Shown here: one piece after another, positions 1 to 59,070 of the stretch | How positions within the stretch are numbered: position 1 is the stretch's first letter | Layout of the letters: each line of letters starts with the position of its first letter | Source of the DNA: Opitutia bacterium | GTDB taxonomy: Bacteria; Verrucomicrobiota; Verrucomicrobiia; Opitutales; Opitutaceae | Length of the DNA: 59,070 bases | Reading direction: 5' to 3' | NCBI GenBank assembly: GCA_947472765.1 | Contig: CANJCM010000020.1 | Location: 1 to 59,070 of the forward strand | The notes under the pieces: model-generated | Seen by the model: only the letters and a program-made list of their open reading frames with translations | Told to the model about the DNA's origin: nothing | The model's database searches: none | Program-made: the position numbers and the translations under genes

Positions 1-446
1 AACAACCACAGATGGACACAAATGGACACGGATTCAGAGGCGCCGATCCAACACCGGGCGGCTAGAAATCAGGCACACCGTTTGGTGGGCGATGGCCGGG
101 GTCTTCCCCATCTGTGTGCATCTGTGTCCATCTGTGGTTCAACTGCATGGTTCCGGCTCCAGAGGGGATCGCGTCGGAGGTTGGCGGATAGGGATTGTCG
201 TTGGGAACTCACGTAAAGACGCGAAAACCCCAAGCCGACCACTCCGTGCCTTCCGTGCACTCGCTGGTCAAAAAAACCGGAGTTTAAACCACCGGGCACC
301 TCTGCGCCCTCCCTTCCCCTCTGCGACCTCTGCTTTCCCGACCCCGTCGCCGCCAACCGAAACCACCCGCCCACGCAAACGCCACTCGCTCACGCTCGCC
401 GCCACGAACTGAAATTCTGACGCACGCGCCGCCAGCGGTGCCGGGC
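1..446. repeat. Intergenic spacer with 10-bp-unit inverted mini-arrays
   Basis: I see no convincing gene here. Positions 5-34 hold three tandem units of the form CACAGATgga, CACAAATgga, CACGGATtc after an ACC start. The reverse complement of the same pattern lies at 109-138, so the two arms form an inverted pair about 75 bp apart. The same family recurs at 27341-27374 and 29692-29720. The rest (about 210-400) contains degenerate 9-bp-type units (ctccgtgccttccgtgcac and similar) like those in other spacers. The short ORFs that cross this stretch are translations of repeats. Confidence 0.7.
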
Positions 447-1340
447 TTAGTTCGACTTCCGGGCGACGCCGGACACCGGCACTCCGGGCGTCTGACCCAA
501 CCCCGCCCGCGACTGGCGGCGTCCGGCCAGCAGTCCGTGCTTCGGCGCGAAGATCAGGGCGACCAGGAAGACCAGCGCCTGCAGCAGCACGATGCAGGCT
601 CCCGTGGATCCGTTGATGAAAAAGCTGAGGTAGACGCCGAAGAAGCTGCTGCCGACCGCCGTTGCCACCGCGATGACCATCATGCGATTGAACCGGTCCG
701 TGAGCAGATAGCCCACGCAGCCGGGCGTCACGAGCATCGCGATGACGAGGATGATCCCGACGGCCTTGAGCGACACGACGATCGTGACGGCCAGGAGCGA
801 CAGCAGGAGGTAGTAAAGCACCGTCGTGCGCAGTCCGATGGTCCGCGCGTGACCGGGATCGAAACAGTAGAGCAGCAGGTCCCGACGCAGGGCGAGGATC
901 GCCACGAAGGTCCCGCCGCCCACGATCAGCGTGTCGCGCAGATCCCCGGGCACGAGTCCGAGAATATTGCCGAAGAGGATGTGATCGAGGTGCAGGTCAC
1001 TCTTGATCTTCGTGAAGAGCACGAGGCCAAAGGCAAACAGACCCGTGAAGACCACGCCCATCACGGTGTCCTCTTTGACCCGGCTGTTCGCCTTGATGAA
1101 GCCGGTCAGAATCGCGCAGAGCAGGCCCGAGACGAAAGCGCCCGCCGCCAGCGGCAGGCCGATCGCGTAGGCGATGACGATGCCGGGCAGGACCGCGTGG
1201 GAAATCGCATCGCCCATCAGCGACCAGCCCTTGAGCACGAGATAACACGAGAGCACCGCGCACACCGCGCCGACCGCAACGCCCACCACCATGGCGTCGA
1301 CCATGAAACCGTAGCGGAAGGGTTCGAGCAGCGCGTTCAT
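447..1340 (-). CDS. sitD: Mn/Fe ABC transporter, permease subunit 2 (SitD/TroD-like)
   Basis: Integral membrane permease of the ABC-3 family (ZnuB/TroC/SitC/SitD), 297 aa. It would form the inner-membrane channel together with the product of the next gene. The N-terminal half carries the family signature [19 protein letters not shown] (about residues 37-55), and there are about eight hydrophobic segments. It is clearly paralogous to the upstream permease, which has [19 protein letters not shown] at the same place. It is the last gene of a four-gene minus-strand operon and overlaps the preceding permease by 4 bp (ATGA), suggesting translational coupling. The sit/tro assignment rests on gene order A-B-C-D and the divergent DtxR-type regulator. 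The metal itself is inferred. Confidence 0.9.
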   Translation of the reverse strand: MNALLEPFRYGFMVDAMVVGVAVGAVCAVLSCYLVLKGWSLMGDAISHAVLPGIVIAYAIGLPLAAGAFVSGLLCAILTGFIKANSRVKEDTVMGVVFTGLFAFGLVLFTKIKSDLHLDHILFGNILGLVPGDLRDTLIVGGGTFVAILALRRDLLLYCFDPGHARTIGLRTTVLYYLLLSLLAVTIVVSLKAVGIILVIAMLVTPGCVGYLLTDRFNRMMVIAVATAVGSSFFGVYLSFFINGSTGACIVLLQALVFLVALIFAPKHGLLAGRRQSRAGLGQTPGVPVSGVARKSN

Positions 1341-2203
1341 ACCGGGGCCGCCGCGAGCGCGGCGGCCTGGCGGCGGGCTCGCGCCGCCCGCAATCCGTGT
1401 TTGGGCGCCCAGACCAATGCCGCCACGAAGAGCAGGCTCTGCAGCGTGACGATGCAGCCCCCCGTTGAACCATCAAAGAAGTAGCTCGCATACGCTCCCA
1501 CGAGCGAAGTCACCACGCCCAGCGTCACCGCAATGGCGATCATCCGGCTGAAGCGATCCGTCAGCAGGTAGGCGGTCGCCCCCGGCGTCACCAGCATCGC
1601 GACGACGAGACAGGCGCCGACCGTCTGCAGCGCGGCGACCGCCGTCGCGGAGAGCAGCGTGAGCAGCACGAAATGCAGGACCGTGGTGTTGAGGCCGAGC
1701 GCCCTCGCCTGCGTGGGGTCGAAGCAGAAGAGCAGGAAGTCACGCCACTTCAGGCCGAGCACCAGCACCGTCACGGCCGAGATGATCAGCACCTGCGCGA
1801 TGTCCGAGTTGGAGATCCCGAGGATGTTGCCGAAAATGATCGAGCGCAGGTCAACCTGGCTCGGGAAGAGCGAGATCAGCAGCAAGCCCAAGGCGAAGAA
1901 GGCGGTGAACACGACGCCGATGACGGCGTCCTCCCGCAGGCGGGTCTTGGTCTTCACAAAGCCCATGCCCACCGCGGCCAGCAGTCCCGTGATGAACGCG
2001 CCCGCCGCAAACGGCCAGCCGGCGTAGTAAGCCACCGCGACGCCGGGCACGACCGAATGGGAAAGCGCATCGCCCATGAGCGACCAGCCCTTGAGCGTGA
2101 TGAAGCACGAGAGGAAAGCGCACACGCCTCCGATCACGGCGCTCACCAGGATCGCCTTGAGCATGTACTCGTACTGCAGCGGCGCGAGCAGGGTCTGGAT
2201 CAC
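1337..2203 (-). CDS. sitC: Mn/Fe ABC transporter, permease subunit 1 (SitC/TroC-like)
   Basis: Second ABC-3 family permease of the operon, 288 aa, with the same [14 protein letters not shown] signature near residue 37 and a similar hydrophobic profile. Two paralogous permeases in tandem are typical of SitABCD and TroABCD transporters, whereas ZnuABC systems usually have one. The start is an ATG overlapping the end of the ATPase gene by 4 bp, and the stop overlaps the start of the next permease by 4 bp. The two permeases are expected to form a heterodimer in the inner membrane and to receive metal from the binding protein encoded at 3107-4009. Confidence 0.9.
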
Positions 2204-3114
2204 AGGTCCTCCTCGTCCTCGGAACGCTTGCGCACGACGTCCTCGCGTCCGGCGCGCTCCCGGTACTCGACGTGTCCGCCCTTGCCGAACACGAGCGGGC
2301 GCTCGTCGTCGGTGAGCAGCGTGACCTCGCGGCCGTCGTGTTTCTGCACCGTCGACTCGTCGAAGCGGAAATGACGCAGCACGCCGCCGAACGTGCGGAG
2401 CAGATTCTCCTGCGTGAACACCTCGGCCGTCGGCCCAGCCGCGAGCACCGTGCGGTTGATCAGCACCACATTGTCACAGAATTCCGGCACCGAACCGAGA
2501 TTGTGCGTCGACACGATCATGATGTGCCCCGCCGACCGCAGTTCACGCAGGAGCGCGATGATCGCCGTCTCGGTGTTCACGTCGACGCCGGTGAAGGGTT
2601 CGTCGAGCAGGATGACCCGGCTGCGCTGGGCGAGAGCCCGCGCAAGGAAGACGCGCTTCCGCTGTCCGCCGGACAACTCGCCGATCTGCCGGTCGCGAAA
2701 TTCGAGCATGCCCACGCGGACCAGGCTCTCCTCGGCAATCCGGCGATCCTCGGCGCGCGGAATCCGCAGGAAATTCATGTAGCCATAGCGACCCATCAGA
2801 ACGACGTCCCACACGCTGACCGGAAAGGTCCAGTCCACCTCCTCGGCCTGCGGCACGTAGGCGACGAGGTTGCGCTTCAACGCCACCGGCACGGGCAGGC
2901 CGGCGATCGCCACCGTGCCCGCCGCGGGTTTGAGCAGGCCCATGATCGCCTTGAAGAGAGTCGACTTGCCGCTGCCGTTGACGCCGACGAGCGCGCAGAT
3001 CGAACCGCCCGTGAGGCGGAAGGAGGCATCGCGGAGCGCGACGTTGCCGTTGGCGTAACTGACGGTCACGCCCGCGACGTCGACGCTCATGAGACTCGGC
3101 GACGCGTCATTCAT
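2200..3114 (-). CDS. sitB: Mn/Fe ABC transporter, ATP-binding subunit (SitB/TroB-like)
   Basis: ATPase powering the metal importer. With the ATG at 3114 it is 304 aa; the open frame runs further upstream, but that part overlaps sitA and is low-complexity. Walker A is GVNGSGKST (44-52), the signature is LSGGQ, and Walker B is VILLDEP, followed by an H-loop THN. The start at 3114 gives an 8-bp overlap with sitA, and a second in-frame ATG at 3090 is also possible. The protein is about 40-50 residues longer than usual because of a charged C-terminal tail ([20 protein letters not shown]), whose role is unknown. It is the second gene of the sitABCD-type operon. Confidence 0.92.
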
Positions 3115-4009
3115 GTCCGAGGAGACCGCGCACGATGGTCTTGGCATTAAATTCCATGAGCTGGAGGTACGTGGACGCCGGGCCGCCCGCGGCCGTAAGC
3201 GAGTCGACGTAAAGGATGCCGCCGTATCTGGCACCGGCCTCGCGCGCGACCTGCTTCGCCGGACGATCGCTGACGGTGCTCTCGCTGAATACGACGGGGA
3301 TTTTATGGCGGCGCACGCCATCAATCACCTTCTGGACCTGCTGTGGCGTGCCCTGCTGGTCCGCGTTGACGGCCCAGAGAAACAATTCCTGCAGCCCGAA
3401 GTTGCGGGCGAGATACGGAAAGGCGCCCTCGCTCGTCACGAGCCAGCGACGCTCGGCGGGAATCTTGTCCAACTCGGCCCGGACGTTCGTCTCGAGCGCC
3501 GTGAACTTCTCCGCGTATTTGCGGGCGTTGGCGGCGTAGACCTCGGCGTTCGCCGGATCGACCTTGGTCAAAGCCCGGCGGATATTCTCGACGTAGATCA
3601 CGGCGTTGCGCGGCGACATCCACGCATGAGGGTTCGGCTTGCCCGTGTAAGGACCCTCCGCGATGCCGATCGGCTCGACGCCCTCGGTCAGAATCGCGCT
3701 CGGCACCTGGCGGAGATTGCCGAAGAAGCGATCGAACCAGCGCTCGAGGTTGAGGCCGTTCCAGAGCACGAGGTCGGCCCGCTGCGCCTTGACGATGTCC
3801 TGCGGCGTGGGCTCGTAGCCATGGATCTCCGCGCCCGGCTTGGTGATCGATTCGACGATGGCCGCGTCACCCGCGACATTCTGCGCCATGTTCTGCAGGA
3901 TCGTGAACGTGGTCACGACCCGCTTCTTCGCTGTCGCCGCCGACAGCGGTGCGCCGCCCAACGCGAGGGCCAGCAGGGCCCACAGAGCCCAGGGAAGTGG
4001 ATTTTTCAT
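3107..4009 (-). CDS. sitA: Mn/Fe-binding periplasmic protein (SitA/TroA/YfeA-like)
   Basis: Cluster A-I (ZnuA/TroA fold) solute-binding protein, 300 aa from the ATG at 4009, which gives a clean signal peptide ([16 protein letters not shown]). The open frame extends to 4060, but that part is the promoter/operator region. The metal ligands fit the Mn/Fe class: His63 (EIHGYEPTP), His128 (NPHAWMSP), Glu194 (TSEGAF) and Asp269 (YVDSL). No His-rich loop of the kind found in zinc-specific ZnuA is present. The product should capture metal in the periplasm and deliver it to SitC/SitD. It is the first gene of the operon and starts about 36 bp from a 20-bp palindrome. I am confident of the family and moderately confident of Mn over Fe. 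Confidence 0.92.
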
Positions 4010-4044
4010 GGTTTCAAAAGCGCCGGGCGAACCCTCGCACGCGC

Positions 4045-4064
4045 TATTTTGATTAGTCAAAATA
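4045..4064. promoter_or_regulatory. Candidate MntR/DtxR operator palindrome
   Basis: Perfect 8-bp inverted repeat tattttga/tcaaaata with a 4-bp centre (ttag). It lies in the 98-bp gap between the divergent sitA (start 4009) and the DtxR-family regulator gene (start 4108). DtxR/MntR proteins bind palindromes of about 18-22 bp in the promoters of Mn or Fe uptake genes. The position and AT-rich character in a GC-rich genome fit an operator controlling sitABCD and perhaps the regulator itself. Binding is inferred, not shown. Confidence 0.65.
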
Positions 4065-4107
4065 AATCTCTAGTTGCTTCAAAGCTACGACCACGTATCG
4101 CTCGGGC

Positions 4108-4770
4108 ATGGCCAGCAGCACGGTGGAAAACTACCTCAAGCATATCCTGCTTCTCTCCGAGACGGCGGATGGACTGGTCCCGATGGGGGCGCTGGCGACC
4201 TCGCTCGACGTGGTGCCGGGGACGGCTACGACCATGGTCAAGGCCCTGGCCGACGAGGGTCTCGTGGCCCACCGGCCCCGCCAGGGGGTGCGCCTGACGC
4301 CGGAGGGCCGGCAGGTCGCGCTCACCGTGCTGCGCAAACACCGGCTCGTGGAGACCTTCCTCGTCAACGTGCTCAAGATGGATTGGGCGGAAGTGCACGC
4401 CGAGGCCGAGCAGCTCGAGCATGCGATCTCCGACGCCGTGCTCAACCGGCTCGACGCGCTGCTGGGCCATCCCACGACCGATCCCCACGGCGATCCGATT
4501 CCCAGCCGGCTCGGCAAGATGGACTCGCAGGTCTATGCCACGCTGGCCACGTGCGTCCTCGATCGACCGCTCCGGATTGTCCGGGTGACCGATCAGTCCG
4601 AGGAGTTTCTGCAGTTTGCCGAACAGAACGGCCTGCGTCCCGGCGCGCGCCTGCGCGTCGTCGATCGCAACCTCGCCGCCGGCCTGGTGAACCTGCGTCC
4701 GCCGACCGGCGATCCGATCCCGCTCAGCCTCGCGGCGGCAGGCCGGATCCTCGTGGCGCCGGGAAAGTAG
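4108..4770 (+). CDS. mntR: DtxR/MntR-family metal-dependent transcriptional regulator
   Basis: 220-aa metal-responsive repressor. The N-terminal winged helix spans about residues 1-65 (ENYLKHIL, then TTMVKALADEGLVAH). The dimerisation and metal-binding region spans about 75-130, with the typical RKHRLVETFL, W(A)EVHAEAEQLEHAIS and HPTTDPHGDPIP motifs, and a C-terminal FeoA/SH3-like domain covers about 145-220. The ATG at 4108 starts directly at the first helix. The gene is divergent from the sitABCD-type uptake operon and shares its intergenic region and palindrome. It is therefore the probable Mn(II)- or Fe(II)-dependent repressor of uptake. MntR fits better than IdeR because of the sit neighbourhood. 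Confidence 0.9.
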   Translation: MASSTVENYLKHILLLSETADGLVPMGALATSLDVVPGTATTMVKALADEGLVAHRPRQGVRLTPEGRQVALTVLRKHRLVETFLVNVLKMDWAEVHAEAEQLEHAISDAVLNRLDALLGHPTTDPHGDPIPSRLGKMDSQVYATLATCVLDRPLRIVRVTDQSEEFLQFAEQNGLRPGARLRVVDRNLAAGLVNLRPPTGDPIPLSLAAAGRILVAPGK

Positions 4771-5097
4771 CGGCGGGCGGGGCGCGAGCCGCACCGTCCC
4801 GCTGGAGGGCCGGTGCCCCCACCGGCCAGGACAGGACGCAACTCTTTCCCCGGCGGGTGAGGGCACCCGCCCTCCATTTCAGCCAGGCCCTCGTAATCGT
4901 TATCGGTATCGCAATCGTTCTCGTCGGTCGGACCGAGAGAACGGCACTACGACCGAAGCATTCGGAGCGCGCCGCGCACCCGCTGGAGGGCCGGTGCCCC
5001 CACCGGCCATGACAAGACGCACCTCCTTCCCCGGCGGGTGTGGGCACCCGCCCTCCATCGAATGCGACGTTTCCTAGCAAGCACAGAGCCACCGTCC
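4771..5097. repeat. Two near-identical inverted REP pairs (GGAG family)
   Basis: No gene. There are four REP-like hairpins: 4804-4827 (+), 4852-4875 (-), 4985-5008 (+) and 5033-5056 (-). Each starts with GGAG and has an 8-bp stem with a 4-nt loop. The + copies have stem GGCCGGTG/CACCGGCC and the - copies have GGCGGGTG/CACCCGCC, a compensatory change. The two pairs, including their inner spacers, are near-duplicates of each other about 180 bp apart. Between them (about 4880-4930) is a short degenerate stretch of 6-bp units (tcgtaatcgttatcggtatcgc). The same family occurs at 14137-14160, 14216-14239 and 29397-29420. Confidence 0.85.
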
Positions 5098-5394
5098 TCA
5101 GCCGATGCGGCCGAAGTTGGTCACCGGTTGCTGCCAGTAGATGATGTCACTCCCGACGCCGTCAGCGAGGCCCTTGACCACGTCGCTGACGAGCGCCTCA
5201 TCCAGGACGATCTCGTACCGGAGCCGCGTTCTCCGGCCGGTCACCTGCTCCGCCACGGACAAATCGGAATGTTCGCCATGGCCCTGGACGCGGAACGACG
5301 TGAACCCGCCGATGCCCTCCAGCGAGAGCAGGTAGTCGACAAGATCCTCCTCGATCTCGATGGGAATGTTCAGAACCAGCATCGTTGCGTTCAT
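5098..5394 (-). CDS. DUF3240 family protein of the RND efflux operon
   Basis: 98-aa protein resembling the DUF3240 family, small ferredoxin-fold-like proteins commonly encoded next to CzcA/CusA pumps. It has no signal peptide or membrane segment, so it is probably cytoplasmic. The N-terminus (NATMLVLNIPIEIEEDLVDYLL) and the alternating strand/helix pattern fit a small alpha/beta regulatory fold, in the manner of PII or DUF190 proteins. It is the last gene of the efflux operon and its ATG overlaps the end of the pump gene by 4 bp. A regulatory or metal-sensing role is inferred from context only. Confidence 0.75.
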   Translation of the reverse strand: MNATMLVLNIPIEIEEDLVDYLLSLEGIGGFTSFRVQGHGEHSDLSVAEQVTGRRTRLRYEIVLDEALVSDVVKGLADGVGSDIIYWQQPVTNFGRIG

Positions 5395-8300
5395 GAGAGG
5401 CCTCCTTGGTCCACGGACCGGGGTCCGAGGAATCGTTCATAGATCACCGGCAGGAGAAACAGCGTCAGCAGCGTCGAACTGACGAGACCACCGATGACCA
5501 CGATCGCGAGGGGACGCTGAATTTCCGATCCGGGCCCCGTGGCCAGCAAGAGCGGCACGAGGCCGAAGGCACAGATGCTCGCCGTCATCATCACGGGCCG
5601 CAGCCGGCGGACCGCTCCCTCCCGGACGACCCGCGCGATCGCGAGTCCCTTGGCCTGGAGATAATTAAAGTGCGACATCATCACGACGCCGTTCAGCACG
5701 GCGATGCCGAGGAGCGCGATGAAGCCCACCGAGGCGGGCACGGAGAGAAATTCCCCCGTCACCCAGAGGGCGAGCAGTCCGCCGGTCAGCGCGAACGGAA
5801 TGTTCGAGAGGATGACCAGCGTCTGCTTCACCGAGCCGAAGGTCAGGAAGAGCAGAATCGCGATCAACGCCAGCGCCACCGGCACGACGAGTGCCAGGCG
5901 CGCCGCCGCCCGCTGCTGGTTCTCGAACTGACCGCCCCACTCCAGCGAGTAGCCGGCGGGCAGCTTCACGTCGCGCGCGATGGCTTCGCGGGCACTGGCG
6001 ACAAAGCCCACGAGATCCCGGCCCTCGACGTTCGTGCGCACCACCGCAAAGCGCTGGCCGCCCTCCCGCGAGATGGCCACCGGTCCCTCCACGCGCCGGA
6101 TGGCGGCCAGGGAGGCCAGCGGCACGGCCCCGCCACCGGGCAGTTCGATGAAGCTGTTGCTCAGTTTCTCGAGTCCGTCGCCGGTCAGCGCGTGGAACCG
6201 CAGCACGAGTGGCACGCGGGCGCTTTGTTCCACCACGGTGCCGACCTGGAGTCCCTCGATCTCCGACCGCAGACGCGCCTGCAGTTCATCGCTGTTGATC
6301 CCGGCGCGGCCGGCGGCGATGCGGTCCACGGTCACCTGCAGGTACTGCGCGCCCTCGTTGATGCTCGCGATGGTGTCGGTGCTGCCCGTGACCTTCTCGA
6401 TGGCGGCCGCCATCTGCTGGCTGAGCGAGTTGAGCGTGCTCAGCTCGGGCCCGAAGACCTTGACGGCCACGTCGCCCCGCGAACCCGTGAGCATCTCGGA
6501 CACACGCATGTCGATCGGCTGCGTGAAGCCATAGTTGATGCCATGGAAGCGATCCATCACCTGGCGCAGCGCATCCTCGAGATCCGCCTTTTGCCCCCGC
6601 CATTCGGACGAGGGCTTCAACTGCAGGAACATGTCGGTTTCATTCAGGCCCATCGGATCGAGGCCCAGTTCGTCCGAACCGGAGCGCGACACGATGCGCA
6701 AGATCTCCGGCACCTCGGCCTTCAGCGCCCGCTCGATCTGCGAAATTATCCGCGACGACGTCTCGAGGTTCACCGACGGAATCGACTCCACCTGGATCAG
6801 GATGTCGCCTTCGTCCATCGCCGGCATGAAGGTCTTGCCGATCCGCGGGAAGACCACCACCGACACGACGAGGAGCAACGCGGCGAAGGCGGCCAGCAGC
6901 GCGGGTTTCCGCAGCGTGTAATCGAGAACCGGGCGGTACATCGCGGTCAGTTTTCGGCTCAACCAGGGCTCGGTGTGCGCGCCCGTGCGGACGAGGAATG
7001 ACGCGACCACCGGGATCAAGGTGAACGAGAGGACCAGCGCCCCGAGCAGTGCGAAGACGATGGTCAGTGTCACCGGGCCGAACAATTTGCCCTCGAGACC
7101 CTGCAGCGTGAGGAGCGGCAGGAATACGATGACGATGATCGCGATCCCGGACGTCACTGGCACCGCCACATCCTTCACCGCGCGAAAGATGATGTGGAGC
7201 GGCGGCAGCCGACGGCCGCCCGCCGGTTGATGGCCCAGCGACGCCTCGATATTTTCCACGATGACGATCGCGGAATCCACGAGGATGCCGATGGCGATGG
7301 CGAGGCCGCCGAGGCTCATCAGGTTCGCCGACATCCCCATGTGCCGCATGAGGAGGAAGGTCACGAGCGCGGACATCGGGAGGACGAGCGCAACCGTGAA
7401 CGCCGCCCGCACATTGCCGAGAAAGAGGCCGAGCAGGACGACCACGAGGATGGTGGCCTCGAGCAGGGCCTTGCTGACGGTCCGGACGGCACTCTCGATC
7501 AGCACCCGCCGATCGTAGAAGACATTCGTCGTGGTGCCCTCGGGGAGCGTGGCTTTGAGCTGCTCCAGCTTGGCCCGGACGCCGACGACGATATCCCGCG
7601 CGTTCGCGCCCCGCAGTCCGATCACGAGCCCCTCCACCGTTTCGCCGGTACCATTCGAGGTGACGGCGCCGTAGCGCTCCAGGGTACCCGCGCTCACGGT
7701 CGCCAATTCGGAAAGCGGGATTTTTTTGCCATCGTGGCTGGGAACCAGAATGTGCCGGAGGTCGTCGATGTTGGTCACCGCTCCCGCCACGCGGACGAGG
7801 ATGGCTTCCTCACCCTGATCGACCCGCCCGGCCCCGTCGTTGCGATTGTTGGCCTCGAGAGCGGCGGCAATGGCGGCGGTGCTGACGCCCAGCCGGGCCA
7901 TCGCCTCGCGCCGCGGCGCGACCTCGTAGGTGCGGACGAAGCCACCGAGGGCGTTCACGTCCGCGACGCCCGGCACGGTGCGCAGCGCCGGCCGGATGGT
8001 CCAATCGAGCAGGAAGCGTTTTTCCGCAAGGCTCATGCGATCGTTGTCGATCGTGAACATGAACATCTCGCTCAGCGGCGTGCTGATGGGAGACAGGCCG
8101 CCACTGATGCCGGCGGGCAGGTTGCTCCAGACGCCATTGAGCCGCTCGGTCACCTGCTGGCGGGCCCAGTAGATGTCGGTGCCTTCCTCGAAATCCAAGG
8201 TGATCGACGTCAGCGCGTATTTGGAGATCGAGCGCAGGATCGTCTGGCGCGGGATGCCGAGCAGTTCCACCTCGATGGGCTGGGTGATCAAGTTCTCGAC

Positions 8301-8480
8301 CTCCTCGGGGGTCATCCCGGGGGCCTTGATGATGATCTTCACCTGCGTCGGGGAAATTTCCGGGTAGGCGTCGATCGGCAGCTCCCGCATCGCCTGCGTG
8401 CCGAAGCCGAGCAGGAGGAGCGAGAGCAGGCAGATGAGCAGGCGCTGGCTCAGCGCAAACTGGATGAGGGGAGTGATCAT
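5391..8480 (-). CDS. CusA/CzcA-family heavy-metal efflux RND pump
   Basis: Proton-driven inner-membrane RND pump, 1029 aa, the usual length of the HME family. It exports metal ions through the adaptor and outer-membrane channel encoded upstream. The first transmembrane segment is near the N-terminus and is followed by the conserved RELPIDAYPEISPTQV region. TM4 reads AIGILVDSAIVIVEN, which keeps the Asp and Glu-Asn of the family but has Ala where CzcA has the Asp of DFG, so it resembles the CusA/HME4-5 type there. By my alignment, only one of the three CusA substrate methionines is kept (SEML region). The metal therefore cannot be named. It overlaps both neighbours by 4 bp. Confidence 0.93.
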   Translation of the reverse strand: MITPLIQFALSQRLLICLLSLLLLGFGTQAMRELPIDAYPEISPTQVKIIIKAPGMTPEEVENLITQPIEVELLGIPRQTILRSISKYALTSITLDFEEGTDIYWARQQVTERLNGVWSNLPAGISGGLSPISTPLSEMFMFTIDNDRMSLAEKRFLLDWTIRPALRTVPGVADVNALGGFVRTYEVAPRREAMARLGVSTAAIAAALEANNRNDGAGRVDQGEEAILVRVAGAVTNIDDLRHILVPSHDGKKIPLSELATVSAGTLERYGAVTSNGTGETVEGLVIGLRGANARDIVVGVRAKLEQLKATLPEGTTTNVFYDRRVLIESAVRTVSKALLEATILVVVLLGLFLGNVRAAFTVALVLPMSALVTFLLMRHMGMSANLMSLGGLAIAIGILVDSAIVIVENIEASLGHQPAGGRRLPPLHIIFRAVKDVAVPVTSGIAIIVIVFLPLLTLQGLEGKLFGPVTLTIVFALLGALVLSFTLIPVVASFLVRTGAHTEPWLSRKLTAMYRPVLDYTLRKPALLAAFAALLLVVSVVVFPRIGKTFMPAMDEGDILIQVESIPSVNLETSSRIISQIERALKAEVPEILRIVSRSGSDELGLDPMGLNETDMFLQLKPSSEWRGQKADLEDALRQVMDRFHGINYGFTQPIDMRVSEMLTGSRGDVAVKVFGPELSTLNSLSQQMAAAIEKVTGSTDTIASINEGAQYLQVTVDRIAAGRAGINSDELQARLRSEIEGLQVGTVVEQSARVPLVLRFHALTGDGLEKLSNSFIELPGGGAVPLASLAAIRRVEGPVAISREGGQRFAVVRTNVEGRDLVGFVASAREAIARDVKLPAGYSLEWGGQFENQQRAAARLALVVPVALALIAILLFLTFGSVKQTLVILSNIPFALTGGLLALWVTGEFLSVPASVGFIALLGIAVLNGVVMMSHFNYLQAKGLAIARVVREGAVRRLRPVMMTASICAFGLVPLLLATGPGSEIQRPLAIVVIGGLVSSTLLTLFLLPVIYERFLGPRSVDQGGLS

Positions 8481-9559
8481 TCGTTGCGGCCGAGACCGGC
8501 TTTGATGCCCTTGAGAATGGCGGCGCCGCGGACGGCGACCTGCTCACCCGGTGCGAGTCCCGTCCGCGCCAGATAATCGGCGCCGATGGGAACGAGCGGC
8601 AGAGTGCGGGCCAAGACCCCGCTCGGTGTGCGGACGAAGACAATCGTCTCGTCGCCGCTGTGCACGACGGCCGATCCGGCGACCAGCATGCCTTCGTCCG
8701 GCGCGGGAAGCTCCACCGCGAGGATTTCTCCCGGGAGATGGCTGCCCCCCGCGTTGAACTCCGCCTGCAAGCCGATCGTCTGGCTGTCGCCATCGATGCT
8801 CGCATCGATCTGACGCAAGGTGAGCTTTTCGCCGCCGCTGGCGGTCGTGAGTGTCTGGCCCACCAAAAGTCCCGCCGCCGCCCGCGCCGGCACCTGCATC
8901 GCGACCCAACCCGCGCCCGCCGGGCGCAGCATGGCGACGGCGGCATTGGCCTCGACGAAATCACCCGTGACCCGCAGCCGGCGCGTCAGCGACCCATCCG
9001 CCGCCGCCGCCACTTCGTAGATTCCGAGACTCTCGCCGCGGGTCCGCATCGCCTCGAGCCGCTCCGGCGGAAAGCCGGCCCGCCGCAGCAGTTCCGCGGC
9101 GGCCTGCTCGGCAAAGACGGCCTGCTCCCGCGCGAGCCGCGCCTGATTCATCCGCTGGGCGGAGATGATCCCCTCCGCCAGCAGCCGCTGGCTCTTGTCG
9201 AATTCGAACTGCGCCGTCTCGCGGGCCGACCGCGCCGCCATCCAGTCCTGCTGGGCCCGCAGGACCTCGGGACTGCGGAGCCGCACGACGGGCTCGCCAG
9301 CGCGGACATTCGCGCCCGGCGCGCGGAGCCAGGATTCGATTACGCCCGCGAACGGCGCCGTAACCTGCCCGACCGTCTCCGGCGAAGTGATCACCGTGGC
9401 GGGGAATCGCGCGCCAATGCCGCCGGCGGCGGACCGGACCGGGGCAAATTCGAGGCCGAGCCGCGTGAGGTCGGCCGGCGTGAGCGGGATCGCATCCTCG
9501 GCCCGGACGGGCCCGGCGATCGCGGTGCAGAGCAGAAGGAAGGCGTGGGGCAGCTTCAT
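8477..9559 (-). CDS. Efflux RND periplasmic adaptor (CusB/CzcB-like)
   Basis: Membrane-fusion protein, 360 aa, linking the inner-membrane pump to the outer-membrane channel. It has an N-terminal signal peptide (HAFLLLCTAIAGPVRA), a biotinyl-lipoyl/barrel-sandwich half (VTAPFAGVIESWLRAPGANVRAG region, about 85-110), a helical hairpin with coiled-coil character (about 110-165), and C-terminal beta-barrel and membrane-proximal domains. It lacks the extra N-terminal metal-binding domain and His-rich or Met-rich extensions of some CzcB/CusB proteins. The start and stop overlap the flanking efflux genes by 4 bp, which supports a fixed stoichiometry through coupled translation. Confidence 0.9.
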   Translation of the reverse strand: MKLPHAFLLLCTAIAGPVRAEDAIPLTPADLTRLGLEFAPVRSAAGGIGARFPATVITSPETVGQVTAPFAGVIESWLRAPGANVRAGEPVVRLRSPEVLRAQQDWMAARSARETAQFEFDKSQRLLAEGIISAQRMNQARLAREQAVFAEQAAAELLRRAGFPPERLEAMRTRGESLGIYEVAAAADGSLTRRLRVTGDFVEANAAVAMLRPAGAGWVAMQVPARAAAGLLVGQTLTTASGGEKLTLRQIDASIDGDSQTIGLQAEFNAGGSHLPGEILAVELPAPDEGMLVAGSAVVHSGDETIVFVRTPSGVLARTLPLVPIGADYLARTGLAPGEQVAVRGAAILKGIKAGLGRNE

Positions 9560-10884
9560 GGGAGGACTCCGATGACTTGGTTGTATTCTGAAATCAGTCG
9601 TTGCTGGCGCAGTTTGAGGGCTTCCAGTTCGCGCGCACTGGCCCGCGTCTGGCGCAAGGCCGTGAGCACGGGAAAGAGATTCGTTTCTCCCGCCTCAAAG
9701 GCGGTCTTCGCCATCTCCCACTGGCGGCGGTCGAGCGAGGCCTGCTCCGTCGCGAGGACGAGCGACTCCTCAATCTGGCCGAGTTCGTGGACGGCCTCGT
9801 GCAGCTGGCGTTGCAGCTCCTTGCGCGCGGCCAGCAGCTGCATCTCCGCTTCAGCCTTCTGGCGCGCGACACTGCCGACTTTCGCCGCCGCCGACGACGA
9901 CCCGCCGAAGGGCAGGTTCAGCCCGAGGATCATGCTGTCGTTGTAGTCCTCCGTGCTGCTGCCGCGCTGACGGCGGGAACCCACCATGACCGACGGGCTG
10001 CCGCGAGATTCGATCCGGGCGTGCTTGACCACGCTGTCCGCCACCGCCACGCCCGCCCGCAGCAAACGCAGCCACGGATGCAGGTCGCCAATGCCGTTCG
10101 CGGCAGTGCGTTGCTCGACGTGCGCCGCCGCCGGACGGGCCGCCAGGCCCGTCAGCGCCGAGTACATCCATTGGGCGTCGACGAGTTCGGTCTCGGCCGC
10201 GAGCTCCTGCCGCTGCTGCTGCAGGAGCTGCGCCCGTGCCTGCAACCCATCCGCCTGCGCCACCTCCCCGGCGGCCTGCATTTTATCGACCACCTGCACC
10301 AGGTTCCTCGCCTCGGCCGTTGCCTGCCTCTCCAGCTCGAGGATCCGATCCGCCGCCTCGAGGTCGGCGAGATTCCGCCGCAGCCGGCCGGCGATCGTCA
10401 ATTCGAGATGCGCCTTCCACGCTGAGGCCTGCGCGCCATAATTCTCCCCCATCACGCGGGCCTCGCGCTTATCGCCGGGCCGGCGCAACGGCACCTCGAT
10501 GCCGTACTCCAGCTCGGTCAGGCCCATCGCAGTGCGCGGCTGATCGTCGAGGTAACTGATCGCCAGGGTCGGCCGGCCCGCGATCCAGCTGCGGCCCGCT
10601 TCGAGGTGGAGACGCGCCTCCTCGTCGCGACTCGCGAGTTCCACGTATTCCGGTGCGAGGCGGAGCGCCTGCTGAAGCAGGATGCTGAAATTCAACTCGG
10701 GGTTGCGCGGAAGGGGCGGATGATCGTCGGCGGCACGCAACGGCAGGCCGGTCGCGCCGAGGAGAGTCAGCGCGGCGACGACGATCCTCCCGGATCGCCA
10801 GGAATGGCTCCGCCCCGCTTCGCTGGGACCGTCGACAGGTGGCTCCGGGAGCCGGGCAGGTTCACTGAAAAAATTTCGCTTCAT
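9556..10884 (-). CDS. TolC-family outer-membrane efflux protein (CusC/CzcC-like)
   Basis: Outer-membrane channel of the metal efflux system, 442 aa from the ATG at 10884 (MKRNFFSEP); the open frame continues to 10950 without a better start. It has long amphipathic helices rich in Ala, Glu, Gln, Leu and Arg, and two OEP-type repeats, for example ELASRDEEARLHLEAGR in the first half and KAEAEMQLLAARKELQRQLHEAVHELGQ in the second. The hydrophobic segment near residues 30-52 is the probable signal sequence. It overlaps the adaptor gene by 4 bp. A 20-bp perfect palindrome lies upstream, between it and the small Cys/His-rich gene. Confidence 0.88.
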   Translation of the reverse strand: MKRNFFSEPARLPEPPVDGPSEAGRSHSWRSGRIVVAALTLLGATGLPLRAADDHPPLPRNPELNFSILLQQALRLAPEYVELASRDEEARLHLEAGRSWIAGRPTLAISYLDDQPRTAMGLTELEYGIEVPLRRPGDKREARVMGENYGAQASAWKAHLELTIAGRLRRNLADLEAADRILELERQATAEARNLVQVVDKMQAAGEVAQADGLQARAQLLQQQRQELAAETELVDAQWMYSALTGLAARPAAAHVEQRTAANGIGDLHPWLRLLRAGVAVADSVVKHARIESRGSPSVMVGSRRQRGSSTEDYNDSMILGLNLPFGGSSSAAAKVGSVARQKAEAEMQLLAARKELQRQLHEAVHELGQIEESLVLATEQASLDRRQWEMAKTAFEAGETNLFPVLTALRQTRASARELEALKLRQQRLISEYNQVIGVLP

Positions 10885-10980
10885 GCTTGCTGGATGACGT
10901 TCGAGACTAGGAGGTCCGCGCCACAGCGCGAACGAGGATACAGTCGGCAAGCCACGGCCGGAGGCCGGGCGCGTCCATCA

Positions 10981-11000
10981 GGGCATCCCGCGGGATGCCC
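10981..11000. other. Perfect 20-bp palindrome between efflux genes
   Basis: The arms gggcatcccg and cgggatgccc meet without a loop. It sits 97 bp upstream of the TolC-like start and 8 bp after the stop of the 136-aa gene, in the only sizeable gap (124 bp) of the efflux operon. It could be an operator, an attenuating hairpin, or a processing/stability element that changes the ratio of the small protein to the pump. No U-run follows, so it is not a classic terminator. It is not one of the dispersed repeat families of this window. Confidence 0.5.
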
Positions 11001-11008
11001 GGTCGAAA

Positions 11009-11419
11009 TCAGAGCCAGCGAAACTGCGGCGCGCCGGGCAGCAGCGCCGCCCGACGGTCGAACTGCCATCCCGGCAAAGGTCGCCGGCCAAAATCCAGCG
11101 GGGGATTCCCGGGCTCATCCTCCGCCTGCAGTGCCACCGGCGGCAGCGCCGCCGGATCATTCCACGACAGCGCACTCTCCAGCAGGACGGGCGTGAGGTC
11201 GATTGCATCGACCAAACTGGCATAACCTCCGTGCTCGAGGAGGTCGCAAGAGTCGTGGTCGCACGACCCCTTGTCGTCGCACAGATTTCCGCCGAAGTGG
11301 ATCATCGTGCCCAGCGACTCGAACCCGCAGTGCATCGTCGCCGGGAGCCAGAGGCTCAGCAGCAGCAACGCAATGAACGCGGGAAATCGACGCACGAGCC
11401 GGATGGAGGCCACGACCAA
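11009..11419 (-). CDS. Small exported Cys/His-rich protein of the efflux operon
   Basis: 136-aa protein I do not recognise. The N-terminus is a signal peptide (FIALLLLSLWLPATMHC), with a Cys near its end that does not form a good lipobox. About residues 30-62 hold a cluster of Cys, His and Asp (MHCGFESLGTMIHF, NLCDDKGSCDHDSCDLLEH), a plausible soft-metal-binding region. The rest is Pro/Leu-rich. It lies between a putative outer-membrane barrel gene (31 bp upstream) and the TolC-like gene, all on the same strand. A periplasmic metal-binding accessory role is inferred from composition and context, not from homology. Confidence 0.7.
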   Translation of the reverse strand: MVVASIRLVRRFPAFIALLLLSLWLPATMHCGFESLGTMIHFGGNLCDDKGSCDHDSCDLLEHGGYASLVDAIDLTPVLLESALSWNDPAALPPVALQAEDEPGNPPLDFGRRPLPGWQFDRRAALLPGAPQFRWL

Positions 11420-11450
11420 ATCGAAGTCAATGCCGGACTCGCCGGTGGAC

Positions 11451-12263
11451 CTAAAACCGCCAGTTCACGCGCAACAGATTCGTCCAATCCGTCGCGCGAT
11501 TGCCCAGCCCACGGCTGAGATTGTAATCAAACTGGAGCGACTTCGAGACGTCGAAGGTCACCCCGCCACCGAGTCCGCCGACGAACGTCGAGGCGCTCGC
11601 CGACGAGACCGAGAACGTCGATTCCGCGTAGGCCGCGAGGCCGCCGATGAGGTGTTGCTTCGCGTAGCCGCTCACGAGCCAGCGCGAATCGTACCGGGTG
11701 TTCGCGGGATTGCGGCGTAGGTCCCACTGGCCCATCGCGCCCAGGTCCGTGCCGCGCCCGAGATTCATCGCCCAGGGCACGATCACGCCGCCCTCCGTGT
11801 GGTTGTTCCCCACCCCGCCCGTGTTGCTCGGCAGCTTGAGATAAGGGATCACCGCCATCGCCGCGCCGTGCGCCGGGTCGCGCCAAAAGGTGTACTTCGC
11901 ACGGATCGTCGAGTCCCCGCGGCCGGAACTGGTGCGATTCGATCCCTGCAGCTGGTAGGTCTGCCGCAGGAAAAACTGCATGCCGAACTGCACATCGAGG
12001 TCGCGGGTCACGCCCGTCGACAACAGCGCCGACGCGAGGCCGAGCGCCGTGTAGGTTTTCGGCGCGGTGCGGTCGCGATCCACGCCGATCGTGATCGCAT
12101 CGACGCGCAGCAGGAAGCTGCCGGGCGCCATGGTGTGCGGGGTCTCGGTCACTTGTGCCCGCAGGGGCCCGGACAACGCACCGAGCAGCGCCAGGAGCAG
12201 TGCCACCAGCCGGAACCGCGCGGGGCGCGACACGAGAGCGAGCATGCGCCAGTGAAGGTGCAT
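11451..12263 (-). CDS. Outer-membrane beta-barrel protein (MetA-pathway/transporter-like)
   Basis: 270-aa exported protein with a long signal region (PARFRLVALLLALLGALSGPLRAQ), followed by alternating amphipathic strands typical of the MetA-pathway-of-phenol-degradation outer-membrane family (Phenol_MetA_deg type). Features are the N-terminal TPHTMAPGSFLLRVDAI stretch, the RAKYTFWRDP strand, the QFDYNLSRGLGNRATDW segment, and a C-terminal aromatic residue (RVNWRF) as expected for Bam substrates. It is the first gene of the metal efflux cluster, so its promoter probably lies in the 74-bp gap shared with the divergent ABC permease gene. What it transports is unknown. Confidence 0.75.
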   Translation of the reverse strand: MHLHWRMLALVSRPARFRLVALLLALLGALSGPLRAQVTETPHTMAPGSFLLRVDAITIGVDRDRTAPKTYTALGLASALLSTGVTRDLDVQFGMQFFLRQTYQLQGSNRTSSGRGDSTIRAKYTFWRDPAHGAAMAVIPYLKLPSNTGGVGNNHTEGGVIVPWAMNLGRGTDLGAMGQWDLRRNPANTRYDSRWLVSGYAKQHLIGGLAAYAESTFSVSSASASTFVGGLGGGVTFDVSKSLQFDYNLSRGLGNRATDWTNLLRVNWRF

Positions 12264-12337
12264 TCCGGCCGCGCGGGCCAGTGCAAAGGTGCTTTCCCCC
12301 TTGCCGCGCGCTTTGTCCGACTCGCAGACTGGCGGCG

Positions 12338-14032
12338 ATGTCGCATTCGTTCGCGCGCCTCGTCTTCGCGGTCACAGCCGTGTTTTTCGCCGCGTTTTTC
12401 ATCTGGCCCGTGCTCCAGATCCTGAAGGGCGGCTTCATCGACGCGGACGGCCACTTCACCCTCGCCTACCTGTCGGCGCTCCTGACCAACCCGACGTACC
12501 TCGGCGGTCTGCGCAACTCGTTCGCCCTCGCCTGCGCCTCGACGACGCTCGCGATCCTGATCGCCCTGCCCCTCGCGGTGGTAAGCGATCGCTTTCTCTT
12601 TCCCGGCAAGGCGCTGCTCGGCTCGCTCGTCCTGGTGCCGATGATCCTGCCGCCGTTTGTCGGCGCGATCGGCATCAAACAGATCTTCGGCCAGTACGGC
12701 GCCCTCAACGCCCTGCTGCATCACCTCCACCTGCTCGCACCCGGCGCGACCATCGACTGGTTCGCCGCGAATCAGTTCTGGGGCATCGCGATCGTCGAGG
12801 CGCTCTCCCTCTACCCGATCATCTATCTCAACGCCGTCGCCGCCCTCGCCAACATCGATCCCGCGATGGAGGAGGCCGCGCAGAATCTCGGCTGCACCGG
12901 CCTGCGGCGTTTCCGCAAAATCACGCTGCCGCTCATCCGGCCCGGCCTGTTCGCGGGCGGAACCATCGTCTTCATCTGGGCGTTCACCGAACTCGGCACC
13001 CCGCTCATCTTCGACTACGACCGCGTCACCAGCGTCCAGATTTACTACGGCCTCCGCGACATCGGCGCGAACCCGTTCCCGTACGCGCTCGTCGCCGTGA
13101 TGCTCTTCAGCTCCGTCGCGATCTACGCGCTGAGCAAAACGCTCTTCGGTCGCACCAGCTACGCGATGATGGCCAAGGCCACCCAGGCCGGCGGCGCCCG
13201 CGCGCTGCCCGGACGGCAGGCCTGGGGCTGCACGCTGCTCTTTGCCGGCGTGACCTTCGTCGCCGTCCTGCCCCACCTCGGCGTGATCCTCGTGGCTTTC
13301 TCGCAGGATTGGTACGGTACGGTTCTGCCGCACGCCTACACCCTCGACAACTTCCACCTCGCGCTCGGCCACGACCTCACCGTTTCCGCCATCGGCAACA
13401 GCCTGCGCTTCGCCAGCATCTCCACCGTCGTCGACGTGATTCTCGGCGTCGCCATCGCCTACGTCGTGGTGCGCTCCAAGGTCGCCGGCCGGCAGGTGCT
13501 CGATTTCCTCGCGATGCTCCCGCTCGCGGTGCCGGGCCTCGTGCTCGCCTTCGGTTACCTCGTCATGTCGCAGGACGGAAAGTTCTTCAGCTTCCTCAAT
13601 CCGACCCGCGATCCGACGATCCTCCTCATCATCGCGTATTCGGTGCGCCGGTTGCCGTACGTGGTGCGCTCGGCCGCAGCGGGATTCCAGCAGACCAGCG
13701 AAACACTCGAGGAGGCCGCGCAAAACCTCGGTGCTCCGCCGCTGAAAGCACTGATTAAAATCACCCTCCCGTTGATCACCGCCAACCTGATCGCGGGCGG
13801 CTTGCTCGCCTTCGCCTTCGCGATGCTCGAGGTCAGCGACTCGCTCATCCTCGCGCAGAAACAGCTCTATTATCCGATCACGAAGGCGATCATGGAGCTC
13901 TTCCAGCTGCTCGGTGACGGCAAGTTCATCGCCAGCGCGCTCGGCGTCTGGGCGATGGTCTTCCTCGGCATCACGATCGCCGGCTTGAGCCTGATCCTCG
14001 GCCGCAAGCTCGGCGCCATTTTCCGCGTCTGA
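12338..14032 (+). CDS. Fused two-domain ABC permease (ferric/FbpB-type)
   Basis: Inner-membrane permease, 564 aa from the ATG at 12338; the frame is open further upstream, but that part overlaps the divergent gene and is Arg/Pro-rich. About twelve hydrophobic segments form two binding-protein-dependent transport domains. Each has an EAA loop: EEAAQNLGCTGLRRFRKITL (about 185) and EEAAQNLGAPPLKALIKITL (about 463). This architecture is typical of FbpB/AfuB/ThiP-type importers of ferric iron, thiamine or similar solutes. No binding protein or ATPase gene is in the window, so it must use subunits encoded elsewhere. The substrate is unknown; iron is a guess from domain layout. Confidence 0.85.
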   Translation: MSHSFARLVFAVTAVFFAAFFIWPVLQILKGGFIDADGHFTLAYLSALLTNPTYLGGLRNSFALACASTTLAILIALPLAVVSDRFLFPGKALLGSLVLVPMILPPFVGAIGIKQIFGQYGALNALLHHLHLLAPGATIDWFAANQFWGIAIVEALSLYPIIYLNAVAALANIDPAMEEAAQNLGCTGLRRFRKITLPLIRPGLFAGGTIVFIWAFTELGTPLIFDYDRVTSVQIYYGLRDIGANPFPYALVAVMLFSSVAIYALSKTLFGRTSYAMMAKATQAGGARALPGRQAWGCTLLFAGVTFVAVLPHLGVILVAFSQDWYGTVLPHAYTLDNFHLALGHDLTVSAIGNSLRFASISTVVDVILGVAIAYVVVRSKVAGRQVLDFLAMLPLAVPGLVLAFGYLVMSQDGKFFSFLNPTRDPTILLIIAYSVRRLPYVVRSAAAGFQQTSETLEEAAQNLGAPPLKALIKITLPLITANLIAGGLLAFAFAMLEVSDSLILAQKQLYYPITKAIMELFQLLGDGKFIASALGVWAMVFLGITIAGLSLILGRKLGAIFRV

Positions 14033-14314
14033 TGCAGACGCCGCGGCGAAGCTGTTCGGGTTTGCGGAACGGCCTGCCACACCCCGTCGCTTCGCGCCAC
14101 CCCGCTCGAGCCGGAATGATGCCGTGGAACGAAATCGGCGGGTGTGGGCACCCGCCCTCCATGGTCGGCGGATCGTTCAGACTTCCGTTCGCTCTCCTCT
14201 CCAAGAGCAATCCATGGAGGGACGGTGCCCCCACCGTCCAAGGCTGCCTAACGTGCGACGGAACGTCCGCGGATCGGTCGAGCCAGACAGGCGCGCCGAC
14301 CAGGAGATGAGCCC
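14033..14314. repeat. Spacer with an inverted GGAG-type REP pair
   Basis: Two REP-like hairpins in opposite orientation: 14137-14160 (-; stem GGCGGGTG/CACCCGCC) and 14216-14239 (+; stem GGACGGTG/CACCGTCC). They share the GGAG start and CCC-rich loop of the elements at 4804-5056. Nothing gene-like is seen. A ggag about 9 bp before the ATG at 14315 is a plausible ribosome binding site for the downstream transporter gene. Confidence 0.75.
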
Positions 14315-15184
14315 ATGATTTACCTCGTCGTCGCATCCCTGATCTTCGCCTTCTCGCCGGGGCTGATCAAGGGACGGCTCGCGGGCATCGACAGCGCGTT
14401 CATCACGGCGGCGCGGCTCGGCCTCGCGATGTTGGTGTTCGCGCCCTTCTTTCGGCCGCGCGGACTCACCCTGCGCGTCGCCGGTTCGCTCCTTGGCATC
14501 GGCGCCCTGCAGTTCGGGCTCATGTACCTCGCGTACAACGAGAGCTACCGCTTTCTCCACGCATACGAGGTCGCGCTGTTCACCATCACGACACCGCTCT
14601 TCGTCACGCTCTTCGCCGACGCGCTCGAGCGCCGGCTGCGTTCCCGGGCCCTGCTCGCCGCCGCGCTGGCGGTCGCCGGCGCCGCCGTCGTGGTCCTGCG
14701 CACGCCGCACTTGCAGCTCACGCTGGCCGGAGTCGCGTTGATCCAGCTCTCGAATCTCGCCTTCGCCGCCGGCCAGGTTCTGTACCAGCGGTTGCGCGCG
14801 AAGGAGACTCACCTCCGGGACAGCCAGGTCTTCGCCCTGCTCTACGCCGGTGGATTCATCCTCGCGGTCATCGTGCTCGTGCCGCGGAACACCACGATCG
14901 CCCTCACCGGGACCCACCTCGCCACCCTCGCCTACCTCGGCGTGGTGGCGTCGGGTGTCGGATTTTTCCTCTGGAACAGCGGCGCCGCCCGCGTCGGCAC
15001 CGGGCTGCTGGCGGTCATGAACAACGCGAAAATTCCCCTCATGATCACCGCTTCGCTGCTCGTCTTTGGCGAGCAGGCCAGCGTCCCGGCCCTCGCCGCG
15101 AGCTTCGCGCTGATGGGCCTCGCCGTCTGGCTGGCGGCGCCGAAAACCGAGCAAGACCGAAGCGCGAATACCACCCGTCTTTGA
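14315..15184 (+). CDS. EamA/DMT-family transporter
   Basis: Ten-helix drug/metabolite transporter of 289 aa with two EamA repeats, about residues 1-130 and 140-280. It has typical family segments such as QFGLMYLAYNESYRFLHAYE in the first repeat and LAYLGVVASGVGFFLWNSGA with NNAKIPLMI in the second. Members export amino acids, carboxylates, nucleosides or drugs. The specific substrate cannot be read from sequence. The ATG at 14315 follows an aggag-like site. It stands alone between repeat-containing spacers and converges on the next gene (minus strand). Confidence 0.87.
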   Translation: MIYLVVASLIFAFSPGLIKGRLAGIDSAFITAARLGLAMLVFAPFFRPRGLTLRVAGSLLGIGALQFGLMYLAYNESYRFLHAYEVALFTITTPLFVTLFADALERRLRSRALLAAALAVAGAAVVVLRTPHLQLTLAGVALIQLSNLAFAAGQVLYQRLRAKETHLRDSQVFALLYAGGFILAVIVLVPRNTTIALTGTHLATLAYLGVVASGVGFFLWNSGAARVGTGLLAVMNNAKIPLMITASLLVFGEQASVPALAASFALMGLAVWLAAPKTEQDRSANTTRL

Positions 15185-15433
15185 TGCTTGGACTGTAGGG
15201 CCGGCGCTTGTCGCCGGGCCGCTTCGCGAATGGAACCCGTGGCCCGCCGTCAAGCGGCGGCCCTACAAAATCCCGATCTTGGGGATCCTCAGATGCCGGA
15301 AGTCGCGAAGCCCGAAGCCGACGGGCGTGGACGAGCCCCGCCCCTACGAAGTCCGTCGTAGGGGCGCGCCTCGTGCGCGCCCGCGAAGTGCCCCTCAATC
15401 CAAAATCGAGAATCCAAAATCCAAAATCTCCAA
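15185..15433. repeat. Convergent spacer with two GTAG-REP inverted pairs
   Basis: Two REP families occur side by side. Pair one: 15195-15220 (+; stem GGCCGGCG/CGCCGGGCC, loop cttgt) and 15241-15266 (-; read from its GTAG end, stem GGCCGCCG/CGGCGGGCC, loop cttga). Pair two: 15323-15347 (-) and 15358-15382 (+), with loop ctcgt and stem GGGCGCGC/GCGCGCCC in the + copy. A short run of 7-9 bp units (aatccaaaatc) follows at 15395-15435. The spacer lies between convergent genes, so these hairpins could also act in transcription termination. Confidence 0.8.
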
Positions 15434-16519
15434 TCACTTCGCCCGGGTCTGATACGTGCGGCTGTGACCGCTCGACGGCACCGAGATCGTGTAGCTCTTC
15501 CCGTCGGCGGCGACGGACATCTTGATGAGATTGGCCGGACATTTCGCCGCGTCAGGGCCCGTGAAGTTGTCGTGATTGGCGATGAACTCCGCCGGGCCGT
15601 TGTCCGCATCCGGCACGTTGAAACTGCGATGGAGTTGGTAACGCGCCTGGATCGACGAGGCCGTCTTGAGCGCGGCGAACGTGCCCGCCTGGCCGCCCTT
15701 CTTCGGGCCGTTGTTCATGATCACGACGCTGGGCGCGAGGCTCTGCACCAGCAGCGGGTTGTTGCTCACCTCGAGGCCGTGATGGTTCGTCTGATAAACA
15801 TCCACGGCGCCGACGAGGTTGTACGGCGTGACGAGTTTCTCCTCGAGGTTCCAGGTCAGGTCGCCGCCGTCGAAGAAGCGGAAGCCGCCGAAATCGAGCA
15901 CGAAGACCGCGCTGTTCGCATTGTCGCTCGTGTCGACCGGCTGGCCGGGGACCGAACCCGTCAGCGGATTGCGCGTCCCGCGCTGCGCCGCCGTCGGCTC
16001 GACGAATTTCTGATCCGCTGCGACGCACCGCAGCGAGAGCGCCGGCGCGCCCGGGAGCGCCCGGAGCGGGATGACCGCACCCGGGGTCAGCGCAACGCGG
16101 GGCGCCTTGATTTCGCGGTAGGGCACAATCATCCGCGGATACGGCGACGCCGTCCGTCCATCCGGGTCCTGATCCGGAACCGTCCGCTGATAGATCGCGC
16201 CAAACGGAACCTGCGCCGCCACCTCGGCCGCCCCGCCAAAGTGGTCGATGTGGAAATGCGTCAGCAGCATGTGATCGATCTTGGTCAGGCCGGCCGCCTT
16301 CACCGCCGTGAGGATCCGCTGCGAGTCCCGACCACCCGGGTTGCCGGTGTCGATCAACACCGACTCACCCGTGGGCGTAACGATCAGAGTCGAGCCGCCT
16401 CCTTCGGAATCGATCCAGTAGAAATCGAGCGTGCGGTCGCTGGCACCGGCTTGGGCCGAAACCGCGAATCCCGCGAGCGCGGTGAGGAGGAGGAGACTTT
16501 GGCGGACGATATTATTCAT
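15434..16519 (-). CDS. Exported metallo-beta-lactamase-fold hydrolase
   Basis: 361 aa from the ATG at 16519, which starts a clear signal peptide (SLLLLTALAGFAVSAQA). The in-frame upstream part is repeat-derived. The metallo-beta-lactamase fold is shown by the Zn-binding motif HFHIDH (88-93), the preceding VLIDTGN strand, and later His/Asp positions including DGGDLTWNLE and QTNHHGLEVSN. This pattern fits the ComEC/Rec2-like exported hydrolases. The substrate is unknown; phosphodiester or lactone hydrolysis are both possible. It is probably periplasmic. The gene is flanked by repeat spacers on both sides and shows no operon partner. Confidence 0.85.
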   Translation of the reverse strand: MNNIVRQSLLLLTALAGFAVSAQAGASDRTLDFYWIDSEGGGSTLIVTPTGESVLIDTGNPGGRDSQRILTAVKAAGLTKIDHMLLTHFHIDHFGGAAEVAAQVPFGAIYQRTVPDQDPDGRTASPYPRMIVPYREIKAPRVALTPGAVIPLRALPGAPALSLRCVAADQKFVEPTAAQRGTRNPLTGSVPGQPVDTSDNANSAVFVLDFGGFRFFDGGDLTWNLEEKLVTPYNLVGAVDVYQTNHHGLEVSNNPLLVQSLAPSVVIMNNGPKKGGQAGTFAALKTASSIQARYQLHRSFNVPDADNGPAEFIANHDNFTGPDAAKCPANLIKMSVAADGKSYTISVPSSGHSRTYQTRAK

Positions 16520-17339
16520 GGGGTTAGCCGATCGAGTGGCGCGGCGACGAACCGCTCTCGCCAACCCGGGGGCTCGGCCATCAAGACAACTCGACCGCCC
16601 GAGACAACCCTTTGCCTCGGTTCGACCTCGGCTCGACTCCTGTTCCACACTTGGGGATTGGGATCGAAGCTCCGCTGGATGTGGGCGCAAAAGTCCGAGC
16701 GTGACGGCGCGTTCGATCCATTTGAACAGGAGGCGAGCCAAGGATCCAAGCGAGGCCGCGCAACAATCACCCGGAGTTTAACCACCGAGTGCACAGAGTG
16801 CACGGAGTGAAATTGGACGCATGAGCTCTGCTTCTCGATCTCCCCGATCTTCCTGTTCAACTGCAATTGCTCCGGCGCGTTCCGATCGGCCCAATCGACA
16901 ATCGAGATTCGAAAATCGAAAATCCCTCTGTCCGCCCTTGGTTTGCCTTCTGTGCGATCCGATTGGAACCCTCTGCGTCCTCCGTGTCCTCCGCGTTCAA
17001 ACGGGTCGGGATCGAGTCGGTGGAATCCGCAGATGACGGAAGATTTCGAGCCGATGGGAAGTGCCGGGCCGCGTTTGATTCCTGGATTCATGGCTTCAGG
17101 CTCTCATCCGCTTTGTCCGAACGGGGATTGAGCCCGAAGTCATGAATCCCTGAATCCAATCCATCGATGCCCCGGGCAGCGGATTTGATTCCGTGTATTC
17201 TGTGCACACCGTGGTCCAAAACCCCTGGAACTTTTAACCACCGATTGCACCGAGTGCACGGAGCGAAATAAATCGCAGCTCCTCCCTCGGTCCGAACTCA
17301 GTGCACTCTGTGGTTAAACTCCGCGTCCCCTGCCGCGCC
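16520..17339. repeat. 820-bp spacer of mixed mini-arrays
   Basis: No credible gene. Recognisable units: a 9-bp family CACCGAGTG/CACAGAGTG/CACGGAGTG at 16781-16810, its inverted arm at about 17189-17214, another arm at about 17238-17269, and one near 17301-17322; a 9-bp family (ttctcgatc tccccgatc ttcctgttc) near 16830-16862; a CCTCNGCGT 9-bp array at about 16970-17000; and the cgcagatgacggaagatttc block with gagccgatggg at about 17031-17062. These families recur in other spacers. The ORFs spanning this region on both strands are translations of the repeats. Confidence 0.75.
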
Positions 17340-18680
17340 TCAGACGAGCAGACCTTCGGCCACGAGCGCCTGCTTCAACTTCGCCATACCCTTCTCGACG
17401 GCCGACGCGTCCGGTCCCTCGACCAGCAGACGGATCTTCGACTCGGTTCCGGAATAGCGCACCATCACGCGGCCGCGGCTTCCGAGTTCGGCTTCCACTT
17501 CGTGGATGGCCGCGGTGAGGCGGGTCAGCGTCGCGAGCGCCGGCTTTTCCCGCACCGCGAGGGCGGCGCTGGCTTGCGGAAATTTCTTCAGTCCATGGCG
17601 CAGTTCCGACAGCGGCTTGCAGGTTTCCAGCATGACGTCGATGACCTTGAGCGCCGCGATCAGCCCGTCGCCCGTGGGTGACAGATCGGAAAAGATGATG
17701 TGGCCCGAGGACTCGCCACCGAGCGTGGCCCCTTCCTCGCGCATCCGCTCCATCACGTAACGATCGCCGATGTTGGTCCGCACCACGCGACCACCGGCCG
17801 CGGCGAGTGCCGAATCGACCCCGAGATTGCTCTGATGCGTCACGACCAGGGTGTTGTTCATCAGGAACCCGCCCGACAACGCGTGCCGGGCGAGCAGGGT
17901 CAGCACCTCGTCACCGTCGAGCACCGTGCCGGTTTCGTCACAGAAAACACAGCGATCGCCGTCGCCATCATGCGCGATCCCGATTCGGGCCTGCTCGGCG
18001 CGGACCCGGGCGCCAAGCAGCTCCGGGTATTCGCTACCCACCTGGGCATTGATGTTTCGCCCGTCGGGCGCATCGGCGATTCCGATCACCTCGGCGCCCA
18101 GCCGGCGAAGGACGGCGGGAGTGGTCGCACAGGTCGATCCGTTCGCAGTATCGACGACGATTCGCCAACCCTGCAGGGAGCCCGCCGCCAGCAATCCCGT
18201 CATGGAGGAGAGGTAGTCCTCCGCGACCGCCTTCAGATCCGCTTCCGGCAGCGTGGTGGCGTCAACCGCCGGCGCGCTCGCCGGGAGAAGCTGTTCGATT
18301 CGCATCTCCTCCACTTCCTTCAATTTGTTTCCGCCGGGACCGAAGAACTTGATGCCATTGTCCTCCACCGGATTGTGCGAAGCGGTGATGACGACCCCCA
18401 ACGCGGCCCCGCGCACGCGCGTCGCCCGCGACACGGCGGGAGTTGGCAGCACGCCGAGCGAGATCGGCATCGCCCCACCGGCACGAAGCCCGCGCGCGAT
18501 TGCGGCCTCGAGGGCGGCACTGGAAAAACGCGTGTCGCGCCCGATGACCACATCGGTCTGGGGAGCGAGCCAGATGGCCGCCGCATAGCCGAGCCGGGCG
18601 GCAAAGTCCTCGTTCATCACCGGGCCGCCATAGAGGCCGCGTACTCCGTCCGTGCCAAAATACTGTCGGTTCATTGCCAT
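17340..18680 (-). CDS. glmM: Phosphoglucosamine mutase GlmM
   Basis: Converts glucosamine-6-phosphate to glucosamine-1-phosphate for UDP-GlcNAc, hence peptidoglycan and LPS synthesis, in the cytoplasm. At 446 aa it has the full family length. All four motifs are present: the FGTDGVRG start, the active-site phosphoserine loop TASHNP (Ser101), the metal loop DGDGDR, and the sugar-binding GGESSGH; the phosphate-binding RYSGTESKIRL is near the C-terminus. The GlmM form of the start (FGTDGVRG) separates it from phosphomannomutase. An alternative start is the ATG two codons later. It lies 63 bp downstream of trpD on the same strand, so co-transcription is possible. Confidence 0.95.
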   Translation of the reverse strand: MAMNRQYFGTDGVRGLYGGPVMNEDFAARLGYAAAIWLAPQTDVVIGRDTRFSSAALEAAIARGLRAGGAMPISLGVLPTPAVSRATRVRGAALGVVITASHNPVEDNGIKFFGPGGNKLKEVEEMRIEQLLPASAPAVDATTLPEADLKAVAEDYLSSMTGLLAAGSLQGWRIVVDTANGSTCATTPAVLRRLGAEVIGIADAPDGRNINAQVGSEYPELLGARVRAEQARIGIAHDGDGDRCVFCDETGTVLDGDEVLTLLARHALSGGFLMNNTLVVTHQSNLGVDSALAAAGGRVVRTNIGDRYVMERMREEGATLGGESSGHIIFSDLSPTGDGLIAALKVIDVMLETCKPLSELRHGLKKFPQASAALAVREKPALATLTRLTAAIHEVEAELGSRGRVMVRYSGTESKIRLLVEGPDASAVEKGMAKLKQALVAEGLLV

Positions 18681-18743
18681 AGTCGCAGTGCAGTGTTGTG
18701 AGGCAGACGGGAATAACGAGCCGCAGGTGCGCGGCCTCTCCGG

Positions 18744-19790
18744 CTATGACGCATAAAACTCCCGGGTGGCGGCGATTTTCTTTCGCACCCCGCCCCCGAG
18801 CAGAATTTCCCGCGCTGCGACCAAACCGTCCCGCACGTCAGGCACCCGGCCCACGAGCCAGAGCCCGACCGCCGCGTTCAACACGATCGTGTCCGTCAAT
18901 CCCGCCGGCCCGTGTCCCGCCAGGACGGATTCGAGAATCGCGAGGTTCGCGGGCAAATCCCCGCCCGTCAGATCGCTGAACGGCGAGTGCCGCAACCCAA
19001 AGTCCTCGGCGCGCCAGTCGGCATCGAGGTCGCGCCGGCGGCCGAAGCCCCGCACGCGGTTGACCGTGGCCGTCGTGAGTTCGTCGATACCTCGCGTCGG
19101 ATCGATCACGCCGTGCGCCGCCAGGCCCGCCGGGGTGCCGAGGGCGTCGAGGGCCGCAGCCAGCTTGGGCACCCAGGCCGCCGAGAAGGATCCGAGCAGG
19201 ACATGCGCCGGGCGTCCCGGATTGATCAGCGGGCCGAGAATGTTGAACACCGTCCGCTGCCCGCGCGCGGCGAGGGCCTTCCGCACCGGGCCGATGTGTC
19301 GGAAGGTCGGATGGTAAGCCGGCGCGAAGAAGAAGACGTAGCCGAGTTGATCGAGCGCGCGACGCAGCTTTTCCGGTGGCGCCTCGAGGTTCACGCCCAG
19401 CGCCGCGAGCAAATCGGCGCTGCCGCACTTGGAGGTGATGCCGCGGTTGCCGTGCTTCATCACCGTCACGCCCGCGCTCGCGAGCACGAGCACCACAACG
19501 CTGGAGACATTGAAGCCGCCCGCGTGATCGCCGCCGGTCCCGACGATGTCGATCGCGCGATCGGACCACGCCTCGACGCCCGGATTGATCGCCCGGCGCC
19601 GGAACGCCTGGGCAAAGGCCGCGACCTCGGCGGGAGTCTCACCCCGCTGCGCGAGCGCCGAAAGAAATGCGCCCTTTTCGTCCTCGGAACCCGCGGCATC
19701 CGCCAGCGCGGCGGCGGCCAGTTCAACTTCGGCAGGCGTCAACTCCCGGCCGGCGGCGAGTTGCGCGTTGAGATCAGTCAGGAGCGACAT
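18744..19790 (-). CDS. trpD: Anthranilate phosphoribosyltransferase TrpD
   Basis: Transfers phosphoribose from PRPP to anthranilate in tryptophan synthesis. 348 aa from the ATG at 19790; the frame stays open upstream into the spacer. The helical N-terminal domain (EDEKGAFLSALAQRGET) is followed by the PRPP-binding GTGGDHAGGFNVSS motif, KHGNRG, and the anthranilate-site region FFAPAYHPTFRHIGPVRKAL, then FNILGPLINPG. GTGGDHAGGFNVSS differs from the usual GTGGDG..TFNIST at several positions but keeps the catalytic glycines and Asp. No other trp genes are in the window. glmM follows 63 bp downstream. Confidence 0.94.
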   Translation of the reverse strand: MSLLTDLNAQLAAGRELTPAEVELAAAALADAAGSEDEKGAFLSALAQRGETPAEVAAFAQAFRRRAINPGVEAWSDRAIDIVGTGGDHAGGFNVSSVVVLVLASAGVTVMKHGNRGITSKCGSADLLAALGVNLEAPPEKLRRALDQLGYVFFFAPAYHPTFRHIGPVRKALAARGQRTVFNILGPLINPGRPAHVLLGSFSAAWVPKLAAALDALGTPAGLAAHGVIDPTRGIDELTTATVNRVRGFGRRRDLDADWRAEDFGLRHSPFSDLTGGDLPANLAILESVLAGHGPAGLTDTIVLNAAVGLWLVGRVPDVRDGLVAAREILLGGGVRKKIAATREFYAS

Positions 19791-20297
19791 CGTGGCGTGC
19801 GGATTGGACCGGACTCGTCGGCGACGCGCCACCGAGCCAAGGCTCACGTGGATTGCCGGGAAGGCCCGCCGCGGCAAGCGCGAAGCCCGATCGTGATCAC
19901 CACTAACGGACACTAACGGGACACTAACTCGATCCTCGGCGTTAGTGAGCAGTTAGTGAGAGTTAGTGGTTGAACGGTTTGAAATCGATGTTCGGCCGAT
20001 GCAGCGACCACTCATCGACGCCACGCGCCACAAAGCCCAAGCTCAGAATTAGTGGAGGATTTGTGCCAATCAGTGGTTCACACCTCCGAGCTGATCCGCA
20101 CGAGCCGGCCCGATCGGGTTAACCACTAATGAACACTAATGTGACACTAACCCGGACCTCAGCGTTAGTGAGCGGTTAGTGAAAGTGAGTGGTTCACAAA
20201 TCCGAATGGTCCGCCGTGACCACAGCCGGCGCCGCGCGCGGCGCCGGCTCCAATTAGAATTTGCACCACCGGACCAAAACTGAAACCACCGAACGCC
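19791..20297. repeat. Divergent spacer with two full CACTAAC/GTTAGTG inverted arrays
   Basis: Element 1 spans 19899-19971. Heptamer CACTAAC occurs at 19901, 19911 and 19922 (spacing 10 then 11), and its complement GTTAGTG at 19941, 19952 and 19962 (spacing 11 then 10). The second copy spans 20122-20194, with CACTAAY at 20124, 20134 and 20145 and GTTAGTG (last one degenerate) at 20164, 20175 and 20185, so the mirror spacing is identical. The 3-nt and 4-nt spacers differ in sequence between arms and copies but keep their lengths. The spacer separates divergent trpD and uppP, so their promoters must also lie here, though no clear -10/-35 stands out. Confidence 0.85.
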
Positions 20298-21347
20298 GTG
20301 CGCCGCCTCCCCGCTGCCTTCCTCGTCTTCCTGTGCCTCGCCGCAATTGCCACCGGTCGGGCAGCGAACGCCCCCGTCGCGGCCGCCGAGCCCACCGGGC
20401 CCGCCGCGGAATTGAGTGCCTCCGACGCCGTCATCCTCGGCGTCATCGAGGGCGTCACCGAGTTCCTTCCCATCTCGTCCACCGGCCACCTCATCGTCGC
20501 GAACCATCTGCTCGATCTCGATTCCGACGAAACCCTCCGCGATGCGAAGGGCCAGCCGCTGTGGTACAGGAAGCCCTCCGCCCGGCATCCCGAAGGCGAG
20601 CCACTCACGCTCAACCTCGCCGCCAAGACCTACACCGTCGTCATCCAGTTCGGCGCCATCGCCGCCGTCGCGATTCTCTACTGGTCCAGGATTGCCGCGA
20701 TGATCCGCGGACTGCTCGGCCGTGACCCCGACGGCCTGCGGCTGCTGGGCAACGTGCTGATCGCTTTCCTCCCCGCGGTGGTCTTCGGCCTGCTCTTTAA
20801 CGACTGGATCGATGCGCACCTCTTTTCCGTCGGCGCGGTGATTGCCGCCCAGCTCGCCGGGGCCCTGCTGATGTTCTACGCCGAGTCCTGGCGCCGCCGT
20901 CGGGCGGTCGCGGCCAGCATGGGCACCAGCCCGCCGCTCCGCCGGTCGCGCGAGTCGGAGGGGTTGACCGAACTGACCCCCAAGTCCGCCGCCGGCATCG
21001 GCCTGCTGCAGTGCGTCGCGATGTGGCCGGGCACGAGCCGGTCCATGATGACCATCGTCGGCGGCTATTTCGCCGGCCTCGATCCCCGCAAGGCGGCCGA
21101 ATTCAGTTTCCTCCTGGGCTTGATCACCCTCACCGGCGCCGCCGGCCTGAAATCCCTGAAAAGCGGGGCGGCCATGATTCAGGTCTTCGGCTGGTCCAAC
21201 GTGCTGCTCGGCGGGGCGGTTGCAGCCGTCACCGCGGCGTTGTGCGTGCGCTTCCTGGTCCACTGGCTGACCCGGCACGGACTCGTCCTTTTCGCGTGGT
21301 ATCGAATCGCGCTGGCGGTGGTCTTGGGAGCCGCGTTTTACCTCTGA
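20298..21347 (+). CDS. uppP: Undecaprenyl-diphosphatase UppP/BacA
   Basis: Integral membrane phosphatase recycling undecaprenyl pyrophosphate to the lipid carrier for peptidoglycan and O-antigen. Motif 1 EGVTEFLPISSTGHL (about 50-64) and motif 2 PGTSRS (about 243-248) are both intact. At 349 aa it is about 80 residues longer than typical family members. There is a signal-like N-terminal segment (AAFLVFLCLAAIATGRA) before the first core helix, a polar insertion after the first motif (DLDSDETLRDAKGQPLWYRK and on), and a basic linker (about 198-216). The start is GTG at 20298; no ATG fits. It begins the envelope gene cluster, 115 bp before rpmF. Confidence 0.93.
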   Translation: MRRLPAAFLVFLCLAAIATGRAANAPVAAAEPTGPAAELSASDAVILGVIEGVTEFLPISSTGHLIVANHLLDLDSDETLRDAKGQPLWYRKPSARHPEGEPLTLNLAAKTYTVVIQFGAIAAVAILYWSRIAAMIRGLLGRDPDGLRLLGNVLIAFLPAVVFGLLFNDWIDAHLFSVGAVIAAQLAGALLMFYAESWRRRRAVAASMGTSPPLRRSRESEGLTELTPKSAAGIGLLQCVAMWPGTSRSMMTIVGGYFAGLDPRKAAEFSFLLGLITLTGAAGLKSLKSGAAMIQVFGWSNVLLGGAVAAVTAALCVRFLVHWLTRHGLVLFAWYRIALAVVLGAAFYL

Positions 21348-21418
21348 AACGGCGGGCAATGATGACGCTTGACGCGTCTGGAGCCCGCCCTTTACTCCGA
21401 CCCCTTAACCACACGAAA

Positions 21419-21438
21419 GACGGGGGTTTCCCCCTGTC
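21419..21438 (+). promoter_or_regulatory. Short G/C hairpin in the rpmF leader
   Basis: A ggggg-ttt-ccccc hairpin, with one mismatch in the flanking gac/tgtc extension, lies 25 bp upstream of the rpmF start and 71 bp after the uppP stop. It could terminate uppP transcripts poorly or serve as a leader element for rpmF. No T-run follows. Weakly supported. Confidence 0.3.
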
Positions 21439-21462
21439 CCGCCACTCAATTCCCTTTCTTCC

Positions 21463-21642
21463 ATGGCAAATCCGAAACGCAAGCAGTCCAAACGCCGTAG
21501 CGCCAACCGCCGCGCGGCCAACGCCTTTATCGCTCCCGAGTTTGCCAAGGATCCGACCGATGGCTCGCTCTTCCGTCCTCATCGGGTGAACCCGAAGACC
21601 GGCATGTATCGCGGCCGTCAGGTCCTGAACGTCGAGGTCTGA
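21463..21642 (+). CDS. rpmF: 50S ribosomal protein bL32 (RpmF)
   Basis: 59-aa ribosomal protein, read directly from the sequence: it begins MANPKRKQSKRRSANRRAAN and ends VLNVEV before TGA. The first half is the basic bL32 pattern (PKRKQSKRR), and the second half carries HRVNPKTGMYRGRQVLN, equivalent to the family's C-terminal strand. The zinc-binding cysteines found in some bL32 proteins are absent, so this is the C-minus type. It sits directly before plsX and fabH, a widespread arrangement. The YceD (DUF177) gene that often precedes rpmF is not here; uppP takes that place. Confidence 0.95.
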   Translation: MANPKRKQSKRRSANRRAANAFIAPEFAKDPTDGSLFRPHRVNPKTGMYRGRQVLNVEV

Positions 21643-21769
21643 GTTCCGCCCCGCTCGCCGGGACCGCAACGAAGGTGAGAGCCCGAATTGCCAATCCTGG
21701 CGCCTCCGCCCGGAATTTCCGGTGCTGCCGGACCGCCCTGCGCGTGTCCGGCCTCTAAGTTTTTACGCG

Positions 21770-22828
21770 ATGGCCACCACTTCCGGGGTCGCAGGACGCA
21801 TCGCCGTCGACGCCATGGGAGGCGATCTCGGCCCGGCCGAATTTGTCGCCGGCGTCAAACTCGCGCTCCACGAATACCCGCATCTCAACCCGATCACGCT
21901 GGTTGGCGATGAGGCGATTCTGAACCCTCTGATGGCGGACGCCGGTCTCGAGCGCGGCCCCCGGCTGTCGGTGCATCACGCGTCGGAAGTCATCACGATG
22001 GATGACAAGCCGCTCAACGCGCTGAAGAAAAAGAAGGACTCGTCGATGGTCCGCGCCATCGAGCTGGTGAAATCCGGCGAGGCGAGCGTCGTCGTCAGTT
22101 CCGGCAACACCGGCGCGCTGATGGCCGGCGGCACCCTGCGCCTGCGGCCGATGGAGGGCATCGCCCGTCCCGCCCTCGCCGCCATTTGTCCGCGGCAAGG
22201 CGGTCATTTCGTCCTGATCGACGCCGGCGCGAATCCCGAGGCCAAGGCCGAGCACCTCGTGCACAACGCGATTCTCGGGAGCCACTATTGCCGCGTCATG
22301 CTCGGGGTGAAGCGCCCGCGGGTCGGCCTGATGAACATCGGCACCGAAGAGGGCAAGGGCAGCGCCCTCATCACCGAGACGAACGAGTGCCTGCGCCGGA
22401 TGGGCGACTTGATCAATTACGCCGGACCGATCGAGGGCTTTCACGTCTTCGCCGAGCATGTCGACGTCGTCGTGTGCGATGGTTTCGTCGGCAATATCAT
22501 GCTCAAGAGCTGGGAGTCTCTCGTGAAGTTTTTCTCGAGCATGCTCAAGGAGGAGCTGCAGGCGAATCCGATGCGCGCCGCCGGCGCGCTCCTGTCGAAG
22601 GGTGCATTCCACGCCTTCAAGGAGCGGATCAACCCCGAGCGCTACGGCGGCGCCCCGCTCCTTGGCCTCAATGGCAACGTCCTCAAGGCCCACGGTTCGT
22701 CCAACCGTCGTGCCCTCCGCAGTGCGATTCGCGCCGCGAACGAAATGATCAAGGCCGACATGAACCAGCACATCGAGACCGACATCGCCCGTGCGAACAC
22801 CCTGCTGGCCCAGCCCGTGTTAACCTAA
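21770..22828 (+). CDS. plsX: Phosphate acyltransferase PlsX
   Basis: Makes acyl-phosphate from acyl-ACP and phosphate, the first step toward phosphatidic acid in the PlsX/PlsY route. 352 aa from the ATG at 21770; an in-frame upstream TTG or CTG region is not protein-like. Family motifs: IAVDAMGGDLGP at the N-terminus, SGNTGALMAGG, ICPRQGGHFVLIDAGANPEAKAEHLV (within the substrate-binding domain), NIGTEEGKG, and VCDGFVGNIMLK. It is a peripheral inner-membrane enzyme. It lies 127 bp after rpmF and 84 bp before fabH on the same strand, so joint expression of lipid and translation genes is likely. Confidence 0.95.
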   Translation: MATTSGVAGRIAVDAMGGDLGPAEFVAGVKLALHEYPHLNPITLVGDEAILNPLMADAGLERGPRLSVHHASEVITMDDKPLNALKKKKDSSMVRAIELVKSGEASVVVSSGNTGALMAGGTLRLRPMEGIARPALAAICPRQGGHFVLIDAGANPEAKAEHLVHNAILGSHYCRVMLGVKRPRVGLMNIGTEEGKGSALITETNECLRRMGDLINYAGPIEGFHVFAEHVDVVVCDGFVGNIMLKSWESLVKFFSSMLKEELQANPMRAAGALLSKGAFHAFKERINPERYGGAPLLGLNGNVLKAHGSSNRRALRSAIRAANEMIKADMNQHIETDIARANTLLAQPVLT

Positions 22829-22912
22829 CGCCGCCCGCCGCGGGCCCCGTTCTCCGCCCCCGCGCGGCGCCCTGCCCTTTCCGTCCGTCCCGCTTCCCTT
22901 TCCTCCGTCGTA

Positions 22913-23905
22913 ATGCCCACCCGCTCCACCGTCATCCTCGGCACCGGCTCATACGCCCCGGAACGTGTCCTGACCAACGCCGAACTTTCCACCAAGGTCG
23001 ATACGTCGGATGAATGGATTCTCTCGCGGAGCGGCATTCGTGAGCGGCGGATTGCCGCTCCCGGCGAGGCCATGTCCGACATGGCGGTGGCCGCCAGCCG
23101 CCGGGCCCTCGAAAACGCCGGACTCAAGGCGACGGATATCGACCTGATTGTAGTCGCGACCATGACCGCCGACCTGCCGATGCCGGCGGCCGCCTGCATC
23201 ATCCAGCACAAGCTCGGCGTCTCCTCGAATGCGGCCTGCTTCGACATCAACGCCGCCTGCTCCGGCTTCGTCTACGCCTTGGACACCGCCTGCGCGATGA
23301 TTTCATCCGGCCGCTACCAGAAGGCCCTGGTCATCGGCGCCGAGAAGCTCTCCCCCATCGTCGACTGGCAGGATCGGACGACCTGCGTGCTTTTCGGCGA
23401 CGGCGCGGGCGCGGTGGTCATCGGCACCAGCGACCAGCCCAACATCGGCCTGCTCGGGACCAAGCTGGGCGCCTTCGGCGACAGCGTGGATCTCCTGTAC
23501 ATCTCACACGGCGGGAGCAGTTCGCCGACCACGCCCGAGTCGATCGCCGCCCGCGGTCACTGCATGAAGATGAAGGGCAAGGAAGTCTTCAAACTCGCCG
23601 TCCGCGTCATGGACGAGGCCGCGCGTGATATTCTGGAACAACACCAGCTGCGTGCGGATCAGATTTCGCTCGTGATCCCCCACCAGGCGAACCTCCGCAT
23701 CATTGAGGCGATTTCCCAGTACCTTGAGCTCCCGATGGAGCGCTTCTTCGTCAACGTCGACCGCTACGGCAACACCTCGGCGGCCTCGATTCCCATCGCC
23801 CTGGACGAAGCCCGGCGCAGCGGCCGGATCAAGCCGGGCGATGTGAACCTCCTCGTCGCATTTGGGGCGGGCTTGACCTACGGAAGCGCGCTGATTCGTT
23901 GGTAA
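22913..23905 (+). CDS. fabH: 3-oxoacyl-ACP synthase III (FabH)
   Basis: Condenses acetyl-CoA (or another acyl-CoA) with malonyl-ACP to start fatty acid synthesis. 330 aa, of normal length. The catalytic triad is visible: Cys116 (NAACSGF), His257 (VIPHQANLR) and Asn287 ([10 protein letters not shown]). [14 protein letters not shown] and [16 protein letters not shown] at the N-terminus are typical of FabH as opposed to FabF/B. It is a cytoplasmic enzyme. It follows plsX and precedes bamD by only 12 bp, which points to one transcript for lipid supply and outer-membrane assembly. Confidence 0.95.
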
Positions 23906-23917
23906 CTTCCCATTTCG

Positions 23918-25000
23918 ATGCGTCTTTCTTCCGTTCGCTCGCTCCGCGCCATCCTGTTCTGCTGCTCCATCTTGGGTCTGCTGACGTCCGTCCTGCGCGC
24001 CGATCTGGTTTGGAACGCGGCGACCGGCTGGCGGGTGGAAGGCGGGGCCCTTTCCGGACTTTCCGGGGCCGAGGGCGGCACCGCCCTCGATCAGATGAAC
24101 AAGGCCCGGGCCGATGAAGAGGCCGGGAACACCCGCTCCGCGATCAAGGCCTACATGCGGATCGGCTTTCGGTACCCGAATTCCGTGTATGCCCCGGAGG
24201 CCATCTACCGCACCGCCCGGCTGCACCTGCTCCGGAAGGAATATACGAAGTCCTTCCAAGCGTTCCAGACGGTCCTCAGCGTCTATCCGAACACGAAGCG
24301 GTTCAACGAAATCATCGGCGAGCAATACCGCATCGCCAGCGCGATGCTCGACGGCGCCCGCGACCGCATGTTTTTCGGCCTGCTCCCCGGCTTCAACCAG
24401 CGCGAACGCGCGCTCGGCTTCTTCGAAGTCATCGTCGGCAATGCGCCCTACAGCGACTACGCGCCCCTCTCGCTGATGAATATCGCCCGCGGGTTCCAGC
24501 AGATGAAGGAAACCGAGAGCGCGATCGATTCCCTCGATCGGATGATCAACAATTACCCGCAGAGCCTGCTCGCGCCGGACGCCTACATCAAACTCGCGCA
24601 AACCCACGCCGCGCTGGTCGACGGTCCGTATTACGATCAGGCCTCGACCAAGGAATCCATCACCTACTTCACGGACTTCATGCTCCTCTTCCCGAGCGAC
24701 ACGAACATCGCCGCCGCGGAAAAGGGCTTGGACGGCATGAAGACCATGCTCGCCGAGAGCAAAATGCGGATGGGCGATTTCTATTTCTACAAGCGCGACA
24801 ATTTCAAGGCGGCCCGGGTTTTCTACAACGAGGCCATCACCTCGTATCCTGAATCCCCCGTCGCCGCCCGCGCTCGCACCCGGCTGAACGAAGTCGAGGC
24901 CAAAGCCGCCAAGGTCGCTCCAGCGGCCGCCCCCGCGGCTGACGGTGCTGCCGCGCCGGCGCCCGCGCCGAAAAAGAAAAAGTTCTTCGGGATTTTCTGA
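23918..25000 (+). CDS. bamD: Outer-membrane assembly factor BamD-like TPR protein
   Basis: 360-aa exported TPR protein of the BamD/YfiO family, which helps BamA insert outer-membrane beta-barrels. The signal segment (AILFCCSILGLLTSVLRA) is followed by tetratricopeptide repeats: ADEEAGNTRSAIKAYMRIGFRYPNS, then YTKSFQAFQTVLSVYPNT, ALGFFEVIVGNAPYSDYAPLSLM, ETESAIDSLDRMINNYPQS, and a late repeat near residues 285-315. The C-terminus is an Ala/Pro-rich tail ending in KKKKFFGIF. It is longer than E. coli BamD (about 245 aa). No convincing lipobox Cys is present, whereas BamD is normally a lipoprotein. It starts 12 bp after fabH and is followed 10 bp later by lptE. Confidence 0.82.
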   Translation: MRLSSVRSLRAILFCCSILGLLTSVLRADLVWNAATGWRVEGGALSGLSGAEGGTALDQMNKARADEEAGNTRSAIKAYMRIGFRYPNSVYAPEAIYRTARLHLLRKEYTKSFQAFQTVLSVYPNTKRFNEIIGEQYRIASAMLDGARDRMFFGLLPGFNQRERALGFFEVIVGNAPYSDYAPLSLMNIARGFQQMKETESAIDSLDRMINNYPQSLLAPDAYIKLAQTHAALVDGPYYDQASTKESITYFTDFMLLFPSDTNIAAAEKGLDGMKTMLAESKMRMGDFYFYKRDNFKAARVFYNEAITSYPESPVAARARTRLNEVEAKAAKVAPAAAPAADGAAAPAPAPKKKKFFGIF

Positions 25001-25010
25001 GCGGCGCCCC

Positions 25011-25556
25011 ATGGCCGCGTCCCGTTTGATTTCGATCCCTCGCGCCCGGCTGGCCGTGATCGCGTGGCTGGGGTTCATCGGGGTCGTCACCCTTTCCGGC
25101 TGCGCCAACTATCGTCTCGGCACCGGGGCCACGCCGTCGTTTGCCACCCTCTACGTCGAGCCGGTCGCGAACCAGACGCTGCTCCCCCAGGGTCAGGCGA
25201 TCCTCAGCACGCAAATCCGCGAGTCCTTTCTCCGCGATGGCAGGGTCACACTCGTCAACTCGGCTGAGCAGGCCGACGCCACGCTGACGATTACGATTAG
25301 TGATTACCACCGGGAGGTCGCCGCCGGCCGCGCCGACGACACCGGGCTTGCCCGCAAGTTCAACGTCACGCTCGGTGCCGTCTGCACCTTGCAGGACCGG
25401 CGGAATGGGAAAGCCATCTTCACCCTGCGACCCGTCCAGGCCGTGCGCGAGGTGTTCACCGACAGCGGGCAACTGCAGGCCGAATACCAGACGCTCCCGC
25501 TGCTGGCCGAGGCGCTCGCGGTGAAGGTGCTGCACGCGACGCTCGACGTGTGGTGA
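25011..25556 (+). CDS. lptE: LPS-assembly lipoprotein LptE-like
   Basis: 181 aa from the ATG at 25011. Signal peptide with lipobox LSGC (Cys about 32), then NYRLGTGATPSFATLYVEPVANQT, characteristic of the LptE/RlpB-like (DUF4136-like) lipoproteins of Verrucomicrobiota and relatives, where a short beta-alpha fold supports LptD in delivering LPS to the cell surface. The later FNVTLGAVCTLQDRRNGKAIF and VREVFTDSGQLQAEYQTLPLLAEALAVKVLHA regions fit the family pattern. It is the last gene of the uppP-to-lptE envelope cluster, 10 bp after bamD. The family assignment is good; the LPS role is inferred from family and context. Confidence 0.8.
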   Translation: MAASRLISIPRARLAVIAWLGFIGVVTLSGCANYRLGTGATPSFATLYVEPVANQTLLPQGQAILSTQIRESFLRDGRVTLVNSAEQADATLTITISDYHREVAAGRADDTGLARKFNVTLGAVCTLQDRRNGKAIFTLRPVQAVREVFTDSGQLQAEYQTLPLLAEALAVKVLHATLDVW

Positions 25557-26445
25557 TGGGATTGCCGATTTCCGAGTGGCGAGTGCCGATTGGCGATTGG
25601 CGATTGGCGATTGGCGAGTGACGAATGCCGAATGCCGATTGTAGGGCCGTCGCTCGCCGACGCGCCGCTTTCATTGCTGATTTCCGGGCGCGCACGAGGC
25701 GCGCCCCTCCGACGCCAATCGGTCGGTCACGCATCGTAAGGGCGTGGCTCGTCCACGCCCGGCGCACATCCATCGCCTTGGCCCGGGTCGATTCCGTGTA
25801 TTCTGTGCACTCTGTGGTCAAAACCTCCGGAGTTTTTGAGCCTGAAACCAGGAAGCCAGAAACCGATCGCTCGAACCGCAACCTCTCGACCGTGAACCTC
25901 CCCCCGGTTCGCCTCGGCTCGACTCCTGTTCCAACGCTTGGGGATTGGGCGACGCCCTCTCCGCGACTCCGCGTGAGACGCCCTTGGTTTGCCTTCTGTG
26001 CTATCCGATTGGAACCCTCTGTGTCCTCTGCGTTCAAACGGTTCGGGATCGAGCCGGTGGAATCCGCAGATGGCGGAAAATTTCGAGCCGATGGTAAATA
26101 CCGGACCGTCTCTGATTCCCGGATTCATGGCTTCAGGCTCCATACCCTTGATCCGAACCGGGATTGAACCTGAAACCAGGAAGCCAGGAATCGGAGGCCA
26201 GGCTCCACCGATTGCACGGAGTGCACCGAGTGGAACTGGCATGGGGATTCAGAACTTCTGCTTCCCGACCTCCCCGATCTTCCTGTTCAACTCCGCCGCC
26301 CTCGCCGACCAAACCACGCACCGCGCCGCTCCCCATCGACACGTCAGTTTCCCAATTCGGCACTCGGCACTCGGCGTTCGGCAATCGGAAATCTCCAATG
26401 GGAATTGCTTCGCGCCGTCCGGTCCGTCCATTTTTTCGCACCGCG
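25557..26445. repeat. 889-bp spacer: 7-bp tandem array, REPs and mini-arrays
   Basis: No credible gene. 25564-25640 is a tandem array of about eleven 7-bp units with consensus gccgatt/ggcgatt/ggcgagt, and its inverted counterpart (cactcgg, caatcgg units) lies at about 26347-26395. REP-like hairpins: 25641-25666 (+; GTAG, stem part GTCG/CGAC), 25686-25710 (-; stem GGGCGCGC), 25736-25760 (+; stem GGGCGTGG/CCACGCCC, loop ctcgt). 9-bp CACNGAGTG arms are near 25793-25830 and 26205-26232, the cgcagatggcggaaaatttc block at about 26069-26097, and the ttcccgacc/tccccgatc/ttcctgttc array at about 26257-26290. Confidence 0.8.
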
Positions 26446-27111
26446 ATGCTCCCGCCCTACCCGCCCCTGCTGAATCCCTCCCTGCTGGCCGGGGATCACG
26501 CGGCCCTCGCCGCGAGCGCCGCCCGCGTCTCCGACCTGGGCCTGACCTGGTTGCACCTCGACATCATGGACGGCCATTTCGTGCCGAACCTCAGCTTCGG
26601 GCCCGAGACGCTCCACGCCCTCCGCAAGGCCGGCAACAAGCTCTTCTTCGACACCCACCTGATGCTCGAGGAACCGCAGCGCTACATCGAAGCGTTTGCC
26701 AAGGCGGGCTCGAATCTCATCAGCATCCATATCGAGCCCGGTTACGATCACCGCGCCACGCTCGCCCGGATTCGCGAGCTCGGCTGCCAGTGTGGCATCG
26801 TGCTGAACCCCGGGACCGGCCCCGAGTACATCGAGGGCCTGCTGCCGCTCGTGGATCTCGTCCTCGTCATGACCGTCCAGCCCGGGTTCGGCGGACAACC
26901 CTTCCGTCGCGACATGCTCGGCAAGATTCGCCAGATCGACGCCTGGCGCCGCGAACGCGGCCTGCGCTACCGGCTCGAAGTGGATGGCGGAGTCGATCTG
27001 GCGACCGCGACCGAATGTCGCGCCGCCGGCGCTGACGTCTTCGTGGCCGGGACCTCGTTCTTCCGCGCCCCGGATCAGCCCGGATTCGTCTCAGCCTTCG
27101 CCAAGCTTTAG
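26446..27111 (+). CDS. rpe: Ribulose-phosphate 3-epimerase Rpe
   Basis: Interconverts ribulose-5-phosphate and xylulose-5-phosphate in the pentose phosphate pathway; cytoplasmic TIM barrel. 221 aa from the ATG at 26446; the upstream open frame is repeat-derived. Motifs: NPSLLAGD at the first strand, HLDIMDGHFVPNLSFGP (metal-binding His37 and catalytic Asp39), DTHLML, MTVQPGFGGQPF, and LEVDGGV with the second catalytic Asp. The first motif reads NPSLLAGD instead of the usual SPSILSADF, a small change. It is a lone gene between repeat spacers, with no Calvin-cycle or other pentose phosphate genes beside it. Confidence 0.94.
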   Translation: MLPPYPPLLNPSLLAGDHAALAASAARVSDLGLTWLHLDIMDGHFVPNLSFGPETLHALRKAGNKLFFDTHLMLEEPQRYIEAFAKAGSNLISIHIEPGYDHRATLARIRELGCQCGIVLNPGTGPEYIEGLLPLVDLVLVMTVQPGFGGQPFRRDMLGKIRQIDAWRRERGLRYRLEVDGGVDLATATECRAAGADVFVAGTSFFRAPDQPGFVSAFAKL

Positions 27112-27455
27112 CGCCGCAACGCCCGGATATCGGGCCCGCCCGGTTGTAGGGCCGGCGCTCGCCGCCGGGCCGCTTCTCGACTGTAGATCAGGTCAGAGGC
27201 CCGGCGGCGAGCGCCGGCCCTACAAATGTACCCCGGGACTTCAGGCCATGGACGGTGGGGACACCGGCGAAGGGTAAGGACACCCGCCCTCCAGCGCAGG
27301 CGTTCGTTAAGGCGTCCGTCAGGTTGGATTCCGCTGCCTCTGAATCTGTGTCCATTTGTGTCCATCTGTGGTTGCTGCCGATGCCCCCCCCGGAATACGC
27401 ATTTCCAGCCGATTATGCATTTGAGCTGCGACGACGGAACTGGCGTAGATTGACC
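27112..27455. repeat. Spacer with inverted GTAG-REP pair and other repeats
   Basis: 27146-27171 (+) and 27198-27223 (-) form an almost exact inverted pair of the GTAG family with loop ctcg. 27250-27292 holds degenerate GGAG-family halves. 27341-27374 is a 10-bp-unit array (revcomp of CACAGATgga repeats) related to 5-34. This lies just upstream of the sensor kinase, so its promoter must be within or after these repeats (27375-27455). Confidence 0.8.
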
Positions 27456-29252
27456 ATGTTCGCGACTTTCGCCCCCGGCCTGCTGCCGGCCCCGGTCCTG
27501 GCTCAAGCCAGTCCGGTGCTTTCAGGCCTAGCGATCCTCGCGGCCGGCGGCGCCGGCGTCCTGGCCTGGCAGCTCTGGCAGGCCCGGCGGCAATACTCGA
27601 TCGAGCTGACCGAACAGAGCCACCTCGTCACCGAGGAACAGGAGCGCGCGCGCCAGGCGATCGAAGAGCGGGAAATCATCGCCCGGGAAAGTCAGGCCAA
27701 GAGCGAGATGCTCGCCACGCTGAGCCGCGAGATTCGCGCGCACCTCAACGGCGTCATTGGTTCCGCCGACCTCCTGCTGGACAACTCCCTCCAGGCCCGG
27801 CAACGCGAACTGCTGACGACACTGCGGGCCTCGGCCGAATCGCTGCACCAGTCGCTCAACGACGTGCTCGACTACTCGAGCATCGAGACCGGCAAGATCG
27901 CGATCGGCCACGATTCGTTTGAATTAAGCCGCCCGCTGACCGACGTCGTCGAGCATCTCTCCCCGCAGGCGCTGCTGAAGGGCCTCGAGCTCGTGATGAT
28001 CATTGCGACGGACGTGCCTCCCATTGTCACCGGCGACTCGGCGCGGCTGCACCAGGTGTTGCTCAACCTGATGACCAACGCCGTCCGCTTCACGCCTGCG
28101 GGTCGCGTCGTCTTGCGCGTTGAACTCCCGGCCGGTTCCAGCGCGCCCTCGAAGCAGGGAGCCACCTGGGTTCACTTCTCCGTCACTGATACCGGCCCCG
28201 GAATCCCGCCGGAACTCGAAGCGACGATCTTCGATCGCTTCGCGCCGTCGGATTCGTTTTCACCGCGCAAGTTCGGCGGCTCCGGCCTCGAGCTCGCAAT
28301 CAGCAAACGGCTCGTCGAGCTCATGGGCGGCAAAATCGGCGCCCGCAGCCTGCCCGACGCCGGTTCCGAATTCTGGGTCGTGCTGCCCTTCGCGGCGGAC
28401 GGCTCGCCTCCCCCAACCGCACCGGTCGTCCCAGCGGGACTGCATGTCGTGGTCCTCGACGATCTCGCCGCCTCGCGCATCGCCGCTTCGGCCATGCTGC
28501 AACGCCTGGGCGTGGAGCACGACGTCACCGACACCGAGGCCAAGGCCGCGGACCTGCTGCGCGATGCCGTCGAAGCCGGCTCCACCGATCTCGTGTTGCT
28601 GCTCGACGAATCCGTGGCCCGCGAGCGCGCCACGGAAGTCACGCGGACCATCACCAACCAGCCGCGACTCGCCGCGACCCGCGTTTTCCTGCTGTCCGGC
28701 GCCCCGGAAAAAATCGGGGCCGGATCCTTCGGCTTTCCCATCACCGCGTTCGTCCGCAAGCCACTCCTGCGGCCCGATGTCCTGCTCGAAGCGCTGCGTC
28801 AGCCGGCCGGAGCCACGCCCCGGCCAGCCACCGACGGTGCGCTCGAGCCGAAGACGGAAGCGCGCCAGGGCCCGTCGATCCTGGTGGTCGACGACGACGA
28901 GATCAGTCGTTCCGTGACCTCACAATTGCTGGCCCGCCTCGGCTGCATCGTCGACCTCGCCTCGAGTGGCGCGGCCGCGATCGAAAGCGTGGACAAGAAG
29001 GCCTACGATCTCGTCTTCATGGATTGCCAGATGCCGGAGATGGACGGCTTCACGACCACCGAACGGATCCGGGCCGCGAAGGGCCGGAACGCCCCGCCGA
29101 TCGTCGCGTTGACCGCCAACATCGGCATCAAGGATCGCGAACGCTGCTTCGCCGTCGGCATGTGCGACTTCGTCGGCAAGCCCGCCCGCAAGGCCGAACT
29201 CGCCCGCGTGGTGAAGACGTGGATCCCGGAAGAGCTCCAGTCGGTCAGCTGA
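27456..29252 (+). CDS. Hybrid histidine-kinase-like protein with two receivers and altered H-box
   Basis: 598 aa from the ATG at 27456 (earlier in-frame starts lie in repeat DNA). Order: one membrane segment (about 20-43), a coiled coil (45-85), an HisKA-like region (80-145), HATPase (about 160-312), receiver 1 (about 328-448) and receiver 2 (about 473-595). The HisKA motif reads LSREIRAHLNG, so Arg91 stands where the phosphorylated His of SHEIRTPLNG belongs. The ATPase G2 box reads GGSGLEL rather than GGTGLGL (Glu279). The N-box (NLMTNAVRF) and DTGPGIP are intact. Receiver 2 is canonical (DDD, Asp523, a GKP Lys); receiver 1 is divergent but keeps an Asp384 and a KP Lys. It may be a pseudokinase scaffold or phosphatase. 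No separate response regulator is adjacent. Confidence 0.88.
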   Translation: MFATFAPGLLPAPVLAQASPVLSGLAILAAGGAGVLAWQLWQARRQYSIELTEQSHLVTEEQERARQAIEEREIIARESQAKSEMLATLSREIRAHLNGVIGSADLLLDNSLQARQRELLTTLRASAESLHQSLNDVLDYSSIETGKIAIGHDSFELSRPLTDVVEHLSPQALLKGLELVMIIATDVPPIVTGDSARLHQVLLNLMTNAVRFTPAGRVVLRVELPAGSSAPSKQGATWVHFSVTDTGPGIPPELEATIFDRFAPSDSFSPRKFGGSGLELAISKRLVELMGGKIGARSLPDAGSEFWVVLPFAADGSPPPTAPVVPAGLHVVVLDDLAASRIAASAMLQRLGVEHDVTDTEAKAADLLRDAVEAGSTDLVLLLDESVARERATEVTRTITNQPRLAATRVFLLSGAPEKIGAGSFGFPITAFVRKPLLRPDVLLEALRQPAGATPRPATDGALEPKTEARQGPSILVVDDDEISRSVTSQLLARLGCIVDLASSGAAAIESVDKKAYDLVFMDCQMPEMDGFTTTERIRAAKGRNAPPIVALTANIGIKDRERCFAVGMCDFVGKPARKAELARVVKTWIPEELQSVS

Positions 29253-29858
29253 GCTCAAGGCTGAATTAAGCGCGAAGAAGCCAAGCCGCGAAGAGCGGCC
29301 GCTTCGTTCAAATCCCGGGTTGAGCCTGAAGCCAGGAACCCAAGAATCGGACCGCGCGACTCCTGACTGATGGCAGCTCGACGTCTTCGCTCAAATGGAG
29401 GGACGGTGCCCCCACCGTCCACAGCCTGACGCCAGACATTCCGTTCGCCCTCGTACGGCCGGCGCCTTTCGGCCGGCTCAAGGCCTCAGATCAACGTGGG
29501 ATTTAGGCTGTGAGCAGCGTCGAACGGCTCGTCGCCGGGCCTCGGCATTCTGTGCACTCCGAGGTCCAAACCCTCCGGAGTTTAACCACCGATTGCACAG
29601 ACTGCACGGAGTGAAATTAGACGCAGAAGCCCTGCTTCCCGACCTCCCCGACCTTCCTGTTCAAAGCCCAGGGCTCGAATCACACCACCGGATTTGTGTC
29701 CATCTGTGTCCATCTGTGGTTGCCCCCGTCTGGAGCACCGGAATCCACCCAGCAAAAAGCCGAAGGTCAGCGCGAACGCCAGCCCTCGGCTTGAAATTGA
29801 AACTCCCGGCGCTCGTCGCCGGCCCAATCGAAAATCGAGACTCCAAAATCCAAAATCC
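29253..29858. repeat. 606-bp spacer with REP and mini-arrays
   Basis: 29397-29420 is a GGAG-family REP (stem GGACGGTG/CACCGTCC). 29453-29545 is about 90 bp that recurs, inverted and diverged, at about 35205-35289. 9-bp CACNGAGTG-type arms are near 29553-29575 and 29584-29612, the ttcccgacc-type array at about 29635-29664, and a 10-bp CACAGATgga arm (inverted) at 29692-29720. The tail (29735-29858) contains degraded units. No credible gene; the ORFs here translate repeats. Confidence 0.75.
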
Positions 29859-31025
29859 CTACGCCAGCTCGATCTCCCGCACCCACTGCTGATTCGCCTC
29901 GTAATAAGTCTTCTTGAGCGCGATCTCGTCGTCTTTTTCCGAGGGCTGCACGCGGCCGCTGGCGTCGATGGCCCGCGACACGAGCGTGTGCTTGCCGGGG
30001 GGCAGCTTGCCCAGATCGATCGAGAAAAAGCGCCAGCAGTATTTTTCCTTCGGCGCCTTGTCGATGACCGCCGGCTTCCACGCGCCGCCGTCGACCGAGA
30101 CTTCAACCTTGGTGATCTCGGTGCCGTCACCCCAGGCCGCGCCAATGGCAAACAGCGGAATCTGCCCGTTCTGGGCCGGCTGGCGCGTCACGCGGCCAAT
30201 CACGGACTTCACGCGCATGCGACCGACCGAGGACTCGACGTTCTCGATCTGGTCTCCCCGGCGCTCGCCGCGCAGCGAAACATAGTCACGACCCATGAAT
30301 CGGCCCACGTACCGGCGGTCGAGGACCTCGATGCGGTTCAGCCACTTCACATTGGCGACGCCATACCAGCCCGGAACGATCAGGCGAACGGGGAAGCCGT
30401 TGCGCTTTTCGAGCGGCTGGCCGTTGCGCTCGTAGGCCAGCAGTGCCCCCAGGTTCATCGCATCCTCCAGCGAGAGGCTGCGGCCGAAGGGAATCTCGGC
30501 CTTCATCTCGCGCTTGGTCCCCGGCCGCAGCGTTTCCTCCGCCTTGTCGGTGCCCAGGAACGCGACTTCGATCGCGCCGGCCTTCACGCCGACTTCCTTC
30601 AGCAGCGGCGCCAGCAGCGTGCCGGTCCACTTGCTGTTATAGACCGCGTTCATGAACCCGGCGTTCTGGCCGTTGCCCGAGCACTCGAGCGTCATCATCA
30701 CGTCCGTCTTCGGCCGCTTCTTGATCTGATCGAGCGTGAGCTTCATCGGCTTGTTGATCAGCCCGGTGAGGTCGAGCGAGTAGGCCGCCCCATCGATGTC
30801 GGGCGTGTTGTAGTGCTGGACGCTGAAGACCTGCTCCTGCGGGGTGATCCAGTCCTTGAGCATTTCCCAGTCGAGCCGGTTCGGCGGCGTGCGCGGCATG
30901 TTGAGAAACGGCACCAGTTCCTCACCCGCCTGCGGGGGTGGCAGGGCGAAGGCTTTCCAGAGCGGGAGGGTCACACCGGCCGCTGCAGTGGCGAGGCCGG
31001 CCTTAATCAGATCGCGACGATTCAT
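29859..31025 (-). CDS. Tat-exported molybdenum-cofactor oxidoreductase (sulfite oxidase family)
   Basis: 388 aa. Tat signal with twin arginine (NRRDLIKAG), then the sulfite-oxidase-fold Moco domain with cysteine ligand Cys115 in ECSGNGQ, followed by FGRSLSLEDAMNLGALLAYERNG and LIVPGWYGVANVKWL, and a C-terminal Mo-co dimerisation domain (VSVDGGAWKPA). This fits SoxC/SorA/YedY-like enzymes that oxidise sulfite or related compounds in the periplasm. No heme c motif is in the protein, so electrons must leave through a partner. The cupredoxin-like gene 63 bp upstream on the same strand is the obvious candidate. The substrate is not proven. Confidence 0.9.
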   Translation of the reverse strand: MNRRDLIKAGLATAAAGVTLPLWKAFALPPPQAGEELVPFLNMPRTPPNRLDWEMLKDWITPQEQVFSVQHYNTPDIDGAAYSLDLTGLINKPMKLTLDQIKKRPKTDVMMTLECSGNGQNAGFMNAVYNSKWTGTLLAPLLKEVGVKAGAIEVAFLGTDKAEETLRPGTKREMKAEIPFGRSLSLEDAMNLGALLAYERNGQPLEKRNGFPVRLIVPGWYGVANVKWLNRIEVLDRRYVGRFMGRDYVSLRGERRGDQIENVESSVGRMRVKSVIGRVTRQPAQNGQIPLFAIGAAWGDGTEITKVEVSVDGGAWKPAVIDKAPKEKYCWRFFSIDLGKLPPGKHTLVSRAIDASGRVQPSEKDDEIALKKTYYEANQQWVREIELA

Positions 31026-31088
31026 GGGTAATGGGGTTGGGAGGAACTTAAAATCGGGGGCGCGAAACCGCAGGCTCCGCGTCGGACA

Positions 31089-31805
31089 CTATTTCTTCTT
31101 CTGATCCGGGCCCAAGGCGATCTCGATTTCGACCGGCGCGTCACTTTTCACGGTGACCTTCCGCGACCACTCCAGCTCGCCCGCCGGATGCACAACGTGG
31201 AGCTGATACTCGCCCGGCGGCACATTCTCGAAACGGAATTTCCCATCCTTCGGCGTGAGGACGAAGAACGGATGGTCGAACACATAAACCCAGCCGCGCA
31301 TCGCCGCGTGAAACACGCAGGTGATCAGGATCTGCTGGTCGAGTCCCTTGCCTGCGGGAAAGAGGTGGATGTGCTCCTTGCCCTGCGCGAGGTTCACGTT
31401 GAACGGCTCGGGGCCCTGGAACGTCATCACGTTGTGCAGCGCCTCGTCGCTGTTCGTGAACCGCACCGAATCGCCCGCGCGAATCACCGCCGTCTCCGGC
31501 ACGAAATTGAAATTCTTCTGGTCCACCCAGACGGTTTTCGGCGCCGCCGGTGGCATCAGCCCCGCGAGCCCCGGCCCCTCGAGCGCCACCACCGCCTCAG
31601 TCATCGCGCCACTGTTGAGATAATACCGCCCCAACGGCCACGGCCGCGCGGAGTCGGCTTTGTACGTCACGCGTCCGGACACCGTCCCGCCGCCGGCGGC
31701 AGGTGCGGATTCCGCGCCTCTTGCAGAGACCAAAGCCAGACCAGCCGACAAACCGAACCAGGCCAGCAAGCGAAGAAGGCGGCGAAGCAAGGCGACCGAG
31801 AGCAT
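31089..31805 (-). CDS. Exported cupredoxin-like protein with a C-terminal beta domain
   Basis: 238 aa with a signal peptide (about 1-32). The central region (about 90-185) looks like a cupredoxin: strand segment FVPETAVIRAGDSVRFTNSDEALHNV with His124, then CVFHAAM giving Cys163, His166 and Met169. This is a full type-1 copper ligand set. A C-terminal segment (FRFENVPPGEYQLHVVHPAGEL) resembles a carboxypeptidase-regulatory-like beta domain. Electron carrier between the Moco enzyme (63 bp downstream) and the respiratory chain is a reasonable inference. The Cys-x2-His-x2-Met spacing is shorter than in plastocyanin, so copper binding needs checking. Confidence 0.78.
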   Translation of the reverse strand: MLSVALLRRLLRLLAWFGLSAGLALVSARGAESAPAAGGGTVSGRVTYKADSARPWPLGRYYLNSGAMTEAVVALEGPGLAGLMPPAAPKTVWVDQKNFNFVPETAVIRAGDSVRFTNSDEALHNVMTFQGPEPFNVNLAQGKEHIHLFPAGKGLDQQILITCVFHAAMRGWVYVFDHPFFVLTPKDGKFRFENVPPGEYQLHVVHPAGELEWSRKVTVKSDAPVEIEIALGPDQKKK

Positions 31806-32379
31806 CGCCTGAGGAATGATCGCAGTACCGCCATCTTGTCGAACCGCTTCTCGCTCTCATTGGCGATTGGCGAATGCCAATTGCCGAGTGTCAGAAATGC
31901 CGATTTACGAATGCCGAGTGCCGAATGGAAGCTGCTCTGAAAGGCCGGCGCTCGCCGCGGCCGTATTCGCCGTGGCACGGGTATCCTGACCCGTGAAAAC
32001 CGTTTCGAAACGTATCCCACGGGTCGGACGACTCGTGCCACTCTGCCCCGCTGCTCCCGACCCTCTGTCGGCGCGTGAATCCGCCCGCCATTTTGTCATT
32101 CTGAGCGAAGCGAAGAATCCACGCGGCCAAGTGGCCGAAAGCATCGATCCTCGGCTTCGCCCAAAATGACATTCGGGCAATCAACACTCGGCGGCTGATT
32201 CCGGCCTTCCCACTCGGCAATCGCCACTCCGATTTCGCCCTCCCTTCCGCCCTTCCGAATTCGGCACTCGCCATTCGCCAATCGGCAATCAAGGCGACGC
32301 GCGTCCTCACCGCGTTCTGGACACCCCCGCTACCTCACGATGACCTGATCCCGCGTCGCCCCGCCCCGCGCCCCACCCC
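31806..32379. repeat. 574-bp divergent spacer with 7-bp arrays and inverted repeats
   Basis: 7-bp tandem units (tggcgat, tgccgag, tgccgaa) at about 31858-31928, and inverted units (actcggc, aatcgcc) at about 32207-32292. A hairpin-like pair lies at about 31970-32045 (cacgggt..acccgtg and its inverted partner). An inverted pair of a TGTCATTCTGAGCGAAGCGA type is at about 32093-32120 and 32148-32172. No credible gene. Promoters for the divergent cupredoxin and hydrolase genes are expected here but are not distinct. Confidence 0.75.
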
Positions 32380-33630
32380 ATGGCCTTACTTACCCCCGTC
32401 CGTATTGCGTCCTTCACGCTGCTCGTGCTCGCCCTCGGCACAGGCTCTTCGCCGCTCGCCGCCGCGCCGTTCACCACGGCCGCCGCGCAGGACGAAGTCC
32501 AAGGCATGTCCCGCGAACGCCTCGCGCGCATCGCCCCGGCCGTGAAGGCCCAGATCGATGAGAAGCTGATCCCCGGCGCCATCACGCTCGTCTCCCGCCG
32601 CGGTGAAGTCGTGCACTACGAGACGCACGGCTACCTCGACGAGGCCCGGACCAAGCCGATGCGCAAGGACGCCCTCTTCCGGCTCGCCTCGATGACGAAG
32701 CCCATCGTCACCGTCGCGGCCATGATGCTCGTCGAGCAGGGCCGGATGTCGCTCCAGGACCCGGTCACGAAATGGCTGCCCGAGCTGGCGGACCTCAAGG
32801 TGGACTCGCCCACCGGCGACGTCGCGCTGGCGCGGCCGATCTGGGTCCAGGATCTGATGCGGCACACCGCCGGGTTCACCTATTCGGATCGCACGACCTC
32901 GCCCCGCCTGAAACGGCTCTACGAGGACGCCAACATCGAGGCCCGCGAGGACATCCTCGGCGATGAAATGCTGAAGCGACTCGGCCGCATTCCCCTCGCC
33001 CACCAGCCCGGCACGTTCTGGGAATACGCCATCACGGTCGACGTCCTCGGCCTGCTGATCGAACGCGTCGCGCACCAACCGCTCGACGTGTTGCTCAAGG
33101 AAAGCCTCTTCGATCCGCTCGGCATGAAGTCGACCGTGTGGTGGGTGTCGCCGGATAATGTCCCCCGCCTCGCCGGAGCTCCGGTGACGGAGCGCCTGCA
33201 GCAAAATCCATCCGGCCGCACCTACTTCAAAGGCGGTGGCGGACTGCTCGGCACGGCGGACGACTACCTGCGCTTTGCGCAGATGATGGTCAACGGCGGC
33301 ACGCTCGACGGGAAACGCTACCTCTCGAAGAAGACCGTGGAGTTCATGCTCTCGCAGCACACCGTCGGCATGGGCGGAACCACGGTCGCGACCACCGGCC
33401 CCGGCTACGGCTTCGGCCTCGGTTTCGGCGTTCGGCTCGATCAAGGCATGGCCTGGGTGCCCGGTTCCCCCGGCGACGCGATGTGGGCCGGCGCCAACGG
33501 CACGAGCTTCTGGATCGACCCCAAGGAAGCCCTCGTCGGCCTCTATATGGCCTACAGCCCCACCCCCGCCGTCCGCATCCAGACCCGGATGGCCTTCAAG
33601 AACCTCGTCTACGGGGCGATGGTGAAGTGA
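32380..33630 (+). CDS. Exported serine hydrolase (beta-lactamase/EstB-like)
   Basis: 416 aa with an N-terminal signal region (TLLVLALGTGSSPLAA). The catalytic SxxK motif is SMTK (Ser104-Lys107). The usual Y-x-[NS] position is probably YAITVDVLG near 225, and there is a C-terminal glycine-rich stretch (HTVGMGGTTV). This family includes esterases, D-aminopeptidases and penicillin-binding-protein-like enzymes; the substrate is unknown. A paralogue is at 47325-48593. Its last eight codons and the downstream 280 bp are duplicated at 33982-34284, so the 3' end of the gene has been copied. Confidence 0.87.
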   Translation: MALLTPVRIASFTLLVLALGTGSSPLAAAPFTTAAAQDEVQGMSRERLARIAPAVKAQIDEKLIPGAITLVSRRGEVVHYETHGYLDEARTKPMRKDALFRLASMTKPIVTVAAMMLVEQGRMSLQDPVTKWLPELADLKVDSPTGDVALARPIWVQDLMRHTAGFTYSDRTTSPRLKRLYEDANIEAREDILGDEMLKRLGRIPLAHQPGTFWEYAITVDVLGLLIERVAHQPLDVLLKESLFDPLGMKSTVWWVSPDNVPRLAGAPVTERLQQNPSGRTYFKGGGGLLGTADDYLRFAQMMVNGGTLDGKRYLSKKTVEFMLSQHTVGMGGTTVATTGPGYGFGLGFGVRLDQGMAWVPGSPGDAMWAGANGTSFWIDPKEALVGLYMAYSPTPAVRIQTRMAFKNLVYGAMVK

Positions 33631-34284
33631 CCGGTTTCTGCGAGCGGTAAACCACTAATTAACACTAATGGACACTAATGCGGATTCAGCGCACGGGCCC
33701 GGCTGAATACATCCGCAGATTTCGCAGATGTCGTGCAGGGCGAGTGCTTCGCGGCTCGAATGTAGGGCCGGCGCTCGCCGCCGGGCCGCTTCGCGCACGG
33801 AGAACGCACCGAAGTAACCGCCCCCTTTGGTATCATCCCTTCTTGGCCCCGAGGTAAAAGGTAAAGCCTGAGGTGTTCATGTGTGCGTCTAGCCGGCCGT
33901 CAGGCAGCTTTGTCAACAGTCAAGACGTGTCCCCTTCAGCCAGTCCTTGTCAACAGTCAAGACGTGTCCCCTTCAGCCAGTCCTCGTCTACGGCGCGATG
34001 GTGAAGTGAGCGGTTTCTGCGAGCAGTGAACCACTAATTAGCACTAATGGACACTAATACGCATTCATCGCACGGGCTCGGCTGAATATATCCGCAGATG
34101 TCAGACCGGACGCAGAGGTCGTGCATCGGCGCTTCGAGGTTCAGTGACTCCGATGTAGGGCCGGCGCTCGCCGCAGGGCCGCTTCGCGCACGAAGAGCGT
34201 ACCAAAGTAACCGCCCCTCTGGTATCGTCCCTTTTTTGGCCACCGAGGTAAAAGGTAAAGCCTGAGGTGTTCATGCGTGCTCTC
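33603..34284. repeat. Tandem duplication including the 3' end of the hydrolase gene
   Basis: 33603-33890 and 33982-34284 are diverged direct copies. Both begin with cctcgtctacgg and the codons for LVYGAMVK plus stop, continue with the same accactaat array (33651-33680 and 34030-34058) and a GTAG REP (33762-33787 and 34155-34180), and end with aaggtaaagcctgaggtgtt. Between them is a perfect tandem pair of a 37-bp unit (33910-33946, 33947-33983) starting ttgtcaacagtcaagacg. The second copy has no start codon for the hydrolase, so it is a fragment. Confidence 0.85.
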
Positions 34285-35570
34285 GTGGAAGGTGGGGCCC
34301 GTCCTAAGGGGTCGGGCCGTTACATGTTAGCGGTTGGCCGGCTGCCGCCTCTGCGCTGACCAACCAGGTACGAACGGGCCCCTCCGCGTCTGGACGGCGA
34401 GCTGACGGCGACCTAGCGGCGAGCTAGCCGCTTCTGGAGCGCGTCTGGACGGCATCTGGATGCCTTCTGGATGCCTTCTGGTCCCCATCTGGGGACGGTG
34501 TGATCCGCAGATGACGGAAGATTTCGAGCCGATGGGACGAGTCCGGGAGTAACCACTCACTTTCACTAAACTGGTACTAACCCGATCCGGGCATACCCGG
34601 GATTGGGGTTAGTGTGCCGTTAGCGTCCGTTAGTGGTTTGGCTCGAGCAGCCGCCTTAGGGGCCGGGCCGTTACTTGTTAGCAGGGCTTCCCGATCCGGC
34701 GCCAAACGCTCGGAACCTGCGGGTCTAAAGCGAAGCGGCTGGCGTACTCTTGCTCGTACGCGTGCTCTTGCTCGAAGCCGATCGAGCACGAGCAGGAGCA
34801 CGAACCACGAGCGCGATGGCTTTGAAGCCGAGTTGAGAGTTGAGGGCTGAGAGTTGAGAGCTCTCCGCGGCTCCGCGCCTCCGCGTGAGATGCCTTTGGT
34901 TCGGCGGGCGAATTGGGAGTTTGGAACCCTCTGCGTCCTCCGTGTCCTTCGCGTTCAAATGGTTCGGGCCCGAACCGGTGCGATCCGCAGATGACGGAAG
35001 ATTTAGAGCCGATGAGACGAGCCGCCGGGGGAAGGAAGACTGAGGGCAGACGGCAGACTCGGATCGAGCCCTCCTGCCCCAATCAAATCCCCAATCCTTT
35101 GCACAGAAGGTCGAGCCAAGGTCAGGCCAAGGGTTCCAATCCCCAGCCCCTTGGATCGGCCTTGGATTCGCCTTCTGTGCAAAGGCTCGGCCGCAGATCA
35201 GGCCCGCCGGCGAGCCGTTCGACGCCGCTCACGGCGTAAATCCCACGTCGATTTGAGGCCTTGAGCCGGCCGAAAGGCGGCGGCCCTACGAAAGGGCGCG
35301 ATCCTTCATCTTCAGGTATCTTCCGTCATCTGCGGATCTCTCCGCGGATCCGCGCCTCCGCGTGAGAGGCACTTGGTTCGGACTTGGATTGCCTTCTGTG
35401 CGATCGATTGGGCCCCCTGTACCGGCGGTCTTGCGTCCTCGCCAATCCGCGCCCCACGGTGGTGAACGCCGGGTGGAGGGTGAACGCGAAGAACCAGCCC
35501 GGCGGCCCCAAGTTGAATCCAGCTGCCGATCCGTCCTGAACGAATGCGCCCCCCGACCAAAGGTAAAAGC
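34285..35570. repeat. 1.3-kb spacer of composite repeat blocks
   Basis: No credible gene. 34552-34638 is a CACTAAC/GTTAGTG inverted array, preceded by the cgcagatgacggaagatttc block at about 34506-34534. 34660-34880 holds a longer repeat (ttagcagggcttcccg, then ccaaacgctcggaacctg and cgagcacgagca units) also found at about 40160-40380. 8-bp units ctccgcgg/ctccgcgc/ctccgcgt occur near 34861-34890 and 35340-35362. A 9-bp cctcngcgt array plus cgcagatgacgg is at about 34925-35015. 35093-35175 and 35370-35400 hold the ccttggttcg/ccttctgtgc 10-bp family, and 35205-35289 matches 29453-29545 inverted. Confidence 0.8.
34427..34492. repeat. Six tandem 11-bp units
   Basis: Units: gccgcttctgg, agcgcgtctgg, acggcatctgg, atgccttctgg, atgccttctgg, tccccatctgg. 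All six end in tctgg, two are identical, and the period is exactly 11 bp over 66 bp. This is not related by sequence to the other arrays but has the same short-period layout. Confidence 0.85.
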
Positions 35571-36653
35571 ATGAGAACGCTTCTTCTTGTACCCCTGCTG
35601 GTCGCCGCGCTTGGCGCCGCCACGATTGCGCGGGCCGCTCATCATGCGGCGGACAATCCACCGGCCGGCACGAATCCCGCGGCGTGGAATCCCAAAGCCG
35701 CCGCCACCTTTCTCGACGAGCGCGCTGACTGGTGGGCGGCGCAGAAGTTTGCCGCCAGGGATCACGACACCTATTGCGTCGCCTGCCACAGCGGCGTGCC
35801 TTTCATCCTGGGTCGCGCGGCCCTGCGCGAGCGGCTCGGTGAAGCCGGGATCGCCCCCAGTGCGAAACGTTTGCTGGAAAACGTCACCAAACGGGTCCGG
35901 CTCTGGGGCGAGGTGGAACCGTATTACAAAGGAGAGATCAAGGCGGTGGAATCACGCGGGACCGAGGCCGTGCTGAACGCATTAATCCTCGCGCCGGAAA
36001 ATAATGCGGACACCCGGTTGGCGTTCACGAACATGTGGGCCGAGCAAGGCAAGGATGGCGCCTTCCCTTGGTTGCAATTCAAACTCCAGCCGTGGGAAGC
36101 CCCCGATTCCGTCTACTACGGGGCCACGCTGGCCGCCGTGGCCCTGGGGCTGACGTCCACGGAGTATCGCGATTCCGCGGAGAATGCGGCGGGCGTCCAG
36201 GCCCTGAAGAAATACTTGCAGGATCAAGGGGGGGCGCAGTCGCTGATTCTCCGGGCGACGTTGCTTTGGGCCTCAACGAAGTTGCCCGGTTTGCTCACGC
36301 CGGCGCAGCAACAGGACATCCTAACGGAAGCGCTCGCCGCGCAGGCGGAAGATGGTGGCTGGAGCCTTGGCGCGGTGGTGGGCACTTGGGAGCGCCGGGA
36401 TAAGACTCCCCTGGAAACCCGGAGCGACGGCTACGCCACGGGCGTGATCACGCTGGCGTTGGTGCAATCCGGAGCGCGGGACCATCCGCAGGTCAAGCGG
36501 GCGCTCGCCTGGCTGGTCGCGAACCAGGATCCGACCGAAGGACACTGGGTCTCGTGGTCGCTGAACAAACAGCGGCCCGCGACGGATCGCGCGGCGCGCA
36601 TGATGGACGACGCTGCGACCGCCTACGCCGTGCTTGCGCTCACGGGACTGTAA
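35571..36653 (+). CDS. Exported terpenoid-cyclase-like protein with a heme c motif
   Basis: 360 aa from the ATG at 35571 (an earlier in-frame ATG at 35544 is less likely). Signal peptide (LLLVPLLVAALGAATIARA), then a CVACH heme-attachment motif (Cys69, Cys72, His73). The remainder consists of alpha/alpha repeats of the squalene-cyclase/prenyltransferase type: ILTEALAAQAEDGGWSLGAVVG, RALAWLVANQDPTEGHWVSWSLNK, DDAATAYAVLALTGL. Such fusions occur in Planctomycetota/Verrucomicrobiota. The role is unknown; heme binding suggests redox or electron transfer at the periplasmic side. It is not a cyclase on present evidence, as the DxDD motif is not seen. Confidence 0.82.
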   Translation: MRTLLLVPLLVAALGAATIARAAHHAADNPPAGTNPAAWNPKAAATFLDERADWWAAQKFAARDHDTYCVACHSGVPFILGRAALRERLGEAGIAPSAKRLLENVTKRVRLWGEVEPYYKGEIKAVESRGTEAVLNALILAPENNADTRLAFTNMWAEQGKDGAFPWLQFKLQPWEAPDSVYYGATLAAVALGLTSTEYRDSAENAAGVQALKKYLQDQGGAQSLILRATLLWASTKLPGLLTPAQQQDILTEALAAQAEDGGWSLGAVVGTWERRDKTPLETRSDGYATGVITLALVQSGARDHPQVKRALAWLVANQDPTEGHWVSWSLNKQRPATDRAARMMDDAATAYAVLALTGL

Positions 36654-36952
36654 TGACCGGGATTTGGAATCCTCCGCTCCCTCTGTGTCCTCCGTGTTCA
36701 AACGGTTCGGGATCGAGCCGGTGTCATCCGCAGATGTCGGAAGATTTCGAACCGATGGGACGAGTCTGGGAGTAACCACTAACTTTCACTAACCTGACAC
36801 TAACCCGATCCGGGCATGCCTTGGTCTGGAGTTAGTGTCCCGATAGTGCCCGTTAGTGGTTTGGCTCAGCCCGGGATTTGGAACCCTCTGCGCCCTCCGC
36901 GTCCTCTGCGTTCAAATGGATCGGGCCCGAGCCGGTGACTCGCAGCGGAGGC
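36654..36952. repeat. Convergent spacer with composite repeat block
   Basis: Contains the 9-bp cctcngtgt array (about 36665-36695), the cagatgtcggaagatttc block (about 36730-36760) and a full CACTAAC/GTTAGTG inverted array (36775-36861). A second 9-bp array (ccctctgcg, ccctccgcg, tcctctgcg) is at about 36886-36912. The genes on both sides converge here. No gene or clear terminator beyond these repeats. Confidence 0.75.
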
Positions 36953-37981
36953 TTACGTCATGCCGAAGCCCTGCTTGATGTGCTGGAAGAATTTCGTGAT
37001 CACCTCGGGCGAACCGCCACCCTCCAGGGCTTCGAAGGGCACAAAGCCGCGATAACCGGTGCGGACGATCGCCTCCTTGATTTTGGCCATGTCGGTGGCC
37101 TCGGCCTTTTCATTCCGGTAGACCTGTTCCTTGATCTGCCAGCTGCAGGCATACGGGATCAGCTTCTCGATTTCCGCGTAGGGGTCGCCCGTGCGGACGC
37201 TGCCGATGTCCAGCACGAGGCCGAGCCACTCGGAATCGACGGCCTGCATGAACTTGATGGTTTCGTCCGCCGTCTTGAGGTAGTCGTCGTGATGCTGGAG
37301 CGCGATCACGACTCCATGGTCACCCGCGTAGGCACAGATTTCCCGGAAGGCCGGCACCATGTATTCGGTGAGGACCTGATCGAAGGTCCTGCCCGCGGGG
37401 ACATTGTTGCCCGAAAACACCCGCAGGCCATACGCGCCCATTTTTTGGGCGACGTGAACCCAGTCCTTGATCAATTGAACGTCCTTTTGACGGGCCGCCG
37501 CATCCACTTGGGCGAAGTTGTTGCGGACGCCGGTGCAGTTGATCGAAATTCCGTTGAGGAAGCACCGCCGCTTGAAGTCGGCGATCACCTTGTCGCTCGG
37601 CACGGCCGGGTAACCGGTGAAATAGTAGCCCGTGGGATCCAGGCCATCGATGCCGGTCCTGGCGCAAAACTCGATGACATCATTCCACGTCATCGTGCTG
37701 GTGGCATTTCCCCCGCCCTTTTGGGCGCCGTCGCCACCCTTTCGGCCCCCTCCGCCCTTCCCCGCACCGCCGGCAGGAGCGGCGGCGCCTGGCGCTCTGG
37801 TTCCCCGGCTGAGGGGCCCATTGAACGAATAGGCATTCAAGCCAAACTTGATGTGAGTGCCGGAAAGCCGCGGCATTTCATTTTTGGCGAGAAGAGCACT
37901 GGGGCTGGAAACGAACGCGGCGGCGGCCATGCCACCAATTCCGCGGGTCAGGAAATCACGACGGGTATGGACAGTATTCAC
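36953..37981 (-). CDS. Tat-exported sugar phosphate isomerase/epimerase-like TIM-barrel protein
   Basis: 343 aa using the GTG at 37981, which places a Tat motif right at the N-terminus (MNTVHTRRDFLTRGIGGMAA). An ATG at 38041 would add 20 residues and bury the motif. The TIM barrel (xylose-isomerase-like, AP_endonuc_2 fold) spans about residues 65-340, with KADETIKF, WLGLVLDIGS and VPFEALEGGGSPEV as expected metal/substrate strands. Near residues 30-65 is a Gly/Ala-rich insert (GAGKGGGGRKGGDGAQKGGG), unusual for the family. The substrate is unknown; sugar or inositol isomerisation is typical. It is a single gene flanked by repeat spacers. Confidence 0.8.
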   Translation of the reverse strand: MNTVHTRRDFLTRGIGGMAAAAFVSSPSALLAKNEMPRLSGTHIKFGLNAYSFNGPLSRGTRAPGAAAPAGGAGKGGGGRKGGDGAQKGGGNATSTMTWNDVIEFCARTGIDGLDPTGYYFTGYPAVPSDKVIADFKRRCFLNGISINCTGVRNNFAQVDAAARQKDVQLIKDWVHVAQKMGAYGLRVFSGNNVPAGRTFDQVLTEYMVPAFREICAYAGDHGVVIALQHHDDYLKTADETIKFMQAVDSEWLGLVLDIGSVRTGDPYAEIEKLIPYACSWQIKEQVYRNEKAEATDMAKIKEAIVRTGYRGFVPFEALEGGGSPEVITKFFQHIKQGFGMT

Positions 37982-38504
37982 GATAGTAACAGGGGTGGTT
38001 CTAAGAGCGCTGCCAGGGTAGCCCAAAGCTAGGAGATGCATTTTGAGGCCGACAAGAGTTAAGGACGCAGGGATCCCATTTCGGTGGCCGGAAGATTTCG
38101 AGCCGATGAGGCGAGCCCGGGCGGACACCACTCACTTTCACTAACGTGACACTAACCCGAACCGGGCATGCTCGGGATTGGGGTTAGTGTGCCGTTAGCG
38201 TCCGTTAGTGGTTTGGCTGAGCCCGGGATTTGGGCCCCTCCCCACCCTCTGCGACCTCTGTGTTCAAACGGATCGGGACCGAGCCGGTGCGATCCGCAGA
38301 TGACGGAAGATTTCGAGCCGATGAGGCGAGCGGTACTTCATCTTCCGACATCTTCCGTCATCTGTGGATCCCTCACTGCCCGTGCCTGAGCCAGGCGCCA
38401 GCCACACCCCGCCCTGACGGGCAGCCGTCGCAGAGACGATCGGCATCTCAATCCTGAGGTTGCCCTGATTTGACGGACGGGGTTAGCAACTTTCAAAACC
38501 ACCC
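37982..38504. repeat. 523-bp spacer with inverted arrays
   Basis: A cggaagatttcgagccgatg block (about 38090-38110), a full CACTAAC/GTTAGTG inverted array (38127-38213), a 9-bp ccctctgcg-type array (about 38240-38265), a second cgcagatgacggaagatttc block (about 38296-38322), and the inverted three-unit array catcttccga/catcttccgt/catctgtgga at 38339-38369. This last is the reverse of the same block, so a large inverted pair exists. A putative promoter for the downstream gene would be near 38440-38490, but nothing clear is seen. Confidence 0.75.
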
Positions 38505-40130
38505 ATGAATACAGCCTGCCGTAACTTCGTTGATCGCGGTCGCCGCGACTGGTGCAAAGCCGCGGCTTCCGCCGGTATGGCGGTCGCCTTCCTTTCATTT
38601 GCGACCCTCCTGGCACCCTGGGCCGACGGGGCGGAGACGTTCCCCGGAACGGGAAGGTCGAACGGAGACGTCACGCTGTTTTCGTTCGACGACGTTTCAG
38701 TTCCGTTCACCCACAACCTGGGCCTGACGATGCATCGGCCGGAAAAGCTGGCGGAGAATCCGGTCGTCCGTCGCGGTGAAAAAGGAACGCCCGACGAGTT
38801 CGGAGTCCAATTCTATGGTTCGGTCGTTCGGGACGGAGACCGTTACCGGATGTGGTATGTGGCGGTCGACTCCGAGTTGGAGAAGGACCCCCGGAGTGTT
38901 CAAATCTGGCGTCCGGCGTATGCCGAGAGCCGGGATGGCATTCACTGGACAAAGCCGGAGTTGGGGCTGGTCGAATACCGCGGCGATCGGCGGAACAATC
39001 TGATCGCGATCGAGCCGGCGCCGCTGGGCATAATCAACTTGAAGGTGATCGTCGAACCCGACGATCCCGATCCCACCCGTCGTTACAAGATGACGGCCCA
39101 GGCGTGGTGGCGGGAAGGAGAAGGCCGGGGCCGCGGCACGCTGGCGGTGCTCTTCAGCGCCGATGGGCTCCGCTGGCACGCGGCCGTCAAAAGCCCGCCG
39201 GTTGGCGGCCTGCTACCCAAGGAGGACCTGCTTCTCCCCGAATATCACTTCGAGGCGGCTGGCGGACTCTACCGCTGGAACGGGGTTTATTTCGCAACCG
39301 GCCAGAGCGCTCCTCCCGGCGTGCGGGGAACACGCGAATACTCGGGACGTGAAATTCTACTTCATCGTTCGCCGGACTTTATCCACTGGTCGCGCACCGC
39401 CAGCGTCGGCTTTTTGCGCGGCAGCCAGCACCAATCATTTCCGTATGGGGAAGGCGAAGAATGCCATGAAGGCGTGAGTGTCTGGAACCGCGGCAACGTG
39501 CTGCTTGGGCTCTATGGTCAGTGGCACGGCGGAAAACAGTGGAAGGATCGGACAGTCGACCTGGGTTTCCTGGTGAGTAACGACGGCCTGCATTTTCGCG
39601 AACCGGTGCCGGAGTCGGTCTTCCTGCCACGCGGCCACGACGGGGCGTGGGACCAAGGTGGCGTACTGCAAGGGCAGGGTTTCGAAAACGTGGGGGATCG
39701 GACGTTTATCTGGTACGGAGCCTGGGATCCGCGGGTGGGGACGGAATACAAGCCGAGGGGCGGCGTCGGGCTCGCGACGCTCCCCAGGGACCGGTTTGGT
39801 TCCCTCTCCCCCAAGGACACGACTCATCCGGCGGAACTCATAACCGCCCCGGTGGAATTGAAGGCGGGCACCAGGCTCCTGGTAAATGTGGACGGGCTTT
39901 CTGAACAGGGGGTGCTGCGGGTCGAGTTGCTAGATCTCCAGGAGCGACCCCTGCCGCAGTTCGCCGGGGTCAACGCGGCAGTTGTGCGCCAGTCCGGGTT
40001 GGCCACTCCGGTTACCTGGAGCGGCGCGGCCCAATTCGGGGAAGTTCGAGGGCCGACCAGAATCCGTGTGATTTTTGACGGGGACCGTCGACAGCAGGTC
40101 GCAGTGTATGCGCTCTACCTCCAAAATTAG
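38505..40130 (+). CDS. Exported beta-propeller protein of the GH32/GH43-like superfamily
   Basis: 541 aa. Signal region (AGMAVAFLSFATLLAPWADGAE). Four blade-like motifs of the S-x-D-x3-W type are visible: SRDGIHW (about 141), SADGLRW (about 219), SPDFIHW (about 289) and SNDGLHF (about 351). Together with YRMWYVAVD and FIWYGAWD this indicates a five-bladed propeller as in the GH32/43/62/68 superfamily. A C-terminal beta domain (about 440-541) may be a sandwich. Catalytic acids cannot be fixed without alignment. A role in polysaccharide or glycan handling outside the cytoplasm is likely. Single gene between repeat spacers. Confidence 0.78.
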   Translation: MNTACRNFVDRGRRDWCKAAASAGMAVAFLSFATLLAPWADGAETFPGTGRSNGDVTLFSFDDVSVPFTHNLGLTMHRPEKLAENPVVRRGEKGTPDEFGVQFYGSVVRDGDRYRMWYVAVDSELEKDPRSVQIWRPAYAESRDGIHWTKPELGLVEYRGDRRNNLIAIEPAPLGIINLKVIVEPDDPDPTRRYKMTAQAWWREGEGRGRGTLAVLFSADGLRWHAAVKSPPVGGLLPKEDLLLPEYHFEAAGGLYRWNGVYFATGQSAPPGVRGTREYSGREILLHRSPDFIHWSRTASVGFLRGSQHQSFPYGEGEECHEGVSVWNRGNVLLGLYGQWHGGKQWKDRTVDLGFLVSNDGLHFREPVPESVFLPRGHDGAWDQGGVLQGQGFENVGDRTFIWYGAWDPRVGTEYKPRGGVGLATLPRDRFGSLSPKDTTHPAELITAPVELKAGTRLLVNVDGLSEQGVLRVELLDLQERPLPQFAGVNAAVVRQSGLATPVTWSGAAQFGEVRGPTRIRVIFDGDRRQQVAVYALYLQN

Positions 40131-41202
40131 CATTCGCGCGAAGGGGCGGCCGTAGGGGGTCGGGGCGTTACTTATTATCAGGGCTTCCCGCTCCGGTGCC
40201 AAACGCTCGGAACCTGCGGGTCTTTAGCGAAGCTGCAGCCGTGCTCTTACTCGTACGCGTCCTCTTGCACGAAGCCGATCGAGCACGAGCACGAATCACG
40301 AGCGCGATAGCTTTGAGGCCGAGTTGAGAGTTGAGGGCTGAGAGTTGAGAGCTCTCCGCGGCTCCGCGCCTCCGCGTGAGATACACTTGGTTCGGCGGGT
40401 GGTTTGGGAGTTTAGAACCCTCTGCAGTGCTGTATTGGTGGATCGCTCATTTCCGGGAGAATTTTGAACAGGAAGATCGGGGAGTTCGGGAAGCAATGGT
40501 TTCGACCTCTCCCCGCTCTCCCCGGCCTTCCTGTTTAATCCCGGGCGGTATCCTTTGGTTACGGCTCCGCCGCGCTATGTCCTCCGCGTTCAAATGGTTC
40601 GGGCCCGAGCCGGTGCGATCCGCAGATGCCGGAAGATTTCGGGCCGATGGTGCGAGTCAGGGAGTAAACCACTCATTTTCACTCATGGGGGATTAGTTGA
40701 GAGTTGAGAGATGAGGGTTGAGAGCTCTCCGCGGCTCCGCGCCTACGCGTGAGATTACTCGGTTCGGACTGGGATTGCCTTCTGTGCGATCGATTGGGCC
40801 CAAACTTTTTCACAGAAGGCGAACCAAGGAATACCAAGGCAGAGGCGTCAGGTCGGGGATCGGGAGTTTGGAACCCTCTGCGTCCTCCGCGTCCTCCGCG
40901 TTCAAATGGTTCGGGATCGAGCCGGTGTGATCCGCAGATGACGGAAGATTTCGAGCCGATGGTGGGAGCCGGGGAGTAAACCACTCATTTTCACTCATGG
41001 GCACTAATCCGAGCCGACTTCTTGGCTCGGACTTGGATTGGCCTTCTGTGCAAAGGCTCGGCTGCGGATCAGGCCCGCCGGCGAGCGGCGGCCCTACGAA
41101 AGGACGCGATCCTTCATCTTCGGGCATCTTCCGTCATCTGCGGATCACCTAGCCCCTTGGACAGCACTCGTCCGGCGGTGGAGTCAGCGCGGTCGAGCTG
41201 AC
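40131..41202. repeat. 1.07-kb spacer of composite repeats
   Basis: 40160-40380 repeats the block at 34660-34880 (including ccaaacgctcggaacctg and cgagcacgagca units, then gttgagagttgagggctgag and the 8-bp ctccgcgg array). 40463-40545 carries an inverted pair of the 9-bp ttcccgacc/ttcctgttc family. Blocks of cgcagatgccggaagatttc and half CACTAAC arrays are at about 40620-40690 and 40932-41008. 40755-40830 holds the ccttctgtgc family with its inverted arm. A catcttcggg/catcttccgt/catctgcgga array is at about 41115-41146. No credible gene, although frames stay open on both strands. Confidence 0.78.
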
Positions 41203-44007
41203 CTACTTGCTGCGGAACAGGTCGCTCTGGACGATCTCGTGAACGAGCGTTCTCACGCCGTACCCCCGGCTGCGGCTGCGCTCGAGAATTTTCTCGAGGG
41301 CATCGCGGTCCGCGAAGCTGATCGGAACCCCGGTGGCATAGGTGACGAGATGCACCGTCAGGTTCCGGGCGAGCTGAGCTTCGTCGCGGAGGAGGAGGCG
41401 TTTGAAATCCTTGATACCCTCGAATGCCGTCCCATCCGGCATCCGGCCGCTGGGGTCGACGGGCTGGGAATAGTAAAAGCTGAAGGGGTGCCCGTTGTGT
41501 CCGATGCCGTGTTCCGGCGTTGCGACCGCGGAGACGGCGCGGTAGCGTTCGCGCCAGCCGCCGAGCACATCGAAGTTTTCCAACGCGAAACCCGGCGGAT
41601 CGATTTTGCGATGACACATCGCGCAACTCTCGTCGGCGCGATGCTTGTCCAACTGCTGGCGAATCGTCACCGAGCCGCGAATGTCGGGTTCGACGGCGGG
41701 CACCGCCGCCGGCGGCGGGGGAACGACGTAGCCAAGGATGCGCTCCATGATCCACTTGCCGCGAAGCACCGGTGACGTGGTGGTGCCGGCCGCGGTGACT
41801 TTGAGCACGCTGGCCTGCGTCATCAAACCACCGCGGGGACTGTCCGCCGGGAGGGCCACCCGCCGCATCGCGGCTCCCGTGACACCAGAAATTCCATAAT
41901 GACTCGCGAGCCGCTCGTTCAGAAACGTGAAGTCGCTGTCGACCAGGGTGCGCGCCGGAAGATTGTGTTGCAGCAACTCGCTGAAATAAAGCCGGGTCTC
42001 GTCGACCGCCGATTCGACCAGCCACTGATCGAGAACGTACTCCGGGTAGAGCGTGAGGGAAGGCGTGGTGTCGTCCATCTTGCTCAGGTCGAGCCAGCCA
42101 TCGAGAAATGCGGAGACAAATCGCGCGGCTTTCGCGGAGTTGAGCATGCGTTCCACCTGGGCGTGCAGCCGCTCGGGAACCGCCAATTCGCCGCGGGCCG
42201 CGGCCGCCTTCAACTCATCGTCCGGCTCCGAGTTCCACAGGAAAAAGGCGAGCCGTGACGCCAGCGCATAGCCGTCCAGGTTACCCGGCTTTTCGTTCAG
42301 GACGACAAATTCGGCCGAAGCCAAAACCGCCGTGTAACTGGCCAGCATCGCTGCGGTGAAGCCAGCACCCGAATCTAGCTGCCGGTGAGCGAGCGCGACA
42401 AACGGATCGATCTCACGCTCGGAGACCGGCCGACGGTAGACGCGACTGACAAAGTTCCGGAGCAGTCGCCCGGCATCGGTGCGCGGATTATCCGACACCA
42501 CCTCCACGCGAACCGGTTCGAGTCGGTAATCCGACAGGCCGACGTCGGACGCCTGGATGGCTGGCTCGACCAGTTCAGGGGGAAGGCGCCGCACGACCTG
42601 GATGGCGACGCCTTTCCTGCCGGACTTCGCTTCTTGCAGCGGCAGATCGCCAAAGAGCAGGCGATAACCGGCACCGTGATTGGAGTCATAGAGGGGGCCT
42701 TCGACTTCCATCCAGCGAAATGCCACGGCGGGCTGGCCATCGCGCTGCGCCAGGGGATTGGTGGGCCCGCGGGACGAACCATCGGTCGGCCGCACCCGAT
42801 AGAAGCGCACGGCATCCGTGACCAGGAACTCCTTCGCTTTGAGGGTGACATCCAATTCGGCGGTCGATGCGTCCGGGTGCAGGTCAAACATTCCCACCCG
42901 TCGATTGAGCGCGGTGCGCTTTTCGCTCTGGGTGTAGACGACGATGGCCTCCGAGCGACGGCCGACGCTCACGTCATCGTAGTTCGCGGTGTACCAGCGC
43001 GGCTCGGTCGGCTCGGAGGTCCTGGCTTTGCCGGTGCCGCGCAGCCGGTTGCCGTGACCGTTCGGACCAACCCAGACGCTCAGACCATTGAAGCGCACTC
43101 GATATTTCCCTGACACGGGCGCGACGAAGCCGCTCCAACCGGTGCTGAATCCAATGATGTGGTGCCCCGCCACCCAGCCGACCGCTTCGCGCGCCCTCAC
43201 GTCGGGATCTGAGGCTCCGACCGTGATGGGCGCCTTGTTCGCCCGCACGTCGGGTTGCGCGCTCGATCCCAGCAACGGAAATTTCAGGCGCTCGGGGGTG
43301 AAACCGGTAAACGGGGTCAGGCGAAAGGACACATCGCCCGACGTGAAGCTTCCGGTTTCGCGGGCATAGTACCGCTTCACGGACGTGGGCGGGGAACTGA
43401 ACTGCACGGCGAGGGCCTCGAGCATCGCGGCCTCGGCGGCCGCCATGTACTTCTGCATGTGCACAAACGAGAGATCGAGGGCCGAGCTGCTCTTGCTGAA
43501 GTGGTGGGCCTCGCCGTCCACCGGCAGCAGCGGCTGCACGTCGAGCCACGGCAGGGCGAAAATATCGCGCAGCGCCATCTCGTATTCGCTGCGATTCAAC
43601 CGGCGCCAGAGGGCGCGACCCTGGGTTCGCGTCGAGTTCTCGCCGGCAATCAGAGTAGAGCGGAGGTCCTTCAGGAACCCGTTCAGTTCGGATGAACCCG
43701 GCTGCCGCTTTTCCTTCGGAGGCATTTCGCCGGTCTGCACGCGGTCGTAGACCTTGACCCAGGTCATTAAATTCGCCGCGTCCCCGGGCCGGAGAGAAAG
43801 TGTACTTAGATCCAATCCGCCTTCGCGATCGACGTCGTTGTGACAACTCGAGCAATGCCGATCGATAAACTCCTGCTGCGGCTCGCTGAGGCCTGGCTCG
43901 GCGGCCGCGAGCATGGGAATCAAAGCGGCGAACAGAAAGAGCAGCCGACCCCGGAGTTCACGCCAGCAGCGACGGCCGATCGACGGCACGGAAGGGGTAA
44001 TGCTCAT
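41203..44007 (-). CDS. DUF1592/DUF1588/DUF1585 cytochrome-type exported protein (orphan)
   Basis: 934-aa exported protein of the large planctomycete/verrucomicrobial family built of PSCyt1-like heme c, DUF1587, DUF1592, DUF1588 and DUF1585 domains. The signal region (LLFLFAALIPMLAAAE) is followed by CSSCH (Cys52, Cys55, His56). RRLNRSEYEMALRDIFALPWL marks DUF1587, EREIDPFVALAHRQLDSGAGF precedes the DUF1592 part, and WLDLSKMDDTTPSLTLYPEYV with VLRGKWIMERILGYVVPPPP and CAMCHRKIDPPGFALENFD follow. The last contains a second CxxCH (CAMCH). About residues 300-400 hold an extra beta-rich insert. The function is unknown, likely periplasmic electron transfer or carbohydrate oxidation. Unlike the copy at 52642-55110, no DUF1552 gene is adjacent. 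Confidence 0.88.
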   Translation of the reverse strand: MSITPSVPSIGRRCWRELRGRLLFLFAALIPMLAAAEPGLSEPQQEFIDRHCSSCHNDVDREGGLDLSTLSLRPGDAANLMTWVKVYDRVQTGEMPPKEKRQPGSSELNGFLKDLRSTLIAGENSTRTQGRALWRRLNRSEYEMALRDIFALPWLDVQPLLPVDGEAHHFSKSSSALDLSFVHMQKYMAAAEAAMLEALAVQFSSPPTSVKRYYARETGSFTSGDVSFRLTPFTGFTPERLKFPLLGSSAQPDVRANKAPITVGASDPDVRAREAVGWVAGHHIIGFSTGWSGFVAPVSGKYRVRFNGLSVWVGPNGHGNRLRGTGKARTSEPTEPRWYTANYDDVSVGRRSEAIVVYTQSEKRTALNRRVGMFDLHPDASTAELDVTLKAKEFLVTDAVRFYRVRPTDGSSRGPTNPLAQRDGQPAVAFRWMEVEGPLYDSNHGAGYRLLFGDLPLQEAKSGRKGVAIQVVRRLPPELVEPAIQASDVGLSDYRLEPVRVEVVSDNPRTDAGRLLRNFVSRVYRRPVSEREIDPFVALAHRQLDSGAGFTAAMLASYTAVLASAEFVVLNEKPGNLDGYALASRLAFFLWNSEPDDELKAAAARGELAVPERLHAQVERMLNSAKAARFVSAFLDGWLDLSKMDDTTPSLTLYPEYVLDQWLVESAVDETRLYFSELLQHNLPARTLVDSDFTFLNERLASHYGISGVTGAAMRRVALPADSPRGGLMTQASVLKVTAAGTTTSPVLRGKWIMERILGYVVPPPPAAVPAVEPDIRGSVTIRQQLDKHRADESCAMCHRKIDPPGFALENFDVLGGWRERYRAVSAVATPEHGIGHNGHPFSFYYSQPVDPSGRMPDGTAFEGIKDFKRLLLRDEAQLARNLTVHLVTYATGVPISFADRDALEKILERSRSRGYGVRTLVHEIVQSDLFRSK

Positions 44008-44531
44008 TCATGCCCGAGGACGTCGGTGCTCCGCGTTTGCGTCAATTGCTGATCGGAAGCCGGGACGATCCCTTCGCCGAATTCCTCATCTTCCGGCATC
44101 TTCCGACATCTGCGGATCTCTCCGCGGCTCCGCGGCTCCGCGACTACGTGTGAGGGACACTTGGTTTGGTCTTGGATTGGACTTCTGTGAAATGGATTGG
44201 GCCCGAGCCTTTTTTACAGAAGGCGAGCCAAGGAATACCAAGGCAGAGGCTTCGTGTCGGAGATCGGGGGGTTGGAACCCTCTGCGTCCTCCGCGTCCTC
44301 TGCGTTCAAACGGTTCGGGACCGAGCCGGTGTGATCCGCAGATGACGGAAGATTTCGAGCCGATGGTGGGAGCCGGGAGTAAACCACTCATTTTCACTCA
44401 TGGGAGATTAGTTGAGAGTTGAGAGATGAGGGTTGAGAGCTCTCCGCGGCTCCGCGACTCCTCGTGAGAGCCCGAGTGGCCGGGGTTGCAAAGGGCCCGA
44501 ATCCCGGCATGCCCGTTGCTCCTCTCCTCCC
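44008..44531. repeat. 524-bp divergent spacer with composite repeats
   Basis: A catcttccgg/catcttccga/catctgcgga three-unit array (about 44088-44118) is directly followed by the 8-bp ctccgcgg family. Then come the 10-bp ccttggatt-type family with its inverted arm near 44218-44243, a 9-bp cctctgcgt/cctccgcgt array (about 44278-44310), the cgcagatgacggaagatttc block (44337-44364), a half CACTAAC array (44383-44405) and gttgagagttgagag units (44411-44445). No credible gene. Confidence 0.75.
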
Positions 44532-45296
44532 ATGCCTGCATTTGCCGTCTATCCCAGCCTCAAGGACCTCAGCGTTTTCATCACCGGCGGCGCTTCCGGC
44601 ATCGGCGCCGAGATGGTGCGCTCGTTCGCGGCCCAAGGCTCGCGGGTCGGCTTCGTCGACTTCGATCGCGAACGCGGTCCGGCGCTGGCGGCGGAACTGT
44701 CGGCCGCCGGCGGACAGGTCCGATTCGAGTTCTGCGATCTGCGCGACATCGACGCGTTGAAACACGCCTTCGGTGCGCTCGCCGCCGTGCAAGGCCCGGC
44801 CCGGGTGCTCGTGAACAATGCCGCCCGCGACGATCGCCATCGGTGGGAAGACGTGACGCCCGAGTACTACGACGAGCGTATCAACACGAACCTCCGTCAC
44901 ATGTTCTTCGCGATCCAGGCGGTCGCTCCCGGCATGATCGCCGCCGGCGGCGGTTCCATCATCAACCTGGGCTCCGACTCGTGGTGGCGGGCGAGCGGCG
45001 GATTTCCCGTCTACACGACCGCCAAGGCGGCCGTGCATGGACTCACCCGCGGCATGGCGCGCGACCTCGGCCGGCATCGCATCCGCGTCAACACGCTGGT
45101 CCCCGGCTGGACGATGACCGAGCGGCAGAAGCAACTGTGGGTCACGCCCGAGGGCATGAGCCGCCAGCTGGCCGCCCAGTGCCTCCCCGATCCGATCGAA
45201 CCGGTCTACATCGCGCGGATGGCGCTCTTCCTCGCGTCGGACGACTCCGCGCACTGCACGGCCAATAACTACATGGTGGAAGCGGGGACGATTTAG
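44532..45296 (+). CDS. Short-chain dehydrogenase/reductase (SDR)
   Basis: 254 aa from the ATG at 44532 (the open frame upstream is repeat-derived). Classical SDR: ITGGASGIGAE nucleotide loop (17-27), NNAARD after strand 4, and catalytic Ser (SDS near 148-150) with YTTAK (Tyr161, Lys165). Asp43 after the second strand (FVDFDRER) suggests NAD(H) over NADP(H). The C-terminal AARMALFLASDDSAHCTANNYMVEAGT-like tail is of the usual type. Cytoplasmic. The substrate is unknown; sugar or polyol dehydrogenases are common in this family. No operon partner. Confidence 0.9.
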   Translation: MPAFAVYPSLKDLSVFITGGASGIGAEMVRSFAAQGSRVGFVDFDRERGPALAAELSAAGGQVRFEFCDLRDIDALKHAFGALAAVQGPARVLVNNAARDDRHRWEDVTPEYYDERINTNLRHMFFAIQAVAPGMIAAGGGSIINLGSDSWWRASGGFPVYTTAKAAVHGLTRGMARDLGRHRIRVNTLVPGWTMTERQKQLWVTPEGMSRQLAAQCLPDPIEPVYIARMALFLASDDSAHCTANNYMVEAGTI

Positions 45297-45901
45297 GGGC
45301 GGAGCGGAACGGAGGCGGTGGACGCCTGGGGAGTTGAGGGATGAGAGTTGAGAGACGGTTGGGGACGAGAGTTGAGCGCTCTCCGCGGCTCCGCGCCTCC
45401 GCGTGAGATGCACTTGGTGCGGCGGGCGAATTGGGGGTTTGGAGCAGATTAAGTTGAAGTGTAGCCGATCAGAAATTGCGGGCGCGCACGAGGCGCGCCC
45501 CTACATCGATTGTCATTTCGTGTAGGGGCGTGCCTCGTGCACGCCCAAATATGGCTACGGCATTCTTTAACCCGCTCTAGAACCCTCTGCGTCCTCCGTG
45601 TCCTCCGCGTTCAAATGGTTCGGGATCGAGCCGGTGTGATCCGCAGATGCCGGAAGATTTCGAGCCGATGGGTGAGCGGTGGCCCTACGAAGACGGCGTC
45701 CCTTTATCTTCCGGCATTTTCCGTCATCTGCCGATCTATCCGCAGCTCCGCGTGAGAGGCACTTGGTTCGGCCTTGGATTGGCCTTCTGTGCGATGGGTT
45801 GGGCTCAAACCTTTGCACAGAAGCACCTCCCCGTTTTGGACGGACCTTCCGTTTTGCGCCTTGCCCAAGTTTCTTAAGCGAATGAACTTAGCCGCTCCAC
45901 C
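45297..45901. repeat. 605-bp spacer, first copy of a 193-bp direct repeat
   Basis: 45330-45400 holds gagagttgag units and the 8-bp ctccgcgg array. 45480-45672 is a composite (inverted REP pair 45480-45504/45522-45546, tggctacggcattctttaac, 9-bp cctctgcgt array, cgcagatgccggaagatttc block). This stretch recurs nearly unchanged at 46703-46895, on the other side of the PEP-CTERM gene. 45709-45741 is an inverted cttccggcat-type array, and 45760-45825 the ccttctgtgc family. The gene downstream starts at a TTG at 45902. Confidence 0.85.
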
Positions 45902-46612
45902 TTGAAAACTTCATCGCTCGGGTTTTTCGCCTGCTTCCTCGTCGCCGTCCTCACGGCTTCTGCCCAAATCACGTTCACGGTCAACGGATCCACCACGTCC
46001 GCGGCCCTCGGCTACACCTCGGGTCAGGCCACGACCTTCAGCTTCGTGCTGAACGATTTCGCCCCCACCCTGCCGACGGGCTCGGTTTCGGTCGGCAATT
46101 TTTTTGAATGGAAGGACGATAACACCGCGACCGATCCCGCGATCTGGACCAGCGTCACCGGCACGGGGCTCTCCGGCACCTGGACCCGCCCGGTGACGGA
46201 CGGCTCGACCGCGATTTCCTACATCGACGCGTATGCCGCCGGTGGTCAGCTGTGGTTGATGGCGGGCACCGTCTTCGGCGGCGACACCGGCCTGACGGTC
46301 GGCGGGCAGTCGTTCAAGACGCTGATTCTGGGCGCCAGCTACTCCGGCCTGGATTTCTCCCCCGTCACCGGCGCCCTCGCGGACCCCTCGGATTATTTCG
46401 GCAACCATCTCGGCAGCTACGGTGCCAGCTCCACGAATGTCGCCGTGTTGGAAAACGGCATTGGCGGACAGGTCCACTTCAACATCAGCAGCATCGTGAT
46501 CAGCTCCATCCCCGAGCCCTCGACCTATGCGGCGCTCACGGGTGCCTTCGTTCTCGGCGGCACGTTCCTGATGCGTCGTCGTCGCTCGGCGACACAGAAC
46601 CCAAAAGAGTGA
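45902..46612 (+). CDS. PEP-CTERM sorted exported protein
   Basis: 236 aa. The start is a TTG at 45902: an in-frame stop lies upstream at 45875 and no ATG intervenes. The signal peptide MKTSSLGFFACFLVAVLTASAQ is well formed (cleavage after ASA). The body is Gly/Ser/Thr-rich beta, as in many PEP-CTERM exoproteins. The C-terminus is a full sorting signal: SIPEPSTYAALTG motif, hydrophobic stretch (AFVLGGTFLM), basic RRRR. It should be processed by an exosortase encoded elsewhere and linked to the surface or matrix. The gene is bracketed by two 193-bp direct repeats (45480-45672 and 46703-46895). Confidence 0.86.
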   Translation: MKTSSLGFFACFLVAVLTASAQITFTVNGSTTSAALGYTSGQATTFSFVLNDFAPTLPTGSVSVGNFFEWKDDNTATDPAIWTSVTGTGLSGTWTRPVTDGSTAISYIDAYAAGGQLWLMAGTVFGGDTGLTVGGQSFKTLILGASYSGLDFSPVTGALADPSDYFGNHLGSYGASSTNVAVLENGIGGQVHFNISSIVISSIPEPSTYAALTGAFVLGGTFLMRRRRSATQNPKE

Positions 46613-46996
46613 CGGCCGTAAGGGGGTCGGGCAGTTCGTTGTTAGCAGCCTTCCCGCTCCGGTGCCAAACGCTCGGAACCTGCGCGTCTAGAGTGAAGCT
46701 GCGGGCGCGCACGAGGCGCGCCCCTACATCGATTGTCATTTCGTGTAGGGGCGTGCCTCGTGCACGCCCAAATCTGGCTACGGCATTCTTTAACCCGCTC
46801 TAGAACCCTCTGCGTCCTCCGTGTCCTCCGCGTTCAAATGGTTCGGGACCGAGCCGGTGAGATCCGCAGATGACGGAAGATTTCGAGCCGATGGGAAAGG
46901 CCCGGACGACGGAGGACGGGCCGCGGACGACCTGCAACAGACGACGGCACCTGAGCTTGGATTCGCAATTTACCGCTTCTGATCCACACTTGTCCC
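46613..46996. repeat. Spacer with second copy of the 193-bp direct repeat
   Basis: 46617-46700 repeats the ttcccgctccggtgccaaac block also seen near 34680 and 40185. 46703-46895 repeats 45480-45672 with only about four mismatches and no length change, including the inverted REP pair (46703-46727, 46745-46769). Beyond 46900 the sequence is unique. No other gene evident before 46997. Confidence 0.85.
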
Positions 46997-47233
46997 GTGG
47001 TCGTCATTCGTCGCCTCACAGACCGGCATCGCGCCTATACGGGAATTTTCCTTCGCGGTGAGCCTCCGCGCATTTTTCCCACCAGCGATATGGAGCACGG
47101 TCGCATCCTGCAGATCTACAAACAAGACCGTCACTACGCGGACATCGTGAACGATTTCTCGGAATACGCGATCGGCTCCGATGCGCCCTTGCCCGCTGCC
47201 CCAGCAGCCGCGGCCGAGCGGCCGCCCCCTTAG
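46997..47233 (+). CDS. Possible small protein, unrecognised
   Basis: 78 codons from GTG at 46997. The middle (IFLRGEPPRIFPTSDMEHGRILQIYKQDRHYADIVNDFSEY) has a balanced, protein-like composition unlike the Arg/Pro/Ala-rich translations of repeat DNA, and the tail is Ala/Pro-rich. There is no signal peptide, and I do not recognise a family. It is 92 bp upstream of the serine hydrolase gene on the same strand. It could be a real short gene, a gene fragment, or chance. Confidence 0.4.
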   Translation: MVVIRRLTDRHRAYTGIFLRGEPPRIFPTSDMEHGRILQIYKQDRHYADIVNDFSEYAIGSDAPLPAAPAAAAERPPP

Positions 47234-47324
47234 CTAGTGCGATGCGCGTCGGGTCCAAGCCTTTGCACAGAAGGCTCGGGCTTGAACGGCTGAGCACTCC
47301 CCGTCACCTCTGTTCATTCTCCCC

Positions 47325-48593
47325 ATGTTCACCTTCGCTTGCCTCCGGCTTTCCCGCGCGCCCCTCGCCTTGGCCGCCATCGTCCTCCTCGCGGCCGTTT
47401 CCCGTGGCGCCGATCCCGCCGCGCAGGGCTTCGACCCCGTTCGCCTCCAGCGGCTCGATACGGTGATCGACACCGAGATCCAGGGCGGCCGTCTCGCCGG
47501 CGCCGTCATGATCGTGAAGCGCAATGGTCAGGACGTCGTGCTCAAGGCCTACGGCGCCCAGGACATCGAGAACGCCGTGCCGATGAAGACCGACACCATC
47601 TTCCGCATCGCCTCGATGAGCAAGGCCGTGACGTCCATCGCGGTCATGATGCTCTACGAGGAGGGACGTTTTCTCCTCAACGATCCCGTGGGCAAGTTCA
47701 TCCCCGAGTTCGCCCGCTCCGTCGTCGCCGTGCCGCCGCCCCCGGGCTCACCCGCCGACGTCAAATACGTCACCGTCCCGGCCCGTCGTTCCATCACCAT
47801 CCGTCATCTGCTGACGCACACCGCCGGCCTGACTTACGGGGACTTCGCCGCCGTCGAGGATTACAAGAAGGCGCGGCTGCACGGCTGGTATCTGATCGAT
47901 CACGACGAGACGATCGGCGAGGCGATGAAGCGCCTCGCCCAGCTCCCGCTCGCGAACCAGCCCGGCGAGGCCTACGACTACGGTTACAGCACCGACCTGC
48001 TCGGCTATCTCGTCGAAGTCGTGTCCGGCCAGCCGCTCGATCGCTTCGTCGCCGAGCGAATCTCCGGGCCGCTCGGAATGAAGGACACCTCGTACTACCT
48101 CGATCCCGCCAAGGCTGCGCGGCTCGCGGTCGTCTACGGTGTCGAGGACGGACGGCTCGTCCGCGGCGAGGATTCCAAGCGCTCCGACTTCATCGACGGT
48201 CCGCGAAAGCTGTTCTCCGGCGGCGCCGGCCTGCTCTCGACCGCGTCCGACTACGGCCGGCTGCTGCAGATGCTGCTGAACGGCGGCGAACTCGACGGCG
48301 TGCGTCTGCTGAGTCCGCGCACGGTGGAGCTCATGCACCGCAACCACACCGGCGAACTGTACAACCGCGACACCGGCGCATTCGGTCTCGGCTTCTGGGT
48401 GAACGAAAACCCGGGCCGCCTCGGCGAACTCGTCGGCGAAGGCGCCTTCGGCTGGGGCAGCGCGTACTTTCCGCAATACTTCGTGGATCCGAAGGAGAAG
48501 ATGATCGGCCTCATGATGACCCAGCTCCGTCCGACCGGCGGCAGCACGCTGAACCAGCGGTTCAAGACGACGATTTACCAGGCGCTGAAGTGA
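47325..48593 (+). CDS. Exported serine hydrolase (beta-lactamase/EstB-like), second copy
   Basis: 422 aa. Signal peptide (PLALAAIVLLAAVSRGAD). Catalytic SMSK (Ser97-Lys100), a second-motif tyrosine in YDYGYSTDLLGYL (YGYS near 214-220), and a C-terminal FGWGSAYFP stretch instead of the usual KTG. It is clearly related to the protein at 32380-33630, with a common core (LFRLASMTKPIVTVAAMML versus IFRIASMSKAVTSIAVMML). It probably acts on an ester or peptide in the periplasm; the exact substrate cannot be assigned. It has an ATG start and no close neighbour on the same strand apart from the uncertain 78-codon ORF. Confidence 0.87.
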   Translation: MFTFACLRLSRAPLALAAIVLLAAVSRGADPAAQGFDPVRLQRLDTVIDTEIQGGRLAGAVMIVKRNGQDVVLKAYGAQDIENAVPMKTDTIFRIASMSKAVTSIAVMMLYEEGRFLLNDPVGKFIPEFARSVVAVPPPPGSPADVKYVTVPARRSITIRHLLTHTAGLTYGDFAAVEDYKKARLHGWYLIDHDETIGEAMKRLAQLPLANQPGEAYDYGYSTDLLGYLVEVVSGQPLDRFVAERISGPLGMKDTSYYLDPAKAARLAVVYGVEDGRLVRGEDSKRSDFIDGPRKLFSGGAGLLSTASDYGRLLQMLLNGGELDGVRLLSPRTVELMHRNHTGELYNRDTGAFGLGFWVNENPGRLGELVGEGAFGWGSAYFPQYFVDPKEKMIGLMMTQLRPTGGSTLNQRFKTTIYQALK

Positions 48594-48771
48594 GAGGTCG
48601 AAGGAAGGCGAATCCAAAGACGATGCGGAGGGCGGAGGTCAGACGCCAGAGGACGGACGACAGACGACGGCCGGGCACTTGGTTTGGACTTGGATTGGCC
48701 TTCTGCGAAATGGATTTCTGGACGGCGCCGCCTACATCAACGATGACTGAGGCTCTCCTGTCCCACCCGAG

Positions 48772-49662
48772 ATGCCTGACTCCCAGAAGATTCTCCTGAT
48801 CGACGACGACGCCACGATGTCGGAAATGATCCGCTTGATGGTGGGTGCGTTCCGCCGCGGCACTTTTTCCGTGACGCATGCCGCCACTTACGAAGAGGGT
48901 TTGAAGGAACTGCTGACCGGCGCCTACACGCTTTGTCTGCTCGACTACCATCTCGGAGCGCGGGATGGACTTGAATTACTGCGGGAGGCAAAGGCCCAGC
49001 AGTGCCATACGCCGATCATCATTCTGACCGGCGACAGTGGGGAGGAAACCGACCTGGCCGCGATGGATGGCGGCGCGGCCGACTTCATGAAAAAGATCGA
49101 GCTCAACCCGCGCGGACTCGAGCGCGCGGTCGGCTACGCCTTGAAGATGTCCGAGACGGTCGGGGAACTGCGCGATCTGGCCTCGGTCGACGAACTGACC
49201 CAGTTGCCCAATCGGCGCGAGTTCGACCGTCGGCTGAAGGAGGAATGGCAGCGCGCCGGGCGTTTCCGCCGCCCGCTTTCACTCGTGATGATTGACCTCG
49301 ATCGCTTCAAAGCGATCAACGACACCTACGGCCACCCGGCCGGCGACGAAGTCCTGCGGCATGCGGCGCGGCTGCTGACCAGTCAAACCCGCCAGATGGA
49401 TTGCGTGGCCCGGCTCGGTGGCGACGAATTTGCACTGCTGCTCGTCGGAACCGATCGGGCCGGAGCCGAGATCGTAGCCTCCCGCGTCCGACAGCTCGCC
49501 GCCACGACCCCCTGCCGCATCCCGGCGAGAAATCTCTCCCTCGAGGTGGGAGTCAGCGCCGGAGTCGCGACGTGGCCGGACGACGCCCTGACGCAGGGGT
49601 CCCTGGTGGCGTCGGCCGACGCGGCCTTGTACGAGTTCAAGAGACTGCACCGGACGGCATAG
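48772..49662 (+). CDS. Receiver-GGDEF diguanylate cyclase (WspR/PleD-like)
   Basis: 296 aa in the cytoplasm. The receiver domain (about 5-125) has the acidic pair DDD (11-13), phosphoacceptor Asp58 (LLDYHLG) and Lys107/108. The GGDEF domain (about 135-296) has an intact GGDEF (216-220), the metal/GTP Asp in IDLDRFKAIND, and RQMD at 207-210, the position of the c-di-GMP inhibitory I-site (RxxD). It should make c-di-GMP when phosphorylated and be product-inhibited. No partner kinase is adjacent, so the phosphodonor is unknown. The spacer before it (48594-48771) contains only a short acggacgacagacgacgg unit and a piece of the ccttctgc family. Confidence 0.92.
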   Translation: MPDSQKILLIDDDATMSEMIRLMVGAFRRGTFSVTHAATYEEGLKELLTGAYTLCLLDYHLGARDGLELLREAKAQQCHTPIIILTGDSGEETDLAAMDGGAADFMKKIELNPRGLERAVGYALKMSETVGELRDLASVDELTQLPNRREFDRRLKEEWQRAGRFRRPLSLVMIDLDRFKAINDTYGHPAGDEVLRHAARLLTSQTRQMDCVARLGGDEFALLLVGTDRAGAEIVASRVRQLAATTPCRIPARNLSLEVGVSAGVATWPDDALTQGSLVASADAALYEFKRLHRTA

Positions 49663-50080
49663 GCTTCGGGGCGGCCGTAAGGGGTCGGGCTTTTGCACAG
49701 AAGGTCGAGCCAAGGGCGACCCAAGCCCTCTCACGCGGAGTCGCGGAGACGCGGAGAGTACCGGTGCTCTCTCGGCCCGGGCAAACCACTAACGGACACT
49801 AACGGCACGCTAACCCCGGACAAGTGTGAGTGCCCAGTGAGTGAAAATGAAGGCGGCTGTAAAGGGTCGGGCCGATCTCCAATCTATTGAACAGGAGGCA
49901 CACCGAGATCGGGCGGAGGGCGGATTGGAAACCTCCCCACCCTCTGCGTCCTCTGCGTTCAAACGGTTCGGACGCGAGCCGGTGCGATCCGCCGATGCCT
50001 CGGTGTCTCGGTCGTAAAACGAGCTTCGTGTCCTTCGCGGTTGCGCCCGGTTTGTTCGGCTGATCAACTCCCCGTCACCC
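49663..50080. repeat. 418-bp spacer with repeat fragments
   Basis: The ccttctgtgc family arm (inverted: ttttgcacagaaggtcgagccaagg region) at about 49690-49722, 8-bp gcggagac units (49737-49758), a CACTAAC-type array with degraded right side (49785-49843), and a 9-bp cctctgcgt array (about 49940-49965) with cgatgcctcgg units (49990-50010). A terminator for the GGDEF gene is not evident. No gene. Confidence 0.7.
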
Positions 50081-50875
50081 ATGAAACGTCGTGACTTCGT
50101 TAAATCCTCCCTCGCGGTGGCCGGTGCCGCGGCGGTCAGTTCCACGTCGGTGCTCGGCGCCGCGGAATCGCGCCCGAACGCGGGCCGTGAATTCTATGAA
50201 CTGCGGCTCTACCACCTGCGCCGGGGGCCGATGCAGAAGCGGTTCGATGACTACTTTCGCGACGCTGCGATTCCCGCGCTGAACCGCGCCGGCATTCCGA
50301 AGGTGGGCGTGTTTGGCGTGGTCGTCGGCCCGGACAACCCGACGATGTATGTGCTCATCCCGCACGCCTCCATGGAGTCGTTCGCCGCCGCCCACGAGCG
50401 GGTACAGGCCGACGCCGCGTACCAGAAAGCCGGGGCCGAATTCCTCAACGTGCCGCCGACGGATCCCGCCTACATCCGGGTCGAGAGTTCACTGCTGCGC
50501 GCGTTCACCACTATTCCGAAACTCGAAGTCCCGGCCGCGAAGCCGCGGATCTTCGAACTGCGCACGTACGAGAACCCCAGCAAGCGGACCAATCTGAAGA
50601 AGATTGAGATGTTCGATCAGGGCGAGATTGCCATCTTCCGCCGGACCGGACTGACGCCGGTGTTTTTTGGCGAAACGATCATCGGCACCAAGATGCCGAA
50701 TCTCACCTACATGCTGGTGTTCGACGACATGGTGGCGCGCGAGAAATGCTGGGATACGTTCCGCGCCGACCCGGAATGGAAGAAGCTGAGCACCACGCCG
50801 GGCTTCACCGATCCCGAGCTTGTGACCGATATCAGCAATGTGATCCTGCGTCCGACGCCGTATTCGCAAATTTGA
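50081..50875 (+). CDS. Tat-exported NIPSNAP-family protein
   Basis: 264 aa with a twin-arginine signal (KRRDFVKSSLAVAGAAAVSS). Two NIPSNAP/dimeric alpha-beta barrel modules follow: FYELRLYHLRRGPMQKRFDDYF (about 38-59) to about 135, and IFELRTYENPSKRTNLKKIEMF (about 160-182) to the end. NIPSNAP domains are ferredoxin-like folds of unclear biochemical role. Export by Tat is seen in planctomycete and verrucomicrobial members. The ATG at 50081 is the first codon of the RR motif. It has no operon partner; both sides are repeat spacers. Confidence 0.85.
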   Translation: MKRRDFVKSSLAVAGAAAVSSTSVLGAAESRPNAGREFYELRLYHLRRGPMQKRFDDYFRDAAIPALNRAGIPKVGVFGVVVGPDNPTMYVLIPHASMESFAAAHERVQADAAYQKAGAEFLNVPPTDPAYIRVESSLLRAFTTIPKLEVPAAKPRIFELRTYENPSKRTNLKKIEMFDQGEIAIFRRTGLTPVFFGETIIGTKMPNLTYMLVFDDMVAREKCWDTFRADPEWKKLSTTPGFTDPELVTDISNVILRPTPYSQI

Positions 50876-51304
50876 GGGCGGAGTTGAGAGTTGAGGGTTG
50901 AGAGCGCTTGGTTCGGCCTTGGTTTGCCTTCTGTGCAAGTCCAAGGCCCAAACCTTTTCACAGAAGGCGAGCCAAGGAATACCAAGCGAAGACAGCACTT
51001 CTCGACGATCCAAGCGTCGGAGTTGGAACGCGGAGGACGCAGAGGGCGCGGAGGTTTCGGGGTCGGACCCAAACCCCAATCCACTTGAACAGGAGTCGGG
51101 CCGAGGTCGGACCGAGCCGGTGTGATCCGCAGATGACGGAAGATTTCGAGCCGATGGGAAGAGCCGGGGAATAACCACTAATTTTCCCTAATCGGGCACT
51201 AATCCGAGCCGGTCGAAGGGACGGCTCGTGCTCGAAGCGGCCTCCGGGATTAGTGTCCGATGAGTGTCAATTAGTGGTTCGCCAGCTCTGGGCCTGGAGC
51301 CCGA
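50876..51304. repeat. 429-bp spacer with composite repeats
   Basis: gttgagagttgagggttgag units (50882-50903), then the ccttggtttg/ccttctgtgc 10-bp family with inverted arm (50906-50990), a reverse 9-bp acgcggaggacg array (51028-51055), the cgcagatgacggaagatttc block (51128-51155), and a full accactaat/attagtg inverted array with a longer loop (51174-51279). No gene. The DUF1552 gene ends at 51305. Confidence 0.75.
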
Positions 51305-52645
51305 TCACACGTCCGACAGAAAATCCAGATGGCCATTCGAGTTCCCCAACCGGTCGGTGGGAACTCCGGCCACGTCCAGCATCGTGAGGTGGAGGTTGCT
51401 GATCGGAGTACCTTCCTTAAAGGCCACATGCCGGCCGGACTTGATGCGCCCGCCCGCCCGGCCGGCGAGGAGCGTGGGGCAACGGCTGTGATCGTGACGG
51501 TTCGGATCGCCCATCGAGGCGCCGTAGGCGATCGCACAGTTATCCAGCAGTGTCCCGTCGCCTTCACGCACAGACTTCAGTCGTTCGATGAAGTACGCGA
51601 ACTGCTCGAGATGGTAGCATTCAATCTTCGTCACCTTCTCGATCAGCTCCGGGCTGTTGCGATGGTGGGAGACGGCGTGATGCGCCTCGGGCACTCCAAT
51701 TTCAGGATACGGCCGCACGCCGCCTTCCCGCGCCATCATGAACGTCCCGACGCGGGTCATGTCGGTCTGCAGCGCGAGCACCATCAGATCGAACATGAGC
51801 CGCGCGTGCTCGGCGTAGGTCGCGGGAATACCCTCGGGTTTGCTGGTCCCCGCAGGAATCATCTGCCGCGCGTCCGTTTCCTGACGCCGAATTCTCACTT
51901 CCAGCTCCCGGACCGAGGTCAGGTATTCATCGAGCTTTCGGCGGTCATCGGCCCCGAGTTCGCGCTGCAGGCTGTGGGTGCTCTGCAAGGTCAGATCGAG
52001 AATGCTCTGCCGGTACAGCCGTTGATTCTCCCGCTCCCTCGGATCGGCCTTCACATTCATGCCGCCGAACATCCGCTCGAACAGCAGGCGCGGATTGATT
52101 TCCGGCGGGAGCGGCTCCGTGGGGGACTTCCAGGCCAGCGCTTGATAAGCGCACGTGGCGCCGTCGCAGTCCCCGACAGTCCGGCTGTCCTCGCAGGCCA
52201 GCTCGAGCGAGGCGAACTTCGTCTCCCGTCCCAGCGCGCGGGCGGCAATTTGATCCGCCGTGACCCCGGCGCGATAATCCGCGCCCATCGTGGGTTTGAT
52301 GCGCACGCCCGAAAGGTAGGTGCCCACGGCCCGGCAATGATCGCCGCCGGCCTCGCCCAGGATCGCCCCGGTTTCGTAGGCGCTGAGTCCGCTCATCACC
52401 AGGATGTCCTCCCGGAACCGCTCGAGCGGTTTCAAGATCCGCGGGAATTCGAAGTCACGGCCGGTGGTCGTCGGATCCCAGTACTGCGTGATCATGCCGG
52501 ACGGCGCATAGACGTGCATCATGCGGACCGGACTCTTCGGCGTGGCGGACGCCTGCGCGAAAGCCGGCGTCATGGCGTCGAGCCACGGCAACGCGATGAC
52601 GGCACCCGTGCCACGGAGGAAGGTTCGGCGGGAGAGATGTTTCAT
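51305..52645 (-). CDS. DUF1552 family Tat-exported protein
   Basis: 446 aa. Twin-arginine signal (MKHLSRRTFLRGTGAVIALPWLDAM) with the PWLD motif that typifies DUF1552 proteins. Then GLSAYETGAILGEAGGDHCRAVGTYLSG, VTADQIAARALGRETKFASLELACED, TYAEHARLMFDLMVLALQTDMTRV and HHAVSHHRNSPELIEKVTKIE, with many conserved His residues. The function is unknown; the fold is alkaline-phosphatase-like by family. It is encoded 4 bp into the end of the upstream DUF1592 gene (ATGA overlap), the usual gene pair in Planctomycetota and Verrucomicrobiota. Confidence 0.9.
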   Translation of the reverse strand: MKHLSRRTFLRGTGAVIALPWLDAMTPAFAQASATPKSPVRMMHVYAPSGMITQYWDPTTTGRDFEFPRILKPLERFREDILVMSGLSAYETGAILGEAGGDHCRAVGTYLSGVRIKPTMGADYRAGVTADQIAARALGRETKFASLELACEDSRTVGDCDGATCAYQALAWKSPTEPLPPEINPRLLFERMFGGMNVKADPRERENQRLYRQSILDLTLQSTHSLQRELGADDRRKLDEYLTSVRELEVRIRRQETDARQMIPAGTSKPEGIPATYAEHARLMFDLMVLALQTDMTRVGTFMMAREGGVRPYPEIGVPEAHHAVSHHRNSPELIEKVTKIECYHLEQFAYFIERLKSVREGDGTLLDNCAIAYGASMGDPNRHDHSRCPTLLAGRAGGRIKSGRHVAFKEGTPISNLHLTMLDVAGVPTDRLGNSNGHLDFLSDV

Positions 52646-55110
52646 GGGGCTCGTGAGGTTTGCCGGTCGTGGACGGGCGCGTCGGTGCTGGCGGTGAGGG
52701 TCGGCGCGTGACCGCGGTTTCGCATTTGAAAAGGAGCGCTGTCGACGATCGCCGTGACGACCTCGGAGAAACGCCGTTCGTTCTGTTCGGAATGCCGGGC
52801 CACTTTCTCGACGGCGGGCCGATCGTAGCTTTCGAGGCCACGCCCGAGCGCAAAGATCATCAGCTTCGCGGAGAACGCCCGGATGAACCGCGGCGAATCC
52901 GCCCGCAGAATCGCCTTCAGCTCCTTCGACCCGACGAACGTCCGGTTGCCGGGAAGTCGGCCGGAAGCGTCGACCTGAAAACCGCCGTCCCGGTTTCTCC
53001 AGCGTCCGATCGCATCGTAATTCTCGAGTCCGAATCCGAGCGGATCCATCCGGGCATGGCAGGAGGCGCAGGCCGCGTTGCTCCGGTGTTGTTCGAGCTG
53101 CGCGCGAAACGAAACCGTCTTCCCCACCGGGGCTTCATCGAGGGCCGGCACATTCGGTGGCGGCGGGGGCGGCGGAGAGTTGAGTATGTTTTCCAGCAGC
53201 CATTTGCCGCGGATCACCGGCGACGTCCGCGTGGGATAGGAGGAGACCGTGAGGACGCTCGCGTGGGTCAGGATGCCGCTGCGCTCATTGCCATCGAGTT
53301 CGATGCGGCGAAACTCGCGCCCCTCGACGCCCGACATCCCATAGTGCCGCGCGAGGCGTTCGTTCACGAAGGTGAATTTGCCGTCGAGGAAATCAAGGAC
53401 GTCCCGGTCCTCCGTAACGACGGCGTGGAAGAACAACTCGGTCTCCTGCTGGATTGCGTCGCGCAATTCGGGATCGAAATCCGGAAAGGTCCCGCGGTCG
53501 GGCGCATTGACGTCGAGATTGCGCGTCTGGAGCCACTGGCTGGCAAAGTTTCGGGCCAGTGACCGCGCCCTCGGGTCCGCGAGCATCCGGCGCACCTGGG
53601 TGTGCAGCACCTCCGGCTGATGCAGGCGCTCCCCGGCGGCCAGTTCCAGGAGCGTGTCATCGGGCATGCTGCTCCACAGGAAATAGGACAGCCGCGAGGC
53701 CAGCTCGAGGTCGGTAATCCGATACAGGTCACGCTCGCGCGTTTCCCGGGGGTCGCGCTCGATGCGAAACAGGAAGTGCGGCGACACCAGCATCGCGGTA
53801 AGGCCGACCTGAATACCTTCCTCGAAGGATCCGCCGCGCTCGCGGACCAGATCGGTCAGCCGGGTGAACTGCGCAATCTCGCTGTCCGAAACCGGCCGGC
53901 GATAGGCGCGCGGCAGCAACCGGGCGAAAATCTCGCGGGCATAGCCGGGACTGGCGTCGGCTGCGGGCGCACCCTTGAAGAAAATCTGGCGATAGCTGTC
54001 GGTGTCCTCCTTGGCCACCTGTTCAGCGGGACCGACGATCTCCATCACCGTGGGATACGGCGGAAGGATCTTGGGCGGGCCTTTCTTGGACGGTTTCGGC
54101 GCAGGCTCCGGCGGCAGGGCTACGATCTTCGCTTCGAACACATGCGTGCCGCGCGGGATTCGGACACTGCGGGCATAGATCGAACGGTCCTGCCCCTCGT
54201 AGCTCTCGAAAACGACCCTTTGGCTGGCGACCTCCTGGCCGTCGATGAAGATGGAGCCGACGTGGCGGGTGCCCACCGGGTTGCCCTGCTCCCAGCCGAC
54301 GCGGATGGTGTAAACGCCGTCCACTGGGATGTCGTGCTTCGTGCGGACCAGGTCACGAAATTGCTGGCCCATCGTCTCGGTGTTGTAGCGCGCGGCGACT
54401 GCGGTGACCTTGGTCAACGGGATGGCGAGTTGGGCCACATCCTCCGCCGCCTTCAGGTATTTTTCGGTGAGGACCGGGGAAAGCGACAGGACATCGCCGA
54501 TGTTGTCGAAGCCGTAGCCGGAAGGGTCCGGCGGAAAGTCCTCCGTAATGCGCAGGTTTACGCCGAGGAGATCGCGGATGGTGTTGTTGTATTCGATCCG
54601 ATTGAGCCGGCGCGCGACGACCCGGCCGGGATTCAGCGGGGCAGCGAAGTCCACGGCCGCATAATATTGATCGATCGATTCGATCGCCGCAGCGGCTTGC
54701 TCGGGGGACGGCTGCGGCTCCCCTTCCGGCGGCATCTCCATGGCGCGCATTTTGTCCGCGACCGTCTCCCAAATTTTGCGCTGCTTCAGGGCATCGGCCG
54801 GGGTCGCCGTGAGGAACTTCTCCAGATCGAGATCGCCCTCGAGGTCCGCGGGATTGTGGCAGCTGACGCAGCTGGCCTTGAGCAACGGCTTGAGTGCCGT
54901 CTCGAATTTCGTCGCGGGCGGTGGGGCCGCGGACGCATTCTGCGCGGGCGGAACGGAGGGAGGAACCGAAGACGCCGACGAGTCCGAAGGAGTTTGGGAC
55001 CCGGTGGAGCATCCCGCGAGGGCGATGAACGCAAACGACCATGCCAAGGGTCCCCAACTCAGGCTCGAGAAAAGCGTGGGGCTGGATTGGGGCCGGGGGG
55101 TAGCTACCAT
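52642..55110 (-). CDS. DUF1592/DUF1588/DUF1585 cytochrome-type lipoprotein
   Basis: 822 aa from the ATG at 55110 (the open frame continues to 55359 through repeat DNA). It starts with a lipoprotein signal: LAGC at 31-34. A heme c motif CVSCH (81-85) sits in a PSCyt1-like domain, followed by DUF1587 (RRLNRIEYNNTIRDLLGVNL), a beta-rich insert with a proline/lysine linker (PPEPAPKPSKKGPPKILPP), DUF1592, DUF1588, and the DUF1585 end with CASCHARMDPLGFGLENYD (second CxxCH). It is paired with the DUF1552 gene by a 4-bp overlap, and the two products probably act together in the periplasm. It is a homologue of the orphan at 41203-44007. The substrate is unknown. Confidence 0.9.
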   Translation of the reverse strand: MVATPRPQSSPTLFSSLSWGPLAWSFAFIALAGCSTGSQTPSDSSASSVPPSVPPAQNASAAPPPATKFETALKPLLKASCVSCHNPADLEGDLDLEKFLTATPADALKQRKIWETVADKMRAMEMPPEGEPQPSPEQAAAAIESIDQYYAAVDFAAPLNPGRVVARRLNRIEYNNTIRDLLGVNLRITEDFPPDPSGYGFDNIGDVLSLSPVLTEKYLKAAEDVAQLAIPLTKVTAVAARYNTETMGQQFRDLVRTKHDIPVDGVYTIRVGWEQGNPVGTRHVGSIFIDGQEVASQRVVFESYEGQDRSIYARSVRIPRGTHVFEAKIVALPPEPAPKPSKKGPPKILPPYPTVMEIVGPAEQVAKEDTDSYRQIFFKGAPAADASPGYAREIFARLLPRAYRRPVSDSEIAQFTRLTDLVRERGGSFEEGIQVGLTAMLVSPHFLFRIERDPRETRERDLYRITDLELASRLSYFLWSSMPDDTLLELAAGERLHQPEVLHTQVRRMLADPRARSLARNFASQWLQTRNLDVNAPDRGTFPDFDPELRDAIQQETELFFHAVVTEDRDVLDFLDGKFTFVNERLARHYGMSGVEGREFRRIELDGNERSGILTHASVLTVSSYPTRTSPVIRGKWLLENILNSPPPPPPPNVPALDEAPVGKTVSFRAQLEQHRSNAACASCHARMDPLGFGLENYDAIGRWRNRDGGFQVDASGRLPGNRTFVGSKELKAILRADSPRFIRAFSAKLMIFALGRGLESYDRPAVEKVARHSEQNERRFSEVVTAIVDSAPFQMRNRGHAPTLTASTDAPVHDRQTSRAP

Positions 55111-55916
55111 GACATGGGGTGTCCCAAAGGGAGACGTATCTCGAAACTGCGCCCGACGGCTCGCAAGCGGAAACTCGGCGACGGCGATCCGGCGGAGTTC
55201 GCACGCGGAGGCGCGGAGACGCGGAGGGCGCAGAGGATTCGGACCGGACCCGGACTCGATCCATTTGAACAGGAGTCGAGCGGAGGGCGGGATCGAGCCG
55301 GGGTGATCCGCAGATGACGGAAGATTTCGAGCCGATGGGACGAGCCAGGCATTAACCACTAATTTTCACTCATCGGACACTCACTCGATCCCGGCAGAAG
55401 AATTTTCTCCGCGGCTCCGCGACTCCGCGTGACGGGCCCTTGGCCCGGCCTTGGTTTGCCTTCTGTGCAAATCCGAAAGGCCCGAGCCTTTGCACAGAAG
55501 GCGAGCCAAGGGGACACCAAGGGATCGCCTCCTTGGCGGTGGATTGGAGGATTGGAAACCTCCCCTCCCTCCGTGTCCTCCGCGTTCAAATGGTTCGGGA
55601 TCGAGCCGGGGGATCCGCAGATGACGGAAGATTTCGAGCCGATGGATGGAGCCGGGCATTAACCACTAATTTTCACTAAGCGGACACTCACTCGATCCCA
55701 GCAGATGAGCTTTCTCCGCGGCTCCGCGACTCCGCGTGGGAGGCCCTTGGCCCGGCCTTGGTTTGCCTTCTGTGCAAATCCGAAAGAGCCCGAGCCTTCG
55801 CACAGAAGGCGAGCCAAGGAGACACCAAGCGAGGGCAGCCGGGCGGTGGCTCAAGGCTGCCTCCGAGATTAGTGTCCGATTAGTGTCAACGAGTGGTTCG
55901 CCCGGCTTGGGGCCGG
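55111..55916. repeat. 806-bp spacer with nested inverted repeats
   Basis: 8-bp acgcggaggcgc-type units (55205-55230) and the cgcagatgacggaagatttc block (55310-55338) lead into half CACTAAY arrays at 55355-55390. Two related segments follow: 55405-55515 and 55710-55835, each with the 8-bp ctccgcgg array, the ccttggcccgg/ccttggtttg/ccttctgtgc array and its inverted arm. A full nested structure is visible: accactaat array at 55662-55695, ccttctgtgc arms inside, and the inverted gattagtg array at 55867-55899. No gene. Confidence 0.8.
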
Positions 55917-56732
55917 TCAGTCCTTCAACTTCTCGACGGCGCCGGCGGGCGGGTCGACGACGGTGGTGCCGACGTCGCGGATGCGCGTCGTCCACTGCAT
56001 CATCGACCAGTTCACCGCGCGCGTTTTCGAGGACGGAAAGCCGATGCCGATCAGGAGGTGATACTCGCTCAAGACGCCATCACTGAGCTTGAAGATGATG
56101 TTGCCCGTCAGTTCCGGCGCACTTTGGGCCTTCTGGTCGGCCCAGAGTTTTTCGATCACTGCATCGCGGAGGTCACCAATCACGAGACCGCCTTCCTCGC
56201 GGAAGGATTTCACGTCCGCGATGAGATCGAGCGCCTCCTCCATCGGAGTCTGCACGGACATCGCCCGCAGCGCCGCCGCGAACGCCTTCGAGAGTCGCAC
56301 CTTCTTGCCTTCAAAATCCATCGGCCGGTCCGGACCCGGGGACTCGCGAATCTCCGTGCGCCGCAACCATCCGAGCGGCGTTTGTCCGACGGCATCACCG
56401 AACTTGAAGACCGCCATCACCGGCACCTCGATCGACTGCCGCGACGGCCGCAACGTCACCTCGGTGTTGCCGTTGGGATCGGTCCGGCCGGTCACTTCGA
56501 TCGCGGCGTTCGGTGCCAGCTTCGCTCCGGCATCTCCGCCGGTGCGCTGCCGGACCGTCGTCTCCCACGAGTAACTGGTCTGGCCGAGCGTGCGCAGGGC
56601 ATTGCGGACATCCTGCTGCGGATCGGCCCGGACCGCAGACGTGCCGAGAACCCACAGCACCACCGACAGCAGCGCCCGGCATCGTGGGCCCGGCAGCACG
56701 GCGGAGAGGCGCATCGAGCGGCGAGCGATCAC
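55917..56732 (-). CDS. Exported protein of unknown function
   Basis: 271 aa that I do not recognise. The signal segment is ALLSVVLWVLGTSAVRAD (about 20-37). The mature part is predicted alpha/beta, with DPNGNTEVTLRPSRQSIEVPVMAVFKFG and ALRAMSVQTPMEEALDLIADVKSFREEGG, and no cysteine. An ATG at 56714 is an alternative start (M7). The gene starts 4 bp inside the end of the upstream sulfatase gene (ATGA overlap), so the two are probably one operon. A periplasmic helper role for the sulfatase is possible but unsupported. Confidence 0.75.
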   Translation of the reverse strand: MIARRSMRLSAVLPGPRCRALLSVVLWVLGTSAVRADPQQDVRNALRTLGQTSYSWETTVRQRTGGDAGAKLAPNAAIEVTGRTDPNGNTEVTLRPSRQSIEVPVMAVFKFGDAVGQTPLGWLRRTEIRESPGPDRPMDFEGKKVRLSKAFAAALRAMSVQTPMEEALDLIADVKSFREEGGLVIGDLRDAVIEKLWADQKAQSAPELTGNIIFKLSDGVLSEYHLLIGIGFPSSKTRAVNWSMMQWTTRIRDVGTTVVDPPAGAVEKLKD

Positions 56733-58633
56733 TTCACACCCAGCCGCGCCGGCATGTATTCGATCATCCGCTCGACGTAATCCTCGGCATCCTTCTGCAC
56801 CGCCTCGGGCATCTTCGCCTTGATGAGCAACGGAACCAGGCGCTTCGCCTTCGGCCCCATGCGGTCGATGGCGTTGAGCGCGGAGAGACGAATCAGCGCC
56901 GCGGGATGCTGCATCTCGGCCTCGAGGATCGTCAGGGCCGGGTCGACTTTGCCGACGTGGCCCAGGGCCTCGGCCGCGGCGATGCGGACATCGGGAGAAT
57001 CATCCTTCGCCGCCTTGGCCAGTGCGTCGGCCGCGGAGGCGGCCTTCTCCTTCAACGCCACGAGGCCCGTCGCACCCCACCAGCGGAAGGCGGCGTCGGG
57101 GTGACCGAGCAGCTTGATCAATTCCGGGACGCGCTTCGGGTCGCGTTCGTTCGCGACGCGAGCGGCCGCGAGCAGTTCGCGGACGGGATTCTTCGTGGGG
57201 TTCTGGGAAATGTCGTAGGGCGTCTGGCTCCCGGCTCGACGGTAGATCTCGAACTCCGGCAGCAGGCCGAGGTCGCCGTTTGAGATCATCCACGACTCGA
57301 GTTCGCCGCGCAGCCGCTTCAGATCCGCGGCATAGCGCGGGTCGGTGGCGAGGTTGTTGACCTCCCACGGGTCGACCGAGGTGTCGTAGAGTTCCTCGAT
57401 CGGCTTTGTCTGGAAGAAGCGGGCCGGCACGCCGGTGAGTTTGCCCTCGTCCTGGAGCTGCTGCCAGCGACGCAGGCTCGCGTGCTGGTAATTGTAACTC
57501 ATGTACTGGCCCCACGGCAGGTGCGGCAGGAAATTCCGCAGGTAGTGCATCTTCCCGTCGTGCACGTAGCGGATCATGTCGTAGCGCTCGCTGTGCCGTT
57601 CCTTGCCGCCGAAGGCCAGCGTCCGCGGCGCGCCGGCCTGCGGGCCGAAGAACGCGGTGCCCTGCATCTGCGGGGGAATCTTGATGCCCGCGAGGCTCAA
57701 CACCGTGGGGGCAAAATCGATGAAGCTGATCATGCGATCCGTCGTGCCGTTGGGAATGGAGTTGCGCAGGTGCTCCCATTTCTTCGGGAAGTGGACGAGA
57801 CACGGCACGTTCAGACCCTTGTGCCACGCCCAACCTTTGATCGCGGGCAGACCGGTGCCGTTGTCGGCGAACCAGAAGACGATGGTGTCCTCGGCGAGGC
57901 CGTCATCCTGAAGCTGTTTCAGGATCGCCGCGGCCTGCCCGTCCATCGTCGTGATGTTGTCGTAATAGCGCGCCCATTCGCGGCGGAACTCGGGGATGTC
58001 GGGGTGAATCGGCGGAATTACCATCTTCGCCTGATCGTGAACCGTCGGTGGCGGCGGCAGACCTTTGGCGGCGGCCTCTTCGTCGCGGCCGAACGCCTGG
58101 CTCTGGTGCGTGATCATGTGGTTGAACACGGCGAAGAACGGCTGGCCCGGCTTGCGACCGCGCCAGTGCGCCTTGGTGCTCGACTCATCCCACGCGGTCT
58201 TCGGCGTCGTAAAGTTGTAATCCTCCTTCACGTTGTTCGTCGCGTAATAGCCGGCCTCGCGCAGGTACTCGGGAAACAATTTCACCGCGGCCGGCAGCGG
58301 CACGTTCGAGCGCATGTGATGACTGCCGAGATGCGTCGGGTAGACGCCCGTGATCAGCGTCGAGCGCGAAGGCGCACACACGCCGGTGTAGGCGTAGGCG
58401 CGGCTGAAACGGATGTTGGTCTTCGCGAAGCGATCGAAGTTCGGCGTCACGGCGAGCGGGTCGCCGTCCGCGCCCATGAGGTTACTCGTGTCCTCGAACG
58501 TAATCCAAAGGATGTTCGGATGGGTCTCCGCGGCGCGGAGACCCTGGGTTCCGAGCAGAGTGGCGAGGAGGACGAGGCCGAGGGACCAGATTCGAGGCGT
58601 GGCCGTTCGGGGGAACGAGAGTTCAAGAGCCAT
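56729..58633 (-). CDS. Exported Cys-type sulfatase with HEAT repeats
   Basis: 634 aa. N-terminal signal region (LGLVLLATLLGTQGLRAAE). The sulfatase motif CAPSR (Cys86-Arg90) marks the Cys converted to formylglycine. The metal-binding start reads PNILWITFEDTS, with GluAsp in place of the common Asp-Asp, and IVFWFADNGTGLPAIKGWAWHKG supplies a further Asp-Asn and His-Lys. About residues 500-625 are HEAT-like repeats (DDSPDVRIAAAEALGHVGKVDPALTIL). Sulfatases of this type desulfate polysaccharides. It needs a formylglycine-generating enzyme, not seen here. Its stop overlaps the following gene's start by 4 bp. Confidence 0.92.
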   Translation of the reverse strand: MALELSFPRTATPRIWSLGLVLLATLLGTQGLRAAETHPNILWITFEDTSNLMGADGDPLAVTPNFDRFAKTNIRFSRAYAYTGVCAPSRSTLITGVYPTHLGSHHMRSNVPLPAAVKLFPEYLREAGYYATNNVKEDYNFTTPKTAWDESSTKAHWRGRKPGQPFFAVFNHMITHQSQAFGRDEEAAAKGLPPPPTVHDQAKMVIPPIHPDIPEFRREWARYYDNITTMDGQAAAILKQLQDDGLAEDTIVFWFADNGTGLPAIKGWAWHKGLNVPCLVHFPKKWEHLRNSIPNGTTDRMISFIDFAPTVLSLAGIKIPPQMQGTAFFGPQAGAPRTLAFGGKERHSERYDMIRYVHDGKMHYLRNFLPHLPWGQYMSYNYQHASLRRWQQLQDEGKLTGVPARFFQTKPIEELYDTSVDPWEVNNLATDPRYAADLKRLRGELESWMISNGDLGLLPEFEIYRRAGSQTPYDISQNPTKNPVRELLAAARVANERDPKRVPELIKLLGHPDAAFRWWGATGLVALKEKAASAADALAKAAKDDSPDVRIAAAEALGHVGKVDPALTILEAEMQHPAALIRLSALNAIDRMGPKAKRLVPLLIKAKMPEAVQKDAEDYVERMIEYMPARLGVK

Positions 58634-59070
58634 GATGCAGAAGGGAGGGGTTACCGGCGGAAACTGGCGCGAAAGTGCCGGGCCGCAATGTTGGATTCCG
58701 GCGCGGCCGGAATCCTGAAGGGCATGGGCGGTATTGGTGTCGGGCGTGGACGAGCCCCGCCCCTACGACTGAATTCGCGACGACCTTCGTAGGGGCGCGC
58801 CTCGTGCGCGCCCGCAATGATTGATCATCGAGCCACACACCCCGCCCTCCCGGCACCCCTGTCGAGCCGGAACGATGCAGTCAAAGCGGCGAATAGCCGC
58901 GATGACATACTGAAAGCGAACGGCCTCCCTACTGCATCGCAGTCGGAACTCCGGCCACCTTTCGGTGACCTGTTCCGAATGTAGCCCTGCCCGTGAGGGC
59001 AGGGACTTCTCCAACGCTTCGCCTCACGTCGTCCCGCTGCTCACGCAGCGGGCTACAAAGGCCAACGATT
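58634..59070. repeat. Terminal spacer with two REP pairs
   Basis: Pair one (ctcgt loop family): 58742-58766 (-) and 58789-58813 (+; GTAG start, stem GGGCGCGC/GCGCGCCC). Pair two (GTAG start, loop GTGAG): 58981-59004 (+; stem CCCTGCC(C)/(G)GGCAGGG) and 59033-59056 (-; stem CCCGCTGC/GCAGCGGG read on its strand). The stems differ by paired changes. Between 58840 and 58975 I see nothing recognisable. The window ends here. Confidence 0.8.

Follow-up and report, generated by a model that had tools for sequence, protein, structure and literature searches.

Mini-arrays in bacterial spacers as probable ends of two kinds of very small putative mobile element

Results

Mini-arrays in the spacers

The window, by which we mean the whole 59,070-nt stretch of Opitutia bacterium DNA that was analysed, carries short tandem arrays from base 7 onward (Table 1), and the span of 34427-55899 to which the original prediction had assigned them is therefore too narrow. 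Between 34 and 56 kb a composite repeat carries several families together, with a 307-bp period at 55288-55849. Arrays of period 7-12 were counted with TRF (score >=34) in a sample of 859 kb made up of the window and 800 kb of its genome: the non-coding DNA (123 kb) holds 216 of them, or 1.76 per kb, and the coding DNA (736 kb) 173, or 0.235 per kb, with period 9 or 12 accounting for 122 of the latter. Period-7 arrays number 93 in non-coding as opposed to 8 in coding DNA, and 108 of the 111 CAC-type arms are non-coding. True spacers alone have 207 arrays against 3-18 in 20 dinucleotide shuffles, placing the predicted wealth of short period 7-11 arrays of differing sequence in spacers far above chance. 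The three-unit plan that had been proposed for them holds for the families of period 8-10, whose commonest lengths are 23, 27 and 28 nt; it fails for period 7, where the arrays mostly have 4-5 units and the commonest lengths are 31-33 nt. As an observation, the original prediction is partly confirmed.

Among pairs of arrays <=150 bp apart, 39 are inverted with their inner ends facing, 11 are inverted with their outer ends facing and 25 are direct. An AAC-CACnnAn plan is common to most period 8-11 families, CAC-type arms start with AACCAC (by eye), and one and the same sequence grammar is found across many phyla. By eye, the heptamer families seem to share GA-K-T plus a triplet. Among the array-bearing orthologous spacers compared by eye, none was seen to have the same array in either relative. 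Next to the gene at 51305, the spacer of one relative has the same CGCGGAG and CTTGG/CTTCTGTG modules, and therefore not every array is species-specific.

Table 1. Array families located in the window and their relation to gene ends
Feature	Position	Strand	Further copies	Relation to genes; remarks
CACTAA three-unit arms, inverted pair	19901..19968 (arms 19901-19928, 19941-19968)	.		Same family plan as ends of GxxExxY gene on contig C13; below strict match threshold
CACTAA arms, inverted pair	20124..20191	.		
CACTAAT array	33653..33680	+		
CACTAA arms, inverted pair	34554..34633	.		
CACTAA arms, inverted pair	36777..36858	.		
CACTAA arms, inverted pair	38129..38208	.		
CACTAA arms, inverted pair	51176..51276	.		
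GAGTTGA heptamer array	34830..34860	+	40321, 40695, 44410, 45331, 50881	Ends of four-helix gene on contig C16
GATTGCC heptamer array (ggcgatt family)	25560..25641	+		Ends of four-helix gene on contig C97
ACGCAGAGG period-9 array	36885..36911	-	40875, 44279, 49941, 51028	Ends of GxxExxY gene on contig C64
CACAGATGGA period-10 array	108..136	-	7, 27344, 29695	Ends of GxxExxY gene on contig C114
Inverted pair GAACAGGAAG..CGGGGAG	40468..40534	.		Sits within a period-9 array copy; resembles ends of GxxExxY gene on contig C2 (by eye)
CGCGGAG period-8 array (ctccgcgg)	34863..34885	-	40354, 40727, 44120, 49733, 55204, 55407, 55714	Partner gene not found in the window's genome; similar ends at L410, another genome
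CACAGAAGG/CCAAGG arms (ccttggtttg..ccttctgtgc), inverted pair	35107..35174	.	44159, 45762, 48677, 49701	Partner gene not found in the window's genome; similar plan at L433, L509 (by eye)
CATCTTCCGT array, period 10	41115..41143	-	38339, 44087	Partner gene not found in the window's genome
CACnGAGTG period-9 array (cacagagtg)	16783..16809	+	17239, 26206	Partner gene not found in the window's genome
tctgg period-11 array, 4.6 copies	34431..34481	-		No link to any element found

Two gene families between inverted arms

PF13366 and PF05635 are very common, poorly understood protein families. The starting point for linking them to the arrays was the N-terminus of some GxxExxY (PF13366/TIGR04256) proteins, which we take to read like a translated array. 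With flanking inverted repeats counted at a score of >=30, a threshold set after the first gene set, such repeats bound 92 of 111 GxxExxY genes in the phylum of the window, leaving 19 without them, and outside that phylum 23 of 27, one of them archaeal. The four-helix-bundle (PF05635/TIGR02436) genes, below called four-helix genes, have them in 25 of 31 cases and, in other phyla, in 21 of 28, mostly as heptamer arrays; the four-helix genes of Iningainema (L522) and Scytonema (L524) have heptamer arms. The corresponding figure for control genes of the window's own array-rich genome is 10 of 259. A strict test for three cores at a spacing of 8-11 was passed by 60/92 and 18/23 of the GxxExxY arms in the two sets (shuffled, 0.25 and 0.2), so that 32/92 failed it; at a spacing of 7 it was passed by 16/25 and 12/21 of the four-helix arms and by none of the GxxExxY arms (0/92 and 0/23). 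The unit type changes 9 times on the GxxExxY tree, against a shuffled mean of 36.4, with none of 200 shuffles as low. The array families had been predicted to be unrelated; since they share a grammar, and their unit type follows the GxxExxY protein tree, this is not supported. Some GxxExxY genes (L357, L365, L397, L403 and L423) have inverted ends of another kind.

In the genome of the window all seven GxxExxY genes and all five four-helix genes over the cut-off (there are 6 PF05635 matches in all) have inverted array ends, several of them from families present in the window. Every gene copy in this genome has its own arm family, and several of these families are also dispersed without a gene: of 211 dispersed arrays, 69 correspond to an arm of the genome's own elements, with none doing so in five shuffles, and a strict match was obtained for 21 of 60 arrays in the window and 11 of 39 in the interval originally given. 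For the catcttccgt family no partner gene was found in the window's genome. Terminal inverted repeats, as expected of a miniature inverted-repeat element or an insertion sequence, occur both around the genes and in gene-less copies.

At the level of genomes, which were hand-picked and compared uncorrected for ancestry, PF13366 is present in 35/36 array-rich as against 10/37 pattern-free ones (p 1e-10), and PF05635, too, is commoner in the former (34/36 vs 24/37). A hypothesis-free screen for recurrent neighbour genes around the arrays returned mostly phage proteins and no lead. A RAYT/Y1 transposase, one of the linked enzymes originally suggested, was considered and rejected: the genome has seven Y1 genes, whose readable flanks carry other inverted ends (by eye), evidence which is weak because minus-strand loci were read as plus. 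The suggestion of a linked enzyme accordingly survives in the form of two linked gene families, PF13366 going with periods 8-11 and PF05635 with period 7, and not as a Y1 partner.

The two proteins

The profile matches of the GxxExxY and four-helix proteins to PF13366 and PF05635, respectively, lie above the curated cut-offs; for four GxxExxY proteins, PF13366 was the sole Pfam family matched. On the evidence of its predicted structure (pLDDT 92.4; best match 4ic1, Z 10.6) the GxxExxY protein is a member of the PD-(D/E)XK superfamily; nothing narrower is claimed from the fold search, and its likeness to Cas4-like and other PD-(D/E)XK nucleases is one of fold alone. A PDB sequence search yielded no relative of it at E 0.01. 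The D..(D/E)xK residues are conserved, making it plausible that these proteins cut DNA. We know of no catalytic site in the four-helix proteins, which show a weak match, below the cut-off, to the retroelement protein Avd (E 1.9e-8).

Empty and filled sites at the gatA-gatB junction

Among 30 relatives the gatA-gatB junction is empty, with a gap of <=29 nt, in 9; it has a short insert, with a gap of 45-119 nt, in 10, is filled by a GxxExxY element in 8 and by a four-helix element in 2, and in one, with 221 nt, contains what looks like a remnant. Both empty and filled sites are hence found here, between species, and the filled ones hold differing array families. One locus (L552) has a gene-less inverted pair at this junction, where two others (L568 and L569) are also situated, outside 23S rRNA. 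A part of these elements may have been inherited from one insertion. No target duplication is evident by eye between species that are too far apart, and a search for empty sites inside the window's genome gave two candidates, neither clear.

Discussion

We posit that two kinds of very small putative mobile element probably account for the mini-arrays, which would be their ends or derivatives that have no gene. A single gene bordered by inverted arms would make up each element: a GxxExxY gene in the first kind, with an arm of three ~7-nt units at period 8-11, and a four-helix gene in the second, with a heptamer array as its arm. Each protein would bind the units of its own element and, once bound, join both arms, whereupon a copy of the element, or the element itself, would enter a spacer, often landing directly after a stop codon; gene-less arm pairs might be mobilised in trans. 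The links to PF13366 and PF05635 support the original idea that a shared process, to which a gene is linked, produced the arrays rather than descent from one repeat, and in that measure its interpretation is partly supported.

Other readings have to be set against this one. A different enzyme, for example a reverse transcriptase or some unknown transposase, might move the arms, with both genes as passengers and their proteins as accessory or selfish cargo. The four-helix protein, with its lack of a known catalytic site and its weak Avd match, would suit this, as would the viral contigs, where arrays are common and GxxExxY is almost absent (five pattern matches, two relatives); GxxExxY is present in 0/120 array-bearing viral loci and in 4/116 genome_contigs loci. 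Yet the unit type follows the GxxExxY tree, each gene copy of the window's genome has arms of its own and the nuclease motif is conserved, all of which makes passenger genes unlikely. We regard as rather unlikely, too, and somewhat more so, that the arrays serve the host as sites for regulators or nucleoid proteins and that both gene families merely carry them, for instance as their own operators. Such a reading has been published for similar repeats of Geobacter metallireducens (in passages of PMC2700814). Within an arm the units stay similar to one another, which one would expect of binding sites, and arrays are slightly short in divergent spacers (18/102, vs 28/93 convergent ones). Against it stand the inverted order of the arms on both sides of the gene, the orthologous spacers compared by eye, none of which was seen to have the same array in either relative, a gatA-gatB junction that is either empty or holds different families, and the lack of any bias in the orientation of arms to genes (28 own arms are tandem-sense and 31 tandem-antisense; at viral and genome_contigs loci the gene calls were crude and put many arrays inside spurious frames).

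The same absence of strand bias bears on the possibility that the arms act as RNA, forming hairpins by which transcription is terminated or messages are protected. Paired arms could indeed fold; nevertheless, among 12 paired CACT hairpins, agreement between the facing first linkers comes to 6 of 36 bases and both arms are of one unit type in 6 of 12, as chance would give, and an Rfam search of the window gave zero matches. This reading is already weakened, and we consider it very improbable. As for replication slippage, which could create and homogenise arrays, the units inside one arm are alike beyond chance (49/57 arms; shuffled mean 13.6). However, the fixed length is rarely exceeded, a single sequence grammar spans many phyla and two gene families lie between inverted arms; because of this gene link, slippage as the main cause has the slightest probability of all.

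The elements proposed here, with their GxxExxY or four-helix genes, find parallels in known systems. REP/REPIN repeats, which are mobilised by RAYT transposases (PMC3733652), are likewise small repeats dispersed in spacers, often as inverted pairs, and their genomes have a gene with such repeats at its flanks. They differ, as there described, in that RAYT is a Y1 transposase and the partner here a PD-(D/E)XK protein or a four-helix bundle, and in that our arms consist of tandem units and, by eye, lack the GTAG/CGTC tag. The class 2 repeats of G. metallireducens, three tandem TCTCCGTS[Y] repeats paired on opposite strands, have the arrangement also met here, and in our own reading their reverse complement fits the CACGGAGA unit; heptanucleotide repeats in groups of four or five also occur in that genome. 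The passages of PMC2700814 concerned describe these as predicted regulator sites or RNA elements, with binding of class 2 by a global regulator as a prediction, and, unlike the present analysis, make no GxxExxY or four-helix link. A parallel to the second kind is the 23S rRNA intervening sequence, whose S23p is a PF05635 kind of protein: the passages of PMC4990558 report terminal inverted repeats, call it selfish and place three tandem heptamers (GACAGAT) upstream of the S23 gene. That element sits in 23S rRNA; here, by contrast, a gene of this kind has protein genes as its neighbours and a heptamer arm at either end. Our literature search, which left most subscription journals outside, brought up no paper tying GxxExxY to arrays, and a four-helix/heptamer link only in passages of the Coxiella IVS paper.

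The spacers of cyanobacteria contain short tandemly repeated heptamers, which we liken in plan to the heptamer arrays described here. Short arrays of heptamers, octamers and decamers are known from bacterial spacers, and to our knowledge no explanation of them is generally accepted. A bolder extension, which we put forward tentatively and with more doubt than belief, is that the GxxExxY and four-helix elements together make up a hitherto unrecognised type of transposable element, present in bacteria and in at least one archaeon. Each arm might then have as many units as its protein has subunits in the oligomer: five heptamer cores if four-helix proteins form a pentameric ring, and three units if GxxExxY forms a trimer. 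The sequence of a unit might be read by the very protein copy that it flanks. Most period 7-11 arrays of prokaryote spacers could be such ends, moved in trans even into phage genomes without the genes.

With spacer arrays now tied to two very common proteins, the question becomes testable. If the proposal is true, the GxxExxY and four-helix proteins would gain a role, the intervening sequences of 23S rRNA would fall within a large family of elements, and short spacer repeats would gain a cause.

Array census and unit grammar

The original prediction held that the spacers at 34427-55899 share arrays of about three tandem units with family-specific periods and a divergent last unit. In a sample made up of the window, which is contig C20 of a 4.97 Mb genome in 157 contigs, plus 800 kb of the same genome (G+C 65%; genes called with a simple codon model), TRF recovered arrays of period 7-12 in non-coding DNA (216 over 123 kb) and in coding DNA (173 over 736 kb), with 207 arrays in spacers versus 3-18 in shuffled ones. 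The three-unit spacer plan stands for periods 8, 9 and 10 but not for the heptamers, which mostly have four to five units and are most often 31-33 nt long (34/93). The majority of period 8-11 arrays, sorted by family, follow AAC-CACnnAn on one strand, three times over with linkers of 1-4 bases; the heptamers, by eye, combine GA-K-T with a triplet specific to each family.

A detector requiring agreement between units returned 111 arms (arrays at candidate element ends), 108 of them non-coding; arm pairs at most 150 bp apart had inner ends facing in 39 cases, outer ends facing in 11 and direct orientation in 25. A second detector, free of that requirement, returned 93 arms. Here, the last base of the unit in 57 CACT arms was TTT in 27, CCC in 22 and mixed in eight, while unit shuffling gave a mean of 13.6 and a maximum of 23 equal-unit arms of the 57. 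The two arms of a hairpin were of the same type in 6/12 hairpins, which is the chance level, and the facing first linkers of these 12 matched at 6/36 bases; random arms match at 0.42. Uniformity is kept at the level of the single arm, not of the hairpin. What was noted as a divergent last unit would be the outer, leader-bearing one.

Genes between inverted arms

N-terminal peptides of GxxExxY proteins can read like translated arrays, and PF13366 was therefore tested as the linked gene. It was present in 35/36 array-rich genomes (29-271 pattern matches) versus 10/37 pattern-free ones, both sets being hand-picked from a 387-genome scan of the phylum (p 1e-10, kinship ignored). PF05635, the four-helix S23p family, was found in 34/36 versus 24/37, and tracks the CAC pattern less closely. 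At locus L346 a GxxExxY gene lies between AACCACGAAATACACAAAATACACGAAA and TTTCGTGTATTTTGTGTGTTTCGTGGTT, that is, between inverted arrays. When each gene was scored by the strongest inverted match between its two flanks, with a cut-off of at least 30 fixed on the first gene set, 36/44 GxxExxY genes of that set passed versus 5/150 controls; a larger set gave 92/111 versus 10/259 for controls of matching geometry, all 259 coming from the window's own array-rich genome. Three matching cores occurred at spacing 8-11 in 60 of the 92 arms (0.25 when shuffled) and at spacing 7 in none, the others being degenerate or different inverted repeats (e.g. L357, L365, L397, L403, L423). L365 and L397 have ends of another type, CATTGAA..GAAAACCGCTTCGCGGACA, without three units. 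Four-helix genes had inverted flanking repeats at 25/31, with three cores at spacing 7 in 16 of these 25 arms and at spacing 8-11 in four. In a 110-domain GxxExxY tree with many unresolved forks, the unit-ending base (G, T, A, or an AGGAT unit) takes nine changes over 76 labelled rows, versus a mean of 36.4 for shuffled labels (0/200 as low), a result to which near-copies add.

The window's genome carries seven PF13366 genes and five PF05635 genes over cut-off, plus a sixth PF05635 match below it; inverted arms flank 7/7 and 5/5 but not the sixth match. By eye, the units of these twelve elements are all different.

Arm units of the twelve elements in the window's genome, read by eye
Gene	Contig	Arm unit
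GxxExxY	C9	CACGAAG
GxxExxY	C6	CACGAAA
GxxExxY	C13	CACTGAT/CACTAAT
GxxExxY	C64	ACGCAGAGG
GxxExxY	C2	GAACAGGAAG..CGGGAAG
GxxExxY	C114	CACAGATGG
GxxExxY	C7	CGCAAAAAGG
Four-helix	C4	GAGTCAG
Four-helix	C16	GAGTTGA
Four-helix	C5	GAGTTTG
Four-helix	C43	GAGTTAG
Four-helix	C97	GATTGCC

Judged by these units, the predicted families ggcgatt, cctccgcgt, cacagatgga and cactaac have an in-genome element, as does gagttga, but ctccgcgg, cacagagtg, catcttccgt and ccttgg have none. Strict matches to an own-element arm were found for 69/211 dispersed arrays (none in shuffles), 21/60 arrays of the window and 11/39 at 34427-55899; the unmatched arrays are either diverged (CACTAAC) or belong to the four families without a partner gene in this genome. 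By eye, similar ends occur at genes elsewhere: L410 resembles CGCGGAG, and L433 and L509 the ACAGAAGG plan. We read the arrays as ends and gene-less derivatives of small candidate mobile elements.

Two other repeats lie in the window. A tandem 37-nt repeat (TTGTCAACAGTCAAGACGTGTCCCC...) at 33910-33988 (L006) resembles, by eye, the inverted ends of a Y1/RAYT gene on C49, and a second repeat, with a strong palindrome (GGGCGCGCACGAGGCGCGCCCCTACATCG..), lies between array copies at 45440-45580 and 46690-46800.

Spread and comparison with relatives

The pattern AACCACNNA-n-CACNNA-n-CACNNA is present in 225/387 genomes of the phylum, with 190 matches in the window's genome versus one to the reversed control. 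A stricter pattern gave at least 116 stretches over species genomes, the listed titles covering many phyla and two archaeal records; among the stretches listed, the base after CACNGA is identical across three units in 133/147 arrays (chance about 9), and neighbours within 150 bp are inverted inner-facing in 15 cases and outer-facing in two. Across 30 genomes of other phyla chosen among these listed matches, PF13366 occurred in 21 and PF05635 in 19; inverted flanking repeats were found at 23/27 GxxExxY and 21/28 four-helix genes, of whose arms 18/23 and 12/21 passed the strict core test. The flank test detected none at L483, L495, L496, L504 and seven four-helix loci. Hosts of arm-flanked GxxExxY genes include Acidobacteria, Chloroflexi, Bacteroidota, Cyanobacteria, Myxococcales, Planctomycetes, Spirochaetia, Gemmatimonadetes and one euryarchaeon. 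Arrays are also common in viral contigs (L221-L340), though GxxExxY genes are almost absent there, and by eye often directly precede a ribosome-binding site and start codon (e.g. L311, L323, L331).

By eye, none of the arrays in the compared spacers of a C11 stretch was seen in the matching spacers of two same-genus genomes, and one spacer that is array-free in the window's genome holds a heptamer-like array in one of them, G010. Against such a lack of sharing between relatives counts the G010 copy of the gene at 51305, which adjoins a CGCGGAG array and a CTTGG/CTTCTGTG module. At L096 and L097, both relatives have GTAG-type palindromes in one orthologous spacer where the window's genome has CACTAA arms. 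On C11 (L047, 15091-17327), one gene with arrays on both sides in the window's genome is inverted in relative G004 and not in G010.

In Geobacter metallireducens, three-tandem-repeat arrays in opposite-strand pairs and heptanucleotide sets have been described and interpreted as sites for regulators or as RNA elements (PMC2700814). In the Coxiella IVS, heptamers precede the S23p gene (PMC4990558). In the literature searched, we found no paper linking such arrays to GxxExxY or extending the four-helix link more generally.

Proteins

GxxExxY proteins match the PF13366 and TIGR04256 profiles. E29, Y32, D69, E79 and K81 are invariant across 17 aligned sequences; two others have D in place of E79. 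A structural model built on five sequences (pLDDT 92.4) has the PD-(D/E)XK fold, and its best structural match is SSO0001, a Cas4-like protein. For the four-helix relatives, entries 2gsc and 2rld have five chains, and the Coxiella IVS paper terms the Xanthomonas S23p a homopentamer (PMC4990558). Heptamer arrays of 31-33 nt could fit five cores of 4 nt joined by four 3-nt linkers, and one protein subunit might bind each unit of an array. One four-helix protein (L465) has a weak, below-cut-off match to the diversity-generating retroelement protein Avd (NF033474, E 1.9e-8).

Probable insertions at the gatA-gatB junction

Among 30 genomes of the window's family (out of 59 with a match), the gatA-gatB gap is -4 to 29 nt in nine, including 6 nt in the window's own genome. 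A GxxExxY element of 457-721 nt separates the genes in eight, a four-helix element in two, a remnant-like insert of 221 nt in one, and inserts of 45-119 nt in ten. One of these ten, L552, is clearly a CACGAAA arm pair; by eye, several others are arm-pair-like and some are not. The arms begin no more than about 20 nt from the gatA stop codon, which may be why TAA/TGA often leads them. In two genera, L033 (C6) and L370 (G204) have GxxExxY elements with similar arms at what may be one and the same junction between two transporter genes. The GxxExxY cases at gatA-gatB may go back to one common insertion, but the presence of four-helix elements, and of short inserts belonging to other families, implies multiple putative insertions at this junction.
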